Shown piece after piece: positions 1-64,000 of a stretch of 64,000 nt of DNA. The notes below the pieces were generated by a model. The model had not been told where the DNA came from, made no database searches, and saw nothing but the letters and a program-made list of their open reading frames with translations. A program made the position numbers and the translations under genes. Each line of letters begins with the position of its first letter. Positions within the stretch are counted from its first letter, which is position 1. Origin of the DNA: Tetradesmus obliquus (lineage: Eukaryota; Chlorophyta; Chlorophyceae; Sphaeropleales; Scenedesmaceae); assembly GCA_030272155.1 (NCBI GenBank), contig CP126202.1:1984001-2048000 (forward strand), written 5' to 3'.

Positions 1-1269
1 GCATGACCGTCTCCCCAAGCTGCTGCTGCTGGTTGGCGCAGACGCAGTACCATATGACCACCTCGTGCAACCTTTCAATATCAAGCATCAACATAAAACA
101 TAAACAGCAGACGCATGCGCCACACCCACCTGCCACTGGCACGCCTGCAGCAGCTGGATGCGCATGACTGTCTCCCCAAGCGGCTGCTGCTGGTTGGCAC
201 AGAAGCAGCCCGCCTCAAACACCTCAATGGCCACGCGGCGCTCCGGAAGAGCAAGCTTGAGTGCAAGCAGGCCGTCTTCGCTGACCATGTTGAGGGCATA
301 TGGGATGCCAAGCGACGCCAGGCAGCGTGCGACGTCCTGCATGCACAACAATTCACCATGGATTTGATTCAGTGGGGCTATTTAGCAACCTTGAATGCCT
401 CAATGGCCACACAGCGCTCCGGAATGAACAGCAAGCTTGAGTGCAAGCAGGCCGCCTTCAGACCCCATGTTGAAGGCTCATTGAATACCTAGGGAAGCCA
501 AGCAGCGCGCAACGTCCTGCAGGTGCAGTAGGGTACATAACATGCTTTGTTGTTGAGTTTTGGTTGCTGTTGGTGTTCAGTTATGCTTGTCGCGCCAACA
601 GGCCATAATAAAACCAGCAAGTAAAGGACTGATGTGCGGATGTTGGTGATTGTGCGTTAGTTGGTGATTCTGGCAGCAGGCACTCCTCGCTGACCATCAT
701 GGTCAGCCTAGTAGGCTGCCTTGAAGGCCTGCTGGGCTGTCAAAAGCTTCTTATTAATTCAGCCCTTTGTGACCATCACCTGTATGAGGTCTGAGGGTGG
801 TGCCGCCACTGCTGCCTCCTGCACTGGCCTGCCAGGCTCCCGTCATCAAACCGAGCTCTGCCACAAACTTAGTTCAACGTTATGTTACAAGTACCTGTGT
901 GAGGTCGACGGTTGGAGGTGCCACTGCTGCCCCCTGTGCAGCCTTGAATGCCGGCCAAGCTGCTGAACCAGCCCAGTAACCAAAACAACAGCATAAATAA
1001 CACATGTGTAACACTCACCTGAATGAGGTCTGAGGGTGGTGCTGCCACTGCTGCCTCCTGAGCTGCCTTGAAGGCCTGCCAAGCTGTCAAGATGAGCTGC
1101 GGGGGAATGGTGAACAAGCTGGCTCCATCAGGGTTCTTGCAGATCATCAAATACGCCTGGCAGCAGCAGCAGCAGGGAAAGAATGGACGGGAGGAGGAAT
1201 CTAAGGATGATTTGTAGGGCATGGTGAACAGGCTGGCTCCGTTGAAGTTCTTGCAGATCATCAGGTACA

Positions 1270-1312
<43 letters not shown>

Positions 1313-1322
1313 CAGCAGCCGC

Positions 1323-1355
<33 letters not shown>

Positions 1356-1438
1356 GAGAACAGCGGCGTGAGGATGGAGTGTGGGGGATCGTGAACAAGC
1401 TGGCTCCATCAGGGTTCTTGCAGATCATCAGGTGCGCC

Positions 1439-1471
<33 letters not shown>

Positions 1472-3549
1472 GGCTGTCAGGTGGGACCACATCAACAGCA
1501 ACATCCATGTACACTGCCAAAAAGCGACTGCCGCACCTACCTGGTACAGCTGTGACAGCGCGCCATGCCGTGATGCAAGCACGTGATGCGGTGATGCACA
1601 AGCAATGCGACGCAGAGCCCACAGCACCACAGCTGTGACCAACATCATATAGTGATATTCAACCTGCTCAAGCACTAAGGTTCAAGTACATCAGCATCTA
1701 CCTGGTACAGCTGTGACAATGCGCCAGGAGTCATCCCGCCCGCCACCGCCTGCTGCGCCAGCAACCCCATCGCGCCGTTCCACACTCCACGACTAAAACC
1801 TTCAGTTCAACAACGTACTAAAGTGCTGCTGCCAGCGCCAAGTGGTCAGCGTCCATGCTGCTGACCTTGGGCTGCTGTTTACAGGAAACAAATTGTTGTA
1901 ATGCTTATTCCCACTTGTGAAAATGGTGTTGACCTACCTGGTACAGCTGTGACAGCGCGCCAGGCGTCATCCCGCCCGCCACCGCCGGCTGCGCCAGCAA
2001 CCCCATCGCGCCGTTCCACAGCTCAGGACTCAGATCCTTGAACAAACAGAAGCACCACAGCGCACTCGCAAGCGCCGAAGGATCTGCCTCCGCTACCTGC
2101 GGCTGCAGCTGCTGCCGCAGCTGCTGCAGCAGCGCTTTCGGCGGGGCGTAAGCCAGCGTGGCGTAGCTCTGCAGCAGCGAGGTGAGCGCAGCCGCCGGCA
2201 GCCGGTGGGCTGGTGGCGTGCTGCTGCCGGCGGCTGCGGCGGCCGAGGCTTGCGAAAGCTTGCTGGCAATGTGCTGTGCGGCGCTGTGAAGCAGGGTGAC
2301 GCCGGGGTGGAACTTCAGGCGCGCGTACACCTGCAGCAGAGCAGCATGTGACAATTATCCGGATGAATGGCTTTGATTTAGTGTTGTATTTGAGTTTCAA
2401 TGCCTGCAGCGTTGCTGCTTGTGTTGTGCGGCGCCATGTAGGAGGGTGACGCCAGGGTGGAACTTCAGGCACGCATACACCTGCAGTGCAGCAGCAGCTG
2501 ACATTTTATGTGAATGAATGGCCTGCATCAATTGTTGTGTTTGGTTCGATGGTTGCGAGAGCTTGCTGGCGATGTGCTGTGCGGCGCTGTGTAGGAGGGT
2601 CACGCCCGGGTCTTGAATTTGAGGCGCGCATACACCTGCAGAGCAGTGCACGACATCCGAGGCGTTGCAACATCAGGATCGACATGCGAGTCGCATGCCT
2701 GATATGCTGCAGCTTGGCGTTGTGACAGCTATTTGCACAAGTCTGTCATTCCCTCTCAACGCAACCAATCCCACTCTGCACCGCACCAGTTCCACCAGTG
2801 CAGCAGGGCCTGAGCTGCCCATGTTGGCCACCGCCAGCTCAGCAGCAGCCGCCAGCACCACTCACAAGCCGTTACCAGCAATCCTAAAAGCTGCAGCAAA
2901 ACACACCTGCAGCAGCTCTGCCAACTTCAAGCAAAGCGCTGCATTGCACCCATGCCCACTATAGATCACACCCAACCCACCGAAGGTAGTACACAAACAA
3001 AGAAACCGCACACCTGCAGCAGCTCTACCAGAGCCGCAGGACTTGAGCTGCCCATATTCGCCACCGCCAGCTCAGCAGCAGCCGCCAGCAGCCCACCAGG
3101 CGGGCCCACCCATGGTCATGTACAAAAACACACAATACCATGATCTCCAGCTCGACCACCTAAAAGCAGCACACTGTGCGCTGCTTCATAGTCAGGAACA
3201 CCACAGACAACCTCCAGCAAGCTTCACAAATGGAGAAAGTGACACCCACCTGCAGCAGCTCCACCAAAGCAGCAGGGCCTGAGCTGCCCATATTCGCCAC
3301 CGCCAGCTCAGCAGCAGCCGCCAGCAGCCCGCCAGGCGGGCCCACCCCCAGCCCGATCAGCCCACCAAGCAGCGGGCCCAGGCTGGCCGGCGGCAGGCTG
3401 CCAATGCAGGCCTCTGCCTGAGTCAGCATTGCTTGCAGCATTTGGGGTGGCGGGGGGTGCCCGAATTGTGCGTAGGCCCAGGTTAGCTGGTGCAGCTGCT
3501 CGCCAGTGAAGCTGGGCAGGGCTTCGGATAGCATCTGAGCAGCAGCAGC

Positions 3550-3583
<34 letters not shown>

Positions 3584-3921
3584 GCAAGGGGTGTGTCAGC
3601 ATAGCTTGGAGCATTTGGGGAGGTGGGGGGTGCCCAAACTGTCCATGCCCAGGTTCGCTGGTGCAGCTGCTCGCCAGTGAAGGTGGGCAGGGCTTCGGCT
3701 AGCACCTGACAGCAGCAGCAGCAGCAGCAGCAGAAGCAGCAGTGGGTGAGTCAGCATGACCCCAGGCTGGCCGGCGGCACGCTGCCAATGCAGGCCTCTG
3801 CCTGAGTCAGCATTGCTTGCAGCATTTGGTGTGGTGGGGCGTGCCCGAATTGTGCGTAGGCCCAGGTGAGCTGGTGCAGCTGCTCGCCAGTGAAGGAGGG
3901 GAGGGCTTCGGCCAGCACCTG

Positions 3922-3957
<36 letters not shown>

Positions 3958-6265
3958 AGGGGTGTGTCAGCATTGCTTGCAGCATCTGGGGTGGTGGCGG
4001 ATGCCCGAATTGTGCGTAGGCCCAGATGAGCTGGTGCAGCTGCTCGCCAATGAAGGAGGAAAGGGAATCCGCGAGCACCTGATGGCAGCAGCAGCAGCAG
4101 CAGCATTAGGTTGAGTCAGCATGGCCCTAGGCTGGCTGGCGGCAGGCTGCCAATGCATGCCTCTGCCTGAGTCAGCATAGCTTGCAGCATCTGGGGTGGT
4201 GGGGGGTGCCCGAACTGGGCGTATGCCCAGGTTAGCTGGTGCAGCTGCTCGCCAGTGAAGGTGGGGAGGGCTTCGGCTAGCACCTGTTCACAGCAGCAGC
4301 AGCAGCAGCAGCAGCAGGAACAGCAGCAAGCTGGTCATGTGGCAACTAGAAAACCTGATCCAGCACGATTGCAAGCGGCCGAGACGTACACAGCTGCATG
4401 TGTATGCTGATTTTCAAAGTAAACAGGCGAATTGATACAGATACGGACTCTGGGCAAACAATCAAGGTGCATGCATGTGTCGTTGCAGCCCACCTGCAGC
4501 ACGGCGTCCAGCAGCGCTGCTGGCGGGCGGAACTCCATGCGCGCAAACGCCCACATCGCCTGGCAGGCATGCCTGCAGCGGCAGCAGCAGCGGCAGCGGC
4601 AGCAGCAACATGTTTGCAAATACCATTGGCCTGAGTAACTTTGCTAGGTTTGCACTCATAAGCATGATCTTGAGCGCAGCAGCAGCACCAGTGTGGCCAG
4701 CGCCCCCAGGCTGATGACTCACAACAATGATAGCATTAACCATAGTGACAACATCAAGCATGATGAGATTGCATGTGGTTCTGACAGTAACAAAACAGCC
4801 CCACTTTGCCAAAACAGGCCCAGGTTGCGGCCCAGTGCCCCTGCAGCAGCGTCTAGCAGCGGCGTCCCAGGCACATAACCCAGAGTCGCCAGCACAGCAA
4901 ACTTGATAACACATATGAGACCACTTCAAACATGATAACACAAGAACGTGTAAAACAGGGGTTACCTTGGTGAAAACAGCCCCAAGTTGCGGCCCAGCGC
5001 CCCTGCAGCAGCCTCCAGCAGTGGTGTGCCAGGCACATAGCCCAGCGTGGCCAGTGCCCCTAGGCTGCTGGCCAGCTGCTCCTTCCAATATGACAGCATG
5101 CCAGCAACCATAGAAAACATTACAAACGTTATTAAACCCATGAATTAATAATCACCTTGGCGAAAGAGGCCCAGATTGCGGCCCAGAGCGCCTGCAGCGG
5201 CTTCAAGCAGTGGTGTCCCTGGCACATAACCAAGGGTTGCCAGTGCCCCCAGGCTGCTGGCCAGCTGCTATTTCAACTGGACAGCATGCCAGCAACAATA
5301 AAAACAATGCAAACGGTCTAAAATCGATGAACTAATACTCACCTGGGCGAAAACAGGCCCAGATTGCGGCCCAGAGCGCCAGCAGCGGCTTCCAGCAGTG
5401 GTGTGCCAGGCACATAGCCAACAGTGGCTAGCGCTCCCAGGCTGCTGGCCAGCTGCTCCTTACAAAATGACAGCATGCCAGCCACGGCAATAACAATGCA
5501 ATACGGAAAACATGACAGTACTTGAATATACCTTGGCGAAAAGAGGCCCAGGTTGCGGCCTAGTGCCCCTGCAGCGGCTTCAAGCAGCGGTGTGCCAGGC
5601 ACATAGCCCAGCGTTGCCAGTGCCCCCAGGCTGCTGGCCAGCTGCTCAGCAGTGAAGCCAGGGAGTTTGGCCAGAATTTGGGCAGCCAAGGCATCCAGGA
5701 AGCCTACATCAGGCACCACCTGCAGCTGCAGTAGATCACAAGCAGGACAGCAGCACATGGACTATGTCAGGACGGCAGCAACGCCGCTTGGCTAGGATCT
5801 GCGCTAATAAGGCATCCAGGAAGCCCACATCAGGCACCACCTGCGCTGCAGTAGATCACAAGCAGGACAGCAGGGCGGGGAAATACATGTGTGTCAGATG
5901 TCATGGCCACTGCAGCCAGTGCCCCCAGGCTGGCCAGCTGCTCAGCAGGGCATTGCCCAGGAAACCCACATCCGGCACCACCTGCAGCTGCAGTCGCAAA
6001 AATCACTAACATGCCAGGCAGCAACATACAGGAGGTGTCAAGTGTGGCTGCTCTGCTGTCACTCCAACGGATGCCATCTGAGCGGCCAGCGCATCTTAAA
6101 AGCCGACATCAGGCGCCGTCCGCAGCTACTTTCAAACAACGAGGCAGGTTTCATTTGCGCGAAACACCGGCGAGCACAATACAGCAAGCCACACGCATCT
6201 CACCTGTGCCAGGGCCCTCACCACCTCTGCCAGCTGCTTGGGCCCCATGCTGCCTGCCCGTGTTC
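1..6265 (-). repeat. Tandem exon-edge fragments of the RAP-domain gene
   Basis: Partial exon copies fill the introns. Exon 8: a 3'-side copy at 1-50 and a 5'-side copy at ~390-525. Exon 7: 3'-side copies ~783-838 and ~899-967, 5'-side copies ~1206-1275 and ~1388-1442. Exon 6: 3'-side ~1536-1572 and ~1690-1795, 5'-side ~2410-2485 and ~2553-2642. Exon 5: 3'-side ~2795-2915 and ~3008-3105, 5'-side ~3597-3712, ~3775-3922, ~3966-4083 and ~4128-4287. Exon 3: 3'-side ~4800-4880, ~4973-5085, ~5153-5270 and ~5340-5460, 5'-side near 5790-5870, 5950-5990 and 6085-6125. Exon 2: a 3'-side copy at ~6208-6265. Fragments keep recognisable donors or acceptors. Boundaries are by eye. Confidence 0.85.
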
Positions 6266-6704
6266 AAGGCTTTTGGGTTTTCAGAGTCAGTACGCAAAAC
6301 CCTAAAATCCTAGACGCAGCTAAACCCTCACCTGTGCCAGCGCCCACACCACCTCTGCCAGCTGCTTGGGCCCCATGCTACCTGCCCGTGACCTACACAG
6401 CCCCAACAGATCCTGCAGCTGCTGCTGCTCCTGCTGCTGCTGCGGGTCAATGCTGCTGCCGGCTGCCCGCAGCTGCGCTAAGCGGTACATCACTAGGGTT
6501 AGGTGCTCTGTGAAAAGCCCCATGCCGCGCTCAGCGGCGATCTGCAGCAGATCTGAAGGCGTGGCAGCAGCAGCAATGCGCACTGTGATGTCTGGCGGCT
6601 GCTGCTGCTGCTGCTGCTGCTGCTGGATGATCTGCTGCTGCTGGATGATCTGCTGCTGCTGGATGATCTGCTGCTGCTGAGGAGGGAGCATGTTGACGGC
6701 AGCT

Positions 6705-6748
<44 letters not shown>

Positions 6749-6789
6749 TGCTGCATTGATGGCAGCAAGCAAGCCATTGCCAGACGGCA

Positions 6790-6821
<32 letters not shown>

Positions 6822-7230
6822 ATGCCGGCGCCTGCTGCTGCTGCTGCTGCCAGGCCACTCATAAGTAAGCCGGCACTGAACCCGCCAGGAGGCAATGCAC
6901 CACCACCAACTGCCGCCGCCGCTGCCGCCGCTGCTGCCGCTGCTGCATCAGCACCGCCGTAGTTGACTGCGCCTGCTGCAGCATTAGACAGTAGAGGAGT
7001 GGGAGTGCCTGCAGCATGCAGAGCTCCGCCCTGCCCAGCTGGCATATACTGCTGCTGCTGCTGCTGCGCTGGCACTGGCAGCTGCATTGCCCCTCCACCC
7101 ATCCCTGCTGCTGCTGCTGCTGGTGGAGGCGGCGGCACTCCTGCCTGTGCATGTTGCGCTGCTGCCAGTGCATTAGCAAGCGAAGAGAGATCACCTGCTG
7201 CTGCCATCTGCTGCTGCATTGCTGCCAACA

Positions 7231-7261
<31 letters not shown>

Positions 7262-7380
7262 AGCTGAGGGTGGCTGGCCTACCAAAGAAGGCGGCGTTAG
7301 CTGAGGCTGCTGCAGCAGTGGAAGCCCACCTGCCGCCCCTTCTGCAGCAGCAGCAGCAGCAGCAGGGTTTGCTAGCACCA

Positions 7381-7415
<35 letters not shown>

Positions 7416-7529
7416 CCACCTGGGTACACAGCTATCAGCTGCCCATCTGCTCCCTGCACCAGCTGCAGCCCTGCTGACAGTGCCACCTGCTGCTGCTGGC
7501 CGCCAGGGCCTGGCATCAGCAGCATGATC

Positions 7530-7572
<43 letters not shown>

Positions 7573-8039
7573 AGCCAGGTTGGGGTACTCCCAGGGGCTG
7601 CTGCTGTGGCTGCTGCATTTGAACTTCCTGCTGCTGCTGCTGCTGCTGCTGCTGTTGGGGACCCAGCCTACCGGAACCAGCACCATGCTGCTGCTGCTGC
7701 TGCTGCTGCTCAAACTGCCCTGCAGCATGATCACCACCCCTACCACCAGGCACCCTATCCCTGCCAGTGTCGCTGCCACCCCCATGACCCCCACCCCAGC
7801 CCCCCCTGCCTCTACTGCTGCTGTCGGCCCTACCACCCCCACTGAACCTTCCAGGGCCAGCTGCTGCTGCTGCATCCCTAGCGCCCCTTGCTGTAGCGCT
7901 GGTAGCAGCACCAGCACCAGCAGACACTGAAAAGTCACTCCTGCTGGCGCTACCTGCTCTGCCTGCACTGTGCTGCTGCTGCTGCTGTGGAGGTGGCGGC
8001 GGTGGTGGCGGCTCCTCACTAACAGCAGCACCGTGCCTG

Positions 8040-8086
<47 letters not shown>

Positions 8087-8285
8087 GCGCCGAGGCCAAT
8101 CATTGCCACCGCTGCCGCCCCGCTGCTGCTTGTGTGGCAGTCCTGCTGCTGCTGCTGCTGCTGCTGCTGGGCCGCCTTTGACAAAAGCTGGCCTGCCAGC
8201 CTGCTGCTGCTGCTGCTGCTGCTGCTGCCTGCCGTCCCAGCTGTCTCCGCTTCCTCGTCTGCCTCGACAAGGTGATGCGTGGCCT

Positions 8286-8324
<39 letters not shown>

Positions 8325-8486
8325 GGCCTGCCTCGCTTCCCTAGCACGCCAGCGCCAGCAATAGTCCATGTAGAATCAGCAGCAGCATGCTCAGCGGCAC
8401 CATCCTGCCGCTGCCGGTGCTGCTGCTGCTGCTGCTCACGCCCACCCCTGTCTGCAGAGCCGCCCCTGCTGTCACCAGAAGCAGCA

Positions 8487-8524
<38 letters not shown>

Positions 8525-8789
8525 CCGTGCAGCGCGCACCATAGGCCTTGGGCCAGTTGGCTGCGGCCCTTTCGGCTGCTGCTGCTGTTGCTTCTGCTGG
8601 TAGTCAGGTGGTTGCTGCTGCTGCTGCTGCTGCTGGCCTGGCGCGTGCTGCTGCTGAGTTGCCCTCTGCTGCTGTGTGTCAGGCAGCGCCTGAACAGCAC
8701 CATTCCGCAAGTCTTCAAACTGCAACTGCAGCGGCTGCTGCTGCTGCTGCTGCGGTTGCTGTGGCTGCTGCTGGAGCAGCACGATCTGT

Positions 8790-8822
<33 letters not shown>

Positions 8823-8933
8823 GTGGCACCTGTGCCCCGCAGGTCAATGGTGGCTCCCTCACGGCTGCTAGGGCCCCTCAAGTCAAACGTGGTTTGACCA
8901 GCAGCAGGCCCGGCACTCAGCAGCACTATCTGT

Positions 8934-8966
<33 letters not shown>

Positions 8967-9065
8967 CTGCCAGGCGCTGAGACTGGCAGCTGCTGCAGGT
9001 GTAGAAGTTGTGGCTGCTGCTGCTGCTGAGGTGCCGAGTGTGCCACCAGCACTTGAGGGGCTTGC

Positions 9066-9100
<35 letters not shown>

Positions 9101-9663
9101 TGGCTGGCTGCCTGGGGGACCACCCTGCAGTATGATTACTTGCGGCTGCTGCTGTGGCTGCTGCTGCTGCTGCTGCTGCAGCTGCTGACGCCCCTGTGGC
9201 TGCAGGTGCATTGGCACGCCTGCTGCTGCTGCTGCTGTTGCTGCTGGTGGTCCTTGCAGGATAATCGTGCCAGGTGGTGGGGCACCGCCAGGCTGCTGTG
9301 CACCAGCTGCTGCTGCTGCTGCTGCGTGTGGTGGCGGCCCTGCTATCAATACAGCCCCGGGTGGGGGCTGCTGCTGCTGCCGCTGCTGCTGCTGCGGCAG
9401 TGGCTGTAGCACCATAGCACCGGGCGGAGGCTGCTGCTGCTGCTGCTGCTGCTGCTGACCTGGCTGACTCTGCCGCCGCATCGGGCGCCTCCCGCCGGCT
9501 GCCCCTAAACCCTCATGTGAAGGCGGGCCACTAAAACCCTCGTCACGCCAGGCATCCCCGTCCCTGGGTCCAAAACCCCGGGGGCTGTGTGGCCTTGGGG
9601 GCCCCCTAGGATCCTCAACAAAGGGTGGACCTCTGCTAAGCATTGGCCTTGGCCCAGGCCGTC

Positions 9664-9710
<47 letters not shown>

Positions 9711-11890
9711 CTGCCATCCACAGGTCCAGCCGGCACAAGCAGCGGCGGCCGCATCCCCTGCTGCTGCTGCAGCTGCTGAGGTAGCATTGGCGGCCCACCA
9801 ACTACCACTGCCCCTGGCGGCAAACCCTGGTGCGGCACTAAACCCAAGCCCACGCCTGGCGGCGGCCCGCCTACTGTTATAACAGCGCCAGGCGGCGGCG
9901 GTCCCACCACAATGGTGGGCCCGGGCCCACCGGGCGGCGGCAGGTGGTGGCCTGGCGGCGGCTGGCCCCTGCTGAACCCCAGATCTGGCCCGGGCCTAAA
10001 CCCTGGGTCGCTGGGGTGCCTGCCAAAACCCTCGTGGGGTGGTGGCAGCTCATGCGGCAGCGGCCCACCTGCATTGGTGCAGTGCATCGCGGAAGACAGG
10101 ACAATGTGCAGAGCAGTAATGCATGCATGGCCACGAATGACAGGTCACAGTGTGCCGAAAGCTGCACCTGCAGCCTGCAAAAACAAAGCTTATTCTGTTT
10201 GTCTTTGTTTGGACTGTTTGTGTGTCAGTGTGACGAACCAGGTTGTGCGAGTCTCGGTCAAAGAGTCATCCAGTAGTGTCAGCTACTCCTGAGCACGCCA
10301 TTGACTGCAATGCCTGGTTGCAGTGCCAATACAACGAAGTGGATGGTTACAGTGATTGGGATGCACAGTGAAGATAGCAGGCAACGAGGCATTGTCGTCG
10401 CTTTGAGACTGCAAGTAGCAGCAAGGAAGCGTTGCAGGAAACGTGCAAGGCTGGAAGCACATTGTCTTTGTACTGTTGCGCGGCAGGGGGTGCTGCGTGT
10501 GCAACGGCAGTGGATACCCACTGTAAAACCAAACAACGGCAACAGCAGGCATGCGCTGCTTGCCTGGCTGACCAGATGCAACAAGCTGGGGCAGCTACCA
10601 GCAGTGACAAACAAAAACACTGAAAGACGGTACTTTTGACGCTGCATGTTTTGACAGGGCTGCCGAAACCCGGTAATGATCTCGAACCAAAAACGATGAT
10701 GTTGAAGTAGGCCGTATGGTGGTATTGAGGAATTGGTCGGTGCTTCGGCTGGTGTGCGGGCCGCCACCATGCTCACAGTGAAACTCTGTTGGGTGTTTCT
10801 CTGAGTGTTTGTCCCAAGTTTTGCTTTTGCTGCCTTGGATGGTGCTTGGTGACTGTCGTAATTGAATAAAACAGAATGCTGTAACCACCGTTGTGCTGCA
10901 CCTGCATGCTCTTGATGAATTGCTTCTGCTGCTGTCCATGCCTGTTGCGCTTTGAATTTGCCTGCTGTGCCTTAAGAATGCATGATGCGCCGTGAATTTC
11001 CTGCTGAACATAACATATCTGTACTGCTTCATGCTCACAAGCTGAACCTACGCTTTGCCTGCATGCCGGGCAGTTGTATGTGCTGGTTTCCTCTTGTTTG
11101 TGACTGTTGCCGCCTTCCATGTTGGCGCTCGTCGTCCCCTGCTTCATGCTGTGTCGCAAGCATCTGATTAATGCTGTGTCACAAGCATCTGATTTGTCGT
11201 CACGCATTCTGCATGCGTGCAATGTGTATGTGTGATGTGCAGCGCTGCGCCTCATTGCTCGGTCAGGCGCCAGTGCCATGCGCAGTTATGTCAACCGACA
11301 GGGGGAGCTGACATGACTCGGCAGAAACGCAGTACGGTCGCCACATTTCCTGGCAATGGCTGCTATTCCATCAACACGACATTGTGCCGAATGTTGCGGC
11401 ACGTAAACAAGCGTCGGTTTGTGCGCCCAGCCACGCTCCCACTCCTGCCAGAAACCAGTGTGCAGGTAAGAAAGGGGACCAACACAGACCAGGAAGATAC
11501 AAAAAAAAACTGTTGCCCACCTGGCAGTGGGCCATGGTAAGGGTGTCCAGCCGGCGGCGGCTCCCTGAACCCTGGCGGTCCAAGCTCCCTAAACCCCGGG
11601 CCTGGCGGCGGCCCAAACCCTGGCCCCCTCGGGTCCGGGCCCGGCGGCGGTCCTCTGAAGTCAAAATGGTCAAACTCTCGGTCCTGACGGAAGTCAAACT
11701 CTGGATGGTGGTGGTAGGGTTCAGGATCAATACCCCTAGGGTTCAGGGGCGGTCCCCTGCGGGGTGTCTGGCCGGCACCAGGGCCCATTACCTTGCCTGT
11801 TGCGGGCCTGGGGTTTTGCTGTTGCTGCTGCTGCTGGGGTTGAGCGCCCTGGCCTGCTGCTGGTGCTGGCGCCCCTTTCTTGGGCCTCAT
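130..11890 (-). CDS. OPR/HPR-like RAP-domain organellar RNA-binding protein, Gln-rich, 3' end outside window
   Basis: Exons, in gene order: 11890-11521, 10068-6332, 5719-5532, 4572-4494, 3534-3250, 2330-1938, 1156-1019, 336-130. All phases agree, giving 1799 residues up to the left edge. Residues 1-123 are Gly/Pro-rich. Exon 2 adds about 1245 residues of poly-Gln, poly-Ala and repeated PPPGA-type segments. Residues ~1340-1730 hold helical repeats of the algal OPR/FASTK-like kind (for example EQLHQLTWAYAQFGHPPPP, LACQAMWAFARM-like blocks). Residues 1731-1799 match a RAP domain (LPERRVAIEV, then PLGETVMR and LLQACQWQ); its last strand lies beyond position 1. Known members act in chloroplasts or mitochondria on specific transcripts. 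I see no clear transit peptide at this ATG, and an in-frame TGA lies upstream, so a further 5' exon is possible. The target RNA cannot be inferred. Confidence 0.8.
6600..9720 (-). repeat. Dense (CAG)n tracts coding poly-Gln and poly-Ala in exon 2
   Basis: The plus strand shows many CTG runs; the longest is about 16 units at 8038-8085. Others lie at 6600-6625, 6710-6745, 7381-7413, 7531-7568, 8290-8322, 8920-8965 and 9667-9710. Read on the coding (minus) strand they are CAG (Gln), GCA (Ala) or AGC (Ser). The frame remains open throughout, so tracts change in whole triplets. Antisense and shifted frames give long poly-Leu, poly-Cys or poly-Ser open frames, which are artefacts of the repeat. Confidence 0.9.
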
Positions 11891-14800
11891 GTTGGTGGGC
11901 CAGACTCTTGCTGTTGTTGATCAGATGTTCGTTGCTTGAATGTACTGGGTGCGCTTGCTGATCCGGCGTTCCATACGGCACCTGCTGAATGCAAAAAAGC
12001 AATGCAGGGAAGGGCGGCGGAAGACGAGTGCAGATAGGAACGGTGCAGATGCAGCAGCAGCAGCAGCAGCGGGCAGGGCAGCAGCAGAAAGAGCCACGTA
12101 AGACTTGTGTTGCTGAACGATGGGAGCGTGTCCCTGCTGATCAGCAATAAAAACTACAGATGCAGGTGATCACAACAGCGACACTTGGCCTACGGCAACG
12201 TTGCGCGCAGTGCAAGGCCAATCCAAGCTTTTCGCCAAAAAACACTCTCGAAAGCTTTGAAAGCTTTGAAAGGTACTAGGTGCAGGCAACCTACACATGA
12301 CAGCTGAACGGCAGCACAAACCTGAGAAGAGCAGTAACACTACTGTATGTGACCAAAAGGCCGAAGCCCGCTGCTGCTGATGTCATAGCACGAAGTACAC
12401 TTGTTCATAACGATGCAAATGTCTTTGGGGCGTTTCACTGCTCGTATTCAACATCGTTGCTGCTGCAGCCGCTGACTGTTACAACTAGGGGTAATAGCGC
12501 TTGCAGCGGCAGAAACATAGAATTGCTTGGGTGCGCTGCGCTGCTAGCTAGCAGCTTAATCGCTCGCCATGATGGCTTCTAATGTCTTGGTGGTGACTGC
12601 CCAACTGCCTGTTGCAACTGCATGCTGCAATTCCCCCCGTACATATTCAGTGACACCATCAGCCGGTGGCGACGTGATGAATGCGGAGATTTGCTTCACA
12701 GCCTGCGGTTGTTTGCAGGATCGGCGCATGGCAAATGACACATTATTTACGTGCTGTTACATCCCACAAAAGCACAATGTGTCTGCAGCGACCTTCCACA
12801 ACAGGGAGCGGGTGGTGACTGTGCATTCTGGCAGCCAACAGCACGCTAGGCTGATGCCACAGCCGCTGCTGTAGCTGTTTGCCTGATGCATGGTGGTGCA
12901 TTCAAGTCTGACGGCTGCAGCTGCCACATGCACTTGGTGCTGGCCTGCTACTGCCACTGCCAGTGCTGCCAGTGTTGCTGCTGCTGCCAGTGGTGTGCTA
13001 GCTGTCTAAACGGTGTCCACGTTGCGATGTGTGCTAAAGTCTTAGCACAATGCTCCAACTGCCATATGAATGTGTGTTGCACTGCGTAATGCCAAGTCCT
13101 AGAACAAAATGGTGCAACGTCTCAGCACTGCTGAATGTACAAACACACCGTGCTGCACTGCGTGCCACACTCTCATGCTGCTGCGCAAACTAGTAGTATT
13201 TTGCTAGTGTGCATGCCTGCGCTTGATGCCTGTGCAACACGAGATGACCCAATAAGCTTGCACAACATGCTCAGGCCCATGTGCAGTGGGACACACTTTT
13301 TGCTGCATGTTAGCTGAGCAAATGCACTGCTGTGCTTACACGATGAATAATGTGCCGCCAGCCGGCTGGCCGGTGCTACGGGCTGCACTGCGTGTCAGCA
13401 GGTTTCCAGAGCGTGTTATGTGTGTGCATGCATGTTACAGATGGGTTGTAGCCACATACGTAACAGCTGACAGTTGCATACTGAAGGAGGCTGCACGGAT
13501 ACAGCAGTGGTGTGATTCGCCAGCTGCTTGCAGCATACATTGTCGTGGCCTGCGCTTCTGGCCTGTCCTATGCATCCACGCTACAGCAGCTGTGACAACA
13601 GCTGCAGCTGTTTCCTGTGCACTGCTATTGCGTACTATGGGTGCGAAGACGCCGGTGCGTGCTGCATAGCAATGCTGGCAAGCTGACCAAAGCCGTATCG
13701 TCAACGGCGCCGTAACGACCAAAACCCTAGAGAACAAAAATAATAAAATACAAACCCTAACAACAAACATTCCACTCGGGAACAGCTCAGTTTGCAACAT
13801 TGCTTCATCTTGTTCTGCATTTCTGTTGCAGTGCGCTGTTGTACTGCCAGCAAGGAAGCAGATGCAGACTAGATCATAAGGATGCAAGTTGCTACTCGAG
13901 CGCTCCGAACCCGGTTTGCTGATGCTAATGCAGATGTAGATGCGGCTGCAGAAGCAGATCGGATGGGTGGATGCGGCGATGCAAGAATGTCAAGCCCAGT
14001 TTGACATGGATGCAAGTTGCAGCTGCAGCTGCGGATGCAGGTGCAGATGTGCTGCCCCTGACATGCCTCTCCACCTACGTGACTCCCTTGCCCCTTGTGC
14101 TTCTGCTGGGACGAGCCTGCGCTGACTGGCTGGCTGGTCGGCTAGCTGGGCACAGCACCAGCCCTTCTGCTGTGCTGACAGCTAAACCACTCGCGCACTG
14201 CTGCTTGCAGGACTGCTGAAGCTTCCAGCAGTTTCAGTGTTACAGCAGCAGCGTGGGTGTGCTGCCGCCGGTGGGGTTTATGCTATTTATTGTTGCCGCA
14301 TGCTGCGCTGCTGTCGTATGAAGGGGTGCCTGTCCAGCCAGGAGATGCTTGCTGCTGCTCCTGATGCTGCTGTTGCTGCTGAATGCTGTTTCAGCCGCTG
14401 CCCAGGGTCCAGCTAGGTGCGAGACGGCACGAAAATTTGATTCTACTGAGTAAGACACGGAAGCAGCGCGATCACAGTCGTGCCTACGATGTCTTAAGGT
14501 CCATCACAACGTTGCTGTCGCTACAGTCACGGGTGCTGGCTTAAACACAGTTGCTTCACGCGCCCGACAACTATGATCAAGTACGTGCTTCACCTTCCAA
14601 CAACACGAGGAGACGAAGCCAGGAAAGTCCTCGTGCACAGCCTGGTGACAGTGTGACCTGTTGTGACTGCTCCTGTTACCCACCATAGGACATGCCTTTT
14701 GGCTCAATCATTCCTTTTTGTTCCGTTCGATGCCCGTTATTTGATCTTGCTGCTTCTGACGCGCAGTTCCAGGAACAGTACTCTGCTACCAGCTGTTTTG

Positions 14801-14942
14801 CTCAACAGCACTCAACTGCACTCTACTGCCTATCTGCAGCTGATCCCTTGACGGAAACCCTTTCATAATCATCACAACATAAACATCGATTGTACGGCCC
14901 GTGCATACAAGCCGTCCCGTCTAGCACTGCAAAGCAGCAGCC
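11891..14942. other. Intergenic region between divergent RAP-domain gene and LSM6
   Basis: No gene is supported. The stretch must hold the promoters of both flanking genes. Telo-box-like AAACCCTA motifs occur near 13723-13763. A short (CAG) run sits at ~12050-12068. Open frames of 60-150 codons here have no family resemblance that I recognise. Confidence 0.5.
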
Positions 14943-16269
14943 ATGGCAGAGGCAGGTGTGGTGGTGGGGGAGGCAAAGACGCCATCTGACTTCCTCAAGA
15001 GCATCAGGGGCAAGCCGGTCATAGTCAAACTTAACTCGGGCGTTGACTATCGAGGTGAGGCTCATCAGGCTGCAGCTGCAGCAGAACAGCAGGGCACAGC
15101 GTGCACGGCAGCAAATGCAGCATGCACGTCTGCAGTTGCGGCAACACCACAGCGCAGCACAGCGTGCATGGCAGCAGGTGCAACATGCATGGCACGTGTT
15201 GTTGGGGTGCCATTGAAGCTGCCACTGCCGGTCACTCGACTGCAACGGGCGCATCAGGCTGCACAGTTGGGTGCAGCAGCAGGGGTGCAGTGCTGCACAC
15301 CGGGGTGTTGCGATTATGCACAGCACGCTGCGCTTGCAGGAAAGCCAGATTGTGGCACTCTTTTGGGGGATGATCTGCACCAGCAGCAATGGAGCAACCA
15401 TCAGGGCTGCATACGCACGAGAGGTTGCCCAGCCAAAACAGGCCGCCCGAGCCAAGAACGATGCTGCAAAAACCAGTTGTGTGCTGTACACTCATGTGTT
15501 ACATGATGTTGCTTAACACTTGTGTGCCTTTCTCATGCCGCTGCAATGTCCTGCAGGCATCTTGGCCTGCCTGGATGGCTACATGAACATCGCCATGGAG
15601 CAGACCGAGGTGAGCAGCACAGCTTGCAGGACACAGTGCTGCATGCACGACAGACACCGCATGGCAATGGAGCAGACAGAGGTGCAGCGCACAGCTCGCA
15701 GGACAGCGAAGCAACTTGCAGGACAGCAATGCATGAGGGACAGGTAGAAGGCAACTGCAGGACACTTTTAGTTGCAACGTAGGTGTTTGCAGGACGGCAG
15801 TGTGCCGCATGATGACCTTTTCAGGACTGATCGCTGCATGATTGGCAGCAGGCAATTGCTGGGCAGCCATGTGCCATACCACTGCAAACAAGCACGGCAG
15901 AAGCAGCTGCAGACTGCAGCTGCAGCAGGCGTGTTATTATATGTGTGTTGTTGCTGCTGCGCTGTGTCACTGGTTGCCTGCCGGCAGTGGGTGGAAGCGT
16001 ATGGCAACTGTGGCTGCAACAGTGTGCTGCGAGGGTGACATGCCAGCAGAATGGTTGCGGAGCTAGCTGCATATTACTCACCGATGCTGTGGCTGGCTGT
16101 GGTGTGCTGTGCAGGAGTACGTCAACGGGCAGCTCAAGAACAAGTATGGCGACGCCTTCATCCGTGGCAACAACGGTGAGCAATGTGTGACTGCTGTGCT
16201 GTTACGTACACCTCGCTTTGCCAGGCAAGTCTAGTCATTGCTGCATTGTGCTCCACACAGCGTGCCGCT

Positions 16270-16302
<33 letters not shown>

Positions 16303-16517
16303 ATCCAGCTATATGGGTTTCTTACCGAGCTTACCCTCTTGGCTTCTTTTGCAGCCCTGGTGCTTGCTAATGCATGTCCCATTTGCACACTGTCTTCGGC
16401 TCTCCAGTGCCACTTGCTGGTTTGCATGGCCTGATGAAGTGACTGTGTCGTGCCTCCTGACCCCTGCTCACTGCTGCTTCTGCAGTGCTTTACATCAGCA
16501 CGGTGCGGCAGCAATGA
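14943..16517 (+). CDS. LSM6: U6 snRNA-associated Sm-like protein LSm6
   Basis: Exons 14943-15054, 15557-15609, 16115-16175 and 16486-16517 join in phase to an 85-residue protein, close to the usual 80. The sequence is strongly conserved: TPSDFLKSIRGKPVIVKLNSG, then LACLDGYMNIAMEQTE, EYVNGQLKNKYGDAFIRG and NNVLYIST. These are the Sm1 and Sm2 motifs of the Sm fold. LSm6 is a subunit of the LSm1-7 ring (cytoplasmic mRNA decapping) and the LSm2-8 ring (U6 snRNA in the spliceosome). Each intron has a GT-AG pair, and junctions fall inside codons at Arg-Gly and Asn-Val. The C-terminus is short (STVRQQ), lacking the basic tail seen in animals. A degraded copy of the exon 2 end follows exon 2. Confidence 0.95.
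15651..15700 (+). repeat. Donor-side fragment of LSM6 exon 2
   Basis: About 50 bases after the real donor, the text around GGCAATGGAGCAGACAGAGG repeats the exon 2 end (CATGGAGCAGACCGAGG). It lies in intron 2, downstream of the complete exon, like the other donor-side fragments in this window. Confidence 0.7.
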
Positions 16518-17218
16518 CAGTGCCTTGCAGAAAGGCAGCTGGAGGAGTGCAGCGGCAACAGTAGATCACGATGACGGAGAGAGCAGCAGCAGCAGCAGCA
16601 GCAGGAGCCAGAGCAGCAGCAGGAGCCGGAGCAGCTGGAGGGTTGCAGCGGCAACCGCTACAACTATACCAAGCGTGTGTCGCTGCTCTGAGCTTGGCAG
16701 TGTCTGTACACATAACCCTGGCAGCATACTGACTGGATCATCATCTGGAGGAGTGCATTGACGAATGCTGCAACTGTTACAAGCACAACAACGGTTGGCT
16801 GGCTCAGCAACTGGACCCCCTTGCTGATGATGGGTGTGGAACATGCCGATATCCACCCGCAGAAGTGCAGCTGTGCAGCGGCGCCCGCTGCAAATGTTGC
16901 ATCGAGCGCTGACCTGGGCGGGGCAGTGTCCATGCAGCACACTAATTGGATCAGCAGCTACAGCCCCTTGCTGATGGGTCAGTGGCACTGACACGCAGAG
17001 CAGTGCAGCGGCTCCTGTAATCATTGTTACAGATGTGCTTTTGCAAGCCTCGCTTGCAGGCGCAGAGGATCAGCTGTGACAGATCATACTGGTAGTCTGA
17101 TACGCGTGCTGTGATCACCGCCCTCCTGTCATGTGGCTAGATCTTGCCTGCATCATGAACCTGATGTTGTGCGACCACCTGAGGGGCCCTCAGTGGCATG
17201 GCAGATACCATGGTGTGT

Positions 17219-17263
17219 AAAGATGAACAATCTAGCATGAAACATGCAAAGCTGCGCACCTTC
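17219..17263 (-). repeat. Short dispersed repeat, inverted copy
   Basis: The reverse complement of this 45-base segment reads AAGGTGCGCAGCTTTGCATG followed by a stretch ending TTCATCTTT. It matches two direct copies near 22.1 and 22.6 kb with a few mismatches. No transposase or terminal repeats were found with it. Confidence 0.6.
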
Positions 17264-18289
17264 AAGCACTGGTGTGTCTTGCATGCTGCGTTGACCATGG
17301 TGTGTCTTGCATGTGGCATCAGCGTGGGGTTGCCCTGTGCTCTAAATCATGCCTGCGCTTCAGCTGCAGCTCCGCACGAGGGTATGTGCGCTACTGGTTG
17401 GGTCACGTGGCAAGGTCGCTGTGCCAGGCGGGCTGTGGTGAAGCCCCAGGGCTGCGCCAGCTGTGATTTGACCAACCCTGGCATGTGCAGCAGTTGTGTG
17501 CACGCACAATACGCATGTAAGGTTGATAGATCCTGTGGTTTCCCGTTGAATTCGTCATGCTCAAAAAGGGGTTGATGCTATGGCTTGATGGGTAACATGA
17601 TGATGATGATGCTCAAAAAGGGGCTGTGTTCCCATCGTGTAGCACAACAAACATGCGTGTACACACCTGCAGCACATGCAAGTACTAGTCAGCTGAGCAC
17701 TCAGTGACTGAGCTGCAGCTGCAGTGGTTGCGGCAAAGTCAGCTCTTGGGCTGCAGGTGCACTTCATGCCAGTTTAACATCAAGCTCACAGGCACCGACG
17801 GCTGCAGCTAGGGAGCTTTGAAGTGGTAGCACCAGGCAGCAGTGCACTGCATGATGATCGGACTCATCACCGCGGCACTGCGGTACTAAAAGCGATCCAA
17901 CGTGTGTCATATGCAACAAAACAAATTTCAACGTATCCACGCGATTGATGCTTAGGCAGTACAAGGGGTTGGACGCACCTGCAGGGTTGTGCAGGAGATA
18001 ACTCCGTGGTGTAGAGTTGTTTGTGTCTTCGCGGTCTTTAGGAATCGGTGTCGAGTTTTGCTTATGGTGTCTGATTGCTGTACACGAACAAGTTCACAGG
18101 CCTGTGTGAGCTATTAGCTCAACGAGCTCGATCTTACCATCACAGCCCATTCTGAGCCGTTCCGAGTCGGTACAAAGGTTCTAAGTTCTAATCATGGACT
18201 CTTAATACCCTTGAGGCTTCAAACGAGCTGCAGGGGCAGCAGCAACAGCAGCAACTGTGCTCAGCAGCAGGCCCAACAGCAGCAGCAGC

Positions 18290-18319
18290 AGCAGCAGCGC
18301 CCCTAGGTCCTGAGGAGGT

Positions 18320-18355
<36 letters not shown>

Positions 18356-18454
18356 TGGAGTAGCAATCCAATATTGAGCTCTGTTACGCAACTGAGACAG
18401 CAGCAGCAGCAACAGCAGCAGCGGCAGCAGCAGCGCCCCTAGGTCCTGAGGAGC

Positions 18455-18497
<43 letters not shown>

Positions 18498-18561
18498 TGG
18501 AGTAGCAATCCAATATTGAGCTCTGTTACGCAACTGAGACAGCAGCAGCAACAGCAGCAGC

Positions 18562-18594
<33 letters not shown>

Positions 18595-18660
18595 GCCCAT
18601 AGGTCCTGAGGCGGCAGCAACAGGAGGCAGCAGCTGGTGCAGCAGTCTAACCGAGCTCTG
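18290..18660 (+). repeat. Three-copy leader repeat with CAG tracts
   Basis: A unit containing CCCCTAGGTCCTGAGG, a (CAG)n run, then GGAGTAGCAATCCAATATTG and AGCTCTGTTACGCAACTGAG occurs about three times, with the last copy diverged. Period is roughly 130-160 bases because the CAG runs differ. It lies just upstream of the ATG at 18731, so it is probably promoter or 5' leader. Confidence 0.7.
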
Positions 18661-18674
18661 CTGCGTGTCTGACA

Positions 18675-18723
<49 letters not shown>

Positions 18724-18730
18724 GGAAACC

Positions 18731-20522
18731 ATGTCCATCCACCCGCTGCTGCTCAGCATCTCCCCGCCTCCCCTGGAGCAGCAGTTCTGGCAGCAACCCC
18801 ACATCACCTCACAACTGCTAAACATCGACCGCTTCGCCTTTTTGGTTTCCACCCTCAACATCTATTCGGGGTACAACTGCGCGCGGCTGCTGCGCAGCGC
18901 GCCTGCAGTGTCAGCAGTCATGGCGGGCCTGTGCCCGCTGTTCCTGCTGCTGTCAGTGGTGCAGCAGCTGGCGATGCAGCGATACCCTGGCTGGTATGTG
19001 CAGCACAGGGAGCGCATACTGCTGGCTACAAGGTGGGCTGTTGTTGTGCAAGTTGTTGCTGTTCCTGCTGCTGTCAGTGGTGCAGCAGCTGGTGTTACAG
19101 CGGTACCCTGGCTGGTATGTGCAGCACAGGGAGATGATACTGCTGGCTGCTGTTTTGCAAGTTGTTGGTGTTTGAAGTGCTCGATTTTGCAGCAGCTGCG
19201 GCTGCAGCGCTGCCCCGGCTGCTGTGCGCAGCATAGGGAGAAGATTGCTTGCAACAATGTGGGCGGTTGTTGAGTAGAGGGTTGGTGGTGCTTGCTGCTC
19301 TGTCAGTGATGCAGCAGCTGGCGCTGCAGCGCTGCCCCAGCTGGTGTATGCAGCACAGGGAGAAGATGTTGCTTGCAACAAGGTGGGCGGTGTTTGGATA
19401 GAGGGTTGGTGGTGTTTGCTGTTCTGTCAGTGACGCAGCAGCTGGCGCTGCAGCGGTACCCCAGGTGGTATGTACAGCACAGGGAGAAGATACTGCTACC
19501 TACCAGGCGGGCTGTTGTTTTGCTCGTTGTTGGTGTTTGCAGTGCTCGTTTTCGCAGCAGCTGGCGCTGCAGCGCTGTTCCAGCTGGTTTGTGCAGCACA
19601 GGGAGAAATATTGCTTGCAACAAGGTAGGCAGTTGTTGGATAAAGGGTTGCTTGTGTTGTAGCGCTGCAGTGCTGTCCTGGTTGGTCTGTGCGGCACAGG
19701 GTGCAGGTTCTGCTGGCAAGATGGTGGGCTGCCGATCATACAACTACTTGGTTGTGTTGGGTGCTCTAAACGGCTAGCAGTGCAGCGCTGATCTGGCTGT
19801 TGGGTGCGGTGCACATATTACTTCCAGGTGTACTGCAGCAAGTGAAGCAGCACACAACACAGCCTCGCGCAACCGTTCTGTGCAGCTCATGGGGGATGCG
19901 CAAGCCATGTTCGTTGCTGCCGCTGCCGCTGCTGCTGCCGCTGCTGCTGCCGACGGCTTGCAGGATCATCCGTGGAGGCTGGATGATTGTCATGATGTTA
20001 CTAACACATGAAAATGACATAACAGCGGCCTTCACTGACCGGCGGCTGGCGGCTGGTGTGCCGGCAGAGCGTGTGGTGCTGCAGCTGCTGATGCTGTTCA
20101 CGCTGATCTTCCTAGGTGAGTGGCAGCTGCATAAATGGTTTGTTGTAAGTGTTACTAGCTGTTCAAAGCAGCTGGCGGCTGGCGTGCCGGCAGAGCGTGT
20201 GGTGCTGCAGCTGCTGATGCTGTTCACGCTGATCTTCCTAGGTGGGTGGCAGCTGCATCAGCTGTTTTTCTGGCAGGTGCATAGATATCTCTTTTTGCAG
20301 CTGTTTTATGAACTGTTCAAAGCAGCTGGTGTGCCGGCAGAGCGTATGGTGCTGCAGCTGCTGATGCTGTTCACGCTGATCTTCCTAGGTGGGTGGCAGC
20401 AGCAGCAGCAGCAGCAGAGGAGGGTTGCACAGTACGCCCAGTGTGTACGGCGTGCAGCAGCAGCATTGCATTGCATTTGTTACAAGGAGGCGGCTGCGAG
20501 AGAGGGAGGGAGGGAGAGAGGT

Positions 20523-20564
<42 letters not shown>

Positions 20565-21031
20565 GAGAGGTCTGTTACAGCAGCAGCGAGAGAGAGGTCT
20601 GTTACAGGGGTGGGCAAGCTAACACCCTAGAGTGAGTCACTTGCCCCTCTTTCAGCTCACATATCATGAGAACCCGATAGCAAGCCACAAGATGCAACCA
20701 AAGTAAAACTCCAGAGGAGCAGCCGCAGCGGCGGCGACAGCGGCCTGGACAAGCCAAGAGCAGTGCTGCTGCCACTTGCCGCCACGCAGCTGTCTCTCTC
20801 AGGTGCACTCGGAGTCTCCTCTGTGGTGTAGGCGGTTAGCATACGAGGTTCTCACCCTCGCGACCTGGGTTCGAGTCCCGGCAGGGGAACTGACCAACTG
20901 ATCATGGTTTTGCTGTGCTTCTTGTGGAACCATGTACTGTGTGTTGCTGTTTTGCTCAACATGTACGCTTCATTGCCAGTCGCAGCCGCAAGCGTTTGTG
21001 ACCTCCAGTGGTTGACACAAAGATGCATTTT

Positions 21032-21097
<66 letters not shown>

Positions 21098-21604
21098 GCT
21101 TGCACCCCCACCACATGCAGGTCAATGCCTCTGCTGGCCCCTTCAATTAAGGCACGCCTTGGTGCTGCAATCAGCCTACGTGCTCACCTCTCTTGCAGCA
21201 ATGCGCAGCGTCAAATGCGTGCTGCAGAGTGCCGGCATTGCCGCCGGAAGCCGCGCGTTATGTTACAAAGTTCAAATGGCGGTCAACTGTTTGACCGCAC
21301 TTCTGACAGAAGGCCAGCTCAGCTGCTTTGTAGCAAGGGATGCTGCTTCTGCGGCTGCCTTCAACAGCACATCAGCAGCCGCAGATCAATACGGATCAGC
21401 TGCGCCGCGTAACAGCAGCAGCGGCGGCGGCAGCAGCAGCAGCAGCAGCAGCAGCGGCTGTGTTCTTGGATGTGTGTGTGGAGTCAGGAGTGGCGAGGAT
21501 GTGCTGTTTTTCTGGCTTGTTACTTTTGGGCTGCTGCTGCCGCTGTACATTATGTACTTGCGGGAGCTGTCATTCAAGCGGCGCTTCCTGCAAGTCCTGT
21601 TGTG

Positions 21605-21636
<32 letters not shown>

Positions 21637-21884
21637 CTCTGCTTGGTGCTGATAGTGCTGCTGCAGCAGCAACCACCCAGCAGCAGCAGGCGCAGACGCA
21701 GCAGACACAGCAGACGCAGCAGCAGTTGTTACAAGGTGGCGCTGGCGATGCGGTCCTGAGTGGCGTGGTGAATCTGGCCCCGTTGCTGTACTTTGCTGCA
21801 TTCAGCATTCTGCTGATGGTTGGGGCAGCAGTGTCTGAGCTGCTGCTGCTGGTGCTGCCACCGCCCTGGTGTCCTGTGCCATAG
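18731..21884 (+). CDS. Uncharacterised polytopic membrane protein
   Basis: Exons 18731-19032, 19964-20115 and 21121-21884 agree in phase (2, then 1) and give 405 residues. I do not recognise the family. Exon 1 starts MSIHPLLLSISPPPLEQQFW and contains one hydrophobic segment (AGLCPLFLLLSVVQQL) followed by a basic YVQHRERILLATR loop. Exon 2 adds hydrophobic helices near WMIVMMLL and VVLQLLMLFTLIFLG. Exon 3 has a Ser/Gly-rich linker, then VLFFWLVTFGLLLPLYIMYL, a basic RELSFKRRFL turn, a poly-Gln stretch and a C-terminal hydrophobic pair. About six membrane segments are expected. The exon 3 acceptor could instead be at ~21199; the one chosen keeps phase and follows a (CTG)n tract. A tRNA gene lies in intron 2. 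Confidence 0.6.
19039..20397 (+). repeat. Donor-side fragment arrays of membrane-protein exons 1 and 2
   Basis: After exon 1, about seven degenerate copies of its 3' end follow: each has CAGCAGCTGGCGCTGCAGCG-like sequence, a PGWYVQHREK-like coding block and often a donor (AAG|GTGGG or AAG|GTAGG). They start near 19080, 19190, 19310, 19435, 19555, 19660 and 19770. After exon 2 (ending 20115), two more copies of its 3' end (VPAERVVLQLLMLFTLIFLG block) end at ~20242 and ~20389, each with CTAG|GTGGGTGG. Confidence 0.85.
20817..20889 (+). tRNA. tRNA-Glu (anticodon CUC)
   Basis: A 73-base cloverleaf without intron. Acceptor arm TCCTCTG pairs with CAGGGGA (one G-U pair) and the discriminator is A. 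The D arm is GTGT/GCAT. The anticodon stem CGAGG/CCTCG encloses loop TTCTCAC, anticodon CTC. T arm CTGGG/CCCGG has loop TTCGAGT. CCA is not encoded, as expected in a eukaryotic nucleus. It sits in intron 2 of the membrane-protein gene on the same strand. Confidence 0.92.
21034..21095 (+). repeat. (CTG)~20 tract before a splice acceptor
   Basis: About 20 perfect CTG units end 25 bases before the ATGCAG acceptor at 21120. It is one of the longest pure runs in the window. Confidence 0.9.
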
Positions 21885-22074
21885 CTACTGCCTATAAACA
21901 GCAGCAGCAGCAGCATCTCAAATGGCGCAGGTTGAATTGGCTAAGCGCAAAAGGTTGTTTGTGAAATGCATGCAGCTTGTTGTGTTTAATTAAACATGAT
22001 TTGTGTGCGGCGTGGCCGGCTGCTGCTGTCATGCGGAAAACAGCAATGCGTGCCAGCTCAGCTGTTACAAGTGG

Positions 22075-22119
22075 AAGGTGCACAGATTTGCATTTTCCAT
22101 GCTATACTGTTCATCTTTA
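22075..22119 (+). repeat. Short dispersed repeat, copy 2
   Basis: Reads AAGGTGCACAGATTTGCATT and continues to GTTCATCTTTA; related to 22603-22654 and, inverted, to 17219-17263. Confidence 0.6.
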
Positions 22120-22602
22120 CAAGTGGCGCACACACTGCCGCTCTATACCTGAGACAGAGTAGGTGGACTGTACGGCATGCGGCCGTGTTGTATCACATGT
22201 ATGAGTGTTTCTATACCACATATGCACTTTACATGTCTTTTTCGGCTGGTAGCTCACAGATATTCATGCTTTTGAGTGTGGGAGGCCTTATGGTGTACAA
22301 TGAGCACACCAGTCTGTATGCACGCATGATGGGTACTTCTCAATATGCATACATGTGTGTAGGCCATTGGTGTACAGCATGTATGTATAGGAATAGGCAG
22401 GTGCAGTCGGCACACTTTGCGACCATCACAATAAGACTCCGTCAGTCACTGACAAGGGAGTCCATTTGCTGCTGCCTTCTAACCGGGGTTGGTGCCCGTG
22501 CAAGCCAAAGCGGTCTTGCTCCTGATGTGCGGGCTCGCGCGATTATTGGCATATTTGATGCGCAGACCTTGGGCGGGGGGTCTCCTGGCCAAGCAATGCA
22601 TG

Positions 22603-22654
22603 AAGGTGCGCAGCTGGCAGCTTTGCAGTTTTCATGCTAGACTGTCCATCTTTG
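22603..22654 (+). repeat. Short dispersed repeat, copy 3
   Basis: Reads AAGGTGCGCAGCTGGCAGCT and continues to CTGTCCATCTTT. It differs from the 22075 copy by a small insertion and several substitutions. Confidence 0.6.
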
Positions 22655-25600
22655 CAGTTCATGCCCACACGTAGTTGCTCCAGGCATGGCCGCTTCTTGT
22701 CACAATGTGTGTCACACGATGAAAACACAGCCTTTGTGAGCCAATGACAGGCTCTTTAGGCAATGTCAAACTGCAAGGTGGCCACAGCAGCGGAGCGGCT
22801 TTCAGGCGCTGACGTAGCTTTGGCCTTCTTCCTCTTCTGCTTTGGCTACTGCGTCATGCAGCCTGCCAGTGACCTGCGCGTGACTGCTGTTCACTGTGTA
22901 CAAATTATGTAGTGTTGGTTGGTTGACAGTGTCGAGACACCCCTGTGATATGCACTGCAGTAGTACTGCTTGTTTGTTGGAGCCGCACAGTTGATCAGCA
23001 TGCGCATCATGATGCATGTGGATTGTCGAGGGTGGCACCGCTAAGCACGTGTGCCTAGTGGCATTGCACAATGCCTGCAACGTTTATCTGTCATGACCTA
23101 TAAAGTCATATCTGGCATTGGCAGTTACTGCTTTGCTGTCATTGAAGCTGCTTGGTGCTGCTACTGTTGACATACCATATGTAGTACACTGTGTGTGCAC
23201 ATGTTGCGGGTGACGGCCTTGTTTGCATGCGATGCACACAGAGACTCGCTTCGAGTCGGTCTCTTTTGAGTGAGGACTTGTTTGCTGAGTTTTCTGCGGC
23301 GTTCTGATTCCAGATCCCCTGGTGTCGGTTGTAGGTGTAACTGCCTGCAGCTGCCAGGCAGTTGCAGTACTACTGTAGTACACAGTGTGTACTGTGCACA
23401 CCGTGGAACTCATTTTCCTTGTGTCGGTCAGTAGCCTGGGGTGTCAGCCGTTCCTTGACTCTTGAAATGGCAACTGTGCAAAAAGCTGGTTCACAGCACA
23501 GAGGCGTCAGTTGTTGCTACCAGGTTACCAAGTTACCAAAGTAGGGCCACAGGCCCACCCACTAAGGAGCCAGACCAGGCTCATGGTGTCCACATTACAC
23601 CGAGAAAGGAAGTATATTGCAACTTGCCCACCCACCTGCTCACAAGCACGCTCGTCACGACAGATGCGGGCTGTTATCAACGTTGTTGAAAGTTTCAAGC
23701 CATATTGCCATTGCTGCCGGCCCAATCCCCCACATTCTATTCCAGACAAAGTTAGCAGGGGGTCCACCTCTAGAGGAAGATCTTCTACAAACTTGTCCTC
23801 GCACTGCAACACAAAGCATTGCCTGGCCAATTTCAGGCAACATGTCGCTGGCAGAAAGGCCGTGGAAACAAACAAACACACAGCACGCTATGGCCCAATC
23901 TAACTTCTGGCCTTCAGGAAGCTTCTCGGTGCACCGTGTAGTGACTGCTCAAAGCATGCATTGAATTATACGATTCCATCCACGAAAACACATAGCAGCT
24001 ACCCCAAAATAAATATCGCAGCACCCTAGAAAGCATTTAGGCCACAGGCAGCAGCCAGAGGCAGAAGATGAGAGCCCATGCACCCCAACGGTACCCCCGA
24101 TACCGTTTGACCCACTCAATGGTTTTGACCAACTATCAATCAGCTATGTGGCTGAACCCGGCAACTTGAAGCATCATGCCAGCTTGAACCCGACCACCGC
24201 ACAGTCTCCACAATGTTCCAAGCTAGGGACTGCTAGAGTACAGTGCATGACCGTCACAGTGTGGCAGGCCCCAGCCCGCCAGCTTGGTTAGTTGTCAGTG
24301 GCCGTGCAAGGCACATGCACTCACTCACACAACGCGCAACACGCCACAGCAACGCGTACTGTGCATGTGCCGCTGCAGCAAGCTGCATGCAATCTGGTCC
24401 AGTGCAGCTCAGCAGGCATGCAGTTACATGGCACACAATGGCGTATGGTACCTGCTAGCTGCTCCGCTACACACTGCACAGGCTGTACAGCAAGCCGACC
24501 AATACCGGCAGCAATTTTTGCCGGCGTCAGACAGCTGCAAATGCATGCCACGCTTGTGCTTGCATCTTCCTTCAAGATGAAACCCGCCCCGCTCTGCAAG
24601 ATGTGCACGCCAAGCTTGGTTGCTTAAGCATGCATCGCTGCATACAATGAAAGGAGCTTGGCGCTGCCTTTTTGTTAACACATTGCAAGTTTCAACTGCT
24701 GTGCATCCCGGATGCAGCTCCTTGCGGCAGGTGCAGACAGCAATGCATCCCGCAGCCACACATACCACAAATCCATCTCAACCCACACACATGCTGCGCA
24801 CCGTGTACATCAAGCTTGCTGCGAGCACAGCAGCAGGGCACGACACACATGGCACAGCGTGCCACTGCTGCTGCCACTGTCCGTCTCTAGCAGCTCTGAG
24901 CTTTTAATGAGGCTTCCAGCAGCACTCCCAAAACCTTTTTGCCAGCTCAACGTGATACACATGCTCTACAGCAGATCTGCACGTCTTGTGCTCATGCTGC
25001 ACGGCCAAAACACGCCACCTTTACCACCAGCACCTATGTCAGTCAACCGCAGTATCCCGGTGCATGCGTTGGAGTTGGGGTGGTTCTAGTCACAAGCTGA
25101 AACATCAAGCACATTTGGGCGCAGAACCCCACCCCAAACACACGCATTGGATTTGAGTTGGCTACCACTGCTATGTGCGATTTACATTGCAGTGCGACGC
25201 TGCTGGATGGCACATGTTGGCCATGAGAAGCATACCATTGTGGCTTCCACAACTGCACATGCATACACATATGTAATGTAGCAACTATTTGCAGATCATG
25301 CAGGAAGCGAAAGTGACAGACATGGCACCAAATGATGCTAGAAGCATGTCAGAAGCATCTTTTGTAGTACCGGTGCCAATATTTAGCTATGCATACTTGA
25401 TCATTACTTGCCACGTCCAAAACATTGCAGCAGCACAGCTCAAAAATAAATCGCATTTAACCCACTTGCTTGGTGTGCAGACTGCCGCGCTATTGCCTAA
25501 CAACAAAACCTGCAGCCAGGTACTGCATTGGCATAAATCCGTCCTGCCAGCAGCCAAGCGCTTGGCTGACAATCCCAGGCATTTAAGCCAACGTAACCAG

Positions 25601-25783
25601 CAAAACTTGACTATCAGCAAAGCTTCAGCAGGTGTCGAAACCTTTCACAAAGCGCATCAGGTACATTTGATGTTGCAGCCAACAATTGCCTAGTCAAAGG
25701 CTGCACATAGCGTGTGGTGCATCACACCATTCTTTTTTAGCACTGCCAGCGAAACCCATAAGCATACAGCATCATCACCACCC

Positions 25784-25863
25784 TCAGCACCAAACATACT
25801 CCCAAACATCGCCGCTCCAAGGAGACTCCCTCCTAATCAGCTTCCCAATGCGCTCTTGCAGCA

Positions 25864-25895
<32 letters not shown>

Positions 25896-28800
25896 CTGTG
25901 CTGCTTGCTCACCCTCACCAGCAGCAGCTCCGGCAGTTGCGCCTGCAGCTCCAGCAGCAGCCTCGCAACCTCCCTTAGGCCCCTGCAGCCCACCAGATCC
26001 AGCCCCTGCAGCGCCCTCATGCTACTGCTTGAAGCTGGCAGCCGCCCGAGGCCGCTACAGCCAGCCAGCGACAGCCTCGCCAGCTTCGCCAGCTGACCGA
26101 CTGAGTCCGGCAGCTGAGTCAGGCTCTTGCAGCCCTCGAGACTCAGCGTGTGCAGGCTGCTGAGTTCCCCGAGAGACTCCGGAAGCTGGATCAGGTACAC
26201 GCAGCCCCTCAGGCTGAGACTGCAGAGCGAGGTCAGTCCTCCGAGGTTCTGCGGTAGATCCCTGAGGTTGCTGCAGCCTGCGAGGCTCAGCTCCTGAAGG
26301 CCGCTGAGACTTCCGAAGCCTTCCGGCAGCTGCCGGAGGCAGTTGCAGCCGTCCAGCGACAGCCGCTGCAGCTGACTCAGGCTGCAGACTGACTCCGGAA
26401 GCCTCCTGATCCCGGCGTGGTGCACCCTGAGCTCCTGAAGTCTTCCGAGACTGCTGATCTGATCCGGCAGGCTCAGCAGCGGGTTTCCGCCGTGCTCCAT
26501 CAGCTGCTGCAGCAGGCTGTTGGTGGCGCGGCTGGCGCCCCAGATCTGCTCGTGCCGCTGCTGCTGCTGCCGCCGCAGCCGCCGCTGCGCGTGATGCTCG
26601 GTCAGGTGCCTCGGATCGCACAGCACGACCAGGCTGCGCAACAGCGGCAGCTGACATACTGCCTCCGGGATCGTGGCGCGGCCGTAGTGACTCAGTACCA
26701 GCTGCTGCAGTAGTGGCATGGCCTGGTCTATGCTGTGCAGGTAGCTGACAACATCTAAGTGGGGTGCTTCCAGCACACGCAACTGTGAGGGCTGGCTGAA
26801 GCTGTCAGCTTCCCACTCTGTTATGTTGTAGGGTTGCGAGACCTGCAGGAACCTGCAGACAACAGAAAAACGCATACAAAAACAGAAACAGAGGAGGCAG
26901 CAGAAGTAAGATATGAGAATGTATGAGAAAGAAGATGCAACGCTGACAAGGTAGAAGAAGATCAGAGCATATAAAAAACAAATAGTCAGAAAAACATTTC
27001 TTGGCATGGTGTGCGCATGCACAAACGCTGCAGCAAGCAAACAAACAAACTTGAAGATGCCGCACCGCACCTGAGGTTGGTGGCCTTGCGGATCAGCATC
27101 GCCGCTGACAGGTCATACACGTGACTGGCCCGCAGCACGCGCAGCTGCTCCAGAGGGGGCAGGCTTGCGTTGCGCAGCGGTGGCAGCTGCGCCGCTTGCA
27201 GGCCCACGCACCGCCCCTGTGTGTTGCAAGTGGCACGGCAGCGAGCAGCGAAGGAGTCGTTAGGATTGGTGGCGCGCCCACCACGTTCCTTGCCAAGCTC
27301 AGCATCACTCAAACCACTGTCATGTCAACATGTATGCTGAATAACTGTGTGTGCTGCACTGTACCGCTGACAGTCCAGCAAGGTAGCAATGCTACCACTG
27401 CACTACACTAAACAGAAAATGTAGCAAAGCAGCCTCATCGTATACGGTCCATCTGGCAGCAGCTTCTCGCCCACCAGGCCAGCCCCATGAGATGCAGCCA
27501 TCCTGTACTGAGCCGTGCCCGGGCCCGCCACACTCAGCGTCACCCCATCCGCTGCCACATCATCACACACACTGAATTCAGCGCCAATTGCACTAATTTA
27601 CTAAAAATCGCGCCAGGCAGCAATCCTGAAAGTGCACAGCAAAGCGCTCACCGTGTACGGCCCATCCGGCAGAAGCTTCCCGCCCACCAGGCAAGCCCCA
27701 GGTTGCGCCGCCATCCGGTACTGAACTGTCCCTGGGCCGGCCAGCCGCCTCGCCACGGCCAGCATCACTCCATCCACCGCCACGTCACACTTGTCACTCC
27801 CCGGTGGGCCGGTCACACTGATGCTGATCAGGCGGCGGGCTTGCAGGGCTTGCAAAACCTCATCTCCAAAAACACACTGCAGCCGCAGCAGTGAGGCCCC
27901 TTGCAGTTCCATCAGCAGCACTAGATCCAGCCATGCTGCTTTTAAGTCTTCTGGCAAAAGCTCCACGCTCGCCTGCAGCTGCTGCACTAGAATGTCTTTT
28001 GCCGTCACGCTACGGCTCGCATCATCTCTGGTGGTATAGCCGTCGCTGCTTGTTGAAGCATCGATCGGGCCGTTGGATGCCAGCTGCTGCAGGATTGTAT
28101 CTCGTGCTGCGGAATCAGCTGCATCGTGTAAGGATGCATTCACCAGCCGCAGCGCTAGCGGCAGGCCGCAGCAGTAGTCCAAGCCCTGCTGCAGTTGACC
28201 AGCAGTGAGGCTGGGCTGTATGCCTGAGCTGAGGAGGGCTGCTGCTGCCGGCTGTGGCAGGGGGAGCACGTGGTGCGTGATGAGGGCATCACCGGAGAGC
28301 TGGAGCCCCTCTGGGGTGGCGCTTCGGCTGGTGAAGATGAGGCGACTCCTGCAGAGGGGAAATGAACATAACAACAATGCGCAGCAGCAGCAGCAGCAGA
28401 ACTATGATTGAGGGCCAAAACCAAAGAGCTGCAGGCTTCCTGGCGTGGGACTGCGGCTGGTGAAAATGAGGCGGCTCCTGCAGAAGAATGCAAGGCAGCA
28501 GCAGTAACTGGGACATTTGGTGTTTGATGAGGCCATCGCCGGAGAGCTGCAGGCTTCTGGCGTGGCTCTTCAGCTGGTGAAAATGAGGCGGCTACTGCCA
28601 AGGATTGCAAAGGCAGCAGCAGCAAGCCAGGCAGCATCTTCCCAATGGCCCCTGCCATCACACCTTCGTTGTACCCTACTGGTCAGGTGTGTATCTCAAA
28701 TCTCAGAATACCCTGTGTTCACACAATATCCTAGCACTGCTTTGACACTCACCCCTCAGGCAGGCAGGCCTGCAGGTCAGGCAGCATCTGGGCAATGCCT

Positions 28801-30392
28801 CCTCCAGCCTCAGGCACGTTGTCAACCAGCAGCAGCAGTGGCCCTTTGCTCTTCAGGCTGCTAAATGCAGCTGCCAGCTGCTCTGCTGCTGCTGCTGCTG
28901 TGCTGGCGAGCTGCAGGGAGATGCCTGTTATGTCTTCTAGGAGGGTCTGCTGCGCCTTCAGCAGGGCCTGCAGCAGCAGCAGCAGCAGCAGGGTGAAGGT
29001 GAGCGAGCTTTGTCAGCTACTCAGCGACAGGGCGTCACCAACAGACAGGTGCACGCCTCATGTCGGGCATGCAGAGACAGCTGTCTTTTATGTATGGCCA
29101 GGTGCTGCAGCTGCGTCATCAGTACTGCTAGCAGCTGACACAATCAAACCACAAGCCAGCTACAGCTGTGGCTGACAGATGTGAAGACTGCACAGACTCT
29201 ACGGGGCTTGGAGCTTTGATCGCTATGGTAACTTGCTGCCCTTGCTGGCCCTATTCCTTGTCCTTGCAGGTGGGCCAGCAACACTCTCTCACCATGTCCC
29301 TGATGGCTGCCTCCTCTGTAACGCATGCCTGCACGCTGACACAAAACACGCCGCCACGGAAGTGGCCCCCAGCAGCAGCAGCACCACCAGCACCACCACC
29401 AGCAGCAGCGGGCTGTAGCGCCCTAGCCACATGTGCTGCGAGTGTGGTTTTGCCTATGCCTCCAACGCCATGCAGCAGCAGGCCTGTCAATCCGCTTCCA
29501 TGCAGCAGCTGCTGAGCAAGGGAGGGGGTGACATCTGCAATGCCTTCTGCTGGTGTTGCTGCTGCTGCTAGAAAGGCCCGGCTGTGTGCTTGCCGCTCTG
29601 TTCTGATTCCTCCTGCACGCAGCAAGCAGCAGCAGTGGCAAGGTGAGCCGCAGCGATGGGAGCAGAGCAGGATCAAAAAGGCTGCAGGATTACGTGGTTT
29701 GTGTCTGCTTCTGCCAAAAATCATGTTCACATAGCTTTCAAAACCTTTGAAGTTGTGGTAGGCGGTATGCCTGCATACAGGTTCAAGCCTCAGACGAAAG
29801 CAGTACGGTTGAGCTGCTGCTGGTCCCTAAAGCCAGCTACTTTACAAGAGAATATTTGAAGAACAGCAGCAGGCAGCTGCTGCAGTTTGTTCTCACCATA
29901 ATTTGCACGCGCGGCTCTAGCGTGCTGCTGCTGCCGCTGCTGCTGCTGCTGGCTACCTGGCAGCAGCGCATTGCCAGAGCTGCTGCTCCTGCCTGGCTGG
30001 TATGGCTGGAAGGCAGACTGCTGAGAGCAAGCAACTGAGTAGATGTCATCATCATCTTCACCAGCTAATGCTGCTGCTACTGCTGTGTCGGCTGCTGCAG
30101 CTGCCGCAGCAGCTGCTGCTGGTGGCGCAGGTGCTGCTACTGTCCCGGCTGTTCCGACAGCTGTGGCAACCAGCTGCAGAGTTTGCTGATTGAGGGCTGG
30201 TTTGGCATCTGGTGCAGCTTCCTGCTTGCTGATGCTGCTGGCTCCTGCAGACTTGGCACTGCTGCTGGCCCCTTCCCGCTTGCTACTGGTGGTCGTCGCA
30301 GGAAGCTTCCCTTCCCGAACGCGCTTGGCGCTTTCAGCATCTATTACTGCTTTAACGTTACTCTCCTGAGCTTTGGATCCTACGCACCCCAT
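25784..30392 (-). CDS. NB-ARC-LRR (NLR-type) protein with N-terminal acylation motif
   Basis: Exons in gene order: 30392-29897, 29612-29293, 28967-28753, 28348-27652, 27216-27071, 26852-25784. Phases 1, 0, 2, 0, 2 all agree and give 980 residues. The start MGCVGSK fits N-myristoylation of Gly2 and palmitoylation of Cys3, so the protein is probably membrane-anchored. Residues ~20-165 are low-complexity. NB-ARC motifs: P-loop GVGGIGKTT (214-222), kinase-2 LLLLVDNV (316-323), RNBS-B SRLIFTSRS (345-353), GLPLA (405-409), an ARC2-like segment (~470-530), and AVD at 534-536 in the MHD position. Residues ~750-920 are about seven plant-style LRRs (for example LQELSLAGCSNLRDLP). A Gln run follows, then a charged tail. 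There is no TIR or obvious coiled-coil domain. The role in immune sensing is by analogy with land-plant NLRs only. Confidence 0.88.
27428..27552 (-). repeat. Donor-side fragment of NLR exon 4
   Basis: A copy of the last ~120 bases of exon 4 (GPGTAQYRMAAS...LLPDGPYT block) lies in intron 4, downstream of the true exon end at 27652. In the copy the donor has changed from ACG|GTGAGC to ACG|ATGAGG, so it cannot splice. Confidence 0.85.
28425..28610 (-). repeat. Acceptor-side fragments of NLR exon 4
   Basis: Two partial copies of the start of exon 4 (SRLIFTSRS block preceded by CTGCAG or similar) lie upstream of the complete exon 4 start at 28348. One has a CTGCAG acceptor; in the other the acceptor region reads TTGGCAG. 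Confidence 0.8.
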
Positions 30393-30950
30393 TTACGCAG
30401 CTAAAGCCAGCCGGCTACGGCGCGCGTGGGAACGACTGAACTGTATGGGACGATCACGCACATTGATCTGCACGCATCAACAACATTATCCAAACATGCG
30501 ATGGAAGCAACAAAAAGAAACACGCCTTGGTTGCCACCAGGTTCGCCGAGAAAAGTAAAACGGGACTCAGCCGGGAAGACTGTCACAACGCTCAGCAAGG
30601 CTTCTTGCGATACGATGAAAGATATCGATACACATGTGAAAACGTCAGGTGATGCAAGCCGTTGTGGCTGATCCAAGCTGTACTGGCCGCGTCAACCTGC
30701 AGAGGCCTCCCAAAATTTGACGACAGCTCAAAAGCTCATCTGGTGCCTGTTCAGCTCAAACCTAATCATCTTGATCTATTCAGTCATAGATCAGTCAATA
30801 GAGTAAGCCGTGAGCAGAAGGAAGGTTATCGCTTGGCATGCACGCTGGCGATCGGCGCTTGGCACGCACATTGAGCTGCTGTGCTTTGCCGCTGAGCTCA
30901 GATGACACCGGCGGTGGGTAGCAACACGCCGCCAACACACTGAGACCTGG
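30393..30950. other. NLR upstream region
   Basis: About 560 bases between the NLR start and the first 3' fragment of the BRCT gene. It contains no supported gene and presumably the NLR promoter. No specific motif was recognised. Confidence 0.4.
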
Positions 30951-30959
30951 GGCATGCTG

Positions 30960-31515
30960 TTTGGTGCGCGCTGCTCAGAATGACATGGAGCGCTGCTGCG
31001 CCTCGCCGCTGCTCTTGCGCGCTTCCTCCAGTGCTTCCACTTCTGCGCTGGCACTGCTGCCAGGCAGGCGGTGTGGCGCCAGGTCGCACCAGGGCTGGCA
31101 ACTCAACACGGCTTGCCGGCCAGGCGATGTGCTCACTCACGCACAATCAACACACGCGCAAGAGCAGCTGTGAGGTGCACACAGCTCAGAATGCCATGGA
31201 ACGCTGCTGCGCCTCGCCGCTGCTCTTGCACGCTTCCTCCAGTGCTGCCAACTCTGCAATAACACTGCTGCCAGGCAGGCGGTGTGGCGCCAGGCCGTGC
31301 CAGGGGTGCGCTACCCTGGTGCCTTAGAACTGGCAGTGCTGCAACCTCAGCACTGGCATGGCTGCTAGCTGGCAGCCAGTGTGCATCCAGATGGGTTAAA
31401 ACAACAGGAAGCGCTGTTGCGCCTCGCCGCTGCTCTTGCGCGCTTCCTCCAGTGCTGCCAACTCTGCACTGAAGCTGCTGCCAGGCAGGCGGTTGCAGCG
31501 CCAGGTCACACCAGC
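30960..31515 (-). repeat. Stop-side fragments of the BRCT gene's last exon
   Basis: Three partial copies of the terminal coding block (PHRLPGSS...ELAALEE...GEA) lie downstream of the real stop at 31521, at about 30960-31100, 31185-31320 and 31400-31510. Several keep an in-frame stop shortly after the block. They are outside the predicted coding region. Confidence 0.85.
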
Positions 31516-31520
31516 CAGCC

Positions 31521-33420
31521 TCAAAAAGACATGGAACGCTGCCGTGCCTCGCCGCTGCTCTTCCGGCCCTCTTCCAGTGCTGCCAACTCTGCACTAACAC
31601 TGCTGCCGGGCAGGCGGTGGGGCGCTAGGTCCTGCCAGGGGTGCGCCAGCCAGTCGACGAGGTACGCAGAGGTAACGCACGGCACGCCAGCAGCACGCAT
31701 GGCGACAATCCACCTGCAGAATAAAACATAGGAAAGGGCACGACATCACACAGTGAGTTTGTGTCACTTTGGCCTGCAGTGTGTGAGGTACAGGTACAGG
31801 TACGTACAGGTGACGGACGCACCAGCCAGTCGACCAGGTAGGCTGGGGTCACGCATGGCACGCCAGCAGCACGCATGGCGATAATACCTGCAAGATTGGG
31901 ATATGCAACACAATATGTTGTGCAGGCTTGGCAGCACAATATGCAACACAATATGTTGTGCAGGCTTGGCAGCACAATATGCAACACAATATGTTGTGCA
32001 GGCTTGGCAGCAAGCTGGCAACACTTGCGCCTGCAGCACGCAGCAGATCGGCTAGGTATGCGCCAGCCACTCTACGAGGTTGGCCTGCACCTCGTCACAT
32101 CATGCATTGACATAAGGCTACAACATGTCATAGTGCGGCGTACGTTCATTTGACAACACAATCATAGCAAAGTTGCCAGCCAGCAGCACTGCTTACTTGT
32201 CATCATCTGCGTCTTCAGCCTTGTTCTCCCCAATCACAGCCAGATTGGCAAGCCCTGCTGCCGCCGCTGCTGCTGCTGCTGCTGGCACAGCCGCCGCCTT
32301 CCCTTTCCTCTTTCGGCTGCTGCCACCGCCACTACCAGCAGCAGCAGCGTCATCAGCATCAACAGCAGCAGCAGGGGGCAGGACTGAGCTGTAGGGTGGT
32401 CCTCGCCTCACCAGCTGCCCTCCACCTGCTTTGATCATGCGAGCAAGTGACTCAAAGCTGGGCACCTCACTGCTTCCGTAAAAGATGACTCGCAAGCCTT
32501 CAAATGCAAGGCCGGGCACTGCTGCTGCTGCTGCTGTGGGGTCATCGGCGGCTGCTTGGCGAGCTGCTGCTGCTGCCTGTGCGCGCAGGCGCCAGTGCGA
32601 GGGAGCATCTGCAACAGAAGCGGGAAGTGAAGCAGCAGCAGCAGCAGCAGCAGCATGCGGGCAACTGTAAGCGAGGACACATCAAATCAAAGTGAGGGCA
32701 TGCAAGCAGTGGTTCACCAGCCGCTGCAGCATACCTGCCAGTACACTCACCCAATATCCATTTGCTCACCTACACAGATCACATCACAGTCGCCACAGCC
32801 AGCTGATAGCCCTCCACAGGCAGCACCCATATCCACAGGCAGCACCCATAAAACGTTAGGAACGGCACAAAACAACATCACGTATGCCTGCAGGATCCCA
32901 CTCGCTCACCTAGGCTTATTGCATTGTCATCTCCAACAAGCTCATACCCTTCAGCAGGCAGCAGCCGCACAGCAGCAGCACTATCCGCCAGCCACTGCTC
33001 CCCAACCAGCCAGCCGCCGGCAGCCATAGCAGCAAGGCTCTTCTCACTCTTCCGCAAGTGCGGCATCACAACATGCGTGGTGCCCGCCTGCCACTCGTGA
33101 CTCTGCGGCTTGCAGCGGACCTTTAAGCGCCGCAATGAGGCTGCATGGCGGGACCGAGCATCGCTGTGCATGCCGCTGAGAGCTACCATGATTGCGGCGC
33201 TGCTGCTGCTGCTGCCGCCTGCTACTGCTGCTGATGGAGCAGCCTGCGTGTCGTTCTCGTCTACGGCTTTATATGAAGACGATGGGCTGGGCTGCTGCTG
33301 CTGCTTGAATTTTTTGCCACCCTGCTGCCGGGCTGTCTTGCTGCTGCTGCCAGGAGCGGCTACAGCAGCTGCAGGCGCGTGCACATCTGCAGCAGCTGCT
33401 GCCCTGCTGCGCCTTCCCCG

Positions 33421-33451
<31 letters not shown>

Positions 33452-33816
33452 GGCGGCGGCTTGTCTGGCCTTGGCTCTTCTGCATCCGCATCTGCATCTG
33501 CTGCTGCTGCTGCTGTCTTGGCCTTTTTAGCTGGCCTGCCCTTGGCACTTGCAGGCTTCTGCTGCTGCTGCTCCTCCTCCTCCTCCTCTGGCTGCCCTTC
33601 ACGCTGCTGCTGCTGCTTCTGCTGCTGCTGCTTGGCGCGGCTTCTGCTGGCCTGCTTTCTGCCTGACGGCTGCACATCCTCCTCTTTGGCAGCAGCAGCA
33701 GCAGCAGCAGCAGCTGCAGCCGCCGCCGCAGCCGCCGCCGCAGCAGCTGCTGCATCGTCCTCAGCAGCAGCAGTCGCTTTGCTCCTGCCACTGCGGCGGC
33801 TGCTGACAGCTTCTGC

Positions 33817-33848
<32 letters not shown>

Positions 33849-35233
33849 CTGCTTTTGTGTGCCTGCCCCTCTTCCTGCCTGCTACTGGCTTCTGTTGCAG
33901 CTCAACCACAGCTGCCTCTTCTGCCTCATGCTGCTCCTGATGCTGATCATGCTCAGCAGCAGCAGCAGCAGCAGCAGCCTTGCTCTGCTTGCCACGCCCT
34001 GCCCTGCCCTGCTTCCCAGACTTGCCACCAGCGGCCGCCCCAGGTGCAACGTCATCCTTATCTGCAGCAGCCTCATGCCTGTCTGCCGCTGCTGCTGCTG
34101 CTGCTGCGTCTTCAGCTGCTGCTGATGGAGAAGCTGACAGCATGGTGTCAGGCGCAAAGCTGACTCGCCGAGCACGCTTGGCGCTGTGTGCTGCTGCTGA
34201 CGCATCGCCACCGCCTGCTGCATTAGCAAGGTCAGCAGCATCTTGCTTAGCCGCTGCCCTGCTGCTGTTGCGCTTGCTGGCTGTGGAGGCAGGAGCAGCA
34301 GCAGCTGCTGCTGCTGTTGCTGGCACAGCGCTCCTCCTGCCCCTGCCGGCTGCTGGTGCTGCCGTGGCAGCAGGAGGTGTTGCAGCAGGTGCTGCAGTGT
34401 GTCTGCTGCTGCGAGCATTGCTGCGGCCCTTGCCGCCTGCAGCAGCTCGAGGTGCGTCAGCAGGTTGTTGCTCATGTACCTGCTCTTGATCCTCAACTTT
34501 GTCTTCTGCTGCTGCTGCTGCTGCCGCTGCTGCTGCTGCTGCTGCTGCTGCCTCATCACCATCAACATCCATAGGCTCCAGTCCACCACCATCTTCTGCT
34601 GCAGCAGCTTCAGCAGCAGCATCTTCCACACCCTGCTGCTGCTGCTGGCTGCGCTGTGCTCGCTGCCTGCGCGCCTTGACAACTTTAGGAGTGGGCGCAC
34701 CCGCCTCACCTGCTGCTGCTGCTGCTGCAGTTGCTGCTCCTGCTGTGGCAGCTTCTGCTGCTTCCGGTGGAGTCGGCTTGTCCTTAGCAGGCCCCGCAGG
34801 CGCAATGATGCCCCGCGCCAGCCTGGCAGCAGCAGCAGCAGCTGCCTCGCCAGCAGCAGCAGGTGTGAGCAGCGAGCGCCGCCGCTTGGCAACACTGGCA
34901 GCTGGCAACCGTGCTGCACTAGCAGCGCCTGCAGCAGCTTCTGCAGGTGTGTCTTGTGCTGCTGCTGCTGCTGCTGCTGAGCTGGGAGGTGTCTGCAGCT
35001 GCCTTGAACCTGCTCCACTGCCTGGCCCCGTGCCATTTGATTCCTCTGCTACTGCTGCCAGAGGCGAAGCTGCTGCACCAGCAGCAGCAGCAGCAGCAGC
35101 AGCAACAGGGCTGGCAGCAGCCCCAGGTGTTGACCCTGAAGCCTTCCTGCCACGCCTAAGCCCGGGCACCTTAAACCCTGCTGCACCAATCTGCCCGCCA
35201 CTAGCACCTCCAGCAGTGCTGCCACCAGCGCTG

Positions 35234-35281
<48 letters not shown>

Positions 35282-36840
35282 CTGCCCACACCCTGCTGCT
35301 GCTGCCGCAGCAGTGCAGGCATGATGGGGTGGGCTTCTCCTGACTGCTCCTCACTGCTGAGCCCTCCAAACTGCTCCAGCAGGTTGCCCACATTGGCCTC
35401 AGCCTTCTGCACCTGCAGCATCAGCAGCAGCAGCAGCAGCAGTGTTACAACGGTGGTGGCAGCAGCAGAAGTGTGACTGCTCCTCACTGCTAAGGCCGCC
35501 AATCTGTTCTAGCAGGTTGCACACGTTTGCCTCGGCCTTCTGCACCTGCAGCAGCAGTGTGACAGCAGCAGCAGCAGCAGCAGCAGCAGTGTGAAAGTGG
35601 CAGCAGCAGGCAGGTGATGGGGTGGGTGTCCCCTGACTGCTAAGGCCTCAAAAGTGCTCCAGCAGGTTGACCATGTTTGCCTCAGCCTTCTGCACCTGTG
35701 GTAGCATCAGCATCAGCAGCACGGCGGAAGCAGCAAAGAGATGGCATTACTTCCAGCAGCAGGGGGTGGTCAAAACCAGAGAGCAGTGTTGCAGGTATTT
35801 CTAGGTCAATCTGCACCACAGCAACCACGAAATCTGAGGAAGGGCGGGAAAACCACTGTTTAAATCAGATTACAAAGTCAGAGCAGCAACCAGCACACAT
35901 CAGCCATTACTTACCGCCTGTGTGCGCTGCCAGTGCAGCTCTCCCAGGCTGCCCTCCATAAGAGTCACGCCAGTCAGGCCAGTCAAACCAGTCAAACAGC
36001 AGCACACCGCAGCACACTGCAACCCGTCTTCACTCACCGCCTGTGTGCGCTGCCAGTGCAGGCCTTCTAGACTGCCATCAGTGGGCATCATGCCAGTCAG
36101 GCCAGTCAGCCCTGTTGAACCAGTCAAACAGCAGCACACTGCAACCAGCCATTACTCACCGCCTGTGTGCGCTGCCAGGGTAAGCCTCCTAGGCTCCCTT
36201 CCACAGGAGTCATGCCAGCCAGGCCGGTCAGCCCTGTCAATGTGGTTTGACCTGTCAGGCCAGTCAGGATGGATGGCTGGCCGCCACTGCCAGCTGCTGC
36301 CACTGCTCCTGGCTGCTGCTGCTGCTGCTGCTGCTGGTCTGCTGCTGGTGCCCGTGCCAGGGCTGGGAGCGGCGTGTGAGCATTAGCAGCCACTGCTTCA
36401 AGTGTTGCTGCTGCAGGTGCAGCATCTGAAACGGCAGCATCTTCATCATCATCATCAGCTGCTGCTGCTGCTGCTGCTGCTGGACCTGCAGCCTCTGGCA
36501 CAGCAGCATCCGCATCAGCTGCTGCTGCTTCATCAGCATCTTCCATTGTTGCCCAAGCTTCACCAGCTGCTGCTGCTGCTGCTTCTGCTGCTTCTGCATC
36601 CTCAGCTGAAGCATCAGCTGTGTGCATCGGCTGCTGCGCTTGCTGCTTGTGCTGCGGCAGAGGAGACTGGTCACCACCGGCAGCATCTGCTGCTGCTGCA
36701 CCTGCTGCTGCTGCGTCTTCTGCTGCTGCTGCTGCTGCTGCTGCATCTGCTGCTGCTGTATTAGCTGGTGCTACTTGGGGTTTGCTCACACCTGGCGACT
36801 CCCCTAGCTCCTCTGTTGGCAGTGTGTCTTCTTCATCTTC

Positions 36841-36895
<55 letters not shown>

Positions 36896-37372
36896 GCAGC
36901 ATCCTCGTCGTCATTTGTTGGTGCCAGGTCATCGCTGACAGCAGCAGCATCACCAGCAGCATCAGTTGACGCCCTCAATGCAGCTGATGCGGGGTCTGCT
37001 GCTGCTGGGTCTGCTGCTGCTGGTGCGGCAGGTTGTGGCATGTGCAGGAGGCCTGCTGCATCATCATCCGCTGCTGCGTCAAGTGTGGGCAGCAAAGGCA
37101 GGGTAGTAACAGCAGCTGCTGGAGCCTTCAGCTCCTTGTTTACCTACAGCAGCAGCAGCAGCAGCAGTGGGTGAGAAATGCAGATGGATTGCTTTAAAAA
37201 AATGCACGGCAAGAGCAACGCATGTCACAGCGAGAGCAAGCATGCTACCTTCAGAATAAACACCCGCAAGCTTACATCTGCAAGCTTACACAGCACGGCC
37301 AAGCGAGCCATGTTGCGAGGCTCGCGTGTACACGGAGGCGTACAAATAGCTCCGGCCAACTCACCTGCTGCT

Positions 37373-37406
<34 letters not shown>

Positions 37407-37499
37407 CACCTCTTCTCCTTCTTCTTCAGCATCAAGCTGGGAGGTGTCTTCCGTCACATCGGCACTCTCCTCATCAGCATCAGCATCACCAACTGCTGC

Positions 37500-37532
<33 letters not shown>

Positions 37533-38103
37533 AGCACCAAGACCGCCACCATCAGCTGCTGCTGCTTCGGCAGCAGCAGGTGCAGCGCCTTCACCTAGCA
37601 CTTTTGGAGCTGCTGCAGCTGGCTTGACAGCAACAGCGTCTGCAGCAGGCTCATGTGCAACAGCAATGCCAGGTGAAGCGGCAGCAGGTGGTGCCTCAAC
37701 TGCTGCTGGCTCAACACGGCTGACGTCAGCACGTCTGACGTCAGCAGCTGCGTCGTCAGCTGCATCACCAGCAGTGCCACCAGCTGTAGCAGCTGCTGCT
37801 GGCTCTGCATGGTGTGCGTCATCAGCTGTGTCGCCAGCAGCCGCTGATGTTGCTGCTGCTGCCGCAATGTGCACTGCGGCATGAACAGCTGGCAGCGCCG
37901 CCTGAGGTGAGGGAGCTGCACCAGCTGTGCCTTGCTGCTGCTGCTGCTGCTGCTGCTGTGCAGCGTCTGCGTGCGGCTGCATTGCAGACACATGCTGCTG
38001 GGATGATGACAGCCCCTGCTGCTGCTGCTGCTGCTGCGGCGGCGGCGGCGGTTGCTGCTGCGTGGACTGTCCAGAGGTGTCTGTTGCATGTTCCACAGCA
38101 CTG

Positions 38104-38139
<36 letters not shown>

Positions 38140-38335
38140 GTCGCAAGCTGCGTTGCTTGGCTGTTGAGCGGGTGCTGCTGCTGGCTCAACCGGCCTCCAG
38201 ATCCTGCTGCTGCTGCTGCTGCTGCTGTTGTACTGCCTGGTGCCAGCAATCTGTACTGCTCCTCAGGGATGTACTGCCACTCCTGCAAGCACCTGTCCAG
38301 CCACTCGGTGCTGACCACCAGCAGCTTGTGCCTGC

Positions 38336-38381
<46 letters not shown>

Positions 38382-39274
38382 TGAGGCGTAGCGTGCACCA
38401 CTGGATAGCAGGGCATTGCTACTGCTGCCAGCATGCGTGAAGCCAGTAGCAGCTAGAGGTGTTTCACGGGCAGGCAGCCGCTGCGCATGTGCAATCATAC
38501 ACCAGTCTGTGAGAATGGTGTATGCCAGACAGCTGTTGCACTCACGCTGCTGCGGTCTCAATCTTCTTTGACGGTACCCTGCATGCCTCCGCTGTGGTGA
38601 GCACGTGGCTGGTGATGGACAGCATGCACGCAAGAGCGGGAAACCACTATGCACCAAAATCAAACCCAACTTTGCCCCCAAAGCTGTAAACCCTGCACAC
38701 TGTTTGCAGCCCATTGGGTTTGCAGCCCATTGTTGAACATGATCTTTTCCTGTTGTCATAATCTGGTGCATTACCCATCATCAGCCTGCACACTCACGCT
38801 GCGGCGGTCTCTATCTTCTTGGAGGGCACCCTGCAGGCTTCCGCTGTGGTGAGCACGTGGCTAGTGGTAGACAGTGGCATGTCAGCAGAGTAGGCCGCAC
38901 CGCTGCATTCCACCTTGTAACGCGTTATGCCGCGGTCCATGCCCTGCAGTACGGCACATTTGTAACACGTTGGCGACGAGAAGAGAGTACAGGGTGCATG
39001 ACAGCGGCATGTCAGCAAAATGCTCGGCACCGCCACACTTCACCATGTGACGCATTATGCTGCCGTCCATGCAGCGCAACACCACAGACGTGTCCCGGGG
39101 CAGGGTGCAGGGGCCCGGATTTAAATCGCGGCATGGCAGCTGCTGCCACTGCTGTTGTTGATGCGGCTGCTGCTGCTGCTGGTGGTGGTGCTGTGTGTCG
39201 CCATCTGCTGCCTCACCCTGATGGCTGACAGCGGGAATTGCTTCACATGAACTGCTGCTGCTGCCGCCGCCGCC

Positions 39275-39317
<43 letters not shown>

Positions 39318-40637
39318 TGTATTTGGCATCCTCTGCTCACCGTGACTGCTGACAGCGTGACCTGCCTCACATGGCCAGCAAAGCCAGGGATGGCTGGCCC
39401 TGGCAGCAGCGCATCCTCCTGCAAGCACACACATGTTGCACACAAAACATGCAGAGGCAAGCAGCATTGACAGCTGAATACAACAACAGTGCCTACAGCA
39501 AGGGGCAGCACAGGCACATTTGCCATCTAGGAAGACATAGCACATGTATATATACATGCGCTGCCAGCAGCTAGCATGCAAGCATACTGCCTGTCAGCGT
39601 CCATTGCTACCAGTGTGCAGCACAGCAACACACAACTCGCAGCGTCTGCTCCTGCAAAAGCCGTGTTGGCATGCAACCGCTGCTGCTGTGCTTGCGGGAC
39701 ACACAAAATCAGTGCTAGACGCCTCTGCAGTGCTGGTGCTACGTCTCTGCGGTGCTGCTGCTACTGCTGCTGCTGCTGCTGCTGCAACGCAGGTGCCATC
39801 AAATAAGAGGTTGAAGTAGCGCCATGTGCAGCATCAACTGCTCGATTACCAGTAGCAGCATGGCTGGGGTCCCACCTGCGGCTGCAGCTGCTGCCGCACT
39901 GCCGACAGCAGCACCCACTCCGCGGTGACGATGCTGCAGCCTGCTTCAAGCGCTGCTGCGTATGCTGCCTGCTGCCTGTGGCGCAGCACGGCATGGCTGC
40001 TCTCCTGCAAGCTGACTGCTACTGTGCCTCCCTCCGCAACTGCAGTTTTGAAAGCAAACAACATAGCATGCAATTGCCTGGTGCTCAAGTGGCATTTCTA
40101 CAGTGGTGGTGGGCATGCTTTGATTGTATGGATAGATGCTGCTAAAGCAATCGACTTTAAATGAACTAGTGACATAGTCCAATTGTACAGGTTCCTGGCT
40201 GGTATGGAAGCACATTGCCTGCTGCTGTCACTTGCTGCTGCAGCACGCCTACATGCTGCAACTGTCACAGGCAGCATGTGCGGCACGCTGTTCAGAATCC
40301 TTGAGAAGACACGATACACCACAGCACACATGGCACGGCGCAAACTGTTTGCTGTTGCTGCACACATCCTGTGCCTGCTGCTTCACTGGTACTGGTATAA
40401 GTGCAGGTGCTGGCTCTGGTATTCAGCTGCAAGTTGATCAAATGCCTGCTCACATATGTACCGCCTGAGCAGTGCCAGCATGCCATCCTTGCTGCTGCTG
40501 CCCACTCCATCTAGATCAATGTAGAAGTGGAGACCCTGCAGCAGTGAACTGCATGTGAGCGCTGTAACTGATGAAGAAGGGGTGACACTGGTCACCCCTG
40601 CTCATGCCATTGCAGCAAGCACCTGAAACTTCGACAT
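31521..40637 (-). CDS. Four-BRCT-domain protein with a long low-complexity centre
   Basis: Exons in gene order: 40637-40623, 40535-40454, 40039-39876, 39418-39371, 38943-38798, 38331-37365, 37143-36160, 35412-32910, 32608-32197, 31713-31521. Every phase agrees, giving 1837 residues. The first exon codes only MSKFQ. BRCT1 (~5-87) reads GLHFYIDLDGVG...LLRRYIFAEGG...SIVTAEWVLLS. BRCT2 (~95-185) has PGFAGH, TTSHVLTTAEA and LLVVSTEWLDRCLQEW. Residues ~190-1540 are poly-Gln, poly-Ala and acidic or basic low-complexity stretches. BRCT3 (~1543-1630) has GTTHVVMPHLRK and WLVGEQWLADS; BRCT4 (~1669-1800) has FEGLRVIFYG and VPCVTSAYLVDWL, split by an Ala/Lys-rich insert. BRCT pairs usually read phosphoproteins in DNA-damage signalling, so a nuclear scaffold like PTIP or MDC1 is likely; orthology is not established. 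Confidence 0.85.
31820..32090 (-). repeat. Acceptor-side fragments of the BRCT last exon and a 38-bp minisatellite
   Basis: Copies of the last-exon start (GVPCVTPAYLVDWL block) lie upstream of the complete exon, at ~31820-31890 and, more decayed, near 32050-32080. Between them, 31904-32012 is a tandem repeat with exact 38-base period and about 2.7 copies. Its core GCAACACAATATGTTGTGC is a near-palindrome. Confidence 0.8.
35413..35710 (-). repeat. Acceptor-side fragments of BRCT-gene exon 8
   Basis: Two copies of the exon 8 start (VQKAEAN..NLLEQ block, preceded by CTGCTGCAG or CCACAG) lie at ~35460-35553 and ~35640-35700, upstream of the true start at 35412. (CTG)n on the sense strand precedes the first. 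Confidence 0.85.
35915..36095 (-). repeat. Donor-side fragments of BRCT-gene exon 7
   Basis: Two copies of the exon 7 end (LTGLTG...EGSL..LHWQRTQA block, followed by GTGAGT or GTAAGT donor) lie at ~35920-36000 and ~36034-36110, downstream of the real donor at 36160. The block itself is an internal Thr-Gly-Leu repeat. Confidence 0.85.
36843..36894 (-). repeat. (CAG)17 poly-Gln tract in the BRCT protein
   Basis: About 17 CTG units on the plus strand, CAG on the coding strand, inside exon 7. Confidence 0.9.
38338..38382 (-). repeat. (CTG)~15 on sense strand before BRCT exon 6 acceptor
   Basis: A run of CAG on the plus strand equals CTG on the coding strand and ends 6 bases from the GCTTGCAG acceptor of exon 6. 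Confidence 0.85.
38545..38625 (-). repeat. Donor-side fragment of BRCT-gene exon 5
   Basis: A copy of the exon 5 3' half (TSHVLTTAEACRVPSKKIE block plus GTGAG donor) lies downstream of the real donor at 38798. Confidence 0.85.
38990..39095 (-). repeat. Acceptor-side fragment of BRCT-gene exon 5
   Basis: A diverged copy of the exon 5 first half (CMDGSIMRHMVKC...ADMPLS block) lies upstream of the complete exon start at 38943. Confidence 0.8.
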
Positions 40638-40858
40638 CACAATGAAGCCCTTCTTTTACAGCTCATTCAAAAAGATATCGGCAAGCGTCGGCGATTTTGC
40701 AGGAGCATGTTTGCCCAGCTGCTGCAGCAGGTATCACTGTATGTTGCACTGTCAGCCAACCAGCCACATACGATGCCTTATCTGAACACCCGTTTAGTTC
40801 ACAGTGGTTCACGTTCTGCGGTCGTGCGTGGGACTGCGTCGTGGGCAGTGACACTGAC
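40638..40858. promoter_or_regulatory. Short divergent promoter region
   Basis: Only 221 bases separate the ATG of the BRCT gene (minus) from the predicted ATG of the coiled-coil gene (plus). If both starts are right, the two share a bidirectional promoter. No specific binding site is claimed. Confidence 0.35.
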
Positions 40859-42249
40859 ATGACGTCACAGTTGGGAATTCGAAATTTCAACACGGCAGCG
40901 GTTGCACTGCTGCCTGCCCTGTGGCTTCACGGTGTGTCTCTCAACACATCGCATTTTTCTTTCTTTTCTTACTTTGAGCTCAAGAAGATCACACAAACAG
41001 TAAAGGCATCAGACCTTGTGCTCCAGCATTGCTGGACCAGCAATGCCCCTCAGTCTGCTGTCACAGCACAGTGTGTGATGCGTGCATTTTGATTGAAGCT
41101 ACTGTAGGTGTTTAATCCCTGAGCCAATTTTCAGTTTACTTCCACGGCTCCTGCAGGCCTGGGCAGCGTGTTTGTGACTGATGTTGTTCACATTCGTGGT
41201 AGCTGCCAAAGACCCAAGCCTCCTAAGGGCAAAGATGCCTTCTGCCCAGCTTGTGCGAAGCGGCACGTGTCTAGAGGCGGCTGGATGGCAGCCACAGTAG
41301 CAGTTAATGAGGATGAAGCAGTGCAGCTGCTTGCAAGCGGCAGGCACATCCCTATGCAGCTAGATAACACAGCTGCTGGGCAGCTGCAGCAGCGTATCGC
41401 AGAGTGCCTGCAAGCTGCTAAGGGTGCCATTGCAGCAGCTCAGCAGAAGTGCACAGCCGGGCAGGCTGTGTACATCAAGCTAGCAGGGGCAAAGACCGCA
41501 ACAGGCATTTGCACAGCGCGTTACCAGGTGAGCTGCAGGCGCTGCACTGCCCAGGCTTTGAGAGTTTTTTGCTGGCCACTCATTGAGCATTGAGATAAGC
41601 AAGCTTTCGCTTGTTGAGGCTCGCACCAACGAAGGTGGCAGCAGGACCCGCGCTTAACCACCCTGTCTCCAAATGGCGGTCACTTTGCGCAAACGCAGCC
41701 AAATCACACAGCCCAGCAGTTGGGCCACACCCAGCCAAACACTTCATGTTGTGATCCTGTCTGTGCAACATGGTTTGGAACGTATCTCGGTCTGCCACGG
41801 TATTGTGCTGCCCCAGTCAAGCTGATGCTCGACATTGATATTCCATGCCCGTGCTGTGTGCGCTTTTGCCAATCGTGCTGCAGAAGCCTGGCACTGGCGT
41901 GCATGACCACCGGCCCCGCACCCGGCCTCGCAAAGCAGTCACGCAGCCAGCAGCAGCAGATGCAGCTGACACAGCACCGACAGCAGCGCCGCTGCTGCAC
42001 TCTGGGGAACGGCTGCGCCAAGCACGGCAGCAGCTGGCTGCGCAGCAGCAACAGCTTGCTGCTGCAAGGGCACAGCATAATCAGACCAAGCAGCAGCTGG
42101 CTGAGGCCCAGCAGCGGCTGGCTGCTGAAAGGGATCAGCATGCCCTAACTCTGCATCGGCTGCAAGCGACACGAGAGGAGGTAGTGAACGTGCTGGAGCG
42201 GAGTGTGGCATTGCCGTCACCCCTTGAGCCTCGGCAGCCAACTGCCTGA
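40859..42249 (+). CDS. Unrecognised coiled-coil protein with Cys cluster
   Basis: Exons 40859-40931, 41157-41527 and 41884-42249 agree in phase (1, then 0) and give 269 residues. The first exon is the weak part: it was chosen because ATG, donor GTGTGT and phase fit. Exon 2 carries a Cys-rich stretch (C-X13-C-X2-C followed by AKRH) that might bind a metal, then an amphipathic, Ala/Gln-rich part. Exon 3 starts with a basic stretch (HDHRPRTRPRK) and ends in a predicted coiled coil of about 70 residues rich in Gln, Ala, Arg and Glu with Leu spacing (LRQARQQLAAQQQQLAAARA). I do not recognise the family and propose no function. Confidence 0.5.
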
Positions 42250-42970
42250 CCAGCACCTGACTGGGTTTCAAAATAGTTGGTGATTAGATGCTGGCAACCT
42301 GCAGGGGTACAGCTCCTCGCATTATTGTTGTTGGTATACGCCTGAAAGGGGTCATACATGGAGTGTCTCACATGTGTGTGCACATATGACAACCACTGAT
42401 CATGCAAGGGCATCTGATGCTGGCTAGGTTTGAGCTGCTGGGCGGCAATTTTTATCTCCCTGCGGCATTTGAGCGGATACGGTTTTGGGTAATTCTTCTG
42501 GCAGCTGCTATGTGGTGCAGGTGGAATCAACTGTCAGTTTCCGCGCCATTGAATTGTGAACTGTGCTTTGATTTTGGCAGCTGCATCCCAGTGCACTGCA
42601 CCTGGCAGGTGGAGTCCCGTGCTGTACATTGCTGCCATCAGCTTCTTGTAGCTGATTCTTGACGTGTGGTACGTGGTCCCTGCCGCGACTTCATCCCTGG
42701 CAGGCAATGGCCACCTTGCAGTCTGCATTGCAACTTTTAGTTGGAGGGGCACTGTGACACTGTGACACTGTTTGACTGTCATTGTTTGTCCTCCAGCCGG
42801 TGATACATGGATCACAAACTCACAAGCTATGCTGGGTAATGGACATTGTGTGCAGATCCTGCGAACTTGCTCCAGAGTACGTCAGGACAATTTGCCCGCC
42901 AACTGCTGGTGCTGTTCTACGACACCCCTTCTCGCAACATTAGTTCTTGATCCGATTTCCACTTGTAACC
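42250..42970. other. Gap between coiled-coil gene and gamma-SNAP
   Basis: About 720 bases. No gene is supported; it should contain the 3' end of the former and the promoter of the latter. Confidence 0.4.
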
Positions 42971-44188
42971 ATGTCTTTGTCTGCTGCATCTATGGGCGAA
43001 AAGAATACGGAAGCAGACAAGCTGATGAAGAAGGCAAACAAGTACTGGCAGCCTTCGTTGATGGACTTCCGCTTGAAACCAGACTGGGAAGCAGCAGCGC
43101 CGTTGTTCGAGAAAGCAGCCTTACTGTACAAGGTACGCATCGGTGTGGCTCAGCGCACAGCATTTGAATGCACGACACTAGCCCAGTCTGCTGCTTCTTG
43201 TGCTGCTCTGCTTGTACTGCTGCTGTGCATGCACAGCTACTGGGCAGCAGCCTTACCCACAGCATCTGCATGAACATCGTCAGCCCAGCATACCACTGTT
43301 CCGTCTTCCTGCTAAATGCTGCTTCGCTGGCTGCTGTGCATGCGCAGCAAGTGGGTCAGTCAGAGAAGGCCAGGGCAGCGTACGAGCGTGCAGCACAGTC
43401 GCAGGAAAAGATTGGCTCAGTGTGGCACGCAGCAAAGCACCTGGAGACATGTGGGGCTATCAGCAAGGACTTGGGGCAGTATGAGCAGATGGCCGAGTTC
43501 TACAGGCAGGCAGGCAGCTACTTCGCGCAAGCAGGCAGGATATCAGCAGGTGAGAGTGTTGCCGAGTTATAAACACACGTCACGTGTTTTGGAGCTTTGC
43601 ATTGCACAGCAGCTGCTGCCCACAGCTTGCAGGACACAGGTTAGAGGCAGCAGCTTGCAACAGCAGCATCAGCAGCAGCTGTCCTGCACAGCTTGCACGT
43701 ATAGTTAGTGCACATATGCATGTGCTGCCTTGTGTGGTGGCATCCCGTCATCCTCCCTGCTGCGCCTGCTGCTGCAATTGCAATCGTGTGCCTTTGCCTG
43801 TCACTGCTGCAGCTGCTGATGCGCTGGCGCGTGGCGCAAAGGCGGTAGAAGACAAGGCACCCACTGATGCCTCTGCAGTATTCTGCAAAACTACCTCCAA
43901 CTGTACCCAACTTTTCTGTGCCTGTTGCAGCTGCTGATGCGCTGGCGCGCGGCGCAAAGGCGTTAGAAGACAAGGCACCCACTGAGGCCTCTGCACTGTA
44001 CGGCGAGGCACTGGAGCATTACGAGTCGGATGGGAAAGAGGCGCAGGCCACAGACGTGTTCAGGCAGGCGATTGCGCTGCTGGTGAAGCAGCAGGTGGGT
44101 TGGCAAGCAGCAACAGCTGCATGCTAGCAGGGCAGCGCGAGTGCGGATGTAGACGCATCAGCAGCAACGGAGGCGCGAGTGGAACCGT

Positions 44189-44224
<36 letters not shown>

Positions 44225-45190
44225 GGGGTCCCTTAGGCCGTGGGTTGAAGTAGTGAGTGAGCAGCAGCATTGCCACAATGGAGCAGTACGAGTCGGATGG
44301 CAAAGAGGCGCAGGCGACAGACGTGTTCAGGCAGGCGATTGCGCTGCTGGTCAAGCGGCAGGTGGGCTGCCAAGCAGCAGCTGCTAGATGCTAGCAGGGC
44401 AGCGTGGGTGTCATATTAGCAGCAGCAGCAGCAGCAGCAGCAGCAACCGTGATGTGAGTGCAACAGTAGAGGCAGCAGCAGCAGCAGAGGGGCCCTTTAG
44501 GCCCTGGGAAGATGTAGTGAGTGAGCAGCAGCATTGCCTCAATGGAGCAGTACAAGTCGGATGGGAAAGAGGCACAGGCGACTGCCGTGTTCAGGCAGGC
44601 CGTTGCGCTGCTGGTGAAGCGGCAGGTGGGCCACAAAACTGCAGTGGCAGCAGCGGCAGCAACAGCAGCAGCAGCCGCTCTGCTGCTGAGCGGAGGCATT
44701 GGTAGCAGCAGCAATGATGCGGGGACGGTGTCGGCAAGCAGCAGCGCTGTTATAGTGCAGGGACAGGTGCTTGCCGCAGCTACTGCAGCAACCACTGCAA
44801 AATGCAGCTGCTGCAGCGATTGCAGCACTGTGGCACTTGGTAGCAGATGCCGCATCGTTCTGGCAAGGCGTGATGGCGTGTGGGCCCAAGCTCTGCCGCA
44901 TGTCCAACTTGTGTGCCGCACGCTGTCCGTGTGCTGCCCTGCAGGCCTGGTCTGATGCTGTGAGCATGTGCATGCGCTTTGGGGAGGCCTGCGACAAACC
45001 ACCACTGTCCGTGCGCTTTACTGTCCATTTGCTGCCCTGCAGGCCTGGTCTGATGCTGTGAGCATGTGCATGCGCTTTGGGGAGGCCTGCGACAAGGCCA
45101 ATGCGCGCAGCTCGCAGTCCAAGGCCTACCTGGGAGCAATCGTGGTGTGGCTGTTTGCAGGAAACGGACAGCAGGCATGGCAGGTGAGAC

Positions 45191-45225
<35 letters not shown>

Positions 45226-45999
45226 TCTAGGGGCAATTTGCATCAACACGTAGCAGGCTTGGCAGGTGAGACCCAGCAGCAGCAGCAGCAGCAGCAGCAG
45301 CAAGAAGAAGAGGCACGCACTAGCCTGGCAGCCCAAGGCAAGTGTTCCTACTATCCTGTAGTGCTGCAAGTGCATAACGTGCGTATGTTCTCTTATACTC
45401 TGCTTCTGCTGCTGCTGCTGCAGGTGTTCCAGGACGTGCTGGGCATTGAGGCCTTCACCAAGAGCGATGAAGCCTTTGCAGCAGACGCGCTGTTCCTGGC
45501 GTACCAGTCAGGCAGTGCGGAGAAAGTGCAGGCAGTGGTGCAGGTGGGTTGTGATCTGTAGAGGATGTGGGAGAAAACGTCAGCAGAAGATCTTGTAGTG
45601 GGCCCTGTGCAGCGGACGCGCTGTTCCTGGGACCAGTCAGGCAGTGCGGAGCAGGTGCAGGCAGTGGTGCAGGTGGGTTGGCTGCCACTGGTGTCAGTTG
45701 CGGAAGGGAGCCTGACAGATGTGGGATGCGTGTCTGGCAAAAAAATGCAGGCAGGACACATTGTAACTGCTTTCGCTGCCGCTGCCGCTGCTGCTGCCGC
45801 AGGGCAAGCAGTCGTTCAAGCAGCTGGACAACCAGCTGGCGCGGCTGGCAGTGCAGCTGCTTGGCCCTGGTCCAACTGCTGCTGCCACTGCTGCTGCTGC
45901 TGCTGTTGCTGCTGCCACAGGGCAAGCAGTCGTTCAAGCAGCTGGACAACCAGCTGGCACGGCTGGCAGTGAAGCTGCTGGTCCTGATTGAACTGCTGC

Positions 46000-46041
<42 letters not shown>

Positions 46042-46246
46042 TGCTGCCGCAGGGCAAGCAGTCGTTCAAGCAGCTGGACAACCAGCTGGCGCGGCTGGCA
46101 GTGCAGCTGCTTGGCCCTGGTCCAACTGCTGCTGCCGCTGCTGCTGCGGCTGCTGCTGCTGCAGGGCAAGCAGTCCTTCAAGCAGCTGCACAACCAGCTG
46201 GCACGGCTGGCAGTGAAGCTGCTGGTCCTGATTGAACTGCTGCCGC

Positions 46247-46290
<44 letters not shown>

Positions 46291-46523
46291 CAGGGCAAGC
46301 AGTCGTTCAAGCAGCTGGACAATCAGCTGGCGCGGCTGGCAGTGAAGCTGCTGGCCCTGACTCAACTGCTTCTGCTGCTGCTGCTACTGCTGCTGCTGCT
46401 GCTGCCGCTGCTGCTGCTGCTTCTGTTGCTGCTGCCGCAGGGCAAGCAGTCGTTCAAGCAGCTGGACAATCAGCTGGCGCGGCTGGCAGTGCAGCTGCTT
46501 GGCCCTGGTCCAACTGCTGCTGC

Positions 46524-46562
<39 letters not shown>

Positions 46563-46782
46563 TGCTGCCGCAGGGCAAGCAGTCGTTGAAGCAGCTAGAC
46601 AACCAGCTGGCGCGGCTGGCAGTGCAGCTGCTTGGCCCTGGTCCAACTGCTGCTGCCGCTGCTGCTGCCGCTGCTGCTGCTGCTGCTGTTGCTGCTGCCA
46701 CAGGGCAAGCAGTCGTTCAAGCAGCTGGACAACCAGCTGGCACGGCTGGCAGTGAAGCTGCTGGTCCTGATTGAACTGCTGC

Positions 46783-46816
<34 letters not shown>

Positions 46817-46982
46817 GCAGGCCAAGCAGTCGTTCAAGCAGCTGGACAACCAGCTGGCACGGCTGGCAGTGAAGCTGCCGCAGGGTGACCTGGCAGGTCA
46901 GGCGCGGGTACTGGCAGCAGTACAAGGCGGCAGGGACCCCAACAAGACGCAGGAGCAGCAGGAAGAGGAGGAGCTGCTGTAG
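42971..46982 (+). CDS. Gamma-soluble NSF attachment protein (gamma-SNAP)
   Basis: Exons 42971-43132, 43348-43549, 43931-44094, 45043-45183, 45424-45543 and 46821-46982 agree in phase and give 316 residues, close to animal gamma-SNAP (312). TPR-like helical pairs run throughout: DWEAAAPLFEKAALLYK, SEKARAAYERAAQSQEKIG, AAKHLETCGAISKDLGQYEQ, ALYGEALEHYESDGKEAQA and SDAVSMCMRFGEACDKA. The order and spacing follow gamma-SNAP rather than alpha-SNAP. The end is acidic (EEEELL) where alpha-SNAP has its conserved C-terminal tail. SNAPs recruit NSF to SNARE complexes and help disassemble them after membrane fusion in the cytosol. Introns contain many fragments of the neighbouring exon edges. Confidence 0.92.
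43217..45042 (+). repeat. Exon-edge fragments of gamma-SNAP exons 2, 3 and 4
   Basis: Acceptor-side copies: exon 2 near 43217-43250, exon 3 at ~43800-43890, exon 4 at ~44938-45010. Each lies upstream of the complete exon and has a CAG acceptor. Donor-side copies of exon 3 (ESDGKEAQAT.VFRQA.ALLVK block plus CAG|GTGGG) lie at ~44279-44361 and ~44540-44625, downstream of the complete exon. Each is followed by a similar intron start with (CAG)n. Confidence 0.88.
45604..46820 (+). repeat. Nine-unit array of gamma-SNAP last-exon starts, plus exon 5 fragment
   Basis: A donor-side copy of exon 5 lies at ~45604-45675. Then GGCAAGCAGTCGTTCAAGCA and about 57 bases of the last exon recur with starts near 45811, 45919, 46050, 46167, 46294, 46441, 46571, 46703 and finally the complete exon at 46821. 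Spacing is 108-148 bases. Each unit ends in TTGGCCCTGGTCCAACTG or GGTCCTGATTGAACTG followed by a (CTG)n tract and a CCGCAG or CCACAG acceptor for the next unit. Confidence 0.92.
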
Positions 46983-47099
46983 CAAGTGCTCATCCGCTCG
47001 TCAGTTTGTTGATCAATTTGTCAGCAGCCAAGCCCTTGCATTGGCCCGATTTCCGGTTTGGCGAGCTGGCCGCAGGTGCCTAGGGTAGCAATGGGGCGG

Positions 47100-47460
47100 C
47101 GGTGATAGCTGACGTGCAGCCAGCCACATCTGGCAGCGAAGCTGCCGCAGGGCAGCAGTACGAGGCGGCAGGGACCCCAACAAGACAGAGGAGCAGCAGG
47201 AGGAGGAGGAGCTGCTGTAGCAAGTGCTCATCCGCTCGTCAGTTTGCTTATCAGTTTGTTGCAAACTAAGCCCTTGCAATGGCGGTTTTGGTGAGCTGGC
47301 AGCAAGTGCCTAGGGTAGCAATGGGGCGGCGGTGATGGCTGTTGTGCAGCCAGCCGCGGCTGGCAGTGAAGCTGCCGCAAGGCAGCAGCACAAGGATAGG
47401 GACATCAACAAGACGGAGGAGCAGCAGGAGGAGGAGGAGCTGCTGTAGCTACTGTGTTTG
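47100..47460 (+). repeat. Stop-side fragments of gamma-SNAP
   Basis: Two copies of the terminal coding block (GCTGCCGCAGGGCAGCAG... ending GAGGAGGAGGAGCTGCTGTA) lie at ~47120-47220 and ~47357-47448, downstream of the real stop at 46980-46982. Both keep the TAG in the same place. Confidence 0.88.
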
Positions 47461-47905
47461 GCCTGCAGCAGCAGTGCATAGAGTGGCAGTGCAGCGATTC
47501 AAAGTTTTGCAGCCAGGTGCCTGCGAGCTGGCAGATGCTTGCAGGAAGGCGAGCTTGGCGATTTGCTGAATTGATTGAGCAGCGGAAAAGGCTGCTGGCC
47601 GGGCTGGTGCTGCTGCTGCTGCGATAGTGCAGCGTGTCAGGCTCAGAGCTCAGCTGTTGGGGTGGTTTGACCTGACCATGGGATTGACCGACTGGAAGTA
47701 CCATACTTGTACCATACTTTTACTGGTTGCATGATGTTTGTGTCGCATCTGCGAAGTGTATGCTAGTGCTCGATTCCATCGACTGTATCGAGGTGACAGA
47801 AAGAAATCGAGTGCTTAGCCATTGCCGTATCTGCCCGCACACCGCACAGCACTGTGCTACGTCGTTCCGACGCGCATCGCAACATTGGCATATCACAAAC
47901 ACACC

Positions 47906-49314
47906 ATGCTTTGCCTGTCATCTACACAGAGTTGTCAGGGCCCATTGCAAAGGCCGGCTAGGCACTCGCCCTCCCAAGCAGCAGCAGCAGCACAGCCTTC
48001 CGGGCACCTTACGTTGCGGCCATCAAAGTAGGTACTGCTTAATAGCACTGCTTGTGTTTCTCGTAAACTGTTTCACATGATGGAACCGCCATGCAGGCAT
48101 GTGTCAGCGGCAAGGCTGCATCACCAGCAGCAGCAGCAGTGGACGACACCAGCAGCAGCAGCAGCAGCAGGTCCCAGGCGACAACTTGTCAAGGTGCGTT
48201 CGTGATTAAAACAGCAATCTGAGAACCGTCACGGGCGGCTGGTGTGCCACCCATGTAGCGGGCATTGCTGCCTGCTCAAGTGGTGCAACACAGGGCTCTC
48301 ATGCCAAAGGGCCCAAGCGAGGCAAACACCCTGCACATGTGTCAACATTGCGCTACTGCCACCACGCGCACCGTCACAAGCAGCAACAGCAGCAGCAGCA
48401 GCCTGAGCATGTTCATCTGGCTTGTATCAACAACCATATGCAGGATGGCATTGGCTGTGCGTGCCATGCATCAGACAAGACAGGTTTCAGCTGCTGCAAG
48501 CCTAGCAGCTTAGGCCAGCCTGTGCTTGCGCACAGCAATTGCCTACGTACGATCCTGCTGAAAGACATCGTTTCCTGAATTTTGAGTAAGCTGCTCACTC
48601 ATACGTATGGGTTGTGGCACCACGCAGAGCCGAGCCGGGCCCGTGGATGTGATGCCCACATGGACGCTGGACCAGATCGCAGGACTGGCCTTTGGGGTGA
48701 GCAGCAGCAGCGGCAGCAGCGGCTCAGCGAATCAGCGGTTTGATGCTAGAGCGCATGGAATAGTGGTGGCTGCGGATGTTTGCGTCAGTAGCTAGCATGC
48801 ACGCCGCCTGTGCTGCAGTGCAACATGTAGCCAACCTGTGTGTCATGCACGAGCCTCCACTCACAAGACTCCTGTGACAGGATGCCAGGGGGCCTTGCAG
48901 CACAGGAAAAACCAGGTGGTATCAGCCCTACTCACACCTGCATGCCCATATGTTGGTTTGTGCACTGTCAGGCATAACTCAGTTACTCAAGGCACCTTTC
49001 GGCAGCACCGCTTAAGCAGGCGGGCGTAAGACCCCTGCTGAATAACATTGGCTGAATCGACTGGGTCAAAATTTCCAACACTGACGGTGCTGCACCTCTG
49101 CTGCTGCTGCTGGTGCCGCTCATTCTGCTGCTGCTGCTGCTGCATTCAACAGGTGCTGATGGTGGTGTGTTACTTTGGTGCGCAGCAGGTGGACGTGGCA
49201 GTAGCAAAGCAGCAGCGGCGGCAGCTGGGGCTGTGTGAGGAGTGCGGCGGGCTGTATAATGCTGAGAGCTGCCAGCAAGACAAGTGCCCGATGAAAGCTA
49301 AGGCCAGCAGGTAG
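47906..49314 (+). CDS. Small four-cysteine membrane protein, probably organelle-targeted
   Basis: Exons 47906-48027, 48097-48193, 48628-48696 and 49153-49314 agree in phase and give 149 residues. The N-terminus (MLCLSSTQSCQGPLQRPARH) is rich in Ser, Ala and Arg with no acidic residues, as in algal transit peptides. A single hydrophobic segment (LDQIAGLAFGVLMVVCYFGA) follows near residue 85-105. The C-terminal 35 residues carry C-X2-C-X8-C-X4-C (CEECGGLY...SC....CPMK), a likely zinc or redox motif, and a basic end. I think it is a small conserved protein of the green lineage but cannot name it. Three further copies of the C-terminal block follow downstream. Confidence 0.7.
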
Positions 49315-49454
49315 CCGCTACCTGCTGATGGCATCAGTAGTACCAGGAACAGGGCACGTTGATATCATCTACAGCACTTGTGCGCCGCCAAATGGTTGGG
49401 CTGATGGCCATTTGCTGAGCGGTTGGTGACCATGACGATGACAGTGAGGTCGAA

Positions 49455-49996
49455 GCAGCAGCGGCGGCAGCTGGGGCTGTGTGAGGAGTGCGGCGGGCTG
49501 TACAGCGCTGACAGCTGCAGCCAGGACAAGTGCCCCATGAAAGCTAAGGCCAGCAGGTAGCATACAGCAGTCCCCCCACAGTGTCTGGCGATTGCAGCAG
49601 CAAACATTACAGAGCAATGAGGCGTGCCGTTGCTGGCATGTTTGTAACGGGATGATGAGCGCGCAATATGAGGAAGGCAGCTAGGCCTGTGAGAGGAGTG
49701 TGGCGAGCTGTACAACGCTGCCAGCTGCAGCCAGGACAAGTGCCCCATGAAAGCTAAGGCCAGCAGGTAGCATACAGCAGCACTACCAGGAACAACACAC
49801 ATTGATATTATCTACAGCACTTGTGCGCCGCTCAATGGTTGGGCTGATGATGGCTATTTGCTGAGCGACTGGTGACAATGATGATGGCACAGGAACAGGA
49901 ATGCAGCTGGGGCTGTGTGAGGAGTGTGGCGGGCTGTACAACGTTGACAGCTGCCAGCAAGACAAGTGCCCCATGAAAGCTAAGGCCAGCAGGTAG
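49455..49996 (+). repeat. Three stop-side fragments of the four-cysteine protein gene
   Basis: Copies of the last ~100 coding bases lie at ~49455-49560, ~49685-49770 and ~49905-49996. Each reads LGLCEECG.LY...SC.QDKCP and MKAKASR then TAG, with all four Cys and their spacing kept. The flanking 3' sequence (AGCATACAGCAGT, GTGTCTGGCGATTGCAGCAG) is repeated as well. Confidence 0.92.
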
Positions 49997-50129
49997 CATA
50001 CAGCAGTTCCGGTCCCCCATAGTGTCTGGCGATTGCAGCAGCAAACATTGCAGTGAGGCGTGGCGTCGCTGGCATGTTAACATAGCTGCCAGTGGATGAT
50101 GTTTGTTACATGATGGCTGGTGTAACCTG

Positions 50130-50293
50130 ATTCAACAATACAATAATACAATAATACAACAATACAATAATACAATACACTTTCGGGACTGAACCCGCCC
50201 CCAGGCACTAGCCCAGCGAGCCGCTAATCCGCACATGGGGGGTTAGCCCAGCGAGCCGCTAATCCGCTCATGGGGGGTTAGCCCAGCGAGCCG
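50130..50293. repeat. AT-rich simple repeat and 35-bp minisatellite
   Basis: 50130-50180 repeats AATACAAT-type units. From 50209 a unit TAGCCCAGCGAGCCGCTAAT (continuing CCGC.CATGGGGGG) repeats with exact 35-base period about 2.5 times. Confidence 0.85.
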
Positions 50294-51560
50294 ATTTCGA
50301 ATCTACCAACTAATCAAAATCAAAATGTGGATGTTACAGTAGAAAATTGGTACAACGTGCAAGCAGGTCATTTCAAGTATAATGCAGCATAATGAGTACT
50401 CACATGGCTAGAAGTGGTCCCCCAAAAGGCCACCATGGCTGCTGAACCTCGTGTTGCAAGCATGTGCAGCTCCTGCTTCTGCTCCTATGTGTCTTTTGCA
50501 TTACCTACAGTGCGGCCGCCGCACTTGGCATTGGCATTGGCAACTTGCCATTGTGAGGCTCGTACTACAAGCATCTGTTCCTTTATGAACTCAGTGGTCC
50601 AGCCTTACTATTGGCAATAGCACGATCAGCCCCATGCGCTACTGCAGCGGCAGCAAGAATACACAGCAGTGGCAGTGTCTTCCGGCAGCGCCTTCTCAGC
50701 AACCGTGTAGAACCAAGTCCCAGGGCTCCAATCAGCAGCTGCACGGCAGTACACGGCTACATAGACGCCTGCCGGCAGCAAGCGATGCCATGCCAGCTGG
50801 CACTGCAGTGGCAAGCAGACAAATTTGACTTTAAAGTCAAGCACCTCAGGTAACGTAGTGCTCCAAGACCATATGCATGCCAGCAAAAAACCGTAGCCAC
50901 CCCCCATGCGTCATGGAGAAAAAATCAACATGCATGCTGTCTCAATCGTAGGAAAGCGTGCAAGGTTCAGCTGTGCACGCATGCAACCCTCAGAGGTGCA
51001 TTTATGCAACACATGCGAAGCCGATGCTCCATTCTTCACATCATGTGCAGATGCTCTCAATGACACCGGGCCGGAAAACATGCCGCCGCCAGTCCAGACA
51101 CAGCATAGCCAGTCAAACAGGCACTCCATGTGCAATGCTGACTGGACCTGCATGCAACTACCCTCTCCTTCTTATAGTAGCGTCAAGGAAACATGCAGGG
51201 CTGCGTGTACTGTAGAAGTGCCGTGAACAGTAGGTGCTCTGTGAACAGGCAACCTCAATGCAAGCTCTCAATGCATACCATCAGACTCTGCAGCACTGCC
51301 CTTTGCAGCAAAACCCCATCATCTGATCTCCGGTTGCCACAACAATACACCATGCATTGACGAAGTCGAACCGACATGTCAGGTCTCGCCTTCACACGAA
51401 ACAGACGTGCCGCAACATCAGCTTCCATTCTAAGGCGCCCCCTCGCTCTCTCAAGCGCCAGCCAGCTTGATCAGCGCAGCTCCAGCAGTGCCCATCAGCG
51501 CTGCACACCTAAAAACCCAACGACAGCGCCCCTGACGCATGCTCATGAGGGCGTGACAAC
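50294..51560. other. Region with no firm gene
   Basis: On the minus strand about 50626-50850 reads as an open stretch (for example LPAGVYVAVYCRAAADWSPG) preceded by a CTGAG-type acceptor. It could be an exon or a gene remnant, but I find neither partner exons nor a known domain. Nothing else is supported. Confidence 0.3.
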
Positions 51561-51760
51561 GTCCACCAGCTTCCAATCTGCTTCAGGGCCCATCAAGACG
51601 GTGTCACAACGTCCACCAGCTTCCAATCTGCTTCAGGGCCCATCAAGACGGTGTCACAACGTCCACCAGCTTCCAATCTGCTTCAGGGCCCATCAAGACG
51701 GTGTCACCACGTCCACCAGCTTCCAATCTGCTTCAGGCCCCATCACATCGTCCCAACTCG
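51561..51760 (-). repeat. 50-bp tandem repeat, stop-side copies of the SixA-like gene
   Basis: GTCCACCAGCTTCCAATCTG starts at 51561, 51611, 51661 and 51711, an exact 50-base period and nearly identical copies. The unit equals the last coding block of the gene (GPEADWKLVDVVTPS and stop), whose own copy is at ~51839-51890. All lie downstream of the real stop. Confidence 0.95.
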
Positions 51761-51838
51761 GCCCAGCCACCACAAACAGCGCCGCACATTCAGCACCTAA
51801 ACACCTAAAACCGTCCAAACCAGCTCAAAATCATCCTA

Positions 51839-53440
51839 TCAAGATGGCGTCACCACGTCCACCAGCTTCCAATCTGCTTCAGGCCCCATCACATCATCCC
51901 AGCTGGGCCCAGCCACCTCAAACAGCGCCGCACTGGCAGTGCCCAGCCGCACCGCTTGCTTTGCAAAGGCACTGGCTGCCTCCTCCCAGCCCTTGTTGTG
52001 CCCCACACACATCACGCAGAAATGCGCTGCATCAACAGCCACGCTGCGGATGGTTTCTTCCAGGTGGTGCTTCGTCTGGCCGTCGAGGGCGGCTACGGTG
52101 TACAGGCTGCCAAGAAAGTGCGCGTCAACCTGCAGAAAGTAGCGCAGACAGCAACACGGTTTCATTTGGGGGCAAATGTGGTTCATGAAGGTACGATGTA
52201 CAGGCTGCTCAGCAAGTGCGCATCCACCTGCAGGTTGCAAAGCAATAGGATCAAATGAATAGGTGATGATTGGGTTTGGATGTAGGACAATCCAGTGAAG
52301 GTGGTGCTTTGTCTGGCCGTCGAGGGCGGCTACTGTGTACAGGCTGCCCAAGAAGTGCGCGTCCACCTGCAAAAAGTAACAGGGTTGGAAAAGTAACAGG
52401 GTTGGAACAAAGAGGAAAAACACATAGCTTATGGTGATTAGAGTGTGCAGGCTGCCAAGGAAATGCGCGTCCACCTGCAGGTTGCTTAGGGTGCTGCCAC
52501 AGCAAAACAACCCTGTTTGCGGCGGCTGCCGCAATGATTGACACGCCAACACAACGAGGCTCCCTTGCCTGTCAGAAAGCCTGGCCTGTCATCTTCCCAT
52601 GCAATATGGCTGCACCCTCACCAAGCCTGGCAGCTGACACACATGAACAGCACGCTCAACCAATGTGCACCCACCTGGCTGAGCTCTGCTGCTGCCTCAG
52701 CCATGGTGTCCATGGGCGCTCAAACAGGCATACGCATTGAGCCCCGTGGCACAGCAGACCGGCTCGCTAGTGCCGTTACACCCACCTGGCTCAGCTCTGC
52801 TGCTGCCGCCGCCATTGGTGTCCGTGCCGTAATGTATGCTGCGCCCCTGCCAGGAACCACGCCTAACTACTCTCTGCACCCCAAAACAAACATAAATACT
52901 CACCTGGCTGAGCTCTGATGCTGCCTCCGCCATGGTGTCCAGCGTCTGCTTGGTGCGCTTGGAGTTGCTGGCAATGATCAGGTCAGGCACCCAGCCGAGC
53001 TCACACAGCCGCCTCGCAATGTTGCTGGCTTCGCGCTTGCCTTGCAGGGAGATAGGCCTGTCATAGTCTCGCAGTTTGGTGGAGGTCTCGCTGTCTGCGT
53101 GGCGCAGCAGAATCATGCGGCGCACGCGGCTGCTGCCGCCGCCTGCTGCTGAAGGGCCGGCAGGGCCTGCTGCTGCTGTGGAGGGGCCGCCAGCTGCTGC
53201 TGCTGCTGCCGGCGCTAGTGCTTGCAGGACAAGCGATGCAGTGCGTTTGCTGGCGCGTGGGAGCTGCCGCTGCTGCTGTTGCTGATTACGCTGCTGGATG
53301 GCGGTTAGGCCTAGCTGTGATTGCTGCACAGCATGCTGCTGTGTAGGCTGCACTGCAAGCCGCGCAACTGCTGTGCTGCTGCTACTGCTGCGGCATGAGA
53401 CCCTGCTGCTGGAGCTGCTGCAGGGCCGCCTTAGCTGCAT
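51839..53440 (-). CDS. SixA-like phosphohistidine phosphatase, probably organellar
   Basis: Two exons, 53440-52904 and 52129-51839, in phase 0, give 275 residues. Residues 1-105 are rich in Ser, Arg, Gln and Ala and lack acidic residues, consistent with a transit peptide. The catalytic part starts MILLRHADSE, with the phospho-accepting His at 114 after Arg113 (the RHG motif as RHA, as in bacterial SixA). GKREASNIARRL and SNSKRTKQT follow, and the second catalytic His is at 223 in CVGHNKGWEE. Bacterial SixA removes phosphate from His on signalling and PTS proteins; the algal substrate is unknown. The start was taken at the first ATG; there is no earlier one in the frame. Confidence 0.88.
52190..52850 (-). 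repeat. Exon-edge fragments inside the SixA-like gene intron
   Basis: Acceptor-side copies of exon 2 (VDAHFLGSLYTV block after CTGCAG) lie at ~52192-52232, ~52300-52370 and ~52445-52480, upstream of the complete exon at 52129. Donor-side copies of exon 1 (AEAAAELSQ-type block with CAG|GTGGG) lie at ~52671-52715 and ~52783-52830, downstream of exon 1. The intron thus has donor fragments at its 5' end and acceptor fragments at its 3' end. Confidence 0.9.
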
Positions 53441-54132
53441 GATCGGTTGATATGAGTACAAACTATGCTATCAGCAGCCTACGTGGTCTTCTAGGTGAGG
53501 AGATTGTACGCCTGCTGACTCGGTTGGGCTGGTAAGAAGCTGCAAGCCCTGCAAAGGCCGTAAACCGGCGCGCCAGAATATGTAGATGGTTCGCCCTTGT
53601 TATATGGCAACTGCAAAGGGCTGCAAGAGATCTGGTGCGCGCACGCAGCAAGCACAAAAAGCGGACGAGGGTTTGCGAGACGAGGGGCCTTGCTGTCCTG
53701 CTGCTGGTCCGATAGTGTGCAAGCAGTGAGGCTGCAAGTGGTCGAGCAGAGCTTCGACATCACTCCCACCACACTCACAGGCCCCAGCCAGGACACTGGC
53801 CCGTTTACTGCTCTGACAAAAGGACACGACACCCGGTCAGAAGGATATCCCTGATCAGCAACGTTGTCGTTCCAAAGAAAACATCGTTGCTCAGATTGTA
53901 CTTGCTGCAAAACTGGGTGATCGCTTTGCGTGCCCCACTCAAAAGCCCCATTGCCCTTTCCTCGCAGAACGACTCTACACCTTCGAGCGTGCTTCACTTT
54001 GAGTTTGTTTGAAGCTTCCAGTTGCATGAGCCGCACGTCTGCGAAATGGGCCGCAGAATGTAGTGCACCCAGTCCAGCTCAGCAGCAGGGGCACTCTGAT
54101 GAGCAAGAGTGCCCTGTAGTCAACGTAAGGCG
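53441..54132. other. Divergent intergenic region, SixA-like and RUS genes
   Basis: About 690 bases between divergent ATGs. No gene is supported. It likely contains both promoters. Confidence 0.4.
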
Positions 54133-56791
54133 ATGATGCTGCGCTTGGCCTTATGTGGATTGCAGAAATCCTATGCGGGAAGCAGCATTGTGGCAGCCTG
54201 GCATGCCAGGACAGCAGCGCTACCAGCAGCAGCATCAGTCAGCATTTGCAGGGAGTCTCAGTGGCAGCATCATAGCAGCGAGCTGCTGCTGCCTGCAGGC
54301 ATCCCTTGCCTATCAGCAGCAGCAGCAGCGACAGCACGCGCTTACCAGCGCAGCTCAGCTGCTACGCTTACAGGGCGGCACAAGGGAAGCAGCGGCAGTA
54401 GCACCAGCAGCGGTGGCAGCGGCTCCTGCAGCAAAGGCAGCAGCGGAAGCAGTGGCAGCGGCAGCAGCAGTGGCAGCGGCAGCAGTCGAAACGGCAACTG
54501 TGGCAGCGGCAGCGGTCGCAAAAGTAGCAGCAGCAGCAGCAGCAGCAACCAGAGCTCTGGCGCTGGCAACCAGGCACAGAGCTCTAGTCAAGGCAGCAGC
54601 AGCAGCAGCACTGCCAGCGCCAGCAGCCATAGCAGTAGCAACAGCAATAGCAGCAGCAGTAGCAACAGTAATGCAGGCAGTGACAGGCGCAGCAGTAGCT
54701 TCAGCAGCAGATTTGGGGCCTGGACAGCAGCAGCGCCGCAACAGCAGCAGCAGCAGCAGCCTGGCGCCAGTTTTCCTGGGCAGTACAGGATTGTACAATA
54801 CAACAAAGGCAACCAGACGACGCTGCTGGTAACGGGTGACTCTCCAGGTGAGATGCCAGCACAGTTTGAACTGTGCATTACCACTGTGAACTTCTTTCTC
54901 CTTGTGCAATCATTGCTGGTGTGCAGCTCTCCTGCAAGTGCAAGGTCTTCCTCGTAGGGAATGTTTTAGTCAATGGCATCACCAGCACATGTGTAGCCGG
55001 TAATAATTTGTTGCTGCACTCCAGGCTTGAAATCATTGTATGAGTCACACAAACAAAACGTGTAGCTGTTAGTGACGGGTGACTCACCAGGTGAGCTGCC
55101 AGCACAGTTTGAACTGTGCAAAGCATTGCGTACCTTCTTCTTGTGCAATGAGATGGTACTGCCAGCACCGTTCGAACCGTGTACAGCACTGTCAACATTT
55201 TCCCCTGGCGTTATGAGGTGGTGTGCTACTTTCCTGCAAGTGCAAAGTCTTCCTGCAATGAAACTGTTATAGTCAACGGCACCGCCAGCACAGGTTTGAC
55301 CGGTAATCACATGTTGCTGTGCTCCAGACTTGAAACCAGTGTATGAGTCACGCGAAAACATTACGTGTAGATGCTATCCATACACGACATAGATCTGTAG
55401 GACCTTGCTGCCATCAACCTATCTGCTTGCCGTTTGCGCCCTGGTTCTTCAGGGATGGAGGTTTCAGGGATGTTCAGGGATGTTTCATCCACGATGCAGC
55501 GCTGCCCTTCACTCTGCTTACCGTGCCACTGGTTTCTCCTGCCCTGCCCTCTGCATTGCCTCTTATGCTGGTTCTTTTCACTTTTTCTGCTGTCACCAGA
55601 TGGTTACCAGCTGCAGCGCACGAAAGGGGCAGCAAACTCGGCCGAGTTTGTGGCAAAACGGCCCTCAGCAGGCGACAGCAGCAGCAGCGTGCAGCAGCAG
55701 CCGCCGCCGCAGTCGCTGCTGCTGTCGTTGCTGCAGCGGCCGGTGCGGCGGGTGCGCAAGACGCTGCAGGCCACGTTCCTGCCTGCAGGGTATCCTACGA
55801 GCGTAGGTGGGTTGCAGCGCTCTTATTTGGGTCGAAAATTAGTTTAGGTCTGTGTTTACAGTGCGCAATGCACCACTAGCAGCAACAGCGTCAGCAGCAG
55901 CGCGTGCTCAACTTGTTTTTTTGCACTTTTTATTCTTGAGTGTTTGTGGACTGCCGCTGCTGTATTGTTAGTTTGTTTTCTTTGTTTGTACTGGCTACCC
56001 CCGCCGACACTTGCACTGTGCCGCGCATCAAATGATGTACACGACCTGAACTGCCTTTTCTTCCGGATCTGCTGCTGCATCCTGCAGGTTCCAACTACCT
56101 GTCTTACACCCTCTGGCAGGCCGTGACCAACTTTGCCACCACCGCCAACGGCGTGCTAGCCTCAACCTTCCTGCTCTACTCGGTGGGCCTAGGGGCTGGG
56201 GCCATCCCCACAGCCGGGGCGCTGAACTGGGTGCTCAAGGATGGCCTGGGGCAGCTGGGCACGCTGCTGTTTGGCAAGGCCATTGCGCACAACTTTGACA
56301 TCCACAGCAAGACGTGGTACTTCATGAGCTTCCTGCTGCTCAGCACGGCAACAGGCGGGTACTTGTCACTTTTGTTGTCACAATCATGATTTAATGATGT
56401 TACATTTGTCATATTAAAGACGCTGGGCCAGCTGGGCACGCTGCTGTTTGGCAAGGCCATTGCGCACAACTTTGACATCCACAGCAAGACGTGGTACTTC
56501 ATGAGCTCCCTGCTGCTGAGCACGGCCACCGGTGCGTGATTGTCACTTTTCTTGTTACAATGTTGTTACATTTACCGCCACCATCCTCCTTCCAGCTTCC
56601 TCGTTCTGGGCAGCACCGCCAACATACTGCTGCTGCTGACTGTCCTGCTGCTGCTGCTGCTGCTGCCACTGCTGCCGCAGGCCTGGAGTTTGCCACCATC
56701 CTGGCCCCCTCATCCTTCCTGTTCCTGGGCAGCACCGTCAACATGGTCAAGGGGCTTACTAACTACCTGCTGCTGCTGCTGCTGACGCCGC

Positions 56792-56824
<33 letters not shown>

Positions 56825-57651
56825 GTGCATTCCCATCCTCAGGCCTGGAGATCGCCACCATCCTGGCTCCGTCCAGCCTTTTGATCTTTGGCAGCACCAA
56901 CATACTGCTGCTGCTGACTTTCATGCTGCTGCTGACTTTCATGCTGCTGCTGCTGCTGCCACTGCTGCCGCAGGCCTGGAGATTGCCACCATTCTGGCTC
57001 CTTCCAGCTGCTTGATTCTCGGCAGCAGCCGACATACTGCTGCTACTAACTGTTCTGCTGCTGCTGCCACCGCCTCAATTTCACCATCAGGCTTGGAGAT
57101 CGCCACCATCCTGGCCCCCTCATCCTTCCTGATCCTGGGCAGCACCGCCAACATACTGCTGCTGCTGACTGTCCTGCTGCTGCTGCTGCTACTGCTGCTG
57201 CTGCTGCCCCTGGCATTCTCATCTGCAGGCCTGGAGATTGCCACCATCCTGGCCCCGTCATCCTTCCTGATCCTGGGCAGCACCGCCAACATGGTCAAGG
57301 GGCTCAGCTGGATGGCTGGCGGCAGCACGCGCAGCGTGTTCAACTTGAGCTTCGTGAGAGACAACAACATTGCAGGTGCGTGTGAATGGCTGTTGTATCA
57401 ACATTGTGACAGCTGTCCATCTCTGTATGCGCACTATATCTAGCTGCACCGGCTAAGCACAGTCCAGTACCTTTCCTTTACCATCAAGAACACCAGCCAG
57501 TACATCTTTGGCAGCCTCTTGGGACCACTGACTCTGCTGCTGCTGCTGCTGCTGTGGATGTTTTGCCTGTCCACAATTGTCTGAAGACATCACCGCCAAG
57601 AACACCAGCCAGTACATATTTGTCAGCCTCTTTGGCACCACTGACTCTGGC

Positions 57652-57713
<62 letters not shown>

Positions 57714-58028
57714 CCTTCCACAAATCCCCCAGACATCACCGCCAAGAACACCAGCCAGTACATCTTCGCCAGCCTCTTTGGCACCACTGACTCTGCCGCT
57801 GCTGCTGCTGCTGCTGCTGCTGTTGTTGTTTTCCCTGTCCACGAATGCTTGCACACATCACCGCCCAAAACACCAGCCAGTACACCTTTGCCAGCCTCTT
57901 TTGCACCACTGACTCTGCCGCCCCCGCTGCTGCTGCTGCTGCTGCTGCCACTCCCAGACATCACCGCCAAGAACACCAGCCAGTACACCTTTGCCAGCCT
58001 CTTTTGCACCACTGACTCTGCCGCCCCC

Positions 58029-58059
<31 letters not shown>

Positions 58060-61000
58060 CTCCCAGACATCACCGCCAAGAACACCAGCCAGTACATCTT
58101 TGCCAGCCTCTTCGGCACCACTGCCGGCGTGTCCATCTGCGCCTACATTGGGCAGTCAGCCCCCTTGGCCCTGCTGTGCTTCAGTGGGCTGGCGTGGACT
58201 GCCATCTACAGCGCGTACAGGACAGTCAAAGCTATCCCGCTGCCGACCCTCAACTCGACGCGCCTGCAGCTGCTTGCGGCAAGGTGAGGGTTATGATCAG
58301 GTTTTTATGAGGGTTTATGACGGGACTGGGGTTTTGGGTGGGGTGCTGGCCCTGCTGTGCTTCAGTGGGCTGGCATGGACATCAATCTACAGCGCGTACA
58401 TGACAGTGAAAGCTATCCCGCTGCCGACGCTGAACTCCACACGCCTGCAGCTGCTGGAGGCGAGGTGAGAGCCAGAGACTCATCTCCTTGGAGACTGAGT
58501 TGCTGTGATGGCATGGTCTGTATTGCCCTGGCTGACTGCTGATTAGCAGAAAACATGCTTGAGGCATACCAGCCTCTGGGTGCTGGGATGCCAGAGCTGT
58601 ACGTAGACCGCCTTCTTGACACCTAAACCCCAACTAGTCAGCGCTGAACCCTGCTTCATGTTCTCCTCGCTTCAGGTATTTCAAGTGCATCCGCACCAGC
58701 AGCACGGGCCTGGTGGGGTTCAGCACCTTGATGAGCCACCAGCAACCCCCAAACCCAAACCCATTCATTCCTTACTAAACCCTGTCGACTCTTCTCTTAT
58801 TTTTCAAGTACCTCAAGTGCATCCGCACCAGCAGCACGGGCCTCGTGGGGTTCAGCAGTGGCAGCTACATGAGCTACCAGCAGCCCTAAAGCATCAAAGC
58901 CACTACTCAAACCGTAAAGGATGCTGCACCTTCTTATCGCTCCAGGTGCCTCAAGTGCATTCGTACCAGCAGCACGGGCTTGGTAGGGTTCAGCAGTGGC
59001 AGCTACATGAGCTAACAGCAACCAAGGACCCCAAACCCCATTGCTCACACTTTAAAACACGTTACTGCTTCTTCTTTCTTTTCCTCAGGTACCTCAAGTG
59101 CATTCGCACCAGCAGCACAGGCCTCGTAGGGTTCAGCAGTGGCAGCTACATGAGCTACCAGCAGCCGCCCGGCTACGTGTCATACCAGCAAGAGTACGAG
59201 GTCCCAGAAGATGAGGACGACACCTGCGAGCTGGAGCTGCCCAGCCCGCTGGACCTGGCACACCAGGTGAGGTTTCAAGATGTAGGGTTTTATTGGATAT
59301 GGTTTTAGAGTTTTGGATCAGGGTGTAGGGTTTAGGTAGGTTGAGCCACCAGCACGACAGAATGAGGTGCCTGAGAATGAGGATGACACCTGTGAGCTGG
59401 AGCTGCCTAGCCCACTGGACCTCGCGCACCAGGTGGGGTTTAAAGGTGTATATGGATGTAACATTATGGTTTAGGAGCAGGACGTGGGGTCCCGGTGCGT
59501 TGAGCCACTGGAAGGACTGTGCTAGGTCCAGCAGGGTTGAGGGTCAGGGTGTATGGGTCGAGGTGGCTTGAGCACCAGCAAGACAGAATGAAGTCCCAGA
59601 AGATGCGGATGACACCTGTGAGCTGGAGCTGCCCAGCTCACTGGGCCTGGCACACCAGGTGGGGTTTAGTGTCCGGGTGTCGGGCTTAGGTGCTTGTGCA
59701 GGGGTGCTTGCGCAGGGGTGCAGCTCGAATTGCTGCGCTAGACAGAGGTGCAGGGAGCACACAACTGTGCCTGCGTGATCAGCCCACTTGGAGCGCCAGG
59801 AGCCTTCGGGCAGGGGGGCTTCTGGTCTAGCATTGCTTGTAAGTGCGCAGTTGTGCATATGCCATGCCTAAAACTTCATTTTACACCCTTATGCAGGGAG
59901 GGCCACTGTGTGGGGTGCCAGCAGGATCACATGACCTGCCTAATCACCCCGCATGCCACCACCCTGGGGAGAGTTGAGTTGGGTACAGTTCAACAAAATC
60001 GACATCAAGAATACTAGCAGCCCCTTTTCGAAGCCTTGATGAATGAACCCTGATTGAACCCTTACTTGCTGAACCCTGTGCTGACGTGGCTGCAAAACCC
60101 TTGTGGCATTGCAGGACCCTCCGCTGCCGTGGGTGACTGCTGACAGGCGCATCCTCAACCCAGCCATACACGTCGGCACACAACTGGACAAGCTGGTGCA
60201 GGGTGAGTGGCTGCCCTGTGTCATGTCCTGTTACATGTCCTGTTACATGCCATGTTACATGCATTTTCAACCTCAGAATAACAGTGTCATGTGTTCATGT
60301 GTTTATGTGTTGAATCTCCCACACTGCATATCGGCACACAGCTGGACAAGCTGGTGCAGGGTGAGTGGCTGCTCCATTACATGTCTTGTTACATGCCATG
60401 TTACATGCCATGTTACATGCCTGTTATATGCGTAAATCAGATTCAGAAAGATAGTGCTGCTTGTGTGATTCATATGTGAGTTCTGGCAGGTTCATTTCAA
60501 TGCGTATTTGTGTGCTTCTTGTGTTTCCTTGCTCCTGCTTCATCGTGGTACAGTCCGGACCTGGTGCTACGGCAGCTTGCAGAGAAGTGACAACACTGCT
60601 CAAACCTTCATCTGCTGCTGCTGCTGCTGCTGCTGCCGCTGCTTCTTTTCTCGCACACAGGCCAGCCGGCGCTGCTGGTGGTGCTGCTGGCCACGTTCCG
60701 CTTCCAGCGCTACCTGCTGGTGCCAGAGGCCAGTGCCATCCACATGGTGCTGCATGCTGAAGCAGCACCGCGCGACATGGTGCAGGCCTACCTGCAGGTG
60801 AGTAAGCTGAACCCAGGGTCTAGTGCCATAGGGTTGGGACGCGCAGGGTTCAGCACCACATGGTATTTCATCTCAAGATTTAGTGCCACATGGAATAGTA
60901 CTACGGGGTTCAACGCTACCTGCCGGTGCCAGAGGCCAGTGCCATCCACATGGTGCTGCACGCTGAAGCAGCGCCCCGGGACATGGTGCAGGCATACCTG

Positions 61001-62527
61001 CAGGTGAGCAGCTGGTCCCGGGGTTTACTGTCACAGGGTTGTGTTCCACATGGTTGAGTGCTGTATGGTTAGTGGCACAAGGTTGAGCGCCCACAGGGTT
61101 CAGCGCTACCTGCCGGTGCCAGAGGCCAGTGCCATCCACATGGTGCTGCACGCTGAAGCGGCCCCGCGTGACATGGTGCAGGCATACCTGCAGGTGAGGG
61201 ACCGACCCGAGGTTGTGGTACCACAGGGTTTGATGCCACAGGATTTACTGCCGCAGGGCATTAGAGCCACATCGTTGGTTGTCACAGGGGTTGAGCGCCA
61301 CCTGCTGGTGCCCAAAGCTATTGCCATCCACATGGTGCTGCATGCGGAGGCAGCCCCGCGTGACATGGTGCAGGCCTACCTGCAGGTGAGCAGCTGAACT
61401 CAGGTCTTAGCACCACAGGGTTGAGTTTCACAGGGTTTGGTGCCACCGGGTTTAGTGCCACAGAGATAAGTTTAACAGGGTTGAGTGTCACAGGGTTCAG
61501 CGCTACCTGCTGGTGCTCAAAGCTAGTGCCATCCACATGGTGCTGCATGCAGAGGCAGCGCCCCGGGGCATGGTGCAGGCCTACCTGCAGGTGAGCTGCC
61601 GTACTTACTGTTTGGGGGGCACATGATGTAAGGCCGCATGGTTCAGCACCGCAGGGTTTAGCACCACATAATTTAGGGCCACAGGGTTTAGTGATGTGGC
61701 ACAGGGTTCATTGCTGTGTGGTTCATCGCAACCTGCTGGTGCCCGAGGCCAGTGCCATCCACATGGTGCTGCATGCTGAAGCAGCCCCCAGGGACATGGT
61801 GCAGGCCTACCTGCAGGTGAGCAACCTACCCGAGGTTGTGGGACCACAGGGTTTGATGCCACAGGAGTTAGTGCCGCAGGGCATTAGAGCCACATCGTTG
61901 GTTGTCACAGGGTTGAGCGTTACCTGCTGGTGCCCAAAGCTATTGCCATCCACATGGTGCTGCACGCGGAGGCAGCGCCAAGGGACATGGTGCAGGCATA
62001 CCTGCAGGTGAGCAGCTGAATGCTTCTGCTGCTGCTGCACAGGTGTGCTTCCTGCGCAAGTCCATCAAGGCCGGCGTGCATATGTCACCTGTTTCAACCT
62101 GTTGTGCCACTGCAACCACCCCTGCCCCGCTTCATTGCTCCTGCTGCTGCTGCTGCTGCTGTAGGCGTGCATCCTGCGCAAGTGCATCAAGGCGGGCGTG
62201 CAGCTGAGCCACGACAACGTGCACGAGCTGCGCATCATCCTGCACGACACGCTGCTGGCTGCAGAGGCGCTGACACCACCCTTCATGCGGGCCCTGGCGC
62301 GCCAGGTGCGACGTTGTGTCGGGGTGGAGCATTTTGGGAATGTTGGTTCGGATTACTGCAACACTTAGCATGTGTATGTGGAGTGACTGTGAGGCAACAC
62401 TATGCCTGGTCTGCTTGCTCATGCGCTGCTGCTGCTGCTGCTGATGCTGATGCTGCTGCTGCTGCTGCAGGGCTGGCAGACAGAGAAGATTGTGGTGGAG
62501 GCACACAGGAGGCGCGCACGCTGGTGA
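54133..62527 (+). CDS. RUS family protein (DUF647, root UV-B sensitive)
   Basis: Exons 54133-54847, 55600-55806, 56088-56354, 57229-57375, 58067-58283, 59089-59266, 60115-60202, 60661-60797, 62165-62305 and 62471-62527 agree in phase and give 717 residues. Residues ~1-238 start MMLRLALCGLQKSY, a possible organellar targeting segment, then a long Ser/Gly-rich stretch. The DUF647 core is clear: TLQATFLPAGYPTSVG, SNYLSYTLWQAV, GAGAIPTAGALNWVLKDGLG, LEIATILAPSSFLILGSTAN, NNIADITAKNTSQYIFASLF, and YRTVKAIPLPTLN. Several hydrophobic helices suggest a membrane protein. Plant RUS1/RUS2 act in early seedling light and vitamin B6-linked signalling; some members are chloroplast proteins. Exon 3 has a GC donor (ACAG|GCGGGT) in this model. 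The tail is basic. Confidence 0.88.
54825..55125 (+). repeat. Donor-side fragment of RUS exon 1
   Basis: The exon 1 end and intron start (GTGACTCTCCAGGTGAGATG, then CCAGCACAGTTTGAACTGTG) recur at ~55068-55120 with few changes, including the donor. Confidence 0.85.
56419..56535 (+). repeat. Donor-side fragment of RUS exon 3
   Basis: A ~110-base copy of the exon 3 end (GQLGTLLFGKAIAHNFDIHS block) follows the complete exon. This copy has a canonical donor (ACCG|GTGCGT) where the complete exon has GC. Confidence 0.9.
56577..57228 (+). repeat. Acceptor-side fragments of RUS exon 4
   Basis: Five partial copies of the exon 4 start (LEIATILAPSSFLILGSTAN block) begin near 56577, 56681, 56843, 56974 and 57090, before the complete exon at 57229. 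Most are followed by (CTG)n and preceded by CCGCAG, CCTCAG or ATCAG acceptors. Confidence 0.9.
57478..58468 (+). repeat. Fragments of both edges of RUS exon 5
   Basis: Five acceptor-side copies (ITAKNTSQYIF.SLFGTT block, each followed by (CTG)n) start near 57478, 57588, 57734, 57857 and 57957, upstream of the complete exon at 58067. One donor-side copy (LLCFSGLAWTSIYSAYMTVK block with AG|GTGAG) lies at ~58344-58468, downstream. Confidence 0.92.
58676..59665 (+). repeat. Fragments of both edges of RUS exon 6
   Basis: Three acceptor-side copies (YLKCIRTSSTGLVGFSSGSY block) start near 58677, 58809 and 58946, upstream of the complete exon at 59089; two hit in-frame stops soon after. Two donor-side copies (DDTCELELPSPLDLAHQ block with CAG|GTGGGG) end near 59432 and 59660, downstream. 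Confidence 0.92.
60320..60362 (+). repeat. Donor-side fragment of RUS exon 7
   Basis: The exon 7 end (GTQLDKLVQ block and GTGAGTGG donor) recurs about 120 bases downstream of the complete exon. Confidence 0.85.
60900..62010 (+). repeat. Six donor-side fragments of RUS exon 8
   Basis: Copies of the exon 8 end (VPEASAIHMVLHAEAAPRDM block, then QAYLQ and CTGCAG|GTGAG) end near 61001, 61193, 61386, 61592, 61816 and 62008, all downstream of the complete exon that ends at 60797. The intron-derived parts between them repeat CACAGGGTTTAGTGCCACAG-like text. Copies are 85-100% alike by eye. Confidence 0.93.
62041..62085 (+). repeat. Acceptor-side fragment of RUS exon 9
   Basis: CACAGGTGTGCTTCCTGCGC followed by AAGTCCATCAAGGCCGGCGT copies the exon 9 start, ahead of the complete exon at 62165. 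Confidence 0.85.
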
Positions 62528-64000
62528 CCTGCTGTGAAGCTGCAGCCAGCAGCAGCAGCGGCGGCTGGCAGCAGCAGCAGCAGCAGCAAGGGCGGTGCAT
62601 GTGTGTGACCGGCAGCCTGCGTCAGCTTAATGGTGAATCTGCAATATGCCCGGCGGCTGTGGATGGAAGATAATTAGCATTGCAGCTGTTGCGCTTTAGG
62701 GCTGATAGGCGCTTAAGGGTTCAGGCTTAGGGCTTGCCGTGTCAGGGGGCTACTGCTGCCTGCAGCGGATTGTACAATATGTGCGCTCCTGCGTACCACC
62801 AGTGGGTTTTGGGGATTGAAGGGTTTTGGGTATCGAAGGGTTTTGAGTTTGACGGGTTTTGAAGCGCGGCCTCGCTTCTGCAGGCTGTTTGTTGTATTTT
62901 GAAGTTGCGGAGCGATGGGCACGATTGGCGGCTGACACCAACCGACTGTGTGCGCGCATCTAACATTGCTGGTGCTGACAAGTGATTTCATGGTGTCATG
63001 GTTGTGCTGGCCATACCAGACCGATGCCTGCATACAGTCACCACTCGATCAACATAGCAGTGTAGTTTGTAGCTGTGTTTCATGCATGCCGTATGGCCCC
63101 GCCATTCAAACTGCGGGCTGTGGCGTGCCAGGCGTTTTGGTGCTGTATTGTACTTATACATGCTTGCCAGCATGATTGTCGCTTCCTTTGGGTGCGGAAA
63201 GAAGGCACACATCTTGCACAGCGCGTTCCCCTTGGAAGTGGCACGGCATGTGTATATTTTTGCCGCATGGTGGGCCACCAGTGGTTTGACGGCCAGTTAC
63301 TGAGTGCTGCCAGGTCGTCCGCCACTGGTGATTTTGTACAGTTCAAAGCCTCCCTGCAACACTGGACGTTTCTTTGCCGAGTATTGCTGAACACCACAGC
63401 GAGTGCTACAGGTTGGGACGTGCAGCACAGCGCATGTGATCATCTGGGCTGTCATTAAGCAGCAAGGTGACTGCAGGACTGCAAAATATACTGCCGCTGG
63501 CAGCAGCTACAGGCCCTTGCCAACCCGGGTGCCTTTCAGCCCAAAGTGCTGCAGTGACGGTTTACAGTGTTGTAAGCTGTTGCGGAGCTGGCTGCGATAA
63601 GCAGGGTCAGCGTACTGACCCATCCTGCTGCAGTGCTAGGGCTGTTAGTCTGGTTGGCCCTCTGACAGGGTTGTGTGTGGCGTGGCAGATGCCGGCCTCT
63701 CTTAATTTCAATATTCAGCTCGCTTGATGGTATATTGATTTCGTTGATCGCGGTGCTGTGCCAATCGTCAAGTTGCAGACGGTGCATCAGCAGCAGGGGC
63801 TCCGGAAGGAAAAGGAGCAGCTGCAGCATAGCAACAAAACACATCCTGCAGGTTTTGGTGACGCTTCTGCTGGGGTATACAGGTGCGCGGAGTTTGCACA
63901 CCCGTCTGATCTGATGTGCACGCGTGGGGACGCCAATCGGCTCAGCACCAAGCAACATTGTGCAAATTACACGTGTTCGAAAGCGACCAGAGCCTTATTG
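62528..64000. other. RUS 3' flank and right-end region
   Basis: No gene is supported. At 62795-62865 there are degenerate GGGTTTTG repeats. A poorly supported open frame at ~63075-63458 has no recognised domain. Confidence 0.4.

Follow-up and report, generated by a model that had tools for sequence, protein, structure and literature searches.

Tandem copies of exon ends in introns of Tetradesmus obliquus and the coding quality they keep

Genes in one region of the Tetradesmus obliquus genome raise the question of why introns should hold copies of the ends of neighboring exons, and whether these copies decay as useless DNA is expected to. The window, i.e. the whole stretch of 64,000 nt that was analyzed (CP126202.1 of GCA_030272155.1, 1,984,001-2,048,000, forward strand), belongs to the assembly annotated as OEZ86, and locus tags 004630 to 004639 are consistent with ten genes. 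Self-blastn of the window with low complexity masked detected 120 repeat pairs, 115 of which were <5 kb apart; among these close pairs, 112 were direct and 3 inverted, the inverted pairs serving as an equal-composition control for the direct ones. By our own grouping the pairs formed ~45 clusters, in agreement with the about 40 partial-exon arrays counted in a sequence-only reading of this DNA, and the region at 6.3-12k was nearly array-free. The observation of exon-end copies in neighboring introns was confirmed.

Spliced models were obtained for four genes of the window (RUS, OPR/FAST-kinase-like, LRR and gamma-SNAP), which together with three CCT genes elsewhere in the genome make up the seven modelled genes; the arrays of the BRCT region and near 15.6k lie outside the models. 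Further Pfam scans gave nothing above the curated cut-off, apart from one with His_Phos_1 just above it. Fragments are named here by the exon end that they copy (donor, acceptor or stop). Positions in the window are as follows.

130..5725, minus strand: OPR/FAST-kinase-like gene (OEZ86_004630), by Pfam PF06743 and spliced alignment of P0195
5532-5725, 4494-4572, 3250-3534, 1938-2330, 1019-1156, 130-336, minus strand: OPR exons
near 15.6k: array
25787..28970, minus strand: LRR gene (OEZ86_004634), by Pfam LRR matches and spliced alignment of P0196
28753-28970, 27652-28348, 27071-27216, 25787-26852, minus strand: LRR exons
near 28409-28625, minus strand: two LRR acceptor-side fragments
near 27423-27530, minus strand: one LRR donor-side fragment
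31-39k: BRCT-region arrays
near 42.97-43.1k, plus strand: earlier gamma-SNAP exon, uncertain
43289..46982, plus strand: gamma-SNAP gene, exons joined by hand, sequence match to PDB 2ifu_A
43289-43549, 43931-44094, 45043-45183, 45424-45543, 46821-46979 and stop codon, plus strand: gamma-SNAP complete exons
43798..43877, plus strand: acceptor-side fragment before exon 43931-44094
44276..44644, plus strand: two donor-side fragments after exon 43931-44094
44923..44997, plus strand: acceptor-side fragment before exon 45043-45183
45252..45302, plus strand: donor-side fragment after exon 45043-45183
45604..45680, plus strand: donor-side fragment after exon 45424-45543
45766..46820, plus strand: eight acceptor-side fragments before the last gamma-SNAP exon, unit ~121 nt
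47151..47449, plus strand: two stop-side fragments 3' of the gamma-SNAP stop codon
49150..49997, plus strand: gene near 49k, complete exon end ~49315, by tblastn with P0075 and sequence
51543..52485, minus strand: gene near 52k, complete exon ~52129-51860, by tblastn with P0075 and window self-blastn
55600..62524, plus strand: RUS/DUF647 gene (OEZ86_004639), by Pfam PF04884 and spliced alignment of P0001
55600-55806, 56088-56354, 57229-57375, 58067-58283, 59089-59266, plus strand: RUS complete exons, first part
60115-60202, 60661-60797, 62165-62305, 62471-62524, plus strand: RUS complete exons, second part
56423..56561, plus strand: donor-side fragment after exon 56088-56354
56576..57228, plus strand: four acceptor-side fragments before exon 57229-57375
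57485..58066, plus strand: four acceptor-side fragments before exon 58067-58283
58347..58469, plus strand: donor-side fragment after exon 58067-58283
58651..59088, plus strand: three acceptor-side fragments before exon 59089-59266
59348..59668, plus strand: two donor-side fragments after exon 59089-59266
60331..60420, plus strand: donor-side fragment after exon 60115-60202
60911..62020, plus strand: six donor-side fragments after exon 60661-60797, unit ~200 nt
62021..62080, plus strand: acceptor-side fragment before exon 62165-62305

The RUS alignment covered 487 of 502 residues with 0 gaps, the LRR model 708 of 709, and the OPR model 450 of 479, the end of the OPR protein lying beyond the window. 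The 5' exon of RUS, which is located further upstream than the exons listed, was forced in the spliced alignment; in RUS, OPR and gamma-SNAP, a first exon that was forced or uncertain was removed before counting. In the seven modelled genes, 23 of 58 donors had fragments, as did 28 of 60 acceptors, giving 104 fragments (44 donor-side, 58 acceptor-side and 2 stop-side), of which 10 donor-side and 11 acceptor-side ones belong to OPR. At the junction level none of the 104 was placed the wrong way: as had been claimed, donor-side fragments followed the complete exon, acceptor-side fragments preceded it and stop-side fragments followed the stop. These genes also contained 5 "interior" pairs, two of them starting 10-11 nt inside an exon, and 1 pair within a single exon. 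Tblastn with homologues revealed the same order in the genes near 20k, 49k and 52k; for example, three fragments near 49k (~49450, 49675 and 49904) are all 3' of the complete exon, and near 52k, on the minus strand, 3'-part fragment(s) lie below the complete exon and 5'-part fragment(s) above it. Five further CCT loci (approximate models, one repeat-free) yielded a single case that seemed to run the wrong way; it is in L043, which has two near-complete copies of the exon, and the model may have taken the wrong one. Although the order holds, "always in the harmless direction" does not amount to a bias, since tandem duplication of a junction-spanning segment forces the direction of the fragment, and direction is therefore no independent sign of one. 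Origin by such duplication is supported by the direct, local nature of the repeats. Adjacent copies were 80-280 nt apart in 99 of 100 cases (median 138 nt).

The proposal that the first donor and the last acceptor are used was borne out by the annotated RUS, OPR, LRR and CCT-eta proteins, the exception being three predicted mini-exons of 21, 81 and 45 nt that are made of fragments in T. obliquus CCT database models (the 21-nt exon of CCT-delta and the 45-nt exon of CCT-epsilon were counted as fragments, not exons). In the seven genes GT was retained in 39 of 44 fragments and AG in 52 of 58, i.e. 91 fragments with an intact dinucleotide, at positions set by best match, which favors retention; RUS exon 56088-56354 has GC as its real donor and GT in its fragment. 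Introns with arrays were longer, with a median of 652 nt (n = 36) compared with 296 nt (n = 21) for those without. According to a table in PMC5966456, the mean intron is 462 bp in T. obliquus and 230-302 bp in four other algae.

The skipped copies have not decayed as would be expected of useless DNA, and the idea that they are neutral decoys fared poorly. For 181 fragments, the ratio of 0-fold to 4-fold divergence was 0.170 (0.129-0.226), whereas a neutral floor of ~0.5 was assumed, and 6 premature stops were observed vs 34 expected. (Six of 187 fragments had been excluded, with <17 of 26 bases of the junction context matching; model exons <60 nt were excluded from the second set.) The pooled ratio was 0.256 (0.187-0.353) when GC-matched, 0.138 (0.095-0.200) for transversions only, and, less decisively, 0.379 (0.254-0.581) under the strictest composition control, G/C sites outside CpG only. 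Donor-side fragments gave 0.122 (0.083-0.184), 0.163 (0.111-0.245) GC-matched and 0.264 (0.159-0.475) at G/C sites outside CpG, and conservation of coding quality is firm for them. Support is weakest for acceptor-side fragments, which may well be neutral under composition control, with 0.412 (0.28-0.60) GC-matched (0.469, 0.296-0.753, in the first set) and 0.543 (0.313-0.966) at G/C sites outside CpG. A donor/acceptor difference in constraint was rejected, as it was strong in the first set (p 8e-9) and absent in the second (p 0.53).

Several other comparisons were consistent with coding quality. Separate loci outside the first set repeated the low ratio (0.209 and 0.185); dN/dS in five genes was 0.151 between parent and fragment and 0.238 between fragments; and differences between copies were distributed 104:91:380 over the codon positions. 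For example, the 12th exon in the CCT-delta model is followed by five fragments in which 1 of 282 zero-fold sites was changed vs 29 of 76 four-fold sites, and differences among the RUS fragments at 60911..62020 were mostly synonymous; the gamma-SNAP fragments at 45766..46820 showed low divergence in CTG-rich surroundings. Exonic identity among fragments was 0.90-0.91 vs 0.64-0.79 in adjoining intron (donor-side, 0.90 vs 0.64, with 0.58 for unrelated introns). A 3-base mismatch rhythm, for which gene models are not needed, was stronger than expected in 13 of the 14 sources that had usable blocks, and was absent in L046 (0.46 vs 0.48 expected) and nearly absent in L049 (0.49 vs 0.48). With regard to codon conservation in five genes, non-synonymous changes showed no clear avoidance on the donor side (16/426 vs 28/450, p 0.12) and were indifferent on the acceptor side (42/387 vs 38/387, p 0.72), suggesting at least a recent neutral phase.

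The arrays were compared with known systems. Mutually exclusive tandem exons are local exon copies in introns that are under coding constraint, whereas the T. obliquus copies are partial, carry one splice site instead of two and follow no frame rule; donor-side fragments showed no phase preference of edge AG. Introner elements of green algae are dispersed families that add intron sequence to genes; here, in contrast, copies are local and each array derives from its own exon, and a whole-genome search with one 501-nt stretch (simple repeats skipped) yielded 11 further matches, each 30-71 nt long. Intragenic minisatellites have tandem units and signs of unequal exchange, and the arrays resemble them in their head-to-tail repeats, short spacing and one-sided donor-side pairs, but the unit is a junction piece of the gene itself and coding quality is kept. 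In a potato case of intron gain, a tandem duplication likewise crosses an intron-exon boundary and carries splice signals and part of the exon. It was a single event that created a new intron with a donor from the copied exon piece, whereas T. obliquus has numerous arrays with as many as eight copies, and existing introns are lengthened with no new intron in most models (none in the RUS, OPR, LRR and CCT-eta proteins). The predicted 21-nt mini-exon of CCT-delta is like the potato outcome, and it and the CCT-epsilon one would be cases of intron gain if transcribed. In the AGGT-duplication model, as presented in PMC4974935, tandemly duplicated exonic sequence similarly provides splice signals; that model requires AGGT in the copied piece, and of the 98 donor- and acceptor-side fragments only 22 had a usable AG|GT at an equal aligned point of both copies.

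The arrays had been said to affect nearly every gene. They are dense in the genes of the window but patchy genome-wide: local repeats occurred at 10 of 11 CCT/cpn60 loci vs 3 of 10 systematic 6-kb stretches (the cpn60 loci L045, L048 and L051 were left out of modelling). With a chimeric protein query, CCT proteins swamped the result (best 120 of 5712 matches). A PF00225 profile search gave 135 exon matches at ~35 loci by our own count, and overlapping, fragment-like profile ranges were seen by eye in a few only, such as a complete exon preceded by three acceptor-side copies (C2:7430665-7431399, minus strand); this table is blind to short copies and thus says little about prevalence. No description of arrays of exon-intron junction copies was found among the literature matches listed, in a search that lay outside preprints and most subscription papers; the words intron, tandem and exon are absent from the available text of PMC12571836 and PMC7590803, and four passages of PMC7955037 have no bearing on such arrays.

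The best overall explanation, to which we give somewhat less than an even chance, combines tandem duplication of junction segments, unequal crossing-over, skipping, and spare exon ends maintained via sequence exchange. Segments across splice junctions or stop codons would have been duplicated in tandem, probably mostly within the T. obliquus lineage. In four other algae, each exon is present just once in the RUS protein, and two RUS introns are ~100-260 nt in open frames of metagenome contigs vs 691-874 nt in the T. obliquus genome. Arrays would then grow through unequal crossing-over with exchange points within the exonic part. Four donor-side pairs with near-identical flanking spacer were similar on one side only, as was flanking intron in the RUS pairs +588/+1210 and +396/+1019, which fits unequal exchange within the fragment or a breakpoint of duplication there; flanks of gamma-SNAP acceptor-side pairs were often similar on both sides. 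The outermost site pair would be chosen in splicing, which exon definition may give unaided; with donors first and acceptors later inside the intron, there is no acceptor-then-donor pseudo-exon. In the weakest step, fragments would trade sequence with functional exon ends, both of the same array and of diverged alleles, and might thereby remain near coding quality and serve as spare exon ends. Simulated unequal crossing-over of otherwise neutral fragments, modelled as exchange within one lineage, gave ratios of 0.64-1.07, indicating that such exchange alone is insufficient for the constraint. Three variants were rejected: that fragments cycle unselected through the functional position (at least 0.64 in simulation); load from rare conversion, against which deep synonymous divergence (pooled 4-fold difference 0.228) would speak; and imported synonymous variants in young donor-side fragments, where the excess over spacer change was read as chimeras because young donor-side pairs are similar on one flank only.

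It is unlikely that the fragments are neutral tandem duplicates, i.e. inert decoys in introns that grow inwards, with a constraint that is only apparent and due to more mutable third codon positions and a frozen parent exon. Such duplicates would fit the geometry and the skipping, the acceptor-side GC-matched ratio of the first set, the indifference to codon conservation and the strictest composition control, both pooled and acceptor-side; the donor-side ratios, the pooled transversions, the deficit of stops, the contrast between donor exonic and intronic identity and the simulated neutral arrays all argue against them. Use at the RNA level, with a fragment supplying an exon end or a small exon in some transcripts under ordinary coding selection, has no better a chance. 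The CCT-delta fragments, the retained GT and AG (placed by best match, which favors retention) and the predicted CCT mini-exons are consistent with it, yet fragments are skipped in the RUS, OPR, LRR and CCT-eta models, replacement phases were 19, 20 and 18, and copy spacings modulo three (38, 34 and 28) did not clearly favor multiples of three. Cassette exons were rejected, as 42 donor-side fragments had no excess of in-frame acceptors at their edges (18, 21 and 18 by phase), and so was hop splicing via AG|GT, which is feasible in a minority only (donor-side, 11 of 42; acceptor-side, 11 of 56). The analysis rests on assembled sequence; stacked haplotypes or polishing errors were also considered and appear very improbable: codon-structured differences, differing far edges and poorly alignable spacers do not fit random assembly errors, and the open frame P0197 of a metagenome contig contains, for one and the same OPR exon end, a second copy that has diverged.

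The kept coding quality may be due either to exchange with the functional ends of exons or to an unseen use at the RNA level. It is rather doubtful, but conceivable, that introns hold spare exon ends of working quality, skipped in the mature message and kept readable by selection or constant exchange with functional copies, as templates that replace damaged ends or as exon ends used in a novel splicing route. Growth of introns from both ends via copies of their own junctions bears on how introns lengthen, and the fragments that keep GT or AG, among whose many near-perfect sites the spliceosome must choose, offer a natural test of exon versus intron definition. Should the skipped copies prove to be of coding quality, there would be either a hitherto unknown function of intronic DNA to account for or an unusual mode of exchange that links introns with exon ends.

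The genome holding the window, the OEZ86-annotated T. obliquus assembly, comprises 104.66 Mb in 17 contigs. Residues of the RUS protein P0001 (OEZ86_004639, Tetradesmus obliquus) agree with window exons, the window was also matched by the OPR/FAST-kinase-like protein P0195 (OEZ86_004630) and the LRR protein P0196 (OEZ86_004634), and the ten genes counted in the sequence-only reading are consistent with locus tags 004630–004639. Exon models were built with a purpose-written spliced aligner which fitted database proteins to the DNA, every fit being gap-free; gamma-SNAP exons were joined manually. Three CCT genes from elsewhere in the genome were included.

Spliced fits of database proteins to genomic DNA
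CCT-delta: 536/536 residues fitted, 0 gaps
CCT-eta: 561/561 residues fitted, 0 gaps
CCT-epsilon: 547/551 residues fitted, 0 gaps
RUS: 487/502 residues fitted, 0 gaps, 5' exon forced
OPR: 450/479 residues fitted, 0 gaps
LRR: 708/709 residues fitted, 0 gaps

Each exon is present once in the RUS protein. Exon 58067–58283 has four acceptor-side copies upstream and one donor-side copy downstream, and all six donor-side copies of exon 60661–60797 lie downstream. The real donor of exon 56088–56354, at window position 56355, is GC (GCGGGT), which the annotated RUS protein requires; the donor of the skipped fragment is GT (GTGCGT). Separately, P0075 (Scenedesmus sp. PABB004, 620 aa) is apparently a fused model of relatives of three adjacent window genes (52k, gamma-SNAP and 49k), suggesting that these are also adjacent in that alga.

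When the window was aligned to itself by blastn, with low complexity masked, 120 pairs resulted. Of these, 115 were spaced <5 kb (112 direct and 3 inverted, the inverted pairs serving as a control of equal composition). In the seven modelled genes, 23 of 58 donors and 28 of 60 acceptors carry fragments, which number 44 on the donor side, 58 on the acceptor side and 2 at the stop. No donor part lies upstream and no acceptor part downstream, which bears out the orientation rule proposed earlier. However, direction is no separate finding, because a tandem duplication that spans a junction inevitably places its incomplete copy towards the intron. Exceptions to plain junction pairs were five interior pairs and one pair inside an exon. 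Contact with a real exon was lacking in 28 of 138 pairs (14 join one fragment to another, 7 fall beyond the LRR gene as modelled and 7 are left over). The approximate models of five further CCT loci showed one apparent wrong-way case, at an exon with two near-complete copies. Two short-unit repeats were also observed: 51556–51745 (50-nt unit, 3.8 copies, 98% match), which looks young beside the other, older repeats in the gene near 52k, and 31901–32012 (38-nt unit, 2.9 copies, zero mismatches).

Under neutrality, changes in the parent exon would be confined to silent sites while the fragment could change anywhere. Leaving composition aside, the 0-fold/4-fold ratio of their differences would then be expected to stay at or above about 0.5, and exonic and intronic parts of two fragments should diverge equally. 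In five genes, fragment-to-fragment identity in the 40 nt beside the junction was 0.90 (donor) and 0.91 (acceptor) on the exonic side, and 0.64 and 0.79 on the intronic side, compared with 0.58 for unrelated junctions; donor-side identity falls at about +6. dN/dS in these genes was 0.151 between parent and fragment and 0.238 between fragments. Pooling 181 fragments in 93 arrays from 12 loci, one of which has no fragments, gave a 0-fold/4-fold ratio of 0.170 (0.129–0.226), or 0.256 (0.187–0.353) with GC matching and 0.138 (0.095–0.200) with transversions only; 6 stops were observed versus 34.0 (sd 5.9) in neutral simulation. The five further CCT loci alone gave 0.209 (0.146–0.329) donor-side and 0.185 (0.113–0.324) acceptor-side. 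The neutral decoys of the sequence-only reading are thus not supported: the fragments do not seem to decay as neutral sequence would. In a model-free test, the 3-base rhythm of mismatches between copies exceeded expectation in 13 of 14 sources and was strong in the OPR arrays (4.8–5.6k of the window); it was absent in locus L046 and at window 18.9–19.7k, and barely present in locus L049. Unlike many other arrays, the about six 124-nt copies at 18937–19729 lack this rhythm, and this array may be truly neutral.

Neutrality combined with mutational bias is a live rival to the exchange model described below, and some results count against constraint. At G/C sites outside CpG the ratio was 0.379 (0.254–0.581) pooled and 0.543 (0.313–0.966) acceptor-side. 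Acceptor-side fragments with GC matching gave 0.412 (0.28–0.60), and gamma-SNAP by itself 0.351 (0.122–0.721). In five genes, acceptor-side non-synonymous changes were equally common at conserved (42/387) and variable (38/387) codons, the donor-side figures being 16/426 and 28/450. Coding constraint is therefore firmly supported on the donor side, whereas on the acceptor side it is likely but falls short of proof.

With regard to how skipped copies stay coding, a search for in-frame splicing routes bringing a fragment into protein found none: AGs at donor-side edges showed no frame preference (18, 21 and 18 by phase), nor did replacement of an exon end by a fragment (19, 20 and 18), and AG|GT hop points occurred in only a minority of fragments. 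Use of the fragments at the RNA level is another live rival. T. obliquus CCT database models do contain fragments as in-frame mini-exons, which are probably annotation errors or new exons.

Fragments predicted as mini-exons
CCT-delta (L039): 21 nt, in OEZ85 and OEZ86 models
CCT-delta (L039): 81 nt, OEZ86 model only
CCT-epsilon (L047): 45 nt, database model

The explanation preferred here, tentatively, is that fragments trade sequence with functional exon ends, of the same array or of diverged alleles, and so stay near coding quality. Signs of exchange are visible: the four donor-side pairs with near-identical flanking spacer (RUS, CCT-delta) are similar on one flank only, as is left when unequal crossing-over, or a duplication breakpoint, falls within the exonic piece. 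Simulated unequal exchange of neutral fragments in one lineage gave ratios of 0.64–1.07, not 0.1–0.3; exchange with diverged functional alleles would reduce the ratio and would require synonymous allele divergence near 0.25. Our commitment to exchange as the account of the fragments' coding quality is therefore moderate at most.

Local direct repeats occurred in 10 of 11 CCT/cpn60 loci versus 3 of 10 systematic 6-kb stretches, and array density was higher in the window than in those stretches. The sole exception, the C2 CCT locus L040, had no local repeats at all; how heavily a locus is loaded with arrays may depend on the gene or on the region. Two RUS introns are 691–874 nt in this genome and are crossed by the metagenome open frames P0036, P0048 and P0051 in roughly 33–86 codons (about 100–260 nt), with no fragment visible in the single reading frame viewed; another such frame, P0197, carries a second, diverged OPR exon-end copy after the complete one, and the same exon has copies here. 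Median intron length was 652 nt with arrays (n = 36) versus 296 nt without (n = 21). In a published table, introns average 462 bp for T. obliquus UTEX393 and 230–302 bp for the four further green algae listed (PMC5966456). Among the papers listed by literature searches, with preprints and most subscription journals outside their coverage, there was no account of arrays of exon-intron junction copies. The nearest published case found is the potato RdRp gene, where a single tandem duplication across an intron-exon boundary is reported to have given rise to a new intron (PMC4974935). Tandem duplication over such a boundary is common to both; in potato one event made a new intron, whereas in T. 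obliquus the duplications are repeated and arrayed and the introns lengthened.
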